NCBI GenBank assembly: GCA_026413225.1
Contig: JAPMTP010000091.1
Location: forward strand, 62,001 to 126,000
From: Otis tarda
Taxonomy: Eukaryota > Chordata > Aves > Otidiformes > Otididae
DNA: 64,000 nt
Reading direction: 5' to 3'
Shown: positions 1 through 64,000 of the stretch, piece after piece
Layout: each line of letters starts with the position of its first letter
Numbering within the stretch: position 1 is the stretch's first letter
Position numbers and translations under genes: made by a program
The notes under the pieces: model-generated
Database searches by the model: none
Told to the model about the DNA's origin: nothing
The model's input: the letters and a program-made list of their open reading frames with translations, nothing else

Positions 1-645
1 TCTATGACATGGTGACATCAATGGCCTTAGAGATAAATTGGTATTCCTATGTGGACAGCTTCCCGATTTCTTTCACTTCCAGGGTAGTTAAACCACTTTT
101 ATGAGAACTTTGAAGATCTGGGGGATATTCAAGCCACTCTGATGTTGTTGTTATGTATCTTGAATATGTGCCAAGTCTTGTCTAGGGCTGCAAACCCACT
201 TTTTGGGAATCTCCTCCCGACCTTCACCCTAAGGCAAGATGCTAATCCGTGGCATGGTATGAGGGAGAACAAACTGACCTGCAATGTAGGGACTCAAACT
301 CCAGCAACAGGCACTGCAGCTGCATCAGAGGGTGAACCCGTGCTAGTATCAGTTGGCCCTGTATACAAGAAGACTTGGAAGTGGAAGTCAGCTGGTTTAG
401 TGAGGGATGAAGAAGCCCCTTCTAGGAGGGAGCAGGAGGAAGAAGAGGAAGGTTTATTTGCTTCATGCCAAGGAAGAACTCGGCAGGCAGGCTCTTCCTC
501 AGAGGAAGAACTCCTAAAGGAGACAGTGAGCACCCGATTTCTACCCCTGAGCGAGCTGTGAGACATGCAAAAAGATTTTAGCCATCATCCTGGGGAGCAC
601 TTTATCAGCTGGCTGCTGCGGTGCTGGGATAATGGGCCCAATAGC
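1..645 (+). pseudogene. Mirror copy of the ERV gag fragment (left palindrome arm)
   Basis: This is the inverted copy of the minus-strand gag fragment. It has an open frame at 142-561 (139 codons) equal to the last 139 codons of the other arm's 249-codon frame. An extra T near 104 shifts the upstream part out of frame, so the ATG at 142 is only the first internal Met. The Gag-like frame resumes at 565 but changes at about 645, where the central fold-backs begin. No LTR is visible on this side because the window starts inside the arm. Confidence 0.7.
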
Positions 646-1664
646 CTCAGAGGGCTGAGGGCTTGTCTCCCTTTTCCAACTGCTTTCTCAATGCTTGCTT
701 CTCTAGAAATGGATCCCAGTTGCCTAGCTTCTCTGCCCTCTGATTCCAAGCTATTGGCCAATAGCTTGGAATCAGAGGGCAGAGAAGCTAGGCAACTGGG
801 ATCCATTTCTAGAGAAGCAAGCATTCTCAATGCTTGCTTCTCTAGAAATGGATCCCAGTTGCCTCAGCTTCTCTGCCCTCTGATTCCAAGCTATTGGTCA
901 ATAGCTTGGAATCAGAGGCTGAGGGCTTGGCAACTGGGATCCTTTTCCAACTGCTTTCTCAATGCTTGCTTCTCTAGAAATGGATCCCAGTTGCCTAGCT
1001 TCTCTGCCCTCTGATTCCAAGCTATTGGCCCCATTATCCCAGCACCGCAGCAGCCAGCTGATAAAGTGCTCCCCAGGATGATGGCTAAAATCTTTTTGCA
1101 TGTCTCACAGCTCGCTCAGGGGTAGAAATCGGGTGCTCACTGTCTCCTTTAGGAGTTCTTCCTCTGAGGAAGAGCCTGCCTGCCGAGTTCTTCCTTGGCA
1201 TGAAGCAAATAAACCTTCCTCTTCTTCCTCCTGCTCCCTCCTAGAAGGGGCTTCTTCATCCCTCACTAAACCAGCTGACTTCCACTTCCAAGTCTTCTTG
1301 TATACAGGGCCAACTGATACTAGCACGGGTTCACCCTCTGATGCAGCTGCAGTGCCTGTTGCTGGAGTTTGAGTCCCTACATTGCAGGTCAGTTTGTTCT
1401 CCCTCATACCATGCCACGGATTAGCATCTTGCCTTAGGGTGAAGGTCGGGAGGAGATTCCCAAAAAGTGGGTTTGCAGCCCTAGACAAGACTTGGCACAT
1501 ATTCAAGATACATAACAACAACATCAGAGTGGCTTGAATATCCCCCAGATCTTCAAAGTTCTCATAAAGTGGTTTAACTACCCTGGAAGTGAAAGAAATC
1601 GGGAAGCTGTCCACATAGGAATACCAATTTATCTCTAAGGCCATTGATGTCACCATGTCATAGA
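1..1664. repeat. Large inverted repeat (palindrome) of ERV gag sequence with nested fold-backs
   Basis: Bases 1-645 read as the reverse complement of about 1021-1664: position 1 pairs with 1664, and 565 with 1101. The arms are almost identical; the one difference I noticed is a T-run of four bases near 104 against three in the other arm. The centre is not a simple loop. A ~68-bp piece of the same gag sequence is folded back repeatedly, with symmetry points near 757/758, 827 and 897/898, so it alternates orientation several times. The left arm is still matching at base 1, so the palindrome probably continues outside the window. Near identity means either a very recent rearrangement or a fold-back read artefact. 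Confidence 0.9.
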
Positions 1665-1854
1665 TGGATATGGCATAGTATAAGAGAAGGATAACTCTCA
1701 TCATTTTCCCTGAGGTGATAAACACCACCATTGGGAACACATAGTACGTATAAGAGCGCAGACAATACAACAACATAACCAACCACTGCAACATCATGAC
1801 CAATAACTGACAACCACTACAATGAGTGTGTAGAAACAAATTTCTTTCAAGCAA
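898..1854 (-). pseudogene. 5' gag region of an avian ERV, broken by an in-frame stop and by the palindrome centre
   Basis: The frame opens at an ATG at 1854, about 40 bases downstream of the primer binding site, and runs 249 codons to TGA at 1107-1105. It continues in the same frame from 1104 to about 898. The N-terminal third is hydrophobic and rich in Leu, Met, Tyr and Val, suggesting membrane segments. The middle is Glu/Ser/Arg-rich and acidic with a run of glutamates. After the stop comes a Gag-like stretch with the WLLRCWDNG motif. I recognise this arrangement from gag regions of common avian ERVs, by recall and without a search. The single in-frame TGA is probably a nonsense mutation. 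Past about 900 the sequence is scrambled fold-backs, so the capsid and everything downstream are absent. Confidence 0.65.
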
Positions 1855-1894
1855 AAACCAAAAAGTCAGATCTGTTATTATCTCAACCCTTCGA

Positions 1895-1912
1895 GCCCCA
1901 CGTTGGGCGCCA
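1895..1912 (-). other. Retroviral primer binding site, lysine tRNA(1,2) type
   Basis: On the minus strand these 18 bases read TGGCGCCCAACGTGGGGC, the sequence complementary to the 3' end of tRNA-Lys(1,2) used as primer by several retroviruses. It lies 7 bases inside the end of the minus-strand LTR, as a primer binding site should, and fixes that LTR as the 5' LTR of this element. Confidence 0.88.
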
Positions 1913-1919
1913 AAATAAC

Positions 1920-2365
1920 TGTCCTAGTTCAGCCCCTACCCGGACCAGACTAGGCAGTCTCTCTCTCTCTCACTCCCCCCACCCTCCGAGAGAACAGGGG
2001 GACAACTGGTAAACAAAAGAAAACCAGGAAAAAAACCCTGTGGGTTGAGATTGAACAAAAAAGTAAATTTAACAGTAGTGACAGAAGAAAACAAAACAGT
2101 CATGGAACACAAATACAGTATAATGGCTTACAACAAACCTCCACACCTAGTTTCTTCCAAGCAGCAGGAGGCTCCCTTCAGCACCCTCCTCGCTTATAAA
2201 CTGAGCATGATGTCAGATGGGATGGAACAGCCCTTTGGCTAATTTGGGTAAATTAACCCCAGCTGTTAGCTAACTAGTTAACTATCCCAGCCATAGGGGC
2301 TACCAGCTTCAGTTCTCCACCCAGCTCAGGGGAATATTAACTCTATCCTAGCCAGAACCAGGACA
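1920..2365 (-). mobile_element. 5' LTR of the Lys-primed ERV (446 bp)
   Basis: On the minus strand it starts TGTCCTGGTTCTGGC at 2365 and ends with ACTAGGACA at 1920, giving TG...CA termini. It is clearly the same family as the plus-strand LTR at 17277-17725; the two align along their whole length with scattered differences. A TATA-like TTATAA lies near 2197-2203. Just beyond the U5 end is the primer binding site, and outside the U3 end satellite begins at about 2371. The target duplication cannot be checked because the other end of the element is outside the window. Confidence 0.88.
2192..2206 (-). promoter_or_regulatory. TATA-like box of the LTR at 1920-2365
   Basis: The minus strand reads GTTTATAAGCGAGG here, the same place as TATATAAGTGAGG in the sister LTR at 17442. 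Transcription would run left into gag. Activity is inferred only from position and sequence. Confidence 0.5.
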
Positions 2366-2370
2366 GTCCT

Positions 2371-2733
2371 CAAAAATCGGAGCTGTGGGCTTTCCTAGAC
2401 GAATAGGACTCCGATGTTCGCCACCATGTCCACCCGGCCACCCAGTGAGCAAAAATATTAAAAATTCCAAATGTAATTCGATTAGATCCCACACCAGAAG
2501 TGCCAGCTCTGAAAGCTCTTGCTGCTCGCCCACAGCTGTTGCCAAAGCACCTACAGGCTCACAAATGCTGGGGCTGCGGGATTTCCTACACCACCAGGAC
2601 TCTGACATTTAACATTAGCAAAGCTGGCCGCCCAAAGAGCAAGAATCTTAAAAATCACAAACGTCAGCCGACAGACCCTACACCAAAACCGCCAGCCACT
2701 CAAGCTCTTGCTGCTCCTCAGCGGCCATTCGCA
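2371..2733 (+). repeat. Diverged edge monomers of the 191-bp satellite
   Basis: About two monomers (breaks near 2557 and 2733) retain the overall plan (GGGCTTTCCTAGACGAATAGG, CCACACCAGAAGTGCCAGCTC) but are far more diverged than the block that follows. They resemble the other edge at 15705-15955, for instance CCTACACCACCAGGA near both ends. This fits the view that array edges keep old, unhomogenised copies. Confidence 0.8.
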
Positions 2734-5700
2734 GCGCATCTACAGGACCACAGACATTGGGGCTCCGAGGATTCCCTGACGAACAGGGCTTCGACGTTTA
2801 CCACCAGCTGCACGTGGGCGCCCACTGAAAAGAAACCCCGAAAAATTATGAACGTCACACGACTGCTCCCACACCAAAAGTGCCAGCCACTCAAGGTCTT
2901 GCTGCTCCTCAGCGGCCATTGGCAGCGCACCTACAGCAGCACAGACACTGGGGCTTCGGGCTTTCCCTGACGAACAGGGATTCCACTTTTACCACCAGCT
3001 GCACGTGGGCGCTCCCTGAAAAAAAAACCCGAAAAATTACAAAAGTCGGACGATTGCTCCCACACCAAAAGTGCCAGACACTCAAGCTCTTGCTGCTCCT
3101 CAGCGGCCACTGGCAGCGCACCTACAGCAGCACAGACATTGGGGCTCCGGGCTTTCCCTGACGAACAGGGCTTCGACGTTTACAACCAGCTGCACGAGTG
3201 CGCCCAAGAAAAAAAAACCCCGAAAAATCACGAGCGTCAGACGATTGCTCCCACACCAAAAGTGCCAGCCACTCAAGCTCTTGCTGCTCCTCAGCGGCCA
3301 TTGGCAGTCCCGCTACAGCACCACAGACTTCATGACTCCGTGCTATCCCTCAGGAACAGGGCTTCGACGTTTAACACAGGCTGCACCAGGGCGCCCCCTG
3401 AAAAAAAACCCCGAAAAAACACGAACGTCGGACGATTGCTCCCACACCAAAAGTGCCAGCCACTCAAGCTCTTGCTGCTCCTCAGCGGCCATTGGCAGCG
3501 CACCTACAGCAGCACAGACATTGGGGCTCCAGGCTTTCCCTGACGAACAGGGCTTCCACGTTTACCACCAGCTGCACCGGGGCGCCCCCTGAAAAAAAAC
3601 CCCGAAAAATCATGAACGTTGGACGATTGCTCCCACACCAAAAGTGCCAGCCACTCAAGCTCTTGCTGCTCCTCAGCGGTCATTGGCTGTGCACCTACAG
3701 CAGCACAGACATTGGGGCTCCGGGCTTTCCCTGACGAACAGGGCTTCGACGTTTACCACCAGCTACACCAGGGCGCTCACTGAAAAAAAACCCCAAAAAA
3801 TCACGAACGTCGGACGATTGCTCCCACACCAGAAGTGCCAGCCACTCAAGATCTTTCTGCTCCTCAGCGGCCATTGGCAGTGCACCTACAGCAGCACAGA
3901 CACTGGGGCTCCGGGCTTTCCCTGACGAACAGGGCTGCGACGTTTACCACCAGCTGCACCAGGGCGCTCACTGAAAAAAAACCCCGAAAAATCACGAACG
4001 TCGGACCATTGCTCCCACACCAAAAGTGCCAGCCACTCAAGCTCTTGCTGCTCCTCAGCGGCCATTGGCAGCGCACCTACAGCACCACAGACATTGGGCC
4101 TCCGGGCTTTCCCTGATGAACAGGGCTTCGACGTTTACCACCAGCTGCACCAGGGCGCTCAGTGTAAAAAAACCCCAAAAAATCACGAACGTCGGACCAT
4201 TGCTCCCACACCAAAAGGGCCAGCCACTCAAGCTCTTTTTGCTCATCAGCGGTCATTGGCAGTGCACCTACAGCAGCACAGACATTGGGGCTCCGGGCTT
4301 TCCCTGACGAACAGGGCTTCGACGTATACCACCAGCTGTACGTTGGCGCTCCCTGAAAAAAAACCCCGAAAAATCACGAACGTCGGATGAATGCTCCCAC
4401 ACCAAAAGTGCCAGCCACTCAAGCTCTTGCTGCTCCTCAGCGGCCATTGGCAGCGCACCTACCGCACCACAGACATTGGGGCTCCGGGCTTTCCCTGACG
4501 AACAGGGCTTCGGCGTTTACCACCAGCTGCACGTGGGCGCCCACTGAATAAAACCCCGAAAAATCACGAACGTTGGTCGATTGCTCCCACACCAAAAGGG
4601 CCAGCCACTCAAGCTCTTTTTGCTCCTCAGCGGCCATTGGCAGCGCACCTACAGCAGCACAGACATTGGGGCTCCGGGCTTTCCCTGACGAACAGGGCTT
4701 CGACGTTTACCACCAGCTGTACATGGGAGCTCACTAAAAAAAAAACCCCAAAAAATCACGAAGGTCAGACCATTGCTCCCACACCAGAAGTGCCAGCCAC
4801 TCAAGCTCTTTTTGCTCATCAGCGGCCATTGGCAGCGCACCTACAGCAGCACAGACATTGAAGCTCCGGGCTTTCCCTGACGAACAGGGCTTCTATATTT
4901 ACCACCAGGTGCACGTGGGCGCCCACTGAAAAAAAACCACAAAAAATCACGAACGTCGGACGATTGCTCCCACACCAAAAGTGCCAGCCACTCAAGCTCT
5001 TGCTGCTCCTCAGCGGCCATTGGCAGCGCACCTACAGCACCACAGACATTGGGGCTCCGGGCTTTCCCTGATGAACAGGGCTTCGTCGTTTACCACCAGC
5101 TGCACTTGGGAGCTCCCTGAAAAAAAAATTGGAAAAATCACGAACGTCGGACCATTGCTCCCACAACAGAAGTGCCAGCCACTCAAGCTCTTGCTGCTCC
5201 TCAGCGGCCATTGGCAGCGCACCTACAGCAGCACAGACATTGGGGCTCCGGGCTTTCCCTGACGAACAGGGCTTCGACGTATACCACCAGCTGCACCCGG
5301 GCGCCCCCTGAAAAAAAACCCCGAAAAATCACGAACGTTGGACGATTGCTCCCACACCAGAAGTGCCAGCCACTCAAGCTCTTGCTGCTCCTCAGCGGCC
5401 ATTAGCAGCGCATGTACAGCAGCACAGACATTGGGGCTCCGGGCTTTCCCTGACGAAAAGGGCTTCAACGTATACCACTAGCTGCAGCTGGGCGCCCCCT
5501 GAAAAAAAAACTCGAAAAATCACGAACGTTGGACCATTGCTCCCACACCAAAAGTGCCAGCCACTCAAGCTCTTGCTGCCCCTCAGCGGCCATTGGCAGC
5601 GCACCTACAGCAGCACAGACACTGGGGCTCCGGGCTTTCCCTGACGAACAGGGCTTCGACGTTTACCACCAGCTGCACCAGGGCGCTCACTGAAAAAAAA

Positions 5701-8700
5701 CCCCGAAAAATCACGAACGTCGGACCATTGCTCCCACACCAAAAGTGCCAGCCACTCAAGCTCTTGCTGCTCCTCAGCGGCCATTGGCAGCGCACCTACA
5801 GCAGCACAGACATTGGGGCTCCGGGCTTTCCCTGACGAACAGGGCTTCGACGTATACCACCAGCTGTACGTGGGCGCTCCCTGAAAAAAAACCCCGAAAA
5901 ATCACGAACGTCGGATGATTGCTCCCACACCAAAAGTGCCAGCCACTCAAGCTCTTGCTGCTCCTCAGCGGCCATTGGCAGCGCACCTACCGCACCACAG
6001 ACATTGGGGCTCCGGGCTTTCCCTGACGAACAGGGCTTCCACGTTTACCACCAGCTGCACCGGGGCGCCCCCTGAAAAAAAACCCCGAAAAATCATGAAC
6101 GTTGGACGATTGCTCCCACACCAGAAGTGCCAGCCACTCAAGCTCTTGCTGCTCCTCAGCGGCCATTGGCAGCGCACCTACAGCAGCACAGACATTGGGG
6201 CTCCGGGCTTTCCCTGACGAACAGGGCTTCGACGTTTACCACCAGCTGCACCTGTGCGCCCCCTGAAAAAAAACTCAAAAAATCAAGAACGTTGGACCAT
6301 TGCTCCCACACCAAAAAGGCCAGCCACTCAAGCTCTTGTTGCTCCTCAGCGGCCATTGGCAGCGCACCTACAGCAGCACAGACATTGGGGCTCCGGGCTT
6401 TCCCTGAGGAGCAGGGATTCATCGTTTGCCACCCGGTACACGTGGGCGCCCACAGAAAAAAGAAACCCCGAAAAATCACGAACGTTGGACCATTGCTCCC
6501 ACACCAAAAGTGCCAGCCACTCAAGCTCTTGCTGCTCCTCAGTGGCCATTTGCAGTGCACCTACAGCAGCACAGACATTGGGGCTCCGGGCTTTCCCTGA
6601 CGAACAGGGCTTCGACGTTTACCACCAGGTGAACCTGGGCGCCCACTGAAATAAACACCGAAAAATCACGAAAGTTGGACGATTGCTCCCACAACAAAAG
6701 TGCCAGCCACTCAAGCTCTTGCTGCCCCTCAGCGGCCATTGGCAGCGCACCTACAGCAGCACAGACATTGGGGCTCCGGGCTTTCCATGACGAACAGGGC
6801 TTCGACGTATACCACCAGCTACACCAGGGCGCTCACTGAAAAAAAACCCCGAAAAATCACGAACGTCGGACCATTGCTCCCACACCAAAAGTGCCAGACA
6901 CTCAAGCTCTTTTTGCTCATCAGCGGCCATTGGCAGCGCACCTACAGCAGCACAGACATTGAAGCTCCGGGCTTTCCCTGACGAACAGGGCTTCTATGTT
7001 TACCACCAGGTGCACGTGGGAGCCCACTGAAAAAAAACCGCAAAAAATCACGAACGTCGGACGATTGCTCCCACACCAAAAGTGCCAGCCACTCAAGCTC
7101 TTGCTGCTCCTCAGCGGCCATTGGCAGCGCACCTACAGCACCACAGACATTGGGGCTCTGGCCTTTCCCTGATGAACAGGGCTTCGTCGTTTACCACCAG
7201 CTGCACTTGGGAGCTCCCTGAATAAAAAATTGGAAAAATCACGAACGTCGGACCATTGCTCCCACAACAGAAGTGCCAGCCACTCAAGCTCTTGCTGCTC
7301 CTCAGCGGCCATTGGCAGCGCACCTACAGCAGCACAGACATTGGGGCTCCGGGCTTTCCCTGACGAACAGGGCTTCGACGTTTACCACCAGCTGCACCCG
7401 GGCGCCCCCTGAAAAAAAACCCCGAAAAATCACGAACGTTTGACGATTGCTCCCACACCAGAAGTGCCAGCCACTCAGGCTCTTGCTGCTCCTCAGCAGC
7501 CATTGGCAGCGCACCTACAGCAGCACAGAAATTGGGGCTCCGGGCTTTCCCTGACGAACAGGGCTTCGACGTATACCACCAGCTGCACCTGGGCGTCCCC
7601 TGAAAAAAAAACTCGAAAAATCACGAACGTTGGACCATTGCTCCCACACCAAAAGTGCCAGCCACTCAAGCTCTTGCTGCTCCTCAGCGGCCATTGGCAG
7701 TGCACCTACAGCAGCACAGACCCTGGGGCTCCGGGCTTTCCCTGATGAACAGGGCTTCGACGTTTACCACCAGCTGCACCAGGGCGCTCACTGAAAAAAA
7801 ACCACAAAAAATCACGAACGTCGGACCATTGCTCCCACACCAAAAGTGCCAGCCACTCAAGCTCTTCCTGCTCCTCAGCGGCCATTGGCAGCGCACCTGC
7901 AGCAGCACAGACATTGGGCCTCCGGGCTTTCCCTGATGAACAGGGCTTCGACGTTTACCACCAGCTGCACCAGGGCGCTCACTGAAAATAAACCCCAAAA
8001 AATCACGAACGTCGGACGATTGCTCCCACAACAGAAGTGCCAGCCACTCAAGCTCTTGCTGCTCCTCAGTGGCCATTGGCAGCGCACCTACAGCAGCACA
8101 GACATTGGGGCTCCGGGCTTTCCCTGACGAACAGGGCTTCGACGTTTACCACCAGCTGCACGTGGGCGCCCACTGAAAAAAACCCCGAAAAATCACGAAC
8201 GTTGGTCGATTGCTCCCACACCAAAAGGGCCAGCCACTCAAGCTCTTTTTGCTCCTCAGCGGCCATTGGCAGCGCACCTACAGCAGCACAGACATTGGGG
8301 CTCCGGGCTTTCCCTGACGAACAGGGCTTCGACGTTTACCACCAGTTGTACATGGGAGCTCACTAAAAAAAAACCCCAAAAAATCACGAAGGTCAGACCA
8401 TTGCTCCCACACCAGAAGTGCCAGCCACTCAAGCTCTTTTTGCTCATCAGCGGCCATTGGCAGCGCACCTACAGCAGCACAGACATTGAAGCTCCGGGCT
8501 TTCCCTGACGAACAGGGCTTCTATGTTTACCACCAGGTGCACGTGGGCGCCCACTGAAAAAAAAACACAAAAAATCACGAACATCGGACGATTGCTCCCA
8601 CACCAAAAGTGCCAGCCACTCAAGCTCTTGCTGCTCCTCAGCGGCCATTGGCAGCGCACCTACAGCACCACAGACATTGGGGCTCTGGCCTTTCCCTGAT

Positions 8701-10365
8701 GAACAGGGCTTCGTCGTTTACCACCAGCTGCACTTGGGAGCTCCCTGAAAAAAAAATTGGAAAAATCACGAACGTCGGACCATTGCTCCCACAACAGAAG
8801 TGCCAGCCACTCAAGCTCTTGCTGCTCCTCAGCGGCCATTGGCAGCGCACCTACAGCAGCACAGACATTGGGGCTCCGGGCTTTCCCTGACGAACAGGGC
8901 TTCGACGTATACCACCAGCTGCGCCCGGGCGCCCCCTGAAAAAAAACCCCGAAAAATCACGAACGTTGGTCGATTGCTCCCATACCAAAAGGGCCAGCCA
9001 CTCAAGCTCTTTTTGCTCCTCAGCGGCCATTGGCAGCGCACCTACAGCAGCACAGACATTGGGGCTCCGGGCTTTCCCTGACGAACAGGGCTTCGACGTT
9101 TACCACCAGCTGTACATGGGAGCTCACTAAAAAAAAACCCCAAAAAATCACGAACGTCAGACCATTGCTCCCACACCAGAAGTGCCAGCCACTCAAGCTC
9201 TTGCTGCTCCTCAGCGGCCATTGGCAGCGCACCTACAGCAGCACAGACATTGGGGCTCCGGGCTTTCCCTGAAGAACAGGGCTTCGACGTTTACCACCAG
9301 ATGCACATGGGCGCTCACTGAAAACAAACCCCAAAAAATCACGAACGTCGGACGATTGTTCCCACACCAGAAGTGCCAGCCACTCAAGCTCTTTTTGCTC
9401 CTCAGCGGCCATTGGCAGCGTACCTACAGCAGCACAGATATTGGGGCTCCGGGCTTTCCCTGACGAACAGGGCTTCGACGTATACCACCAGCTGCACCAG
9501 GGCGCTCACTGAAAAAAAACCCCAAAAAATCACGAACGTAAGACCATTGCTCCCACACCAAAAGGGCCAGACACTCAAGATCTTGCTGCTGCTCAGCGGC
9601 CATTGGCAGCGCACCTACAGCAGCACAGACATTGGGGCTCCGGGCTTTCCCTGACGAACAGGGCTTCGACGTTTACCACCAGCTACATGTGGGCGCCCAC
9701 TGAAAAAAAAACTGGAAAAACCACAAACGTCGGACCATTGCTCCCACACAAAAGTGCCAGCCACTCAAGCTCTTGCTGCCCCTCAGCGGCCATTGGCAGT
9801 GCACCTACAGCAGCACAGACATTGGGGCTCCGGGCTTTCCCTGACGAACAGGGCTTCCACGTTTACCACCAGGTGCACCGGGGCGCCCCCTGAAAAAAAA
9901 ACTGGAAAAATCACGAACGTCGGACCATTGCTCCCACACCAAAAGTGCCAGCCACTCAAGCTCTTTTTGCTCCTCAGCGGTCATTGGCAGTGCACCTACA
10001 GCAGCACAGACATTGGGGCTCCGGGCTTTCCCTGACGAACAGGGCTTCCACGTTTACCACCAGCGGCACGTGGGCGCCCACTGAAAAAAACCCCCAAAAA
10101 GTCACAAACATCAGACGATTGCTCCCAGACCAAAAGTGCCAGCCACTCAAGCTCTTGCTGCTCCTCAGCGGCCATTGGCAGTGCACCTACAGCAGCACAG
10201 ACATTGGGGCTCCGGGCTTTCCCTGACGAACAGGGCTTCGACGTATACCACCAGCTACACCAGGGCGCTCAATGAAAAAAAACCCCGAAAAATCACGAAC
10301 GTCGGACGATTGCTCCCACACCAAAAGTGCCAGCCACTCAAGCTCTTCCTGCTCCTCAGCGGCCA
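2734..10365 (+). repeat. Homogeneous core block of the 191-bp satellite (~40 monomers)
   Basis: Forty or so head-to-tail monomers share CCCTGACGAACAGGGCTTC and TTTACCACCAGCTGCAC. Neighbours differ by few substitutions and by A-tract length. Rare variants recur at multiples of the monomer length (see the multi-monomer duplication entry). One monomer near 6411 carries the GAGGAGCAGGG variant typical of the next block, showing exchange or shared ancestry between subfamilies. Confidence 0.92.
4860..8800 (+). repeat. Multi-monomer duplications inside the 191-bp core
   Basis: Two rare variants travel together. Monomers reading ACATTGAAGCTCCGGGC (instead of GGGG) occur near 4857, 6958 and 8485. Monomers with an ATTGGAAAAATCACG spacer occur near 5127, 7228 and 8755. 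Both sets are spaced 2,101 bp (11 monomers) and then about 1,527 bp (8 monomers). The two markers are always about 270 bp apart, so the same block of several monomers was copied at least twice. Confidence 0.85.
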
Positions 10366-12780
10366 TTGGCAGCGCATCTACAGCACCACAGACACTGGGG
10401 CTCTGGGCTTTCCCTGAGGAGCAGGGCTTTGACGTTTGCCACCACATGCACCCGGGCGCCCCCCGAAAAAAACCCCGAAAAATCACGAACGTCGGACGAT
10501 TGCTCCCACACAAAAAGTGACAGCCACTCAAGCTCTTGCTGCTCCTCAGCGGCCATTGGCAGCGCATGTACAGCAGCACAGACATTGGGGCTCCGGGTTT
10601 TCCATGAGGAGCAGGGCTTCGACGTTTTCCACCAGCTGCACTTGGGTGCCCCCGGAAAAAAACCCCGAAAAATCTCAAATGTCGGACGAATGCTCCCACC
10701 CCAAAAGTGCCAGCCACTCAAGCTCTTGCTGCTCCTCAGTGGCCATTGGCAGCGCATCTACAGCACCACAGACATTGGGGCTCCGGGCTTTCCCTGAGGA
10801 GCAGGGCTTCGGCGTTTGCCACCAGCTGCACCTGGGTGCCCCCCGAATAAAAACCCGAAAAATCACGAATGTCGGACGATTGCTCCCACCCCAAAAGTGC
10901 CAGCCACTCAAGCTCCTGCTGTTCCTCAGCGGCCATTCGCAGCGCATCTACAGCACCACAGACAGTGGGGCTCCGGGCTTTCCCTGAGGAGCAGGGCTTC
11001 GACTTTTGCCACCAGGTGCACCTGGGCGCTCCCTGAAAAAAAAAACCCGAAAGCTCACGAACGTCGGACGATTGCTCCCACAACAAAAGTAACAGACACT
11101 CAAGCTCTTGTTGCTCCTCAGCGGCCACTGGTAGCGCATCTACAGCAGCACAGGCCTTGGGGCTCCGGGCTTTCCCTGAGGAGCAGGGCTTCGATGTTTG
11201 CCACCAGCCGCACCTGCGTGCCCCCCGAAAAGAAAGCCCGAAAAATCACGAACGTCTGACGATTGCTCCCACCCCAAAAGTGCCAGCCACTCAAGCTCTT
11301 GCTGCGACTCAGTGGCCATTGGCAGCGCATCTACAGCACAACAGACACTGGGGCTCCGGGCTTTCCCTGAGGAGCAGGGCTTCGGCGTTTGCCAACAGCT
11401 GCACCTGGGTGCCCTCCGAAAAAAAGACCCCAAAAAATCAAGAACGTCGGACAATTTTTCCCACACCAAAAGTGCCAGCCACTGAATCTCTTGCTGCTCC
11501 TCAGCGGCCATTGGTAGCGCATCTACAGTAGCACAGGCCTTGGGGCTCCGGGCTTTCCCTGAGGAGCAGGGCTTCGACGTTTGCCACCAGCTGCACCTGG
11601 GCGCCCCCCGGGAAAAAACCCCGAAAAATCACAAACGTCGGACGATTGCTCCCACACCAAAAGTGCCAGCCACTCAAGCTCTTGCTGCTCCTCAGCGGCC
11701 ATTGGCAGCACATCTACAGCAGCAAAGACAGTGGGGCTCCAGTCTTTCCCTGAGGAGCAGGGCTTCGACGTTTGCCACCAGCTGCACCTTGGCCCCCCCC
11801 GAAAAAAAAACCCCGAAAAATCAAGAACGACGGACGATTGCTTCCACACCAAAAGCGCCAGCCACTCAAGCTCTTGCTGCTCTTCAGGGGCCATTGGCAG
11901 CGCATCTACAGCACCAGAGACATTGGGGCTCCGGGCTTTCCCTGAGGAACAGGGCTTCGACGTTTGCCACCAGCTGCACCTGGGCGCCTCCCGAAAAAAA
12001 ACCCGGACAAAACACGAACGTCGGACGATTGCTCCAACCCCAAAAGTGGAAGCCACTCAGCGTCTTGCTGCTCTTCAGGGGCCATTGGCAGCGCATCTAC
12101 AGTACCACAGACATTGGGGCTCCGGGCTTCCCCTGAGGAGCAGGGCTTCGACGTTTGCTACCAGCTGCCCCTGGTCATCCCCTGCAGAGAAACCCCAAAA
12201 AATCACAAGCATAGGACGATGTTTCCCACCCCAAAATTGCCAGTAACTCAAGCTCTTGCTGCTCCTTATTGGCCATTGGCACCGCATGTACAGCAGCACA
12301 GACATTGGGGCTCCGGGCTTTCCCTGAGGAGCAGGGCTTCGACGTTTGCCACCAGCTGCACCTGGGCGCCCCCCGAAAAAGAAACCCCGAAAACTCGCGA
12401 ATGTCGGACGATTGCTCCCACACCAAAAGTGCCAGCCACTCAAGCCCTTGTTGCTCCTCAGCGGCCATTGGAAGCGCATCTACAGCACCAAAGACATTGG
12501 GGCTCCGGGCTTTCCCTGAGGAGCAGGGCTTCGACGTTTACCATCAACTGCACAGAAGTGCCCATTGAAAAAAAACCCCGAAAAATCACGAACGTTGGAC
12601 GATTGCTCCCACACCAAAAGTGCCAGCCACTCAAGCTCTTGCTGCTCCTCAGCGGCCATTCGCAGCGCATCTACAGCACCACAGACATTGGGGCTCCGGG
12701 CTTTCCCTGAGGAGCAGGGCTTCGACGTTTGCCACCAGCTGCACGTGTGTGCCCCCTGAAATAAACCCCGAAAAATCAAG
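10366..12780 (+). repeat. Second subfamily of the 191-bp satellite (~13 monomers)
   Basis: These monomers carry CCTGAGGAGCAGGGCTTC and TTTGCCACCAGCTGCACC in place of GACGAACAGGG and TTTACCACC, and GCGCATCTACAGCACC in place of GCGCACCTACAGCAGC. Period and orientation are unchanged. The switch near 10366 is sharp, as expected for separate local amplifications. Confidence 0.88.
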
Positions 12781-13967
12781 AACGTAGGATGACTGCTCCC
12801 ACACCAAAAGCGCCACCAAATAATGCTCTTGCTGCTCCTCACCGGCGGTTGACGCCTCATCTACAGCACCACCAACACTGCGGCTCCGGGCTTTTCCTGA
12901 CGAACAGCACTTCGACGTTTACCACAAACTGTATGGAAGTGCCCACTGAAAAAATACCCTAAAAATCACGAACGTCGGATGATTGCACCCACACAAAAAT
13001 TGCCAGCAACTGCAGCTGTTGCTACTCCTCACCGGCCGTTGACGCCCCATCTACAGCACCACAGACACTGGGACTCTGTGCTTTCCCTAATGAACAGCGC
13101 TTCGACTTTTACCATCAACTGCACGGAAGCGCCCACTGAAAAAATACCCTAAAAATCATGAGTGTCAGACGATTGCTCCCACACCAAAAGTGCCAGCAAC
13201 TAAATCTCCTCCTGCTCCTCACCGGCTGTTGACACTGCATCTACAGCACCACAGACAGTGGGGCTCCGGGCTTTCCTTGACGAACAGCAGTTCGACATTT
13301 ACCATCAACTGCACAGGACAACCCACTTATAAAAATACCCTAAAAAGTATTAACGTCGGACGATTGCTCCCACACCAAAAGTGCCAGCAACTCAAGCTCC
13401 TGCTGCTCCTCACCGGCCGTTGATGCCGCATCTACAGCACCACAGACACTGGGACTCCGGGCTTTCCCTGACGAACACCGCTTTGACATTTACCATCAAC
13501 TGCACAGGAGGACCCACGAAGAAAAATACCCTAAAAAGTAGGAAAGTCGGACGATTGCTCCCACAACAAAAGTGCCACCAACTGAAGCTCTTGGTGATCC
13601 TCACCCACCCTTCACACCACATCTACAGGACCACAGACACTGGGGCTCTGCGCTTTCCCTGATGAACAGCGCTTTGACGTTTACTATCAACTGCAAAGGA
13701 CGACCCACTGAAAACATATGTTAAAAAATCACGAACGTCGGACGATTGCTCCCACACCAAAAGTGCCAGCCACTCAAGCCCTTGCTGCTCCTCACCCGCC
13801 CTTCACACCGCATCTACAGCACCACAGACAGAGCAGCTCCGGGCTTTCCCTGACGAACAGCTCTTCGACGTTTACCATCAAGTGCACGGAAGCGCCCTCT
13901 GAAAAAATACCCTAAAAATCACGAACGTCGGACAATTGCTCCCACACCAAAAGTGCCACCAACTAAA
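12781..13967 (+). repeat. Third subfamily of the 191-bp satellite (~6 monomers)
   Basis: Markers are CCGGCCGTTGACGCC, GAACAGCGCTTCGACGTTT, ACCATCAACTGCAC and AAAATACCCTAAAAA, the last replacing the A-tract plus CCCCGAAAAA segment. Divergence between neighbours is higher than in the core, so this is probably an older layer. It ends abruptly at the orientation flip. Confidence 0.85.
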
Positions 13968-15695
13968 GGGGTATTTTTTCAGTGGGCACTTCCGTGCAGT
14001 TGATGGTAGATATCGAAGCGCTCTTGGTCAGGGAAAGCCCGAAGTCCCAATGTCTGTGGTGCTGTAGGTGCGGCATCAACGCCAGTGAGGAGCAGCAAGA
14101 GCTTGAGATGCTGGCACTTTTGGTGTTGGAGCAATCTTCCGACGTTCGTACTTTTTAGTACTTTGTCAGTGGGCGCTTTCGTGCAGTTGATGTTAGACGG
14201 CGAAGCGCTATTTGTCAGGGAAAGCCCGGAATCCAAATGTCTGTGGTGCTGCAGATGTGGCGACAATGGCCGGTGAGAAGCAGCAAGAGCTTTACTTGCT
14301 GGCACTTTTGCTGTGGGAGCAATCCGTCTGACGTTCGTACCTTTTCTGGTAAGAGTATTATTTTTAGTGGTTGCTCCTATGCAGTTGATGTTAAACGTCG
14401 AAGCGTAGTTGGTCAGGGAAAGCCCGGAGCCCCTGTGTCAGTGGTGCTGTAGATGTGGTGTGAAGGGTGGGTGAGGAGCAGCAGGAGCTTGAGTTGCTGG
14501 CACTTTTGGTGTGGGAGCAATCGTCCGACTTTCGTACTTTTTAGGGCAATTTTTTAATTGGGTGCTCCTGTGCATTTGATGGTAAACGTCGAAGCACTGC
14601 TCGTCAGCGAAATCCGGCAACCCAAGTGTCTGTGGTGCTGTAGATGCGGCGTCAGCGGCTGGTGAGGAGCAGCAAGAGCTTTAGTTGCTGGCACTTTTGG
14701 TGTGGGAGCAATCGTCCGATATTCGTGATTTTTCGGGTATTTTTTGTAAGTGGGCGGCCCTGTGCAGTTGATGGAAAACTTAGAAGCGCTGCTCCCCAGG
14801 GAAAGCCCGGAGCACCAATGTCTGTGGTGCTGTAGATGTGGCATCAACGGCCGGTGAGGAGCAGCAAGAGCTTGAGTGGCTGGCACTTTTGGTGTGGGAG
14901 CAATTGTCTGACGTTCATGATTTTTAGCGTATATTTTAACTGTGTGGCACTGTGCAGTTGATGTTAAGCGTCGAAGCGCTGTTCGTCAGGGAAAGCCTGG
15001 TGCCCCAGTGTCTGTGGTGTTGTGGGTGCGGCGGCAACGGCCGGTGAGTGGCAGCAAGAGATTTAGTTGCTGGCACTTTTGGTGTGGGAGCAATCATCTG
15101 ACATTCGTGATTTTTAGGGTATTTTTTCAGCGGGCTCTTCCGTGCACTTGATGGTAAACGTCGAAGCACTGTTCGTCAGGGAAAGCCCGGAGCCCCAGTG
15201 TCTGTGGTGCTGTAGATGTGGTGTGAAGGGCGGGTGAGGAGCAGGAAGAGCTTTAGTTACTGGCACTTTTGGTATGGGATCAATCGTCCGACGCTCGTGA
15301 TTTTTAGGGTATTTCTCCAGTGGGCGGCCTTGTGCAGTTGATGGTAAACGTCGAAGCGCTGTTCGTCAGGGAAAGCCAGGAGCCCCAGTGTCTGTGATGC
15401 TGTAAATGCGGCGTCAACTGCCGGTGAGGAGCAGCAAGAGCATGAGTTGTTGGCACTTTTGGTGTGGGAACAATGGTCCGACGTTCTTGCTTTTTAGGGT
15501 AATATTTTAGTGGGTTCTCCAGTGCACTTGATGGTAAATGTCGAAGCGCTGTTCGTCAGGGAAAGCCCGGAGCCCCAGTGTCTGTGGTGTTGTAGATGTG
15601 GCGTCAACAACCGTTGAGGAGCAGCAAGAGCTGCTCACAGGGCTGCCGGCTTGAAATGGTGGAAAATGTCGGAGTCCTGGTGGTCTAGGACTGAC
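13968..15695 (-). repeat. Inverted block of the 191-bp satellite (~9 monomers)
   Basis: From about 13968 the monomers read on the opposite strand (TTCAGTGGGCACTTCCGTGC, GAGGAGCAGCAAGAGCTTGA, GTGTGGGAGCAATCGTCCGA). They belong to the third subfamily, like the forward monomers just to the left, so a segment of that subfamily was inverted or copied in inverse orientation. The block ends with a reversed edge-type piece near 15640-15695. Confidence 0.9.
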
Positions 15696-15704
15696 CAGGA
15701 CAAT

Positions 15705-15955
15705 CCCCAACGTCAGACGATTGCTCTGGGCTTCCCTAGGCCAACAGGACTCTGACATTTGCCACCAATTCAACCTGGCAGCCCTCTGAGAATAAATCTT
15801 ATAAATCCCAAACATCGGACGATTACTCCAACACCAGAAGTGCCTGCTCTAAAAGTTCTTGCTGCTCCTCACCGACTCTTCCCACCGCATCTACAGGCTC
15901 AAAAACATTGGGTCTCTCGGCTTTCCTACACCACCAGGATTCTGACACTTACTAT
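15705..15955 (+). repeat. Diverged right-edge monomers of the 191-bp satellite
   Basis: Forward orientation resumes with CAACGTCAGACGATTGCTC and continues through two diverged monomers of the edge type, ending in CACCAGGATTCTGACACTT. The provirus LTR begins immediately after. These copies resemble the left-edge monomers more than the core. Confidence 0.8.
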
Positions 15956-16073
15956 TGACGTATGGAAACGGACTCTGTAACTCGGAAGTTATAAAGTAGG
16001 TATGTTTATTGCGTGCAGATGCACGGGGGATCGCTCCACCACAAGCGTGCATGCCCGAGGTAGCAAACCATCC

Positions 16074-16086
16074 CATTTTTATACAA
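16074..16086 (-). promoter_or_regulatory. TATA box of the provirus 3' LTR
   Basis: The minus strand reads TTGTATAAAAATG. It sits about 65-75 bases upstream of the AATAAA at 16010-16005, the normal relation of TATA and R region. The CR1 insertion starts about 12 bases upstream of it, separating it from U3 enhancer sequence. Confidence 0.55.
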
Positions 16087-16097
16087 TAAAACAATGA

Positions 16098-16797
16098 AGG
16101 ACTCCCGAGAAGGACTTGGGAGTGGTGGTGGACGAGAAGCTCAACATGAGCTGGCAATGCACCCTTGCGGCCCAGAAGGCCAACCGCATCCTGGGCTGCA
16201 TCAAGAGGAGCGTGGCCAGCAGGTCGAGGGAGGTGATTCTCCCCTCTACTCTGCCCTGGTGAGACCCCACCTGGAGTACTGTGTCCAGTTCTGGAGCCCC
16301 CAACACAAGAAGGACATGGACCAGTTGGAGAAGGTCCAGAGGAGGGCCAGGAAGATGATAAAAGGGCTGGAGCACCTCTCGTATGAGGACAGGCTGAGAG
16401 AATTGGGGCTGTTCAGCCTGGAGAAGAGGAGGCTCCGGGGAGACCTGATAGCGGTCTTCCAGTACCTCAAGGGGGCCTACAAGAAAGATGGGCAAAGGCT
16501 GTTTAGTAGGGCCTGTTGCAATAGGACGAGGGGTAATGGTTTTAAAATAGAGGAGGGTAGATTTAGATTGGAAATTAGGAAAAATTTTTTTACAATGTGA
16601 GTTATAGAACACTGGAACAGGTTGCCCAGAAAGGTGGTGGAGGCCCCATCCCTGGAAATGTTCAAGGCCAGGCTGGATGAGGCTCTGAGCAACCTGATCT
16701 AGTCAGGGATGTCCCTGCTCCTTGCAGGGGGTTGGACTAGATGACCTTTGAAGGTCCCTTCCAACTCTAACCATTCTATGATTCTATGATTCTATGA
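16098..16797 (+). mobile_element. CR1 LINE fragment, 5'-truncated
   Basis: This is the 3' end of an avian CR1: the C-terminal part of the ORF2 reverse transcriptase protein, a short 3' UTR with GGGGGTTGGACTAGATGACC, and a terminal run of ATTCTATG repeats at 16774-16797. The coding part has the [15 protein letters not shown] and [13 protein letters not shown] stretches and ends at TGA near 16600. A frameshift in a C-run near 16240 puts the upstream end ([10 protein letters not shown]) in another frame, so it is dead. It lies inside the provirus 3' LTR on the opposite strand and is therefore younger than that provirus. Confidence 0.95.
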
Positions 16798-17276
16798 ATA
16801 TTCAATTGACGCCTATACATATTCATTACCTAAACCCGCCTACTCTCGCTTCGTATGCTAATTAGCTTATCAGTCCTTCGCACTTGCGCAAATTCTCCCA
16901 ATAATTGTGGGCAGGGGTCTTCGGTGGTCCTTGGGATGAAGGCCGTAGGTCTTCTTCGTGGTGTACTTTTCACCTTTAGCCTAGAATGCAATGATCCTGC
17001 AAGCTTGCAGTGTTCTTATCAGCTTGAGCTGATTCATGTCCTTGTTAACCATCTGTTTTCCTTTAGCAAGGAGGTTTATAGACGTATTTGTGACACATGC
17101 CATCCTGGTTTTGAATTCTTGTTCTTTCTAATCACTCCCTTGAGATAATGCGAGACTGTTTCTCACTCCTTACAAATGAGTCCTTCGTCAGGAAAAGAAA
17201 AAAAACAGACTTCCTCCTCCATTAATTGTTTCTCTAAGCTATATGGTTACGTGACTATGTTTTATAACTATATTCT

Positions 17277-17725
17277 TGTCCTGGTTCTGGCTAGGATAGA
17301 GTTAATATTCCCCTGAGCTGGGTGGAGAACTGAAGCTGGTAGCTCCTGTGGCTGGGATAGTTAACTAATTAGCTAACAGCTGGGGTTAATTTACCCAAAT
17401 GAGCCAAAGGGCTATCCCATCCCATCTGACATCATGCTCAGTATATAAGTGAGGAGGGTGCTGAAGGGAGCCTCCTGCTACTTGGAAGGAGCTAAGTGTG
17501 GAGATTTGTTGTAAGCCATTATACTGTATTTGTATTGCATCACTGTTTTGTTTTCTTCTGTCATTACTGTTAAATTTACTTTTTGTTCAATCTCAACCCA
17601 CGTGTTTGGTTTTTTTCCTGGTTTTCTTTTGTTTACCAAATCTCCCCCTGTTCTCTTGGAGGGGGGGGAGGGGGAGTGAGAGAGAGACTGCGTAGTCTGG
17701 TCCCGATTGGGGCTGAACTACAGCA
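17277..17725 (+). mobile_element. Solo LTR (449 bp) with 5-bp target site duplication
   Basis: It runs from TGTCCTGGTTCTGGC to GAACTACAGCA and is the same family as the LTR at 1920-2365. It is flanked by ATTCT on both sides (17272-17276 and 17726-17730), a 5-bp duplication. There is no internal retroviral sequence, so it is a solo LTR left by LTR-LTR recombination. It lies in U3 of the provirus 3' LTR on the opposite strand. Confidence 0.9.
17440..17452 (+). promoter_or_regulatory. TATA box of the solo LTR
   Basis: AGTATATAAGTGA lies about 165 bp into the LTR. If active it would drive transcription rightward, antisense to the provirus and toward the 744-bp array. Confidence 0.5.
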
Positions 17726-17796
17726 ATTCTTTAAGTGCATACATATATAGTTGTGATTAACTTATTGTCCCCATTTCTACGTGGTCCCCGATATCA

Positions 17797-17810
17797 ATCC
17801 CCCCTTTTTA
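17797..17810 (-). other. Polypurine tract of the left provirus
   Basis: The minus strand reads TAAAAAGGGGGGAT immediately before the LTR start TGATATCGGGG. This is the A-run then G-run tract that primes plus-strand DNA synthesis in retroviruses, and it fixes the LTR boundary. Confidence 0.85.
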
Positions 17811-17889
17811 TCACACTAAGTAAATTCTTTTACTTAAACAGTTTCCCTGAATGCTATGAAGCATCATACACGGTTTTGTTTAAGGGGTG

Positions 17890-18728
17890 GGGGGGAGCCT
17901 AATGTGGTAGCTTCTGTAGGAAACTGCTATAAGTCGCTCCCCTTTGTTCAGTGGATTCGGCCAGGCCTAGGGCGGACCCGCTGCTGGCCAAAGCTGAGCC
18001 AATTGGTAGCAGAATGTTCTGTGATAACGCCTCTGCCATAACATATTTAAGAAGGGGAAAACAGAAAGAAAAAAAAAAAAGAGAGAAGAGAAGATGTGAA
18101 GAAGCTGAGCGGGGGCAGAGGCACAGAGGGGGAGGCACAGGCCTCATGGGCCTTGCAGGCCTCACCCTCTGGCCTCTTGCCAGGCTGCTGACTGGGCCCA
18201 AATCGGCCCGTGGAGGGCCCGCTGGGACAGCCATTCTGGAGAGACTGCACTCCGTGGAAGAGATGACCCACGCCAGAGCAGTTTCACGAAGGACTGTGAT
18301 GTATGGGAGGGACCCCACAACAGGGCAGGGGAGGAATGTGAGGAGTTCTTCCCCGACCATGAAGCAGCGGCGTAAAACAACGTGTGATGAACTGACCGCA
18401 ATCCCCATTCCCTCTTCCCTTTCCTGTGCAACTCGGGGGTGGGGGGAAGGTAGTAGAGATAATGTTAAGCTTGGGAAGAGGGAGGGGTGGAGGGAGGTTA
18501 TCTTGTTCTCTGTCTCATTATCTTGCTGTTTGTAGTAATAAATGAATAGTTTTCCCCAAGAGGAGTCTGTTTTGCCCGTAATGGTAACTTTAAGGATTTC
18601 TCCCTGTCCTTATCTCAAACATCAAGCCGTTTTTCTTTATATTATCTCCCCCTGTTCTCTCGGAGGGTGGGGGAGTGAGAGAGAGGCTGCGTAGTCTGGT
18701 CGTGATCGGGGCTGAACTACGACAGTGT
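17890..18728 (+). mobile_element. ERVL-type LTR inserted in the env remnant (left end approximate)
   Basis: The segment holds a TATATTTAAG-like promoter near 18040-18050, repeated CCGTGGAGG / ACCCACGCC modules, AATAAA at 18537-18542, TTTTGCCCGTAATGGTAA and an end GGGCTGAACTACGACA at 18728. This matches my recollection of abundant avian ERVL LTRs. Its last ~80 bp closely resemble the 3' end of the solo LTR at 17277-17725, so the families are related. No internal region is attached. I could not place the left end exactly or see a clear target duplication. Confidence 0.7.
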
Positions 18729-18869
18729 TACTTTCTTAAACATTCTCCAAACCCATAGGTACAGCATAATAGTTAATATTAATAAAATTCCTAAGCTAAT
18801 CAAGAAGATCACAACAGGGGGCACCGTAGTATTAAGGATCCCTGTTGCCTCTGTCCCAGCCCCACTCAT
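18717..18869 (-). CDS. 50-codon membrane-spanning open frame, provirus env tail ending in an inserted LTR
   Basis: An ATG at 18869 opens a 50-codon frame. After about 12 residues with an NTT glycosylation site comes a strongly hydrophobic stretch (from PPVVIFLISLG to LYLWVW), then RMFKKV, as in a single-pass membrane anchor with a basic cytoplasmic edge. The last two or three codons and the stop lie in the ERVL-type LTR. It overlaps the end of the 150-codon env-like frame in another register. I read it as the membrane anchor of the old env or a small accessory frame. There is no evidence that it is expressed. Confidence 0.35.
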   Translation of the reverse strand: MSGAGTEATGILNTTVPPVVIFLISLGILLILTIMLYLWVWRMFKKVTLS

Positions 18870-19284
18870 GCCCTGAGTACATTTCCATTTCATGCATAAC
18901 CACAGCGGCCAAGTTTAAGCCCAACCATTTAAAAGGTGGTCCCATGCTTCCTGTAAATCCAAGGTAGGCGTGAGACCACGGCCATTTGGTGTCCTTTTGA
19001 TTACAAGTTAGTGGTAAGATGCAGGAAAATATTGTAAGCCCAATCACAATTCCAGTTAAACAATTGGTCATTTTAGGATTTAGTTGTTCTAGTGGATTAG
19101 TACAGCTACTTCTGTAGATAATGTACTGCCTTCTGTGACCTACTAAAATGGGTTTTATATTTCCTATAATAAAATGACAAATAAGATATAAGCTGCACCG
19201 ATGACAGATTTGGGTGAGATTAGTTACTGGCCGGTCCTGGTTTCTTTGTCCGGTATCGTTTGCTGTGGTGTCCCACCGCTTCAC
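18832..19284 (-). pseudogene. env: env remnant of the left provirus (150 codons)
   Basis: The frame starts at 19284, 25 bases after the integrase stop, in the place of env. A hydrophobic segment (GIVIGLTIFSCILPL) in the middle could be a signal peptide. The following residues are unlike any domain I can name, and the frame stops at 18832. A normal env would need several hundred more codons for the surface and transmembrane subunits. Only a membrane-anchor-like piece follows in another frame, so most of env has been deleted. The assignment rests on position and the hydrophobic segments. Confidence 0.45.
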
Positions 19285-19308
19285 TACTGCTTTTGGCTCG
19301 CATACTTG

Positions 19309-21465
19309 TTACCTACAATTGTTCCTGCCCTTATCCGTTCGAACGAGTTTAAGTCTCAAGTCTTCGTTGTTGTCTGGAGTTACTTTCCACAAGGTTGCAG
19401 AGGCTCTCTTGATCCGAGTATGGTGTATGCAGGAGTTCTGTCCCTCTACCTTAATTGCCGTGTAGGTGGTGAGGAGGACTTGAAAAGGTCCGGTCCACTG
19501 TGGTTCCGGGGTTTTTTCTGTAAGAGACTGAACATATATATAGTCCCCTGGTTGTATATCGTGAACAGGCCCATCCAGACCCCTACTACGTGTTCCCATT
19601 ACATGTTTTTCAATTCTTTTTAATTGTTTGTTTAGTGCCACCATATAGGAGGTCATTATTTCTTCACCAATTTGTGAAGATGTTCCCTTTGTACCCCATA
19701 GAATTTCGAATGGACTAAGCCCTTCTCTTGCTCTTGGTCTGGTTCGTATTCGTATAAGAGCTAATGGTAAAGACTGGGGCCAAGTTAGATTAGTTTCCTG
19801 ACCCAACTTGACAATCTGTTGTTTGATTAGGTGATTCATTTTCTCCACCTGGCCACTTGATTGTGGTCGGTAAGAGGTATGTAATTGCCAATCCATCCCT
19901 AGATGGTGGCTAATTTCTTGTACTATTCTGGACACAAAATGTGGTCCTCTATCCGAGGACATTACCGCTGGGACTCCAAACCTAGGTACTATTTCCTGGA
20001 GCAGTATTTTGGTTACTTCCCGGGCTTTAGCAGTTCTGCACGGGGAAGCTTCTGGCCAGCCTGAAAAGGTATCAGTAAGTACTACTAAGTATCGGTACCC
20101 CCCTTTTCTAGCGAGTTCTGAGAAATCAATCTGCCAATGTTGTCCCGGACCATTCCCCTTTCCGATTTCTTCAAGTTTCGGCCCTTTTACAACTTTAGGA
20201 TTAGTCTGGAGACAAAGATCACATTGTTGACTTACTTGTCTAACGGTAGTGTATAAGTTTTGTGCTATTATGTTCCTGATGAGATCTTTATATAGGGCTT
20301 CTGCCCCGCCCCCCCCCCAGTGTCTTTTTCTATGTTCTTCTCGGACTACTGACCATATCATGTAGGAGGGAATTACTACCCTCCCGTGTGAGGGGTAGTA
20401 ATTGGCCCACCCTTCCTCATTATATGATCCCTTTAGATCATTAATAAGTTTGCCGTCTTCCTTTGTGTATTCTGGTTTACCTTCTAGAAATACCTGTCCA
20501 TCAGGTATTAGCGCACCCTCTACCTTGATTGTTTCTCTAGCTGCTTGTTTTGCTTCCCTATCTGCCAGCTCATTTCCTCTTTCCAATTCTGTGCTCACTT
20601 TCTGGTGTGCTTTAATATGCATAATTGCCACCTTTTCGGGAAGTTGGACTGCATTCAGGATTTTCAAAATCTCTTCTGTGTGTTTGATGGTTTTTCCATG
20701 AGAATTTAACAGTCCTCTTTCCTTCCATATTGCTCCACGGGCATGTACCACCTCAAAGGCATAATTAGAGTCGGTCCAAATGTTTACAGTCCTTCCCTGG
20801 GCTCTCTCCAGGGCTCGGGTAAGGGCTATGATCTCGGCCTTTTGGGCCGAGACGTCGGCTGATAGTGGCCTGGACTCTATCACCTTTTCGAAAGTGGTAA
20901 CAGCATATCCGGAATGCCGCCTTCCATTTAACATATAGCTGCTTCCGTCGGTGAACCAATGTTCGGCTCCCTCAATAAGGACATCTTTAAGATCCGTTCG
21001 ACTAGAATACGTGGTTTCAATTGTTTCCAAGCAGTCATGACTCACTGGCTCCCCGATGTTCCCATCAAGGAATGAGGCCGGATTGATGATGTTTGTGGTC
21101 ACGATTTCAACATCATCCTGTTCAACCATTATAGCTTGATATTTCAGGAACCTTTGTGGGGAAAGCCAATGCCCTCCTTTTGCTTCAAGGACCGCAGATA
21201 CAGTATGGGAAACTAGGACAGTCATTTTCTGGCCTAGAGTGAACTTTTGGGCTTCTTGAATGTTTAGAATGACAGCTGCTACTGCTCTCAGACAGCTGGG
21301 CCACCTTTTCGCAGCAGCATCCAGCTGTTTGGAGAAGTATGCTACCGCCCATCTGTATGGTCCCAAATCTTGTGCCAATATTCCTAGTGCCATTCCTTGT
21401 TTTTCGTGGGAAAATAGAAAAAATGGCTTACTCACATCGGGAAGTCCCAATGCTGGTGCCGACAT
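19309..21465 (-). CDS. pol: Provirus pol C-terminal part: RT connection, RNase H and integrase, 718 codons open
   Basis: One uninterrupted frame of 718 codons. Residues 1-165 are the end of reverse transcriptase and its connection. Residues about 168-320 are RNase H, with acidic positions D173 (FTDGSS), E211 (KAEIIAL), D232 (WTDSNYAF) and D302 (NELADREA). Integrase follows: an HHCC finger at H378, H382, C415 and C418; a core with D447, D505 and E541 (35 residues between the last two, the D,D-35-E pattern); and a C-terminal GPF motif near 659-661. All these key residues are present, though the frame is cut off from the polymerase domain by upstream stops. The ATG at 21465 is simply the first Met, not a native start. 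Confidence 0.9.
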   Translation of the reverse strand: MSAPALGLPDVSKPFFLFSHEKQGMALGILAQDLGPYRWAVAYFSKQLDAAAKRWPSCLRAVAAVILNIQEAQKFTLGQKMTVLVSHTVSAVLEAKGGHWLSPQRFLKYQAIMVEQDDVEIVTTNIINPASFLDGNIGEPVSHDCLETIETTYSSRTDLKDVLIEGAEHWFTDGSSYMLNGRRHSGYAVTTFEKVIESRPLSADVSAQKAEIIALTRALERAQGRTVNIWTDSNYAFEVVHARGAIWKERGLLNSHGKTIKHTEEILKILNAVQLPEKVAIMHIKAHQKVSTELERGNELADREAKQAARETIKVEGALIPDGQVFLEGKPEYTKEDGKLINDLKGSYNEEGWANYYPSHGRVVIPSYMIWSVVREEHRKRHWGGGGAEALYKDLIRNIIAQNLYTTVRQVSQQCDLCLQTNPKVVKGPKLEEIGKGNGPGQHWQIDFSELARKGGYRYLVVLTDTFSGWPEASPCRTAKAREVTKILLQEIVPRFGVPAVMSSDRGPHFVSRIVQEISHHLGMDWQLHTSYRPQSSGQVEKMNHLIKQQIVKLGQETNLTWPQSLPLALIRIRTRPRAREGLSPFEILWGTKGTSSQIGEEIMTSYMVALNKQLKRIEKHVMGTRSRGLDGPVHDIQPGDYIYVQSLTEKTPEPQWTGPFQVLLTTYTAIKVEGQNSCIHHTRIKRASATLWKVTPDNNEDLRLKLVRTDKGRNNCR

Positions 21466-21576
21466 CAGGGCTTTCTTCAGCTGATGGAAGGCTCGATCTG
21501 ACTCAGCATCCCACTGGAGATCCTTTTGGTTAGCTGCTATCAGGGAATATAGGGGCTTAACAGGCAGACCCCATAA

Positions 21577-22624
21577 TCACATATCCAAAGTCGGCACCAC
21601 CCCGTCATTCCTAAGAATGTCCATAGTTCCTTTATAGTTCGTGGTTGCGGGGGTTTGGCATATGGCCTCTTTCCGGGCTTGTCCTAGGATCTGTTGTCCG
21701 ACACTGATCTTGTACCCCAGGTACGTGACCTGGGGTTGTAACAACACCTGTGCCTTTTTCTTAGAAACCCAATATCCCTGTAGTCTTAGGAAATTTAACA
21801 GACTCACAGTCCAAATGACAAGGGATTCTTTGGTCCTGGTTGCAATAAGAAGGTCGTCTACATATTGTAACACCTTCCCTTCTTCTGATGGTGGTTCCCA
21901 TGATTCCAAGTCCTTTGCTAGCTGATTCCCAAAAAACTGTGGGGCTATTTTTAAACCCCTGCGGCAACACCGTCCATGTGAGCTGGGTCTTTCGACCACT
22001 TTTGGGATTTTCCCATTCAAAAGCAAAAATTTTCTGGCTGGCTTCATGGAGAGGGAGGCAAAAGAAAGCATCTTTTAAATCTAGGACCGTAAACCAAGCT
22101 AAATCAGGTTTTAGCGTGGTTAATAGGGTATAGGTGTTAGCTACCACAGGGTATAGGTCCGCTGTTATTTTGTTGATGGCTCTTAAGTCTTGAACTATCC
22201 TATAGGACCCATCAGGTTTCTTAACTAGAAGGATAGGTGTATTGAATTCTGACTCACATTCTTTTAGTAGTCTTAGTTCTATGAACCGCTCTATGATTGG
22301 ACAAATTCCTTCCCTATCTTCCCTTTTCAGTGGGTATTGTTTGATCCTTATGGCACTCTGTCCCTCCTTTAGTTTTACTATTATTGGTGGTGTGTTCTTT
22401 GCTCGTCCCGGTATATCGGTGGCCCAGACTCCGGGATATACTTGGTCAACAATTCTTGCACCAATTTCTCCTGTTGCAGGGGTACTGACCAAGGATAGAC
22501 TCATAATTTGAACGTATTGGTGATCATTTACCTCCAGAGTAACTTCCCCTTGCTTAAATTTGATTGTTGCTTCTAGTTGTTCTAATAAATCCCTAGCAAG
22601 AAGGGCCTTTGGAGAATTTGGCAT
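21577..22624 (-). pseudogene. pol: Provirus reverse transcriptase, frameshifted inside the polymerase domain
   Basis: The first frame (22624-21761, 287 codons) covers the fingers and palm with LKDAFFCLPL and LPQGFKNSP, then goes out of frame at a T-run near 21935. The rest continues in a second frame to 21577 and contains the YVDD catalytic box. Polymerase residues are thus split over two frames. The upstream end is cut from NC-protease by a TAA at 22637-22635 in a different frame; this lesion is shared with the right copy. Downstream, a TGA near 21580 separates it from the RNase H-integrase frame, also shared. Confidence 0.88.
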
Positions 22625-22634
22625 ATACAGAAAT

Positions 22635-23000
22635 TTATGGATCCCCCACTTGCTTCCCCAATTTGTATTTTAAGGATCTGCAAAAGTAAGCCTCTTCAGT
22701 CTGGCCTGTCGCACCTTTCATTGTAATATAATCATTTTCCAGAGGCATCAAAGCTTGATTCAGAACAGAATAAGTCGCTCCCGTGTCTACTAAAAATTTG
22801 ATTTCTTTTTGTTCTTCCCCTAACTTTATTTTTACTACGAGGTCGGCTAGACAATTTTCTTCAGCCACGTGAGCTACCGTTTTCCCTTGATTGTTGCGCC
22901 ATCTAGCGTTCCTTTGGCGCTCAGGGCACTCGTTCTTCCAGTGTCCGGTCTTTTTATATAGCGCACCTTGATTCCTACCCAGAGGCGTCAGCCCACGCAT
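22635..23000 (-). pseudogene. pro: Provirus nucleocapsid finger plus protease (121 codons)
   Basis: The frame begins within nucleocapsid: a zinc-knuckle-like segment (KKTGHWKNECP) whose two N-terminal ligand positions carry Gly and Tyr instead of Cys, so only the His and last Cys remain. Aspartic protease follows in the same frame with no stop between, with the catalytic DTGA at about residue 72. The frame ends with TAA before reverse transcriptase. Gammaretroviruses normally have a suppressible stop between gag and pol; none is visible here. The missing knuckle cysteines are shared with the right copy. Confidence 0.8.
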
Positions 23001-23025
23001 TGGTTTAACTTTACATTTCCGATTT

Positions 23026-24304
23026 TCATTTTTCTCTTACCACTGCTAGTATTTTCTTCTCGTCTTGCCTGTAACTTTCCTCTCGATTCCTAAATATTCT
23101 CCATGCTTCTTCTAATAACCTTTCTAAGGTTCTGTTTTCAGGAGATCTTAGTTTTTGCAATTTGCGCCTAATATCCCCTTGTGATTGCCCCAAAAAGAGG
23201 GATATTAGTTGCTGTGCGACTACCTCTGAATTCGGATCTAGAGACGTGTGCCGGCGCATCGCATCTCTTAGTCGGTCTAGGAACTCGACCGGCGTTTCAG
23301 AAGGACCCTGTCTAACCGCATATAACATTGCCCAATTTATTGTTCTGGGAATTGCTTTTTCCATCTCTCTGATACCATTCCTGGTATGCCTGTAACCTTT
23401 CCATATCAGCAGAGCGGTTTGGATCCCATGTCGGGCCTAACAAGGGAAACCAACTCTAGAATTGCCTCCCTTTATATCATAGTGTTCCTTTGCAAGCTCT
23501 CCTGCTGTTTTTATAATTAGTTGTTTCTCAGTTTCAGTCAGGCAATCCAATAACAAATGTATGTCACGCCAGTCGGGATTGTGTTGTTTCACTATAAATT
23601 TAAAATGTTGTGCCGTATTTATCGGATCATTTCGGTATTCTCGGGCAACCTCTTCCCATTCTTTCAGATCGGCGCCCGTGAATGGAATTTTTATCTTCAC
23701 GGTTCCTCCGTCCGGATTTACAGCTTCTCGGAGCGGTGCCTGTAAGACAGTCTTCCGTCCAATGCGTGAAGACACTGGGCTACTTGGAGCCGTAGTGGGG
23801 GGCTCATGTGTTTCCTTGTGTGAAGGCCGGCATTTGACCTTTTTAGAAATAGATTGTGGGATGTCCCGTTCGTCCGGGGGTGGATTGGGAGCCCCGGCAG
23901 AGCCCTGTCTCCCTATGCATAAGATGGGTTGAATAAATCACCTAACACGGGCTCTTGTTCCTCGTTTAGTTTAGAACATCTTTGTCCAATACTACATGCT
24001 GAACAACACCTGCTCAACTTTCCTTTACGCTCTCTCCTATCTTCTCCTTCGAGGGCTTGTACCATAGGATCCCGAGGGGTACTAATCCGCAGTCTCTATG
24101 CCATTCAGGTTTCTCCCGAAGGACAAAAAAAACATGTCTACATATGATACTTCATCCCATTTTCCTCCCCTTCTTAGGAAAAACAATAGTTGCAGGAGAG
24201 TGTCCGTCCTAAGGACATTTCACTTCATTCTCCAGTTTATATAGAGGCCACCACTGATTACAATACCTACCCAATTTCTTTTTTAACTTCGGTACCTCCT
24301 TGTC
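23026..24304 (-). pseudogene. gag: Provirus gag, 5'-truncated and broken in several places
   Basis: The matrix region begins at the satellite junction near 24304 without its N-terminus. The first later ATG (24104-24102) is followed by TAG at 24098-24096. Capsid is in two frames: 23775-23437 (IPFTGADLKEWEEV to the LTETEKQL segment) and 23364-23026, which has a major-homology-like stretch (TPVEFLDRLRDAMRR) and an Arg/Glu-rich C-terminus. A one-base loss near 23455 separates them. Several of these breaks are absent or different in the right copy, so they arose after duplication, whereas the missing 5' end is common to both. Confidence 0.85.
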
Positions 24305-24310
24305 TTTGAG

Positions 24311-27300
24311 AAGAGCAGCAAGAGCTTTCCGTGCTGACCCTTTTCAAGTGAGAGATTGGCCAGACATTTGCTGTTTTAGTGCTTTGCTTCTTCTGCGCAG
24401 CTTGGACAAAGATCATTGCGGCTTTCGCGGTTCAAGTCGTGCAGCGAAGGCAGAGAGCCTCCTCGTCCGGATCCCCGGAGCTCTGCGGGAAAGAGCGAGA
24501 CGAGAGCCGCGACAGCTTCGGGTGCGGCCACCTCGCATCTGGCGGCGTTCATCCGCTGTTCGTCGGTTGGAGGACGACTTCCTTCTGCGCGGCTGGTTCC
24601 AAGTTGACGGTAACAGCCACTGTGCTAGCTGTGTAGGACAGTGAAGGGGCTCGACGTTTGTGTGTCCGTAGATCTGCTGGAAAGCGCACGTGAAGAGCAG
24701 TAAGGGCTTTCAGAGCAGCCGGTTCTCGTGCTGGAGAGTCGCCAGACATCCGCACTTTTAGTGCCTCACCACCCCAGACAGCTTGGAAAACACGATTGTA
24801 CCTGTCCCAGCGCAAGCTGTTCAGGACAGCAGCACAGCATTACAATGTTCGTGTGCCTTTCGGGCTGCTAGCAAGAAACGTCCGCAGCAGGCACTTCTCG
24901 TGCGGCAACAGTCGTGCCTTCTACGATCTTTGATGGCCTTTTTTTCCTCCGGGCAGCCGGCTGTAGCTGATGAGAGGTGTTGGTGAGCAAATCATCCATG
25001 GAAGAGAAGAGTCGCAATGCTTCTGCGCCGGCGGGGCCATTGCCAAGAGCGAGTGAAGAGCAGCAAGAGCTTTCCGTGCTGACCCTTTTCAAGTGAGAGA
25101 TTGGCCAGACATTTGCTGTTTTAGTGCTTTGCTTCTTCTGCGCAGCTTGGACAAAGATCATTGCGGCTTTCGCGGTTCAAGTCGTGCAGCGAAGGCAGAG
25201 AGCCTCGTCGTCCGGATCCCCGGAGCTCTGCGGCAAAGAGCGAGACGAGAGCCGCGACAGCTTCGGGTGCGGCCACCTCGCGTCTGGCGGCGAGCATCCG
25301 CTGTTCGTCGGTTGGAGGACGACTTCCTTCTGCGCGGCTGGTTCCAAGTTGACGGTAACTGCCAGTGTGCTAGCTGTGTAGGATAGTGAAGAGGCTCGAC
25401 GTTTGTGTGTCCGTAGATCTGCTGGAAAGCGCACGTGAAGAGCAGTAAGGGCTTTCAGAGCAGCCGGTTCTCGTGCTGGAGAGTCGCCAGACATCCGCAC
25501 GTTTAGTGCCTCCCCACCCCAGACAGCTTGGAAAACACGATTGTACCTGTCCCAGCGCAAGCTGTTCAGGAAAGCAGCACAGCACTACAATATTCGTGTG
25601 CCTTTCGGGCTGCTAGCAAGAAACGTCCGCAGCAGGCACTTCTCGTGCGGCAACAGTCGTGCCTTCTACGATCTTTGATGGCCTTTTTTCCTCCGGGCAG
25701 CCGGCTGTAGCTGATGAGAGGTGTTGGTGAGCAAATCATCCATGGAAGCGAAGAGTCGCAATGCTTCTGCGCCGGCAGGGCCGTTGCCAAGAGCGAGTGA
25801 AGAGCAGCAAGAGCTTTCCGTGCTGACCCTTTTCAAGTGAGAGATTGGCCAGACATTTGCTGTTTTAGTGCTTTGCTTCTTCTGCGCAGCTTGGACAAAG
25901 ATCATTGCGGCTTTCGCGGTTCAAGTCGTGCAGCGAAGGCAGAGAGCCTCGTCGTCCGGATCCCCGGAGCTCTGCGGCAAAGAGCGAGACGAGAGCCGCG
26001 ACAGCTTCGGGTGCGGCCACCTCGCGTCTGGCGGCGAGCATCCGCTGTTCGTCGGTTGGAGGACGACTTCCTTCTGCGCGGCTGGTTCCAAGTTGACGGT
26101 AACTGCCAGTGTGCCAGCTGTGTAGGACAGTGAAGGGGCTCGACGTTTGTGTGTCCGTAGATCTGCTGGAAAGCGCACGTGAAGAGCAGTAAGGGCTTTC
26201 AGAGCAGCCGGTTCTCGTGCTGGAGAGTCGCCAGACATCCGCACGTTTAGTGCCTCCCCACCCCAGACAGCTTGGAAAACACGATTGTACCTGTCCCAGC
26301 GCAAGCTGTTCAGGAAAGCAGCACAGCATTACAATGTTCGTGTGCCTTTCGGGCTGCTAGCAAGAAACGTCCGCAGCAGGCACTTCTCGTGCGGCAACAG
26401 TCGTGCCTTCTACGATCTTTGATGGCCTTTTTCCTCCGGGCAGCCGGCTGTAGCTGATGAGAGGTGTTGGTGAGCAAATCATCCACGGAAGCGAAGAGTC
26501 GCAATGCTTCTGCGCCGGCAGGGCCGTTGCCAAGAGCGAGTGAAGAGCAGCAAGAGCTTTCCGTGCTGACCCTTTTCAAGTGAGAGATTGGCCAGACATT
26601 TGCTGTTTTAGTGCTTTGCTTCTTCTGCGCAGCTTGGACAAAGATCATTGCGGCTTTCGCGGTTCAAGTCGTGCAGCGAAGGCAGAGAGCCTCCTCGTCC
26701 GGATCCCCGGAGCTCTGCGGCAAAGAGCGAGACGAGAGCCGCGACAGCTTCGGGTGCGGCCACCTCGCGTCTGGCGGCGAGCATCCGCTGTTCGTCGGTT
26801 GGAGGACGACTTCCTTCTGCGCGGCTGGTTCCAAGTTGACGGTAACTGCCAGTGTGCCAGCTGTGTAGGATAGTGAAGGGGCTCGACGTTTGTGTGTCCG
26901 TAGATCTGCTGGAAAGCGCACGTGAAGAGCAGTAAGGGCTTTCAGAGCAGCCGGTTCTCGTGCTGGAGAGTCGCCAGACATCCGCACGTTTAGTGCCTCC
27001 CCACCCCAGACAGCTTGGAAAACACGATTGTACCTGTCCCAGCGCAAGCTGTTCAGGACAGCAGCACAGCATTACAATGTTCGTGTGCCTTTCGGGCTGC
27101 TAGCAAGAAACGTCCGCAGCAGGCACTTCTCGTGCGGCAACAGTCGTGCCTTCTACGATCTTTGATGGCCTTTTTTCCTCCGGGCAGCCGGCTGTAGCTG
27201 ATGAGAGGTGTTGGTGAGCAAATCATCCACGGAAGCGAAGAGTCGCAATGCTTCTGCGCCGGCAGGGCCGTTGCCAAGAGCGAGTGAAGAGCAGCAAGAG

Positions 27301-30300
27301 CTTTCCGTGCTGACCCTTTTCAAGTGAGAGATTGGCCAGACATTTGCTGTTTTAGTGCTTTGCTTCTTCTGCGCAGCTTGGACAAAGATCATTGCGGCTT
27401 TCGCGGTTCAAGTCGTGCAGCGAAGGCAGAGAGCCTCGTCGTCCGGATCCCCGGAGCTCTGCGGCAAAGAGCGAGACGAGAGCCGCGACAGCTTCGGGTG
27501 CGGCCACCTCGCGTCTGGCGGCGAGCATCCGCTGTTCGTCGGTTGGAGGACGACTTCCTTCTGCGCGGCTGGTTCCAAGTTGACGGTAACTGCCAGTGTG
27601 CCAGCTGTGCAGGATAGTGAAGGGGCTCGACGTTTGTGTGTCCGTAGATCTGCTGGAAAGCGCACGTGAAGAGCAGTAAGGGCTTTCAGAGCAGCCGGTT
27701 CTCGTGCTGGAGAGTCTCCAGACATCCGCACGTTTAGTGCCTCACCACCCCAGACAGCTTGGAAAACACGATTGTACCTGTCCCAGCGCAAGCTGTTCAG
27801 GACAGCAGCACAGCATTACAATGTTCGTGTGCCTTTCGGGCTGCTAGCAAGAAACGTCCGCAGCAGGCACTTCTCGTGCGGCAACAGTCGTGCCTTCTAC
27901 GATCTTTGATGGCCTTTTTTCCTCCGGGCAGCCGGCTGTAGCTGATGAGAGGTGTTGGTGAGCAAATCATCCATGGAAGAGAAGAGTCGCAATGCTTCTG
28001 CGCCGGCAGGGCCGTTGCCAAGAGCGAGTGAAGAGCAGCAAGAGCTTTCCGTGCTGACCCTTTTCAAGTGAGAGATTGGCCAGACATTTGCTGTTTTAGT
28101 GCTTTGCTTCTTCTGCGCAGCTTGGACAAAGATCATTGCGGCTTTCGCGGTTCAAGTCGTGCAGCGAAGGCAGAGAGCCTCCTCGTCCGGATCCCCGGAG
28201 CTCTGCGGCAAAGAGCGAGACGAGAGCCGCGACAGCTTCGGGTGCGGCCACCTCGCGTCTGGCGGCGAGCATCCGCTGTTCGTCGGTTGGAGGACGACTT
28301 CCTTCTGCGCGGCTGGTTCCAAGTTGACGGTAACTGCCAGTGTGCCAGCTGTGTAGGACAGTGAAGGTGCTCGACGTTTGTGTGTCCGTAGATCTGCTAG
28401 AAAGCGCACGTGAAGAGCAGTAAGGGCTTTCAGAGCAGCCGGTTCTCGTGCTGGAGAGTCGCCAGACATCCGCACGTTTAGTGCCTCCCCACCCCAGACA
28501 GCTTGGAAAACACGATTGTACCTGTCCCAGCGCAAGCTGTTCAGGACAGCAGCACAGCATTACAATGTTCGTGTGCCTTTCGGGCTGCTAGCAAGAAACG
28601 TCCGCAGCAGGCACTTCTCGTGCGGCAACAGTCGTGCCTTCTACGATCTTTGATGGCCTTTTTTCCTCCGGGCAGCCGGCTGTAGCTGATGAGAGGTGTT
28701 GGTGAGCAAATCATCCACGGAAGCGAAGAGTCGCAATGCTTCTGCGCCGGCAGGGCCGTTGCCAAGAGCGAGTGAAGAGCAGCAAGAGCTTTCCGTGCTG
28801 ACCCTTTTCAAGTGAGAGATTGGCCAGACATTTGCTGTTTTAGTGCTTTGCTTCTTCTGCGCAGCTTGGACAAAGATCATTGCGGCTTTCGCGGTTCAAG
28901 TCGTGCAGCGAAGGCAGAGAGCCTCCTCGTCCGGATCCCCGGAGCTCTGCGGCAAAGAGCGAGACGAGAGCCGCGACAGCTTCGGGTGCGGCCACCTCGC
29001 GTCTGGCGGCGAGCATCCGCTGTTCGTCGGTTGGAGGACGACTTCCTTCTGCGCGGCTGGTTCCAAGTTGACGGTAACTGCCAGTGTGCCAGCTGTGTAG
29101 GATAGTGAAGGGGCTTGACGTTTGTGTGTCCGTAGATCTGCTAGAAAGCGCACGTGAAGAGCAGTAAGGGCTTTCAGAGCAGCCGGTTCTCGTGCTGGAG
29201 AGTCGCCAGACATCCGCACGTTTAGTGCCTCCCCACCCCAGACAGCTTGGAAAACACGATTGTACCTGTCCCAGCGCAAGCTGTTCAGGACAGCAGCACA
29301 GCATTACAATGTTCGTGTGCCTTTCGGGCTGCTAGCAAGAAACGTCCGCAGCAGGCACTTCTCGTGCGGCAACAGTCGTGCCTTCTACGATCTTTGATGG
29401 CCTTTTTTCCTCCGGGCAGCCGGCTGTAGCTGATGAGAGGTGTTGGTGAGCAAATCATCCATGGAAGCGAAGAGTCGCAATGCTTCTGCGCCGGCAGGGC
29501 CGTTGCCAAGAGCGAGTGAAGAGCAGCAAGAGCTTTCCGTGCTGACCCTTTTCAAGTGAGAGATTGGCCAGACATTTGCTGTTTTAGTGCTTTGCTTCTT
29601 CTGCGCAGCTTGGACAAAGATCATTGCGGCTTTCGCGGTTCAAGTCGTGCAGCGAAGGCAGAGAGCCTCGTCGTCCGGATCCCCGGAGCTCTGCGGCTAA
29701 GAGCGAGACGAGAGCCGCGACAGCTTCGGGTGCGGCCACCTCGCGTCTGGCGGCGAGCATCCGCTGTTCGTCGGTTGGAGGACGACTTCCTTCTGCGCGG
29801 CTGGTTCCAAGTTGACGGTAACTGCCAGTGTGCCAGCTGTGTAGGACAGTGAAGGGGCTCGACGTTTGTGTGTCCGTAGATCTGCTGGAAAGCGCACGTG
29901 AAGAGCAGTAAGGGCTTTCAGAGCAGCCGGTTCTCGTGCTGGAGAGTCGCCAGACATCCGCACGTTTAGTGCCTCCCCACCCCAGACAGCTTGGAAAACA
30001 CGATTGTACCTGTCCCAGCGCAAGCTGTTCAGGACAGCAGCACAGCATTACAATGTTCGTGTGCCTTTCGGGCTGCTAGCAAGAAACGTCCGCAGCAGGC
30101 ACTTCTCGTGCGGCAACAGTCGTGCCTTCTACGATCTTTGATGGCCTTTTTTCCTCCGGGCAGCCGGCTGTAGCTGATGAGAGGTGTTGGTGAGCAAATC
30201 ATCCACGGAAGCGAAGAGTCGCAATGCTTCTGCGCCGGCAGGGCCGTTGCCAAGAGCGAGTGAAGAGCAGCAAGAGCTTTCCGTGCTGACCCTTTTCAAG

Positions 30301-33300
30301 TGAGAGATTGGCCAGACATTTGCTGTTTTAGTGCTTTGCTTCTTCTGCGCAGCTTGGACAAAGATCATTGCGGCTTTCGCGGTTCAAGTCGTGCAGCGAA
30401 GGCAGAGAGCCTCCTCGTCCGGATCCCCGGAGCTCTGCGGCAAAGAGCGAGACGAGAGCCGCGACAGCTTCGGGTGCGGCCACCTCGCGTCTGGCGGCGA
30501 GCATCCGCTGTTCGTCGGTTGGAGGACGACTTCCTTCTGCGCGGCTGGTTCCAAGTTGACGGTAACTGCCAGTGTGCCAGCTGTGTAGGATAGTGAAGGG
30601 GCTCGACGTTTGTGTGTCCGTAGATCTGCTGGAAAGCGCACGTGAAGAGCAGTAAGGGCTTTCAGAGCAGCCGGTTCTCGTGCTGGAGAGTCGCCAGACA
30701 TCCGCACGTTTAGTGCCTCACCACCCCAGACAGCTTGGAAAACACGATTGTACCTGTCCCAGCGCAAGCTGTTCAGGACAGCAGCACAGCATTACAATGT
30801 TCGTGTGCCTTTCGGGCTGCTAGCAAGAAACGTCCGCAGCAGGCACTTCTCGTGCGGCAACAGTCGTGCCTTCTACGATCTTTGATGGCCTTTTTTCCTC
30901 CGGGCAGCCGGCTGTAGCTGATGAGAGGTGTTGGTGAGCAAATCATCCATGGAAGAGAAGAGTCGCAATGCTTCTGCGCCGGCAGGGCCGTTGCCAAGAG
31001 CGAGTGAAGAGCAGCAAGAGCTTTCCGTGCTGACCCTTTTCAAGTGAGAGATTGGCCAGACATTTGCTGTTTTAGTGCTTTGCTTCTTCTGCGCAGCTTG
31101 GACAAAGATCATTGCGGCTTTCGCGGTTCAAGTCGTGCAGCGAAGGCAGAGAGCCTCCTCGTCCGGATCCCCGGAGCTCTGCGGCAAAGAGCGAGACGAG
31201 AGCCGCGACAGCTTCGGGTGCGGCCACCTCGCGTCTGGCGGCGAGCATCCGCTGTTCGTCGGTTGGAGGACGACTTCCTTCTGCGCGGCTGGTTCCAAGT
31301 TGACGGTAACTGCCAGTGTGCCAGCTGTGTAGGACAGTGAAGGTGCTCGACGTTTGTGTGTCCGTAGATCTGCTAGAAAGCGCACGTGAAGAGCAGTAAG
31401 GGCTTTCAGAGCAGCCGGTTCTCGTGCTGGAGAGTCGCCAGACATCCGCACGTTTAGTGCCTCCCCACCCCAGACAGCTTGGAAAACACGATTGTACCTG
31501 TCCCAGCGCAAGCTGTTCAGGACAGCAGCACAGCATTACAATGTTCGTGTGCCTTTCGGGCTGCTAGCAAGAAACGTCCGCAGCAGGCACTTCTCGTGCG
31601 GCAACAGTCGTGCCTTCTACGATCTTTGATGGCCTTTTTTCCTCCGGGCAGCCGGCTGTAGCTGATGAGAGGTGTTGGTGAGCAAATCATCCACGGAAGC
31701 GAAGAGTCGCAATGCTTCTGCGCCGGCAGGGCCGTTGCCAAGAGCGAGTGAAGAGCAGCAAGAGCTTTCCGTGCTGACCCTTTTCAAGTGAGAGATTGGC
31801 CAGACATTTGCTGTTTTAGTGCTTTGCTTCTTCTGCGCAGCTTGGACAAAGATCATTGCGGCTTTCGCGGTTCAAGTCGTGCAGCGAAGGCAGAGAGCCT
31901 CCTCGTCCGGATCCCCGGAGCTCTGCGGCAAAGAGCGAGACGAGAGCCGCGACAGCTTCGGGTGCGGCCACCTCGCGTCTGGCGGCGAGCATCCGCTGTT
32001 CGTCGGTTGGAGGACGACTTCCTTCTGCGCGGCTGGTTCCAAGTTGACGGTAACTGCCAGTGTGCCAGCTGTGTAGGATAGTGAAGGGGCTCGACGTTTG
32101 TGTGTCCGTAGATCTGCTAGAAAGCGCACGTGAAGAGCAGTAAGGGCTTTCAGAGCAGCCGGTTCTCGTGCTGGAGAGTCGCCAGACATCCGCACGTTTA
32201 GTGCCTCCCCACCCCAGACAGCTTGGAAAACACGATTGTACCTGTCCCAGCGCAAGCTGTTCAGGACAGCAGCACAGCATTACAATGTTCGTGTGCCTTT
32301 CGGGCTGCTAGCAAGAAACGTCCGCAGCAGGCACTTCTCGTGCGGCAACAGTCGTGCCTTCTACGATCTTTGATGGCCTTTTTTCCTCCGGGCAGCCGGC
32401 TGTAGCTGATGAGAGGTGTTGGTGAGCAAATCATCCACGGAAGCGAAGAGTCGCAATGCTTCTGCGCCGGCAGGGCCGTTGCCAAGAGCGAGTGAAGAGC
32501 AGCAAGAGCTTTCCGTGCTGACCCTTTTCAAGTGAGAGATTGGCCAGACATTTGCTGTTTTAGTGCTTTGCTTCTTCTGCGCAGCTTGGACAAAGATCAT
32601 TGCGGCTTTCGCGGTTCAAGTCGTGCAGCGAAGGCAGAGAGCCTCCTCGTCCGGATCCCCGGAGCTCTGCGGCAAAGAGCGAGACGAGAGCCGCGACAGC
32701 TTCGGGTGCGGCCACCTCGCGTCTGGCGGCGAGCATCCGCTGTTCGTCGGTTGGAGGACGACTTCCTTCTGCGCGGCTGGTTCCAAGTTGACGGTAACTG
32801 CCAGTGTGCCAGCTGTGTAGGATAGTGAAGGGGCTCGACGTTTGTGTGTCCGTAGATCTGCTGGAAAGCGCACGTGAAGAGCAGTAAGGGCTTTCAGAGC
32901 AGCCGGTTCTCGTGCTGGAGAGTCGCCAGACATCCGCACGTTTAGTGCCTCCCCACCCCAGACAGCTTGGAAAACACGATTGTACCTGTCCCAGCGCAAG
33001 CTGTTCAGGACAGCAGCACAGCATTACAATGTTCGTGTGCCTTTCGGGCTGCTAGCAAGAAACGTCCGCAGCAGGCACTTCTCGTGCGGCAACAGTCGTG
33101 CCTTCTACGATCTTTGATGGCCTTTTTCCTCCGGGCAGCCGGCTGTAGCTGATGAGAGGTGTTGGTGAGCAAATCATCCACGGAAGCGAAGAGTCGCAAT
33201 GCTTCTGCGCCGGCAGGGCCGTTGCCAAGAGCGAGTGAAGAGCAGCAAGAGCTTTCCGTGCTGACCCTTTTCAAGTGAGAGATTGGCCAGACATTTGCTG

Positions 33301-36300
33301 TTTTAGTGCTTTGCTTCTTCTGCGCAGCTTGGACAAAGATCATTGCGGCTTTCGCGGTTCAAGTCGTGCAGCGAAGGCAGAGAGCCTCGTCGTCCGGATC
33401 CCCGGAGCTCTGCGGGCAAGAGCGAGACGAGAGCCGCGACAGCTTCGGGTGCGGCCACCTCGCGTCTGGCGGCGAGCATCCGCTGTTCGTCGGTTGGAGG
33501 ACGACTTCCTTCTGCGCGGCTGGTTCCAAGTTGACGGTAACTGCCAGTGTGCCAGCTGTGCAGGATAGTGAAGGGGCTCGACGTTTGTGTGTCCGTAGAT
33601 CTGCTGGAAAGCGCACGTGAAGAGCAGTAAGGGCTTTCAGAGCAGCCGGTTCTCGTGCTGGAGAGTCGCCAGACATCCGCACGTTTAGTGCCTCACCACC
33701 CCAGACAGCTTGGAAAACACGATTGTACCTGTCCCAGCGCAAGCTGTTCAGGACAGCAGCACAGCATTACAATGTTCGTGTGCCTTTCGGGCTGCTAGCA
33801 AGAAACGTCCGCAGCAGGCACTTCTCGTGCGGCAACAGTCGTGCCTTCTACGATCTTTGATGGCCTTTTTTCCTCCGGGCAGCCGGCTGTAGCTGATGAG
33901 AGGTGTTGGTGAGCAAATCATCCATGGAAGAGAAGAGTCGCAATGCTTCTGCGCCGGCAGGGCCGTTGCCAAGAGCGAGTGAAGAGCAGCAAGAGCTTTC
34001 CGTGCTGACCCTTTTCAAGTGAGAGATTGGCCAGACATTTGCTGTTTTAGTGCTTTGCTTCTTCTGCGCAGCTTGGACAAAGATCATTGCGGCTTTCGCG
34101 GTTCAAGTCGTGCAGCGAAGGCAGAGAGCCTCCTCGTCCGGATCCCCGGAGCTCTGCGGCAAAGAGCGAGACGAGAGCCGCGACAGCTTCGGGTGCGGCC
34201 ACCTCGCGTCTGGCGGCGAGCATCCGCTGTTCGTCGGTTGGAGGACGACTTCCTTCTGCGCGGCTGGTTCCAAGTTGACGGTAACTGCCAGTGTGCCAGC
34301 TGTGTAGGACAGTGAAGGTGCTCGACGTTTGTGTGTCCGTAGATCTGCTGGAAAGCGCACGTGAAGAGCAGTAAGGGCTTTCAGAGCAGCCGGTTCTCGT
34401 GCTGGAGAGTCGCCAGACATCCGCACGTTTAGTGCCTCCCCACCCCAGACAGCTTGGAAAACACGATTGTACCTGTCCCAGCGCAAGCTGTTCAGGACAG
34501 CAGCACAGCATTACAATGTTCGTGTGCCTTTCGGGCTGCTAGCAAGAAACGTCCGCAGCAGGCACTTCTCGTGCGGCAACAGTCGTGCCTTCTACGATCT
34601 TTGATGGCCTTTTTTCCTCCGGGCAGCCGGCTGTAGCTGATGAGAGGTGTTGGTGAGCAAATCATCCATGGAAGAGAAGAGTCTCAATGCTTCTGCGCCG
34701 GCAGGGCCGTTGCCAAGAGCGAGTGAAGAGCAGCAAGAGCTTTCCGTGCTGACCCTTTTCAAGTGAGAGATTGGCCAGACATTTGCTGTTTTAGTGCTTT
34801 GCTTCTTCTGCGCAGCTTGGACAAAGATCATTGCGGCTTTCGCGGTTCAAGTCGTGCAGCGAAGGCAGAGAGCCTCCTCGTCCGGATCCCCGGAGCTCTG
34901 CGGCAAAGAGCGAGACGAGAGCCGCGACAGCTTCGGGTGCGGCCACCTCGCGTCTGGCGGCGAGCATCCGCTGTTCGTCGGTTGGAGGACGACTTCCTTC
35001 TGCGCGGCTGGTTCCAAGTTGACGGTAACTGCCAGTGTGCCAGCTGTGTAGGACAGTGAAGGGGCTTGACGTTTGTGTGTCCGTAGATCTGCTGGAAAGC
35101 GCACGTGAAGAGCAGTAAGGGCTTTCAGAGCAGCCGGTTCTCGTGCTGGAGAGTCGCCAGACATCCGCACGTTTAGTGCCTCCCCACCCCAGACAGCTTG
35201 GAAAACACGATTGTACCTGTCCCAGCGCAAGCTGTTCAGGACAGCAGCACAGCATTACAATGTTCGTGTGCCTTTCGGGCTGCTAGCAAGAAACGTCCGC
35301 AGCAGGCACTTCTCGTGCGGCAACAGTCGTGCCTTCTACGATCTTTGATGGCCTTTTTTCCTCCGGGCAGCCGGCTGTAGCTGATGAGAGGTGTTGGTGA
35401 GCAAATCATCCACGGAAGCGAAGAGTCGCAATGCTTCTGCGCCGGCAGGGCCGTTGCCAAGAGCGAGTGAAGAGCAGCAAGAGCTTTCCGTGCTGACCCT
35501 TTTCAAGTGAGAGATTGGCCAGACATTTGCTGTTTTAGTGCTTTGCTTCTTCTGCGCAGCTTGGACAAAGATCATTGCGGCTTTCGCGGTTCAAGTCGTG
35601 CAGCGAAGGCAGAGAGCCTCCTCGTCCGGATCCCCGGAGCTCTGCGGCAAAGAGCGAGACGAGAGCCGCGACAGCTTCGGGTGCGGCCACCTCGCGTCTG
35701 GCGGCGAGCATCCGCTGTTCGTCGGTTGGAGGACGACTTCCTTCTGCGCGGCTGGTTCCAAGTTGACGGTAACTGCCAGTGTGCCAGCTGTGCAGGATAG
35801 TGAAGGGGCTCGACGTTTGTGTGTCCGTAGATCTGCTGGAAAGCGCACGTGAAGAGCAGTAAGGGCTTTCAGAGCAGCCGGTTCTCGTGCTGGAGAGTCG
35901 CCAGACATCCGCACGTTTAGTGCCTCACCACCCCAGACAGCTTGGAAAACACGATTGTACCTGTCCCAGCGCAAGCTGTTCAGGACAGCAGCACAGCATT
36001 ACAATGTTCGTGTGCCTTTCGGGCTGCTAGCAAGAAACGTCCGCAGCAGGCACTTCTCGTGCGGCAACAGTCGTGCCTTCTACGATCTTTGATGGTCTTT
36101 TTTCCTCCGGGCAGCCGGCTGTAGCTGATGAGAGGTGTTGGTGAGCAAATCATCCATGGAAGCGAAGAGTCGCAATGCTTCTGCGCCGGCAGGGCCGTTG
36201 CCAAGAGCGAGTGAAGAGCAGCAAGAGCTTTCCGTGCTGACCCTTTTCAAGTGAGAGATTGGCCAGACATTTGCTGTTTTAGTGCTTTGCTTCTTCTGCG

Positions 36301-36700
36301 CAGCTTGGACAAAGATCATTGCGGCTTTCGCGGTTCAAGTCGTGCAGCGAAGGCAGAGAGCCTCCTCGTCCGGATCCCCGGAGCTCTGCGGCAAAGAGCG
36401 AGACGAGAGCCGCGACAGCTTCGGGTGCGGCCACCTCGCGTCTGGCGGCGAGCATCCGCTGTTCGTCGGTTGGAGGACGACTTCCTTCTGCGCGGCTGGT
36501 TCCAAGTTGACGGTAACTGCCAGTGTGCCAGCTGTGTAGGACAGTGAAGGTGCTCGACGTTTGTGTGTCCGTAGATCTGCTGGAAAGCGCACGTGAAGAG
36601 CAGTAAGGGCTTTCAGAGCAGCCGGTTCTCGTGCTGGAGAGTCGCCAGACATCCGCACGTTTAGTGCCTCCCCACCCCAGACAGCTTGGAAAACACGATT
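24311..36700 (+). repeat. Four-unit super-period (2,976 bp) in the left part of the 744-bp array
   Basis: Rare variants recur every four units. CCTCACCACCCC (normally CCTCCCCACCCC) is at about 24765, 27741, 30717, 33692 and 35924. GAAGGTGCTCGAC (normally GGGGCTCGAC) is at about 28366, 31342, 34317 and 36549. Spacings are 2,976, 2,976 (one base less where a T is lost) and finally 2,232 (three units). Four-unit blocks were therefore amplified, and the last one lost a unit. Confidence 0.88.
25055..25798 (+). repeat. Representative 744-bp unit: tetramer of ~186-bp blocks
   Basis: A CAGC(T/C)(T/G)G-type anchor occurs at 25143 (cgCAGCTTGG), 25334 (cgCGGCTGG), 25524 (gaCAGCTTGG), 25698 (ggCAGCCGG) and again at 25887, with spacings of 192, 190, 174 and 189. 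Block starts also match: GAAGAGCAGCAAGAGCTTT at 25055 and GAAGAGCAGTAAGGGCTTT at 25437. The first is nearly the GAGGAGCAGCAAGAGCTTG of the 191-bp satellite, read on its minus strand. The fourth block matches that satellite best: GGCACTTCTCGTGCGGCAAC against GGCACTTTTGGTGTGGGAGC, followed in both by a T-run and the anchor. Confidence 0.82.
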
Positions 36701-39700
36701 GTACCTGTCCCAGCGCAAGCTGTTCAGGACAGCAGCACAGCATTACAATGTTCGTGTGCCTTTCGGGCTGCTAGCAAGAAACGTCCGCAGCAGGCACTTC
36801 TCGTGCGGCAACAGTCGTGCCTTCTACGATCTTTGATGGCCTTTTTTCCTCCGGGCAGCCGGCTGTAGCTGATGAGAGGTGTTGGTGAGCAAATCATCCA
36901 TGGAAGAGAAGAGTCGCAATGCTTCTGCGCCGGCAGGGCCGTTGCCAAGAGCGAGTGAAGAGCAGCAAGAGCTTTCCGTGCTGACCCTTTTCAAGTGAGA
37001 GATTGGCCAGACATTTGCTGTTTTAGTGCTTTGCTTCTTCTGCGCAGCTTGGACAAAGATCATTGCGGCTTTCGCGGTTCAAGTCGTGCAGCGAAGGCAG
37101 AGAGCCTCCTCGTCCGGATCCCCGGAGCTCTGCGGCAAAGAGCGAGACGAGAGCCGCGACAGCTTCGGGTGCGGCCACCTCGCGTCTGGCGGCGAGCATC
37201 CGCTGTTCGTCGGTTGGAGGACGACTTCCTTCTGCGCGGCTGGTTCCAAGTTGACGGTAACTGCCAGTGTGCCAGCTGTGTAGGATAGTGAAGGGGCTTG
37301 ACGTTTGTGTGTCCGTAGATCTGCTAGAAAGCGCACGTGAAGAGCAGTAAGGGCTTTCAGAGCAGCCGGTTCTCGTGCTGGAGAGTCGCCAGACATCCGC
37401 ACGTTTAGTGCCTCCCCACCCCAGACAGCTTGGAAAACACGATTGTACCTGTCCCAGCGCAAGCTGTTCAGGACAGCAGCACAGCATTACAATGTTCGTG
37501 TGCCTTTCGGGCTGCTAGCAAGAAACGTCCGCAGCAGGCACTTCTCGTGCGGCAACAGTCGTGCCTTCTACGATCTTTGATGGCCTTTTTTCCTCCGGGC
37601 AGCCGGCTGTAGCTGATGAGAGGTGTTGGTGAGCAAATCATCCACGGAAGCGAAGAGTCGCAATGCTTCTGCGCCGGCAGGGCCGTTGCCAAGAGCGAGT
37701 GAAGAGCAGCAAGAGCTTTCCGTGCTGACCCTTTTCAAGTGAGAGATTGGCCAGACATTTGCTGTTTTAGTGCTTTGCTTCTTCTGCGCAGCTTGGACAA
37801 AGATCATTGCGGCTTTCGCGGTTCAAGTCGTGCAGCGAAGGCAGAGAGCCTCCTCGTCCGGATCCCCGGAGCTCTGCGGCAAAGAGCGAGACGAGAGCCG
37901 CGACAGCTTCGGGTGCGGCCACCTCGCGTCTGGCGGCGAGCATCCGCTGTTCGTCGGTTGGAGGACGACTTCCTTCTGCGCGGCTGGTTCCAAGTTGACG
38001 GTAACTGCCAGTGTGCCAGCTGTGTAGGATAGTGAAGGGGCTCGACGTTTGTGTGTCCGTAGATCTGCTGGAAAGCGCACGTGAAGAGCAGTAAGGGCTT
38101 TCAGAGCAGCCGGTTCTCGTGCTGGAGAGTCGCCAGACATCCGCACGTTTAGTGCCTCCCCACCCCAGACAGCTTGGAAAACACGATTGTACCTGTCCCA
38201 GCGCAAGCTGTTCAGGACAGCAGCACAGCATTACAATGTTCGTGTGCCTTTCGGGCTGCTAGCAAGAAACGTCCGCAGCAGGCACTTCTCGTGCGGCAAC
38301 AGTCGTGCCTTCTACGATCTTTGATGGCCTTTTTTCCTCCGGGCAGCCGGCTGTAGCTGATGAGAGGTGTTGGTGAGCAAATCATCCACGGAAGCGAAGA
38401 GTCGCAATGCTTCTGCGCCGGCAGGGCCGTTGCCAAGAGCGAGTGAAGAGCAGCAAGAGCTTTCCGTGCTGACCCTTTTCAAGTGAGAGATTGGCCAGAC
38501 ATTTGCTGTTTTAGTGCTTTGCTTCTTCTGCGCAGCTTGGACAAAGATCATTGCGGCTTTCGCGGTTCAAGTCGTGCAGCGAAGGCAGAGAGCCTCCTCG
38601 TCCGGATCCCCGGAGCTCTGCGGCAAAGAGCGAGACGAGAGCCGCGACAGCTTCGGGTGCGGCCACCTCGCGTCTGGCGGCGAGCATCCGCTGTTCGTCG
38701 GTTGGAGGACGACTTCCTTCTGCGCGGCTGGTTCCAAGTTGACGGTAACTGCCAGTGTGCCAGCTGTGTAGGATAGTGAAGGGGCTCGACGTTTGTGTGT
38801 CCGTAGATCTGCTGGAAAGCGCACGTGAAGAGCAGTAAGGGCTTTCAGAGCAGCCGGTTCTCGTGCTGGAGAGTCGCCAGACATCCGCACGTTTAGTGCC
38901 TCCCCACCCCAGACAGCTTGGAAAACACGATTGTACCTGTCCCAGCGCAAGCTGTTCAGGACAGCAGCACAGCATTACAATGTTCGTGTGCCTTTCGGGC
39001 TGCTAGCAAGAAACGTCCGCAGCAGGCACTTCTCGTGCGGCAACAGTCATGCCTTCTACGATCTTTGATGGCCTTTTTTCCTCCGGGCAGCCGGCTGTAG
39101 CTGATGAGAGGTGTTGGTGAGCAAATCATCCACGGAAGCGAAGAGTCGCAATGCTTCTGCGCCGGCAGGGCCGTTGCCAAGAGCGAGTGAAGAGCAGCAA
39201 GAGCTTTCCGTGCTGACCCTTTTCAAGTGAGAGATTGGCCAGACATTTGCTGTTTTAGTGCTTTGCTTCTTCTGCGCAGCTTGGACAAAGATCATTGCGG
39301 CTTTCGCGGTTCAAGTCGTGCAGCGAAGGCAGAGAGCCTCCTCGTCCGGATCCCCGGAGCTCTGCGGCAAAGAGCGAGACGAGAGCCGCGACAGCTTCGG
39401 GTGCGGCCACCTCGCGTCTGGCGGCGAGCATCCGCTGTTCGTCGGTTGGAGGACGACTTCCTTCTGCGCGGCTGGTTCCAAGTTGACGGTAACTGCCAGT
39501 GTGCCAGCTGTGTAGGATAGTGAAGGGGCTCGACGTTTGTGTGTCCGTAGATCTGCTGGAAAGCGCACGTGAAGAGCAGTAAGGGCTTTCAGAGCAGCCG
39601 GTTCTCGTGCTGGAGAGTCGCCAGACATCCGCACGTTTAGTGCCTCCCCACCCCAGACAGCTTGGAAAACACGATTGTACCTGTCCCAGCGCAAGCTGTT

Positions 39701-41149
39701 CAGGAAAGCAGCACAGCATTACAATGTTCGTGTGCCTTTCGGGCTGCTAGCAAGAAACGTCCGCAGCAGGCACTTCTCGTGCGGCAACAGTCGTGCCTTC
39801 TACGATCTTTGATGGCCTTTTTTCCTCCGGGCAGCCGGCTGTAGCTGATGAGAGGTGTTGGTGAGCAAATCATCCATGGAAGAGAAGAGTCGCAATGCTT
39901 CTGCGCCGGCAGGGCCGTTGCCAAGAGCGAGTGAAGAGCAGCAAGAGCTTTCCGTGCTGACCCTTTTCAAGTGAGAGATTGGCCAGACATTTGCTGTTTT
40001 AGTGCTTTGCTTCTTCTGCGCAGCTTGGACAAAGATCATTGCGGCTTTCGCGGTTCAAGTCGTGCAGCGAAGGCAGAGAGCCTCCTCGTCCGGATCCCCG
40101 GAGCTCTGCGGCAAAGAGCGAGACGAGAGCCGCGACAGCTTCGGGTGCGGCCACCTCGCGTCTGGCGGCGAGCATCCGCTGTTCGTCGGTTGGAGGACGA
40201 CTTCCTTCTGCGCGGCTGGTTCCAAGTTGACGGTAACTGCCAGTGTGCCAGCTGTGTAGGATAGTGAAGGGGCTCGACGTTTGTGTGTCCGTAGATCTGC
40301 TGGAAAGCGCACGTGAAGAGCAGTAAGGGCTTTCAGAGCAGCCGGTTCTCGTGCTGGAGAGTCGCCAGACATCCGCACGTTTAGTGCCTCCCCACCCCGG
40401 ACAGCTTGGAACACACGATTGTACCTGTCCCAGCGCAAGCTGTTCAGGACAGCAGCACAGCATTACAATGTTCGTGTGCCTTTCGGGCTGCTAGCAAGAA
40501 ACGTCCGCAGCAGGCACTTCTCGTGCGGCAACAGTCGTGCCTTCTACGATCTTTGATGGCCTTTTTTCCTCCGGGCAGCCGGCTGTAGCTGATGAGAGGT
40601 GTTGGTGAGCAAATCATCCATGGAAGAGAAGAGTCGCAATGCTTCTGCGCCGGCAGGGCCGTTGCCAAGAGCGAGTGAAGAGCAGCAAGAGCTTTCCGTG
40701 CTGACCCTTTTCAAGTGAGAGATTGGCCAGACATTTGCTGTTTTAGTGCTTTGCTTCTTCTGCGCAGCTTGGACAAAGATCATTGCGGCTTTCGCGGTTC
40801 AAGTCGTGCAGCGAAGGCAGAGAGCCTCCTCGTCCGGATCCCCGGAGCTCTGCGGCAAAGAGCGAGACGAGAGCCGCGACAGCTTCGGGTGCGGCCACCT
40901 CGCGTCTGGCGGCGAGCATCCGCTGTTCGTCGGTTGGAGGACGACTTCCTTCTGCGCGGCTGGTTCCAAGTTGACGGTAACTGCCAGTGTGCCAGCTGTG
41001 TAGGATAGTGAAGGGGCTCGACGTTTGTGTGTCCGTAGATCTGCTGGAAAGCGCACGTGAAGAGCAGTAAGGGCTTTCAGAGCAGCCGGTTCTCGTGCTG
41101 GAGAGTCGCCAGACATCCGCACGTTTAGTGCCTCCCCACCCCAGACAGC

Positions 41150-44100
41150 TTGGAAAACACGATTGTACCTGTCCCAGCGCAAGCTGTTCAGGACAGCAGC
41201 ACAGCATTACAATGTTCGTGTGCCTTTCGGGCTGCTAGCAAGAAACGTCCGCAGCAGGCACTTCTCGTGCGGCAACAGTCATGCCTTCTACGATCTTTGA
41301 TGGCCTTTTTTCCTCCGGGCAGCCGGCTGTAGCTGATGAGAGGTGTTGGTGAGCAAATCATCCACGGAAGCGAAGAGTCGCAATGCTTCTGCGCCGGCAG
41401 GGCCGTTGCCAAGAGCGAGTGAAGAGCAGCAAGAGCTTTCCGTGCTGACCCTTTTCAAGTGAGAGATTGGCCAGACATTTGCTGTTTTAGTGCTTTGCTT
41501 CTTCTGCGCAGCTTGGACAAAGATCATTGCGGCTTTCGCGGTTCAAGTCGTGCAGCGAAGGCAGAGAGCCTCCTCGTCCGGATCCCCGGAGCTCTGCGGC
41601 AAAGAGCGAGACGAGAGCCGCGACAGCTTCGGGTGCGGCCACCTCGCGTCTGGCGGCGAGCATCCGCTGTTCGTCGGTTGGAGGACGACTTCCTTCTGCG
41701 CGGCTGGTTCCAAGTTGACGGTAACTGCCAGTGTGCCAGCTGTGTAGGATAGTGAAGGGGCTCGACGTTTGTGTGTCCGTAGATCTGCTGGAAAGCGCAC
41801 GTGAAGAGCAGTAAGGGCTTTCAGAGCAGCCGGTTCTCGTGCTGGAGAGTCGCCAGACATCCGCACGTTTAGTGCCTCCCCACCCCGGACAGCTTGGAAC
41901 ACACGATTGTACCTGTCCCAGCGCAAGCTGTTCAGGAAAGCAGCACAGCATTACAATGTTCGTGTGCCTTTCGGGCTGCTAGCAAGAAACGTCCGCAGCA
42001 GGCACTTCTCGTGCGGCAACAGTCGTGCCTTCTACGATCTTTGATGGCCTTTTTTCCTCCGGGCAGCCGGCTGTAGCTGATGAGAGGTGTTGGTGAGCAA
42101 ATCATCCATGGAAGAGAAGAGTCGCAATGCTTCTGCGCCGGCAGGGCCGTTGCCAAGAGCGAGTGAAGAGCAGCAAGAGCTTTCCGTGCTGACCCTTTTC
42201 AAGTGAGAGATTGGCCAGACATTTGCTGTTTTAGTGCTTTGCTTCTTCTGCGCAGCTTGGACAAAGATCATTGCGGCTTTCGCGGTTCAAGTCGTGCAGC
42301 GAAGGCAGAGAGCCTCCTCGTCCGGATCCCCGGAGCTCTGCGGCAAAGAGCGAGACGAGAGCCGCGACAGCTTCGGGTGCGGCCACCTCGCGTCTGGCGG
42401 CGAGCATCCGCTGTTCGTCGGTTGGAGGACGACTTCCTTCTGCGCGGCTGGTTCCAAGTTGACGGTAACTGCCAGTGTGCCAGCTGTGTAGGATAGTGAA
42501 GGGGCTCGACGTTTGTGTGTCCGTAGATCTGCTGGAAAGCGCACGTGAAGAGCAGTAAGGGCTTTCAGAGCAGCCGGTTCTCGTGCTGGAGAGTCGCCAG
42601 ACATCCGCACGTTTAGTGCCTCCCCACCCCGGACAGCTTGGAACACACGATTGTACCTGTCCCAGCGCAAGCTGTTCAGGAAAGCAGCACAGCATTACAA
42701 TGTTCGTGTGCCTTTCGGGCTGCTAGCAAGAAACGTCCGCAGCAGGCACTTCTCGTGCGGCAACAGTCGTGCCTTCTACGATCTTTGATGGCCTTTTTTC
42801 CTCCGGGCAGCCGGCTGTAGCTGATGAGAGGTGTTGGTGAGCAAATCATCCATGGAAGAGAAGAGTCGCAATGCTTCTGCGCCGGCAGGGCCGTTGCCAA
42901 GAGCGAGTGAAGAGCAGCAAGAGCTTTCCGTGCTGACCCTTTTCAAGTGAGAGATTGGCCAGACATTTGCTGTTTTAGTGCTTTGCTTCTTCTGCGCAGC
43001 TTGGACAAAGATCATTGCGGCTTTCGCGGTTCAAGTCGTGCAGCGAAGGCAGAGAGCCTCCTCGTCCGGATCCCCGGAGCTCTGCGGCAAAGAGCGAGAC
43101 GAGAGCCGCGACAGCTTCGGGTGCGGCCACCTCGCGTCTGGCGGCGAGCATCCGCTGTTCGTCGGTTGGAGGACGACTTCCTTCTGCGCGGCTGGTTCCA
43201 AGTTGACGGTAACTGCCAGTGTGCCAGCTGTGTAGGATAGTGAAGGGGCTCGACGTTTGTGTGTCCGTAGATCTGCTGGAAAGCGCACGTGAAGAGCAGT
43301 AAGGGCTTTCAGAGCAGCCGGTTCTCGTGCTGGAGAGTCGCCAGACATCCGCACGTTTAGTGCCTCCCCACCCCGGACAGCTTGGAACACACGATTGTAC
43401 CTGTCCCAGCGCAAGCTGTTCAGGACAGCAGCACAGCATTACAATGTTCGTGTGCCTTTCGGGCTGCTAGCAAGAAACGTCCGCAGCAGGCACTTCTCGT
43501 GCGGCAACAGTCGTGCCTTCTACGATCTTTGATGGCCTTTTTTCCTCCGGGCAGCCGGCTGTAGCTGATGAGAGGTGTTGGTGAGCAAATCATCCATGGA
43601 AGAGAAGAGTCGCAATGCTTCTGCGCCGGCAGGGCCGTTGCCAAGAGCGAGTGAAGAGCAGCAAGAGCTTTCCGTGCTGACCCTTTTCAAGTGAGAGATT
43701 GGCCAGACATTTGCTGTTTTAGTGCTTTGCTTCTTCTGCGCAGCTTGGACAAAGATCATTGCGGCTTTCGCGGTTCAAGTCGTGCAGCGAAGGCAGAGAG
43801 CCTCCTCGTCCGGATCCCCGGAGCTCTGCGGCAAAGAGCGAGACGAGAGCCGCGACAGCTTCGGGTGCGGCCACCTCGCGTCTGGCGGCGAGCATCCGCT
43901 GTTCGTCGGTTGGAGGACGACTTCCTTCTGCGCGGCTGGTTCCAAGTTGACGGTAACTGCCAGTGTGCCAGCTGTGTAGGATAGTGAAGGGGCTCGACGT
44001 TTGTGTGTCCGTAGATCTGCTGGAAAGCGCACGTGAAGAGCAGTAAGGGCTTTCAGAGCAGCCGGTTCTCGTGCTGGAGAGTCGCCAGACATCCGCACGT

Positions 44101-47100
44101 TTAGTGCCTCCCCACCCCAGACAGCTTGGAAAACACGATTGTACCTGTCCCAGCGCAAGCTGTTCAGGAAAGCAGCACAGCATTACAATGTTCGTGCGCC
44201 TTTCGGGCTGCTAGCAAGAAACGTCCGCAGCAGGCACTTCTCGTGCGGCAACAGTCGTGCCTTCTACGATCTTTGATGGCCTTTTTTCCTCCGGGCAGCC
44301 GGCTGTAGCTGATGAGAGGTGTTGGTGAGCAAATCATCCATGGAAGAGAAGAGTCGCAATGCTTCTGCGCCGGCAGGGCCGTTGCCAAGAGCGAGTGAAG
44401 AGCAGCAAGAGCTTTCCGTGCTGACCCTTTTCAAGTGAGAGATTGGCCAGACATTTGCTGTTTTAGTGCTTTGCTTCTTCTGCGCAGCTTGGACAAAGAT
44501 CATTGCGGCTTTCGCGGTTCAAGTCGTGCAGCGAAGGCAGAGAGCCTCCTCGTCCGGATCCCCGGAGCTCTGCGGCAAAGAGCGAGACGAGAGCCGCGAC
44601 AGCTTCGGGTGCGGCCACCTCGCGTCTGGCGGCGAGCATCCGCTGTTCGTCGGTTGGAGGACGACTTCCTTCTGCGCGGCTGGTTCCAAGTTGACGGTAA
44701 CTGCCAGTGTGCCAGCTGTGTAGGATAGTGAAGGGGCTCGACGTTTGTGTGTCCGTAGATCTGCTGGAAAGCGCACGTGAAGAGCAGTAAGGGCTTTCAG
44801 AGCAGCCGGTTCTCGTGCTGGAGAGTCGCCAGACATCCGCACGTTTAGTGCCTCCCCACCCCGGACAGCTTGGAACACACGATTGTACCTGTCCCAGCGC
44901 AAGCTGTTCAGGAAAGCAGCACAGCATTACAATGTTCGTGTGCCTTTCGGGCTGCTAGCAAGAAACGTCCGCAGCAGGCACTTCTCGTGCGGCAACAGTC
45001 GTGCCTTCTACGATCTTTGATGGCCTTTTTTCCTCCGGGCAGCCGGCTGTAGCTGATGAGAGGTGTTGGTGAGCAAATCATCCATGGAAGAGAAGAGTCG
45101 CAATGCTTCTGCGCCGGCAGGGCCGTTGCCAAGAGCGAGTGAAGAGCAGCAAGAGCTTTCCGTGCTGACCCTTTTCAAGTGAGAGATTGGCCAGACATTT
45201 GCTGTTTTAGTGCTTTGCTTCTTCTGCGCAGCTTGGACAAAGATCATTGCGGCTTTCGCGGTTCAAGTCGTGCAGCGAAGGCAGAGAGCCTCCTCGTCCG
45301 GATCCCCGGAGCTCTGCGGCAAAGAGCGAGACGAGAGCCGCGACAGCTTCGGGTGCGGCCACCTCGCGTCTGGCGGCGAGCATCCGCTGTTCGTCGGTTG
45401 GAGGACGACTTCCTTCTGCGCGGCTGGTTCCAAGTTGACGGTAACTGCCAGTGTGCCAGCTGTGTAGGATAGTGAAGGGGCTCGACGTTTGTGTGTCCGT
45501 AGATCTGCTGGAAAGCGCACGTGAAGAGCAGTAAGGGCTTTCAGAGCAGCCGGTTCTCGTGCTGGAGAGTCGCCAGACATCCGCACGTTTAGTGCCTCCC
45601 CACCCCAGACAGCTTGGAAAACACGATTGTACCTGTCCCAGCGCAAGCTGTTCAGGACAGCAGCACAGCATTACAATGTTCGTGTGCCTTTCGGGCTGCT
45701 AGCAAGAAACGTCCGCAGCAGGCACTTCTCGTGCGGCAACAGTCATGCCTTCTACGATCTTTGATGGCCTTTTTTCCTCCGGGCAGCCGGCTGTAGCTGA
45801 TGAGAGGTGTTGGTGAGCAAATCATCCACGGAAGCGAAGAGTCGCAATGCTTCTGCGCCGGCAGGGCCGTTGCCAAGAGCGAGTGAAGAGCAGCAAGAGC
45901 TTTCCGTGCTGACCCTTTTCAAGTGAGAGATTGGCCAGACATTTGCTGTTTTAGTGCTTTGCTTCTTCTGCGCAGCTTGGACAAAGATCATTGCGGCTTT
46001 CGCGGTTCAAGTCGTGCAGCGAAGGCAGAGAGCCTCCTCGTCCGGATCCCCGGAGCTCTGCGGCAAAGAGCGAGACGAGAGCCGCGACAGCTTCGGGTGC
46101 GGCCACCTCGCGTCTGGCGGCGAGCATCCGCTGTTCGTCGGTTGGAGGACGACTTCCTTCTGCGCGGCTGGTTCCAAGTTGACGGTAACTGCCAGTGTGC
46201 CAGCTGTGTAGGATAGTGAAGGGGCTCGACGTTTGTGTGTCCGTAGATCTGCTGGAAAGCGCACGTGAAGAGCAGTAAGGGCTTTCAGAGCAGCCGGTTC
46301 TCGTGCTGGAGAGTCGCCAGACATCCGCACGTTTAGTGCCTCCCCACCCCGGACAGCTTGGAACACACGATTGTACCTGTCCCAGCGCAAGCTGTTCAGG
46401 AAAGCAGCACAGCATTACAATGTTCGTGTGCCTTTCGGGCTGCTAGCAAGAAACGTCCGCAGCAGGCACTTCTCGTGCGGCAACAGTCGTGCCTTCTACG
46501 ATCTTTGATGGCCTTTTTTCCTCCGGGCAGCCGGCTGTAGCTGATGAGAGGTGTTGGTGAGCAAATCATCCATGGAAGAGAAGAGTCGCAATGCTTCTGC
46601 GCCGGCAGGGCCGTTGCCAAGAGCGAGTGAAGAGCAGCAAGAGCTTTCCGTGCTGACCCTTTTCAAGTGAGAGATTGGCCAGACATTTGCTGTTTTAGTG
46701 CTTTGCTTCTTCTGCGCAGCTTGGACAAAGATCATTGCGGCTTTCGCGGTTCAAGTCGTGCAGCGAAGGCAGAGAGCCTCCTCGTCCGGATCCCCGGAGC
46801 TCTGCGGCAAAGAGCGAGACGAGAGCCGCGACAGCTTCGGGTGCGGCCACCTCGCGTCTGGCGGCGAGCATCCGCTGTTCGTCGGTTGGAGGACGACTTC
46901 CTTCTGCGCGGCTGGTTCCAAGTTGACGGTAACTGCCAGTGTGCCAGCTGTGTAGGATAGTGAAGGGGCTCGACGTTTGTGTGTCCGTAGATCTGCTGGA
47001 AAGCGCACGTGAAGAGCAGTAAGGGCTTTCAGAGCAGCCGGTTCTCGTGCTGGAGAGTCGCCAGACATCCGCACGTTTAGTGCCTCCCCACCCCGGACAG

Positions 47101-49300
47101 CTTGGAACACACGATTGTACCTGTCCCAGCGCAAGCTGTTCAGGAAAGCAGCACAGCATTACAATGTTCGTGTGCCTTTCGGGCTGCTAGCAAGAAACGT
47201 CCGCAGCAGGCACTTCTCGTGCGGCAACAGTCGTGCCTTCTACGATCTTTGATGGCCTTTTTTCCTCCGGGCAGCCGGCTGTAGCTGATGAGAGGTGTTG
47301 GTGAGCAAATCATCCATGGAAGAGAAGAGTCGCAATGCTTCTGCGCCGGCAGGGCCGTTGCCAAGAGCGAGTGAAGAGCAGCAAGAGCTTTCCGTGCTGA
47401 CCCTTTTCAAGTGAGAGATTGGCCAGACATTTGCTGTTTTAGTGCTTTGCTTCTTCTGCGCAGCTTGGACAAAGATCATTGCGGCTTTCGCGGTTCAAGT
47501 CGTGCAGCGAAGGCAGAGAGCCTCCTCGTCCGGATCCCCGGAGCTCTGCGGCAAAGAGCGAGACGAGAGCCGCGACAGCTTCGGGTGCGGCCACCTCGCG
47601 TCTGGCGGCGAGCATCCGCTGTTCGTCGGTTGGAGGACGACTTCCTTCTGCGCGGCTGGTTCCAAGTTGACGGTAACTGCCAGTGTGCCAGCTGTGTAGG
47701 ATAGTGAAGGGGCTCGACGTTTGTGTGTCCGTAGATCTGCTGGAAAGCGCACGTGAAGAGCAGTAAGGGCTTTCAGAGCAGCCGGTTCTCGTGCTGGAGA
47801 GTCGCCAGACATCCGCACGTTTAGTGCCTCCCCACCCCGGACAGCTTGGAACACACGATTGTACCTGTCCCAGCGCAAGCTGTTCAGGACAGCAGCACAG
47901 CATTACAATGTTCGTGTGCCTTTCGGGCTGCTAGCAAGAAACGTCCGCAGCAGGCACTTCTCGTGCGGCAACAGTCGTGCCTTCTACGATCTTTGATGGC
48001 CTTTTTCCTCCGGGCAGCCGGCTGTAGCTGATGAGAGGTGTTGGTGAGCAAATCATCCATGGAAGAGAAGAGTCGCAATGCTTCTGCGCCGGCAGGGCCG
48101 TTGCCAAGAGCGAGTGAAGAGCAGCAAGAGCTTTCCGTGCTGACCCTTTTCAAGTGAGAGATTGGCCAGACATTTGCTGTTTTAGTGCTTTGCTTCTTCT
48201 GCGCAGCTTGGACAAAGATCATTGCGGCTTTCGCGGTTCAAGTCGTGCAGCGAAGGCAGAGAGCCTCCTCGTCCGGATCCCCGGAGCTCTGCGGCAAAGA
48301 GCGAGACGAGAGCCGCGACAGCTTCGGGTGCGGCCACCTCGCGTCTGGCGGCGAGCATCCGCTGTTCGTCGGTTGGAGGACGACTTCCTTCTGCGCGGCT
48401 GGTTCCAAGTTGACGGTAACTGCCAGTGTGCCAGCTGTGTAGGATAGTGAAGGGGCTCGACGTTTGTGTGTCCGTAGATCTGCTGGAAAGCGCACGTGAA
48501 GAGCAGTAAGGGCTTTCAGAGCAGCCGGTTCTCGTGCTGGAGAGTCGCCAGACATCCGCACGTTTAGTGCCTCCCCACCCCAGACAGCTTGGAAAACACG
48601 ATTGTACCTGTCCCAGCGCAAGCTGTTCAGGAAAGCAGCACAGCATTACAATGTTCGTGCGCCTTTCGGGCTGCTAGCAAGAAACGTCCGCAGCAGGCAC
48701 TTCTCGTGCGGCAACAGTCGTGCCTTCTACGATCTTTGATGGCCTTTTTCCTCCGGGCAGCCGGCTGTAGCTGATGAGAGGTGTTGGTGAGCAAATCATC
48801 CATGGAAGAGAAGAGTCGCAATGCTTCTGCGCCGGCAGGGCCGTTGCCAAGAGCGAGTGAAGAGCAGCAAGAGCTTTCCGTGCTGACCCTTTTCAAGTGA
48901 GAGATTGGCCAGACATTTGCTGTTTTAGTGCTTTGCTTCTTCTGCGCAGCTTGGACAAAGATCATTGCGGCTTTCGCGGTTCAAGTCGTGCAGCGAAGGC
49001 AGAGAGCCTCCTCGTCCGGATCCCCGGAGCTCTGCGGCAAAGAGCGAGACGAGAGCCGCGACAGCTTCGGGTGCGGCCACCTCGCGTCTGGCGGCGAGCA
49101 TCCGCTGTTCGTCGGTTGGAGGACGACTTCCTTCTGCGCGGCTGGTTCCAAGTTGACGGTAACTGCCAGTGTGCCAGCTGTGTAGGATAGTGAAGGGGCT
49201 CGACGTTTGTGTGTCCGTAGATCTGCTGGAAAGCGCACGTGAAGAGCAGTAAGGGCTTTCAGAGCAGCCGGTTCTCGTGCTGGAGAGTCGCCAGACATCC
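41150..49300 (+). repeat. Six-unit (4,464 bp) duplication in the right part of the 744-bp array
   Basis: An ordered string of variants repeats. The CAGTCATGCC variant at 41280 recurs at 45744, and TTCGTGCGCC at 44191 recurs at 48654. Between them the AACACACG/AAAACACG and CAGGAAAGC/CAGGACAGC states follow in the same order for five units. The offset is 4,464 bp, one less after a T deletion near 48001. Further CAGTCATGCC copies at about 39048 and 51693 show that pieces of the block were also copied elsewhere. Confidence 0.85.
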
Positions 49301-52300
49301 GCACGTTTAGTGCCTCCCCACCCCAGACAGCTTGGAAAACACGATTGTACCTGTCCCAGCGCAAGCTGTTCAGGAAAGCAGCACAGCATTACAATGTTCG
49401 TGTGCCTTTCGGGCTGCTAGCAAGAAACGTCCGCAGCAGGCACTTCTCGTGCGGCAACAGTCGTGCCTTCTACGATCTTTGATGGCCTTTTTTCCTCCGG
49501 GCAGCCGGCTGTAGCTGATGAGAGGTGTTGGTGAGCAAATCATCCATGGAAGAGAAGAGTCGCAATGCTTCTGCGCCGGCAGGGCCGTTGCCAAGAGCGA
49601 GTGAAGAGCAGCAAGAGCTTTCCGTGCTGACCCTTTTCAAGTGAGAGATTGGCCAGACATTTGCTGTTTTAGTGCTTTGCTTCTTCTGCGCAGCTTGGAC
49701 AAAGATCATTGCGGCTTTCGCGGTTCAAGTCGTGCAGCGAAGGCAGAGAGCCTCCTCGTCCGGATCCCCGGAGCTCTGCGGCAAAGAGCGAGACGAGAGC
49801 CGCGACAGCTTCGGGTGCGGCCACCTCGCGTCTGGCGGCGAGCATCCGCTGTTCGTCGGTTGGAGGACGACTTCCTTCTGCGCGGCTGGTTCCAAGTTGA
49901 CGGTAACTGCCAGTGTGCCAGCTGTGTAGGATAGTGAAGGGGCTCGACGTTTGTGTGTCCGTAGATCTGCTGGAAAGCGCACGTGAAGAGCAGTAAGGGC
50001 TTTCAGAGCAGCCGGTTCTCGTGCTGGAGAGTCGCCAGACATCCGCACGTTTAGTGCCTCCCCACCCCGGACAGCTTGGAACACACGATTGTACCTGTCC
50101 CAGCGCAAGCTGTTCAGGAAAGCAGCACAGCATTACAATGTTCGTGTGCCTTTCGGGCTGCTAGCAAGAAACGTCCGCAGCAGGCACTTCTCGTGCGGCA
50201 ACAGTCGTGCCTTCTACGATCTTTGATGGCCTTTTTTCCTCCGGGCAGCCGGCTGTAGCTGATGAGAGGTGTTGGTGAGCAAATCATCCATGGAAGAGAA
50301 GAGTCGCAATGCTTCTGCGCCGGCAGGGCCGTTGCCAAGAGCGAGTGAAGAGCAGCAAGAGCTTTCCGTGCTGACCCTTTTCAAGTGAGAGATTGGCCAG
50401 ACATTTGCTGTTTTAGTGCTTTGCTTCTTCTGCGCAGCTTGGACAAAGATCATTGCGGCTTTCGCGGTTCAAGTCGTGCAGCGAAGGCAGAGAGCCTCCT
50501 CGTCCGGATCCCCGGAGCTCTGCGGCAAAGAGCGAGACGAGAGCCGCGACAGCTTCGGGTGCGGCCACCTCGCGTCTGGCGGCGAGCATCCGCTGTTCGT
50601 CGGTTGGAGGACGACTTCCTTCTGCGCGGCTGGTTCCAAGTTGACGGTAACTGCCAGTGTGCCAGCTGTGTAGGATAGTGAAGGGGCTCGACGTTTGTGT
50701 GTCCGTAGATCTGCTGGAAAGCGCACGTGAAGAGCAGTAAGGGCTTTCAGAGCAGCCGGTTCTCGTGCTGGAGAGTCGCCAGACATCCGCACGTTTAGTG
50801 CCTCCCCACCCCAGACAGCTTGGAAAACACGATTGTACCTGTCCCAGCGCAAGCTGTTCAGGACAGCAGCACAGCATTACAATGTTCGTGTGCCTTTCGG
50901 GCTGCTAGCAAGAAACGTCCGCAGCAGGCACTTCTCGTGCGGCTACAGTCGTGCCTTCTACGATCTTTGATGGCCTTTTTTCCTCCGGGCAGCCGGCTGT
51001 AGCTGATGAGAGGTGTTGGTGAGCAAATCATCCACGGAAGCGAAGAGTCGCAATGCTTCTGCGCCGGCAGGGCCGTTGCCAAGAGCGAGTGAAGAGCAGC
51101 AAGAGCTTTCCGTGCTGACCCTTTTCAAGTGAGAGATTGGCCAGACATTTGCTGTTTTAGTGCTTTGCTTCTTCTGCGCAGCTTGGACAAAGATCATTGC
51201 GGCTTTCGCGGTTCAAGTCGTGCAGCGAAGGCAGAGAGCCTCCTCGTCCGGATCCCCGGAGCTCTGCGGCAAAGAGCGAGACGAGAGCCGCGACAGCTTC
51301 GGGTGCGGCCACCTCGCGTCTGGCGGCGAGCATCCGCTGTTCGTCGGTTGGAGGACGACTTCCTTCTGCGCGGCTGGTTCCAAGTTGACGGTAACTGCCA
51401 GTGTGCCAGCTGTGTAGGATAGTGAAGGGGCTCGACGTTTGTGTGTCCGTAGATCTGCTGGAAAGCGCACGTGAAGAGCAGTAAGGGCTTTCAGAGCAGC
51501 CGGTTCTCGTGCTGGAGAGTCGCCAGACATCCGCACGTTTAGTGCCTCCCCACCCCAGACAGCTTGGAAAACACGATTGTACCTGTCCCAGCGCAAGCTG
51601 TTCAGGACAGCAGCACAGCATTACAATGTTCGTGTGCCTTTCGGGCTGCTAGCAAGAAACGTCCGCAGCAGGCACTTCTCGTGCGGCAACAGTCATGCCT
51701 TCTACGATCTTTGATGGCCTTTTTTCCTCCGGGCAGCCGGCTGTAGCTGATGAGAGGTGTTGGTGAGCAAATCATCCACGGAAGCGAAGAGTCGCAATGC
51801 TTCTGCGCCGGCAGGGCCGTTGCCAAGAGCGAGTGAAGAGCAGCAAGAGCTTTCCGTGCTGACCCTTTTCAAGTGAGAGATTGGCCAGACATTTGCTGTT
51901 TTAGTGCTTTGCTTCTTCTGCGCAGCTTGGACAAAGATCATTGCGGCTTTCGCGGTTCAAGTCGTGCAGCGAAGGCAGAGAGCCTCCTCGTCCGGATCCC
52001 CGGAGCTCTGCGGCAAAGAGCGAGACGAGAGCCGCGACAGCTTCGGGTGCGGCCACCTCGCGTCTGGCGGCGAGCATCCGCTGTTCGTCGGTTGGAGGAC
52101 GACTTCCTTCTGCGCGGCTGGTTCCAAGTTGACGGTAACTGCCAGTGTGCCAGCTGTGTAGGATAGTGAAGGGGCTCGACGTTTGTGTGTCCGTAGATCT
52201 GCTGGAAAGCGCACGTGAAGAGCAGTAAGGGCTTTCAGAGCAGCCGGTTCTCGTGCTGGAGAGTCGCCAGACATCCGCACGTTTAGTGCCTCCCCACCCC

Positions 52301-55300
52301 AGACAGCTTGGAAAACACGATTGTACCTGTCCCAGCGCAAGCTGTTCAGGAAAGCAGCACAGCATTACAATGTTCGTGTGCCTTTCGGGCTGCTAGCAAG
52401 AAACGTCCGCAGCAGGCACTTCTCGTGCGGCAACAGTCGTGCCTTCTACGATCTTTGATGGCCTTTTTTCCTCCGGGCAGCCGGCTGTAGCTGATGAGAG
52501 GTGTTGGTGAGCAAATCATCCATGGAAGAGAAGAGTCGCAATGCTTCTGCGCCGGCAGGGCCGTTGCCAAGAGCGAGTGAAGAGCAGCAAGAGCTTTCCG
52601 TGCTGACCCTTTTCAAGTGAGAGATTGGCCAGACATTTGCTGTTTTAGTGCTTTGCTTCTTCTGCGCAGCTTGGACAAAGATCATTGCGGCTTTCGCGGT
52701 TCAAGTCGTGCAGCGAAGGCAGAGAGCCTCCTCGTCCGGATCCCCGGAGCTCTGCGGCAAAGAGCGAGACGAGAGCCGCGACAGCTTCGGGTGCGGCCAC
52801 CTCGCGTCTGGCGGCGAGCATCCGCTGTTCGTCGGTTGGAGGACGACTTCCTTCTGCGCGGCTGGTTCCAAGTTGACGGTAACTGCCAGTGTGCCAGCTG
52901 TGTAGGATAGTGAAGGGGCTCGACGTTTGTGTGTCCGTAGATCTGCTGGAAAGCGCACGTGAAGAGCAGTAAGGGCTTTCAGAGCAGCCGGTTCTCGTGC
53001 TGGAGAGTCGCCAGACATCCGCACGTTTAGTGCCTCCCCACCCCGGACAGCTTGGAACACACGATTGTACCTGTCCCAGCGCAAGCTGTTCAGGAAAGCA
53101 GCACAGCATTACAATGTTCGTGTGCCTTTCGGGCTGCTAGCAAGAAACGTCCGCAGCAGGCACTTCTCGTGCGGCAACAGTCGTGCCTTCTACGATCTTT
53201 GATGGCCTTTTTTCCTCCGGGCAGCCGGCTGTAGCTGATGAGAGGTGTTGGTGAGCAAATCATCCATGGAAGAGAAGAGTCGCAATGCTTCTGCGCCGGC
53301 AGGGCCGTTGCCAAGAGCGAGTGAAGAGCAGCAAGAGCTTTCCGTGCTGACCCTTTTCAAGTGAGAGATTGGCCAGACATTTGCTGTTTTAGTGCTTTGC
53401 TTCTTCTGCGCAGCTTGGACAAAGATCATTGCGGCTTTCGCGGTTCAAGTCGTGCAGCGAAGGCAGAGAGCCTCCTCGTCCGGATCCCCGGAGCTCTGCG
53501 GGCAAGAGCGAGACGAGAGCCGCGACAGCTTCGGGTGCGGCCACCTCGCGTCTGGCGGCGAGCATCCGCTGTTCGTCGGTTGGAGGACGACTTCCTTCTG
53601 CGCGGCTGGTTCCAAGTTGACGGTAACTGCCAGTGTGCCAGCTGTGTAGGATAGTGAAGGGGCTCGACGTTTGTGTGTCCGTAGATCTGCTGGAAAGCGC
53701 ACGTGAAGAGCAGTAAGGGCTTTCAGAGCAGCCGGTTCTCGTGCTGGAGAGTCGCCAGACATCCGCACGTTTAGTGCCTCCCCACCCCGGACAGCTTGGA
53801 ACACACGATTGTACCTGTCCCAGCGCAAGCTGTTCAGGACAGCAGCACAGCATTACAATGTTCGTGTGCCTTTCGGGCTGCTAGCAAGAAACGTCCGCAG
53901 CAGGCACTTCTCGTGCGGCAACAGTCGTGCCTTCTACGATCTTTGATGGCCTTTTTTCCTCCGGGCAGCCGGCTGTAGCTGATGAGAGGTGTTGGTGAGC
54001 AAATCATCCATGGAAGAGAAGAGTCGCAATGCTTCTGCGCCGGCAGGGCCGTTGCCAAGAGCGAGTGAAGAGCAGCAAGAGCTTTCCGTGCTGACCCTTT
54101 TCAAGTGAGAGATTGGCCAGACATTTGCTGTTTTAGTGCTTTGCTTCTTCTGCGCAGCTTGGACAAAGATCATTGCGGCTTTCGCGGTTCAAGTCGTGCA
54201 GCGAAGGCAGAGAGCCTCCTCGTCCGGATCCCCGGAGCTCTGCGGCAAAGAGCGAGACGAGAGCCGCGACAGCTTCGGGTGCGGCCACCTCGCGTCTGGC
54301 GGCGAGCATCCGCTGTTCGTCGGTTGGAGGACGACTTCCTTCTGCGCGGCTGGTTCCAAGTTGACGGTAACTGCCAGTGTGCCAGCTGTGTAGGATAGTG
54401 AAGGGGCTCGACGTTTGTGTGTCCGTAGATCTGCTGGAAAGCGCACGTGAAGAGCAGTAAGGGCTTTCAGAGCAGCCGGTTCTCGTGCTGGAGAGTCGCC
54501 AGACATCCGCACGTTTAGTGCCTCCCCACCCCGGACAGCTTGGAAACACACGATTGTACCTGTCCCAGCGCAAGCTGTTCAGGAAAGCAGCACAGCATTA
54601 CAATGTTCGTGTGCCTTTCGGGCTGCTAGCAAGAAACGTCCGCAGCAGGCACTTCTCGTGCGGCAACAGTCGTGCCTTCTACGATCTTTGATGGCCTTTT
54701 TTCCTCCGGGCAGCCGGCTGTAGCTGATGAGAGGTGTTGGTGAGCAAATCATCCATGGAAGAGAAGAGTCGCAATGCTTCTGCGCCGGCAGGGCCGTTGC
54801 CAAGAGCGAGTGAAGAGCAGCAAGAGCTTTCCGTGCTGACCCTTTTCAAGTGAGAGATTGGCCAGACATTTGCTGTTTTAGTGCTTTGCTTCTTCTGCGC
54901 AGCTTGGACAAAGATCATTGCGGCTTTCGCGGTTCAAGTCGTGCAGCGAAGGCAGAGAGCCTCCTCGTCCGGATCCCCGGAGCTCTGCGGCAAAGAGCGA
55001 GACGAGAGCCGCGACAGCTTCGGGTGCGGCCACCTCGCGTCTGGCGGCGAGCATCCGCTGTTCGTCGGTTGGAGGACGACTTCCTTCTGCGCGGCTGGTT
55101 CCAAGTTGACGGTAACTGCCAGTGTGCCAGCTGTGTAGGATAGTGAAGGGGCTCGACGTTTGTGTGTCCGTAGATCTGCTGGAAAGCGCACGTGAAGAGC
55201 AGTAAGGGCTTTCAGAGCAGCCGGTTCTCGTGCTGGAGAGTCGCCAGACATCCGCACGTTTAGTGCCTCCCCACCCCGGACAGCTTGGAACACACGATTG

Positions 55301-58300
55301 TACCTGTCCCAGCGCAAGCTGTTCAGGAAAGCAGCACAGCATTACAATGTTCGTGTGCCTTTCGGGCTGCTAGCAAGAAACGTCCGCAGCAGGCACTTCT
55401 CGTGCGGCAACAGTCGTGCCTTCTACGATCTTTGATGGCCTTTTTTCCTCCGGGCAGCCGGCTGTAGCTGATGAGAGGTGTTGGTGAGCAAATCATCCAT
55501 GGAAGAGAAGAGTCGCAATGCTTCTGCGCCGGCAGGGCCGTTGCCAAGAGCGAGTGAAGAGCAGCAAGAGCTTTCCGTGCTGACCCTTTTCAAGTGAGAG
55601 ATTGGCCAGACATTTGCTGTTTTAGTGCTTTGCTTCTTCTGCGCAGCTTGGACAAAGATCATTGCGGCTTTCGCGGTTCAAGTCGTGCAGCGAAGGCAGA
55701 GAGCCTCCTCGTCCGGATCCCCGGAGCTCTGCGGCAAAGAGCGAGACGAGAGCCGCGACAGCTTCGGGTGCGGCCACCTCGCGTCTGGCGGCGAGCATCC
55801 GCTGTTCGTCGGTTGGAGGACGACTTCCTTCTGCGCGGCTGGTTCCAAGTTGACGGTAACTGCCAGTGTGCCAGCTGTGTAGGATAGTGAAGGGGCTCGA
55901 CGTTTGTGTGTCCGTAGATCTGCTGGAAAGCGCACGTGAAGAGCAGTAAGGGCTTTCAGAGCAGCCGGTTCTCGTGCTGGAGAGTCGCCAGACATCCGCA
56001 CGTTTGAGTGCCTCCCCACCCCGGACAGCTTGGAAAACACGATTGTACCTGTCCCAGCGCAAGCTGTTCAGGAAAGCAGCACAGCATTACAATGTTCGTG
56101 TGCCTTTCGGGCTGCTAGCAAGAAACGTCCGCAGCAGGCACTTCTCGTGCGGCAACAGTCGTGCCTTCTACGATCTTTGATGGCCTTTTTTCCTCCGGGC
56201 AGCCGGCTGTAGCTGATGAGAGGTGTTGGTGAGCAAATCATCCATGGAAGAGAAGAGTCGCAATGCTTCTGCGCCGGCAGGGCCGTTGCCAAGAGCGAGT
56301 GAAGAGCAGCAAGAGCTTTCCGTGCTGACCCTTTTCAAGTGAGAGACTGGCCAGACATTTGCTGTTTTAGTGCTTTGCTTCTTCTGCGCAGCTTGGACAA
56401 AGATCATTGCGGCTTTCGCGGTTCAAGTCGTGCAGCGAAGGCAGAGAGCCTCCTCGTCCGGATCCCCGGAGCTCTGCGGCAAAGAGCGAGACGAGAGCCG
56501 CGACAGCTTCGGGTGCGGCCACCTCGCGTCTGGCGGCGAGCATCCGCTGTTCGTCGGTTGGAGGACGACTTCCTTCTGCGCGGCTGGTTCCAAGTTGACG
56601 GTAACTGCCAGTGTGCCAGCTGTGCAGGATAGTGAAGGGGCTCGACGTTTGTGTGTCCGTAGATCTGCTGGAAAGCGCACGTGAAGAGCAGTAAGGGCTT
56701 TCAGAGCAGCCGGTTCTCGTGCTGGAGAGTCGCCAGACATCCGCACGTTTAGTGCCTCCCCACCCCAGACAGCTTGGAAAACACGATTGTACCTGTCCCA
56801 GCGCAAGCTGTTCAGGAAAGCAGCACAGCATTACAATGTTCGTGTGCCTTTCGGGCTGCTAGCAAGAAACGTCCGCAGCAGGCACTTCTCGTGCGGCAAC
56901 AGTCGTGCCTTCTACGATCTTTGATGGCCTTTTTCCTCCGGGCAGCCGGCTGTAGCTGATGAGAGTTGTTGGTGAGCAAATCATCCATGGAAGAGAAGAG
57001 TCGCAATGCTTCTGCGCCGGCAGGGCCGTTGCCAAGAGCGAGTGAAGAGCAGCAAGAGCTTTCCGTGCTGACCCTTTTCAAGTGAGAGATTGGCCAGACA
57101 TTTGCTGTTTTAGTGCTTTGCTTCTTCTGCGCAGCTTGGACAAAGATCATTGCGGCTTTCGCGGTTCAAGTCGTGCAGCGAAGGCAGAGAGCCTCCTCGT
57201 CCGGATCCCCGGAGCTCTGCGGCAAAGAGCGAGACGAGAGCCGCGACAGCTTCGGGTGCGGCCACCTCGCGTCTGGCGGCGAGCATCCGCTGTTCGTCGG
57301 TTGGAGGACGACTTCCTTCTGCGCGGCTGGTTCCAAGTTGACGGTAACTGCCAGTGTGCCAGCTGTGCAGGATAGTGAAGGGGCTCGACGTTTGTGTGTC
57401 CGTAGATCTGCTGGAAAGCGCACGTGAAGAGCAGTAAGGGCTTTCAGAGCAGCCGGTTCTCGTGCTGGAGAGTCGCCAGACATCCGCACGTTTAGTGCCT
57501 CCCCCACCCCAGACAGCTTGGAAAACACGATTGTACCTGTCCCAGCGCAAGCTGTTCAGGAAAGCAGCACAGCATTACAATGTTCGTGTGCCTTTCGGGC
57601 TGCTAGCAAGAAACGTCCGCAGCAGGCACTTCTCGTGCGGCAACAGTCGTGCCTTCTACGATCTTTGATGGCCTTTTTTCCTCCGGGCAGCCGGCTGTAG
57701 CTGATGAGAGGTGTTGGTGAGCAAATCATCCATGGAAGAGAAGAGTCGCAATGCTTCTGCGCCGGCAGGGCCGTTGCCAAGAGCGAGTGAAGAGCAGCAA
57801 GAGCTTTCCGTGCTGACCCTTTTCAAGTGAGAGATTGGCCAGACATTTGCTGTTTTAGTGCTTTGCTTCTTCTGCGCAGCTTGGACAAAGATCATTGCGG
57901 CTTTCGCGGTTCAAGTCGTGCAGCGAAGGCAGAGAGCCTCCTCGTCCGGATCCCCGGAGCTCTGCGGCAAAGAGCGAGACGAGAGCCGCGACAGCTTCGG
58001 GTGCGGCCACCTCGCGTCTGGCGGCGAGCATCCGCTGTTCGTCGGTTGGAGGACGACTTCCTTCTGCGCGGCTGGTTCCAAGTTGACGGTAACTGCCAGT
58101 GTGCCAGCTGTGTAGGATAGTGAAGGGGCTCGACGTTTGTGTGTCCGTAGATCTGCTGGAAAGCGCACGTGAAGAGCAGTAAGGGCTTTCAGAGCAGCCG
58201 GTTCTCGTGCTGGAGAGTCGCCAGACATCCGCACGTTTAGTGCCTCCCCACCCCGGACAGCTTGGAACACACGATTGTACCTGTCCCAGCGCAAGCTGTT

Positions 58301-59071
58301 CAGGAAAGCAGCACAGCATTACAATGTTCGTGTGCCTTTCGGGCTGCTAGCAAGAAACGTCCGCAGCAGGCACTTCTCGTGCGGCAACAGTCGTGCCTTC
58401 TACGATCTTTGATGGCCTTTTTTCCTCCGGGCAGCCGGCTGTAGCTGATGAGAGGTGTTGGTGAGCAAATCATCCATGGAAGAGAAGAGTCGCAATGCTT
58501 CTGCGCCGGCAGGGCCGTTGCCAAGAGCGAGTGAAGAGCAGCAAGAGCTTTCCGTGCTGACCCTTTTCAAGTGAGAGATTGGCCAGACATTTGCTGTTTT
58601 AGTGCTTTGCTTCTTCTGCGCAGCTTGGACAAAGATCATTGCGGCTTTCGCGGTTCAAGTCGTGCAGCGAAGGCAGAGAGCCTCCTCGTCCGGATCCCCG
58701 GAGCTCTGCGGCAAAGAGCGAGACGAGAGCCGCGACAGCTTCGGGTGCGGCCACCTCGCGTCTGGCGGCGAGCATCCGCTGTTCGTCGGTTGGAGGACGA
58801 CTTCCTTCTGCGCGGCTGGTTCCAAGTTGACGGTAACTGCCAGTGTGCCAGCTGTGTAGGATAGTGAAGGGGCTCGACGTTTGTGTGTCCGTAGATCTGC
58901 TGGAAAGCGCACGTGAAGAGCAGTAAGGGCTTTCAGAGCAGCCGGTTCTCGTGCTGGAGAGTCGCCAGACATCCGCACGTTTAGTGCCTCCCCACCCCGG
59001 ACAGCTTGGAACACACGATTGTACCTGTCCCAGCACAAGCAGTTCAGGAAAGCACAGAGATACAATGTTCG

Positions 59072-59473
59072 GAAAGCCCTTACTGCTGTTCACGTGCGCT
59101 TTCTAGCAGATCTACGGACACACAAACGTCGAGCCCCTTCACTATCCTACACAGCTGGCACACTGGCAGTTACCGTCAACTTGGAACCAGCCGCGCAGAA
59201 GGAAGTCGTCCTCCAACCGACGAACAGCGGATGCTCGCCGCCAGACGCGAGGTGGCCGCACCCGAAGCTGTCGCGGCTCTCGTCTCGCTCTTTGCCGCAG
59301 AGCTCCGGGGATCCGGACGAGGAGGCTCTCTGCCTTCGCTGCACGACTTGAACCGCGAAAGCCGCAATGATCTTTGTCCAAGCTGCGCAGAAGAAGCAAA
59401 GCACTAAAACAGCAAATGTCTGGCCAATCTCTCACTTGAAAAGGGTCAGCACGGAAAGCTCTTGCTGCTCTTC
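59072..59473 (-). repeat. Partial 744-bp unit in inverse orientation at the right end of the array
   Basis: At 59071/59072 the forward unit stops after ACAATGTTCG and the sequence turns into the reverse complement of the unit, starting GAAAGCCCTTACTGCTGTTC and ending GAAAGCTCTTGCTGCTCTTC before provirus gag. About 400 bp, roughly blocks one and two plus the start of three. Its end towards the provirus mirrors the left end of the array base for base at the junction. Its internal variants (CTAGAAAGC, GGCGAGCATCC on the other strand) match interior units more than the first unit at the left end. Confidence 0.93.
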
Positions 59474-59478
59474 TCAAA

Positions 59479-60762
59479 GACAAGGAGGTACCGAAGTTAA
59501 AAAAGAAATTGGGTAGGTATTGTAATCAGTGGTGGCCTCTATATAAACTGGAGAATGAAGTGAAATGTCCTTAGGACGGACACTCTCCTGCAACTATTGT
59601 TTTTCCTAAGAAGGGGAGGAAAATGGGATGAAGTATCCTATGTAGACATGTTTTTTTTTGTCCTTCGGGAGAAACCTGAATGGCAGAGAGACTGCGGATT
59701 AGTACCCCTCGGGATCCTATGGTACAAGCCCTCGAAAGAGAAGATAGGAGAGAGCGTAAAGGAAAGTTGAGCAGGTGTTGTTCAGCATGTAGTATTGGAC
59801 AAAGATGTTCTAAACTAAACGAGGAACAAGAGCCCGTGTTAGGTGATTTATTCAACCCATCTTATGGGATAGGGAGACAGGGCTCTGCCGGGGCTCCCAA
59901 TCCACCCCCGGACGAATGGGACATCCCACAAACTATTTCTAAAGAAGGTCAAATGCCGGCCTCCACACAAGGAAACACATGAGCGCCCCCCACTACGGCT
60001 CCAAGTAGCCCAGTGTCTTCACGCATTGGACGGAAGACTGTCTTACAGGCACCGCTCCGAGAAGCTGTAAATCCGGACCGAGGAACCATGAAGGTAAAAA
60101 TTCCATTCACGGGCACCGATCTGAAAGAATGGGAAGAGGTTGCCCGAGAATACCAAAATGATCGATAAATACGGCACAACATTTTAAATTTATAGTGAAA
60201 CAACACAATCCCGACTGGCGTGACATACATTTGTTATTGGATTGCCTGACTGAAACTGAGAAACAACTAATTATAAAAGCAGCAGGAGAGCTTGCAAAGG
60301 AACACTGATATAAAGGGAGGTAATTCTAGAGAATGGTTTCCCTTGTTAGACCCGACATGGGATCCAAACCGCTCTGCTGATATGGAAAGGTTACAGGCAT
60401 ACCAGGAATGCCTATTCAGAGGGATGGAAAAAGCAATTCCCAGAACAATAAATTTTGCAATGTTATATGCGGTCAGACAGGGTCCTTCTGAAACCCCGGT
60501 CGAGTTCCTAGACCGACTAAGAGATGCGATGCGCCGGCACACGTCTCTAGATCCGACTTCAGAGGTAGGCGCACAGCAACTAATATCCCTCTTTTTGGGG
60601 CAATCACAAGGGGATATTAGGCGCAAATTGCAAAAACTAAGATCTCCTGAAAACAGAACCTTAGAAAGGTTATTAGAAGAAGCATGGAGAATATTTAGGA
60701 ATCGAGAGGAAAGTTACAGGCAAGACGAGAAGAAAATACTAGCAGTGGTAAGAGAAAAATGA
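59479..60762 (+). pseudogene. gag: gag of the right provirus copy, truncated and frameshifted
   Basis: The 5' part is cut at the satellite junction. A 100-codon frame at 59680-59982 covers the region where the left copy has TAG at its third codon and a small indel; here that stretch is open, ending at TGA before GCGCCCC. Capsid N-terminal sequence follows near 60080-60290 but loses one base near 60165 and two near 60307. The capsid C-terminal half is open at 60292-60762 (156 codons), with the major-homology-like TPVEFLDRLRDAMRR and a charged C-terminus. None of these pieces is a complete Gag. Confidence 0.85.
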
Positions 60763-60787
60763 AAATCAGAAATGTAAAGTTAAACCA

Positions 60788-61153
60788 ATGCGTGGGCTGA
60801 CGCCTCTGGGTAGGAATCAAGGTGCGCTATATAAAAAGACCGGACACTGGAAGAACGAGTGCCCTGAGCGCCAAAGGAACGCTAGATGGCGCAACAATCA
60901 AGGGAAAACGGTAGCTCACGTGGCTGAAGAAAATTGTCTAGCCGACCTCGTAGTAAAAATAAAGTTAGGGGAAGAACAAAAAGAAATCAAATTTTTAGTA
61001 GACACGGGAGAGACTTATTCTGTTCTGAATCAAGCTTTGATGCCTCTGGAAAATGATTATATTACAGTGAAAGGTGCGACAAGCCAGACTGAAGAGGCTT
61101 GCTTTTGCAGATCCTTAAAATACAAATTGGGGAAGCAAGTGGGGGATCCATAA
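60788..61153 (+). pseudogene. pro: Nucleocapsid finger plus protease of the right copy (121 codons)
   Basis: Same length and boundaries as the left copy and the same defective zinc knuckle (Gly and Tyr where the first two Cys ligands would be). The protease active-site turn reads DTGE here, against DTGA on the left, a change at the residue next to the catalytic triad that probably impairs activity. It ends at TAA and is out of frame with reverse transcriptase. Confidence 0.8.
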
Positions 61154-61163
61154 ATTTCTGAAT

Positions 61164-62156
61164 ATGCCAAATTCTCCAAAGGCCCTTCTTGCTAGGGATT
61201 TATTAGAACAACTAGAAGCAACAATCAAATTTAAGCAAGGGGAAGTTACTCTGGAGGTAAATGATCACCAATACGTTCAAATTATGAGTCTATCCTTGGT
61301 CAGTACCCCTGCAACAGGAGAAATTGGTGCAAGAATTGTTGACCAAGTATATCCCAGAGTCTGGGCCACCGATATACCGGGACGAGCAAAGAACACACCA
61401 CCAATAATAGTAAAACTGAAGGAGGGACAGAGTGCCATAAGGATCAAACAATACCCACTGAAAAGGGAAGATAGGGAAGGAATTTGTCCAATCATAGAGC
61501 GGGTCATAGAACTAAGACTACTAAAAGAATGTGAGTCAGAATTCAATACACCTATCCTTCTAGTTAAGAAACCTGATGGGTCCTATAGGATAGTTCAAGA
61601 CTTAAGAGCCATCAACAAAATGACAGCGGACCTATACCCTGTGGTAGCTAACACCTACACCCTATTAACCACGCTAAAACCTGATTTAGCTTGGTTTACG
61701 GTCCTAGATTTAAAAGATGCTTTCTTTTGCCTCCCTCTCCATGAAGCCAGCCAGAAAATTTTTGCTTTTGAATGGGAAAATCCCAAAAGTGGTCGAAAGA
61801 CCCAGCTCACATGGACGGTGTTGCCGCAGGGTTTAAAAATAGCCCCACAGTTTTTTGGGAATCAGCTAGCAAAGGACTTGGAATCATGGGAACCACCATC
61901 AGAAGAAGGGAAGGTGTTACAATATGTAGACGACCTTCTTATTGCAACCAGGACCAAAGAATCCTGTGTCATTTGGACTGTGAGTCTGTTAAATTTCCTA
62001 AGACTACAGGGATATTGGGTTTCTAAGAAAAAGGCACAGGTGTTGTTACAACCCCAGGTCACGTACCTGGGGTACAAGATCAGTGTCGGACAACAGATCC
62101 TAGGACAAGCCCGGAAAGAGGCCATATGCCAAACCCCCCCCGACCATGAACTATAA
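61164..62156 (+). CDS. pol: Reverse transcriptase domain of the right copy, 330 codons open
   Basis: One open frame across fingers and palm with LKDAFFCLPL, a PQG motif and the YVDD box, where the left copy is split over two frames. The frame stays open because this copy has one G fewer just after the PQ codons, which offsets the extra T of the T-run both copies carry. Roughly nine residues between the two sites are therefore read in a shifted register. The end is also private: a C-rich change near 62140 leads to a stop at 62156. Detached from protease and RNase H, so probably not functional as a polyprotein. Confidence 0.82.
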   Translation: MPNSPKALLARDLLEQLEATIKFKQGEVTLEVNDHQYVQIMSLSLVSTPATGEIGARIVDQVYPRVWATDIPGRAKNTPPIIVKLKEGQSAIRIKQYPLKREDREGICPIIERVIELRLLKECESEFNTPILLVKKPDGSYRIVQDLRAINKMTADLYPVVANTYTLLTTLKPDLAWFTVLDLKDAFFCLPLHEASQKIFAFEWENPKSGRKTQLTWTVLPQGLKIAPQFFGNQLAKDLESWEPPSEEGKVLQYVDDLLIATRTKESCVIWTVSLLNFLRLQGYWVSKKKAQVLLQPQVTYLGYKISVGQQILGQARKEAICQTPPDHEL

Positions 62157-63227
62157 AGGAACTATGGACATTCTTAGGAATGACGGGGTGGTGCCGACTT
62201 TGGATATGTGATTATGGGGTCTGCTTGTTAAGCCCCTATATTCCCTGATAGCAGCTAACCAAAAGGATCTCCAGTGGGATGCTGAGTCAGATTGAGCCTT
62301 CCATCAGCTGAAGAAAGCCCTGATATCGGCACCAGCATTGGGACTTCCCGATGTGAGTAAGCCATTTTTTCTATTTTCCCACGAAAAACAAGGAATGGCA
62401 CTAGGAATATTGGCACAAGATTCGGGACCATACAGATGGGCGGTAGCATACTTCTCCAAACAGCTGGATGCTGCTGCGAAAGGGTGGCCCAGCTGTCTGA
62501 GAGCAGTAGCAGCTGTCATTCTAAACATTCAAGAAGCCCAAAAGTTCACTCTAGGCCAGAAAATGACTGTCCTATTTTCCCATACTGTATCTGCGGTCCT
62601 TGAAGCAAAAGGAGGGCATTGGCTTTCCCCACAAAGGTTCCTGAAATATCAAGCTATAATGGTTGAACAGGATGATGTTGAAATCGTGACCACAAACATC
62701 ATCAATCCGGCCTCATTCCTTGATGGGAACATCGGGGAGCCAGTGAGTCATGACTGCTTGGAAACAATTGAAACCACGTATTCTAGTCGAAGGGATCTTA
62801 AAGATGTCCCTATTGATGGAGCCGAACATTGGTTCACCGACGGAAGCAGCTATATGTTAAATGGAAGGTGGCATTCCGGATATGCTGTTACCGCTTTTGA
62901 AAAGGTGATAGAGTCCAGGCCACTATCAGCCGACGTCTCGGCCCAAAAGGCCGAGATCATAGCCCTTACCCGAGCCCTGGAAAGAGCCCAGGGAAGGACT
63001 GTAAAAGGAAAGAGGACTGTTAAATTCTCATGGAAAAACCATCAAACACACAGAAGAGATTTTGAAAATCCTGAATGCAGTCCAACTTCCCGAAAAGGTG
63101 GCAATTATGCATATTAAAGCACACCAGAAAGTGAGCACAGAACTGGAAAGAGGAAATGAGCTGGCAGATAGGGAAGCAGAACAAGCAGCTAGAGAAACAA
63201 TCAAGGTAGAGGGTGCGCTAATGGACA
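62157..63227 (+). pseudogene. pol: RT connection and RNase H of the right copy, with a 59-bp deletion
   Basis: After the TGA shared with the left copy, an open frame at 62338-63117 covers the connection and the first part of RNase H, with the TDGSS and AEIIAL acidic motifs. Near 63003, 59 bp present in the left copy are missing, removing the third catalytic aspartate and shifting the frame to a stop at 63117. A second loss of 7 bp near 63222 brings the total to 66 and returns the register for what follows. RNase H is therefore dead here. Confidence 0.87.
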
Positions 63228-64000
63228 GGTATTTCTAGAAGGTAAACCAGAATACACAAAGGAAGACGGCAAACTTATTAATGATCTAAAGGGATCATAT
63301 AATGAGGAAGGGTGGGCCAATTACTACCCCTCACACGGGAGGGTAGTAATTCCCTCCTACATGATATGGTCAGTAGTCCGAGAAGAACATAGAAAAAGAC
63401 ACTGGGGGGGGGGGGGCGGGGCAGAAGCCCTATATAAAGATCTCATCAGGAACATAATAGCGCGAAACTTATACACTACCGTTAGACAAGTAAGTCAACA
63501 ATGTGATCTTTGTCTCCAGACTAATCCTAAAGTTGTAAAAGGGTCGAAACTTGAAAAAATCGGAAAGGGGAATGGTCCGGGACAACATTGGCAGATCGAT
63601 TTCTCAGAACTCCCTAGAAAAGGGGGGTACCGATACTTAGTAGTACTTACTGATACCTTTTCAGGCTGGCCAGAAGCTTCCCCGTGCAGAACTGCTAAAG
63701 CCCGGGAAGTAACCAAAATACTGCTCCAGGAAATAGTATCTAGGTTTGGAGTCCCAGCGGTAATGTCCTCGGATAGAGGACCACATTTTGTGTCCAGAAT
63801 AGTACAAGAAATTAGCCACCATCTAGGGATAGATTGGCAATTACATACCTCTTACCGACCACAATCAAGTGGCCAGGTGGAGAAAATGAATCACCTAATC
63901 AAACAACAGATTGTCAAGTTGGGTCAGGAAACTCATCTAACTTGGCCTCAGTCTTTACCATTAGCTCTTGTACGAATACGAACCAGACCAAGAGCAAGAG
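63228..64000 (+). CDS. pol: Integrase of the right copy, partial (open to the window end)
   Basis: From 63228 the frame is again that of the intact left copy and stays open to base 64000. It holds the HHCC finger residues and the first two core aspartates and glutamate (IDFSEL, SDRGPHF, GQVEKM). A poly-G run at 63404-63416 has 13 G against 10 in the left copy, exactly one extra glycine codon. There is no native start, so the open frame is a remnant. The C-terminal domain is outside the window. Confidence 0.83.

Follow-up and report, generated by a model that had tools for sequence, protein, structure and literature searches.

Arrays of a 744-bp satellite tetramer between inverted retroviral arms: a probable dispersed palindromic module in Otis tarda

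Satellite and retroelement architectures at centromeres

In primate alpha satellite, homogenised multimers of diverged monomers lie near monomeric arrays, and in the palindromes of mammalian sex chromosomes inverted arms evolve together around a spacer by arm-to-arm gene conversion. A centromeric repeat of about 190 bp was reportedly described in birds by Madsen et al. in 1994. Duck APL-HaeIII (190 bp)/RBMII is presented as an avian ~190-bp centromeric repeat (PMC6435179, PMC11745021). For chicken centromeres, higher-order repeats of the 41-bp CNM are in print (PMC9974502), and the centromeres of Drosophila melanogaster contain retroelement islands inside satellite, to which CENP-A has been mapped (PMC6516634). 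Both retroelement islands and multimeric satellites are already known at centromeres.

From an assembly that totals 1.198 Gb in 116 contigs, we compared with these systems a window of 64,000 bp (bases 62001-126000 of the 194.5-kb contig C87) whose centre is an array of 744-bp units. Unlike in primate alpha satellite, the blocks of this multimer are more diverged and of unequal length, they have no consistent tie to their neighbours, and the array stands within an ERV palindrome. Unlike the palindromes of mammalian sex chromosomes, those found here are dispersed in satellite, carry a retrovirus and a tandem array, and exist in an estimated 100 copies.

As in D. melanogaster, retroelement-rich complex islands of similar composition on several chromosomes lie in large satellite arrays; the most enriched element there, however, is G2/Jockey-3, whereas the islands described here combine palindromic ERV arms with a satellite core and are known from sequence alone (PMC6516634). 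The likeness to chicken lies in a bird centromere with a multimeric satellite and, once, an ERV core; but the CNM multimers consist of 26-98 copies of the 41-bp repeat, and the core of chromosome 32 is made of three Kronos_I ERVs in tandem on that one chromosome, instead of a dispersed palindrome around a 744-bp tetramer (PMC9974502). The monomers surrounding our array resemble the avian ~190-bp repeats, as described, in length (190-191 bp), GC content (52-56%) and monomer identity (~80-86%); the cited parts of those reports describe neither a tetramer nor an ERV palindrome (PMC6435179, PMC11745021). Our literature search, which covered titles and abstract openings and had most subscription papers and preprints outside its coverage, found neither an avian satellite of 744 bp nor any bird centromere with a dispersed ERV palindrome, and two exact words searched in viral contigs gave no match.

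The 744-bp unit and the 191-bp monomer family

The 744-bp array (window 24311-59071, plus strand) consists of 46 complete units followed by a partial one of 541 bp, after which the plus-strand array ends near 59071. Its 47 unit anchors run from 24308 to 58531, and each of the 46 intervals between them measures 743-745 bp. The units are near-identical (mean pairwise identity 99.3%, minimum 97.5%, over the 46), while the four blocks within them are only 51-61% alike (39-49% diverged), which is the organization of a higher-order repeat. In one representative unit (25053-25796, plus strand) the blocks occupy unit positions 1-190, 191-383, 384-560 and 561-744, giving lengths of 190, 193, 177 and 184 bp when the boundaries are taken from alignment to the 191-bp consensus. 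Three of the six block-to-block comparisons (B1-B4, B2-B3 and B3-B4) do not rise above their own best shuffle.

An earlier note on this DNA had proposed that the unit is a tetramer of the same family as the neighbouring 191-bp satellite, and our alignments bear this out. All four blocks are homologous to the 191-bp monomer in register and in the same orientation, block 2 being the weakest. Aligned with the 191-bp consensus, blocks 1 to 4 are 59.5, 58.9, 56.9 and 58.5% identical (gaps counted), with z of 6.5, 5.3, 5.0 and 7.4 respectively, and every block scores above all 500 dinucleotide shuffles; reverse-complemented blocks score -4.5 to 10 and do not stand out. The whole unit scores 310 against four 191-bp monomers, compared with at most 202 against two, three, five or six. 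When the unit was searched with a profile built from 191-bp, 190-bp and old monomers, all four blocks were matched on the same strand and in register, with E-values of 3.5e-10 for block 4, 1.8e-8 for block 1, 1.8e-4 for block 3 and only 0.58, which is not significant, for block 2 (the best of 20 shuffled decoys had an E-value of 3.2, and a reversed decoy gave no match); blocks 4 and 1 are those whose kinship to the monomer had been pointed out before. Descent of the blocks and the 191-bp monomer from a common ancestor is well supported in the case of three blocks, and the fourth, block 2, has support as well.

The sub-period of the unit, expected under the same proposal, is also present. Ungapped cyclic autocorrelation peaks at 191 (0.351, 5.5 sd) and a second time at 362 (0.332, 4.4 sd); the highest value among 500 base shuffles was 0.343, which only the peak at 191 exceeds. 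A self-rotation alignment of the unit was uninformative, since end gaps absorbed the shift, and the autocorrelation replaced it. No open frame runs through the array, each unit containing 3-7 stops in every frame. No CENP-B box with zero or one mismatch is present in the 744-, 191- and 190-bp consensus sequences; the 744-bp consensus has two sites that each differ from the box at two positions.

The monomer that scores best differs from block to block: the 190-bp monomer for blocks 1 and 2, an old monomer for block 3, and the 191-bp monomer for block 4. Identity of the blocks to the 190-bp and older monomers is 53-61%, with two of the old monomers scoring lower because they run into non-satellite sequence, and the 191- and 190-bp monomers are themselves 90% alike. 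Given this variation and the 39-49% divergence among blocks, nothing indicates that the array now next to it gave rise to the tetramer. Judged by these alignments, the unit is a homogenised tetramer and a distant, old relative of the 191-bp family, and it may have an old origin in the neighbouring 191-bp array. The suggestion that one family exists side by side in monomeric and tetrameric form therefore holds for a distant family, but does not extend to a consistent tie with the adjacent array.

Around the 744-bp array, ~190-bp monomers occur in long tandem arrays, as in the avian centromeric satellites. The 191-bp array (2650-13958, minus strand) has 59 monomers with a mean pairwise identity of 86%; adjacent monomers (lag 1) share 88.6%, those at lag 30 only 85.6%. 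It is followed, across an inversion point at 13968/13969, by a short 190-bp array of about 8.7 monomers (13969-15632, plus strand), opposite in orientation to the array next to it and situated on one side of the island, and then by old diverged monomers of the 190 family at the outer arm end (15633-15965, minus strand), whose right-arm counterpart shares 66-71% identity with the other monomer types in the comparison. The best-partner lags within the 191-bp array have faint peaks at 8, 11 and 19 monomers, and divergence rises toward the right edge of this array.

Palindromic islands in the window and on other contigs

The 744-bp array is flanked by a minus-strand ERV on the left and a plus-strand ERV on the right, with their gag sides inward; the island on C87 reads old satellite, CR1-like element, LTR-like stretch, gammaretrovirus-like ERV, 744-bp units, and then the mirror order. 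The left palindrome arm (15604-24717) comprises the old satellite, a CR1-like element, an LTR-like stretch, the ERV and about 0.4 kb of 744-bp sequence. Its inverted copy, the right arm, begins at 59066, is cut by the window end at 64000 and continues to C87:129756. The arms are 97.7-98.2% identical in three aligned pieces: 20783-24717 versus 59066-63005 (98.0%), 19725-20724 versus 63005-64000 (97.7%), and 15604-19222 versus the right arm past the window end (98.2%). Where the core ends on the right, the right arm starts with an inverted ~0.4-kb piece of the 744-bp unit (59066-59474, minus strand).

The degraded ERV of the left arm (19600-24310, minus strand, pol to gag) joins the 744-bp array with its gag side at unit position 3, referred to here as the type I junction. 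The right-arm ERV (59475-64000, plus strand) contains Gag_p30 (60277-60762), RVT_1 (61119-62156), RNase H (62296-63117) and an integrase core (63193-63999). Its placement as a gammaretrovirus-like class I ERV is based on Gag_p30 (7e-23) together with RVT_1, RNase H and rve matched in separate pieces, one of five pieces having no match. Farther out are the element at 16100-16790, which we take to be CR1-like, and a stretch at 17277-17720, presumably an LTR, which has a 91.9% identical inverted copy at 1925-2365. The CR1-like element is present in five of six fetched arm-end stretches of contig C33, the sixth (right arm of island C33B) beginning beyond the element.

A second, smaller palindrome with ERV leader and LTR-like sequence and without 744-bp units lies inside the 191-bp array (1-1664). 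This island, seen over window 1-2365 together with C87:60001-62000, consists of an LTR-like part, a stretch that we presume to be primer-site-like and an ERV leader, with a mirror point at about 840. Between its inner halves 643 of 644 aligned bases are alike, its LTR-like halves are 99.1% identical, no 744 core was seen, and old satellite monomers border it on both sides.

The larger architecture recurs. In all seven islands whose flanks were read (C87, three on C33, and one each on C24, C5 and C11; five contigs), the 744-bp array is enclosed by inverted, head-to-head ERVs; a further 744-bp stretch on C29 was read inside the array only. Three islands of the C87 build lie near a contig end on C33, and their left outer boundary is common to all three and C87, while the right one is common to two of three, the third, that of C33B, falling outside the stretch examined. 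The right arm of C33C begins ~0.7 kb further into the ERV. In C33A (C33:1855432-1859250) the core is reversed relative to C87 and C33B, with a short plus-strand piece on the left and the main array running on the minus strand, an arrangement that inversion of the spacer through arm-to-arm recombination could produce.

These flanks bear directly on the likeness to the primate alpha-satellite pattern that the earlier note drew. In a primate-like centromere the 744-bp tetramer would be a higher-order repeat derived from neighbouring 191-bp monomers and would form an active core flanked by older monomers. The in-register tetramer homology, the 99.3% unit identity and the best match of block 4 to the 191-bp consensus agree with such a centromere, but the strongly diverged blocks do not consistently match the neighbouring monomer best, and the array edges are ERV arms in 7/7 islands read, with no monomer gradient. 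This pattern is not what we find, and we regard a primate-like origin as very unlikely.

The extent of the dispersal was estimated with short sequence words, none of which gave a match with its reversed control. The 28-bp word of the 744-bp unit (≤2 mismatches) occurs at 1013 places. The 40-bp outer boundary (≤3 mismatches) occurs at 217 places genome-wide, half of which would give an estimate of about 100 islands. Of these 217, the 100 boundaries listed match all 40 bp exactly and are spread over 35 contigs; their neighbours within 45 kb form 34 inward, one outward and three same-direction pairs, and 34 inward pairs were reached by none of 10,000 random strand assignments. Among the same 100 of 217 boundaries, the inward pairs have a median size of 18.7 kb (7.2-39.3), and successive islands are separated, right end to left end, by a median of 108 kb (21 cases).

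The exact ERV-744 junction word is found at 32 places on 11 contigs, with ten inward pairs and one outward pair within 40 kb. A second (type II) junction, at which the ERV at the window equivalent of 23184 is followed by ~20 bp and then by unit position ~632, is present in both arms of the C24, C5 and C11 islands. The ERV leader word (36 bp, ≤2 mismatches) has 83 places on 30 contigs, forming 22 inward, two outward and five same-direction pairs within 40 kb, with many of the 83 having no close partner; from the same-direction and unpaired leaders it follows that some islands are rearranged or missing an arm end. Near the starts of C7, C8, C9 and C19, leader words stand in same-direction pairs 16-26 kb apart.

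The islands lie within the 191-bp satellite wherever outer flanks were sampled (C87, C33, C24 and C5). On C87 the satellite extends over C87:162-61286 and C87:129728-194514, on C33 it was found in all six sampled 2-kb stretches between and around the three islands, and it was also seen outside the C24 and C5 islands. Beside the islands of C87, C33B and C33C an opposite-orientation 190-bp stretch is followed by a return to the main array orientation (in C33A this return falls beyond the fetched stretch), as would be expected of an inverted duplication healed in satellite. The 191-bp word (39 bp, ≤2 mismatches) occurs at 46,265 places; the first 100 of these fall at one interior locus each on C1, C3 and C4, and on C5 and C6 they fall at the contig start as well as at one place in the interior. 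The 744 and ERV-leader matches listed on C7-C33 are no farther than ~0.6 Mb from a contig start or, for contigs of known length, from the end, with contigs such as C39, C67, C96 and C101 left out of this placement, and C5 additionally has such matches at 11.1-11.3 Mb beside its interior 191-bp locus. Centromeres may take such positions in an assembly, and the satellite that holds these retroelement-rich islands, in large arrays on many contigs, is probably centromeric.

Proposed history and homogenisation of the islands

In our view the 744-bp array is likely to form the core of a palindromic module, dispersed through the genome, that goes back to one fold-back founder and was copied between probable centromeric satellite arrays, with conversion between its arms and local homogenisation of its core. 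In this history, an old tetramer of the 190 family would have come to lie beside a gammaretrovirus-like ERV within satellite, and a fold-back (inverted duplication) would have produced the head-to-head ERV palindrome around it. The whole module, outer boundaries included, would then have been copied, most likely through inter-array recombination or segmental duplication, into satellite on many chromosomes. Arm-to-arm gene conversion would keep the arms of an island partly alike, while the 744 core would expand, contract and homogenise locally.

The identity of the 100 listed boundaries across 35 contigs could also suggest that the palindrome is mobile as a whole, carried into satellite by retroviral or some other machinery. 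We think this very unlikely, as the common ends consist of old satellite beside the CR1-like element and not of LTR ends, which disfavours retroviral integration; moreover, the junctions and inversion points fall in satellite, and palindromic RNA is in general a poor template. Independent events, i.e., repeated ERV insertion into 744-bp arrays or palindromes arising many times, might account for the two junction types, but are extremely unlikely to have produced the same 40-bp outer boundary at the 100 listed places, one exact junction common to 11 contigs and the other to three. False inverted joins in repeats, for which everything lies inside satellite and C87 ends in satellite on both sides, would hardly explain an architecture that recurs at many loci with 0-1.5% difference between ERV arms, leader-to-leader spacings of 0.6-35 kb, and, among the contigs read, lengths of up to 23 Mb; an assembly artefact is extremely unlikely.

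For the single copied palindrome that we favour, the divergence within and between islands indicates how its parts may have evolved. Over 0.49 kb the ERV arms are 99.1% identical within the seven islands and 97.9% between them (differences of 0.9 and 2.1% respectively), a result reached by three of 5000 random pairings, and the C5 arms have no differences in 851 positions. This closer likeness of the two arms of one island, together with the type II junction variants that are present in both arms of C5 and likewise of C11, fits gene conversion between arms. Such conversion would be partial, since several arms are closest to an arm of another island; the right arms of C33B and C33C, for instance, are the same over the 0.49 kb.

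The 744-bp units are homogenised island by island, with identities of 99.3% in C87 (46 units), 99.3% in C33A (three units), 99.7% in C33B (five) and, least, 96.8% in C33C (five), versus 93.9-95.1% between islands except for B-C (97.7%). The divergence of the units between islands (~5%) is greater than that of the ERV arms, which probably means either that a different founder unit was homogenised in each island or that change is faster in the core. The CpG observed/expected ratio is 0.92 in the 744-bp unit, 0.68 in the 191-bp monomer and 0.53-0.57 in the ERV. By one and the same definition, the CpG-transition excess of the 744-bp units between islands is 2.1-3.5 in five of six pairs and 0 in B-C, and it is 8.9 and 18.8 in two C87 arm stretches, while the share of CpG changes does not differ significantly between 744-bp units and arms (4/14 versus 26/61, p 0.38). 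These values give no more than a hint of possible germline hypomethylation of the 744 core.

Here a single palindromic module joins a retroelement and a multimeric satellite, in an estimated hundred copies across probable centromeres of one vertebrate. With its fixed breakpoints and two junction types it could serve as a natural tracer of exchange between non-homologous centromeres, and its copies would allow arm-to-arm conversion and local satellite amplification to be followed one by one. It would also let one ask if the kinetochore forms at such islands. That the module acts as a selfish centromere unit seems rather doubtful to us; its homogeneous CpG-rich core or its ERV arms would then seed CENP-A or cohesion, its spread to an estimated 100 sites would reflect selection for centromere strength, and the palindromic form would aid spread and homogenisation.

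The differences between islands in the 744-bp units are rich in transversions, with ts/tv of 0.33-0.70, versus 0.88-2.64 in the ERV and outer-arm comparisons (the pairs of old monomers and of small palindromes have too few changes to tell). Compared with the pooled C87 arms (61 transitions, 32 transversions), three island pairs gave p of 0.009, 0.015 and 0.0003.
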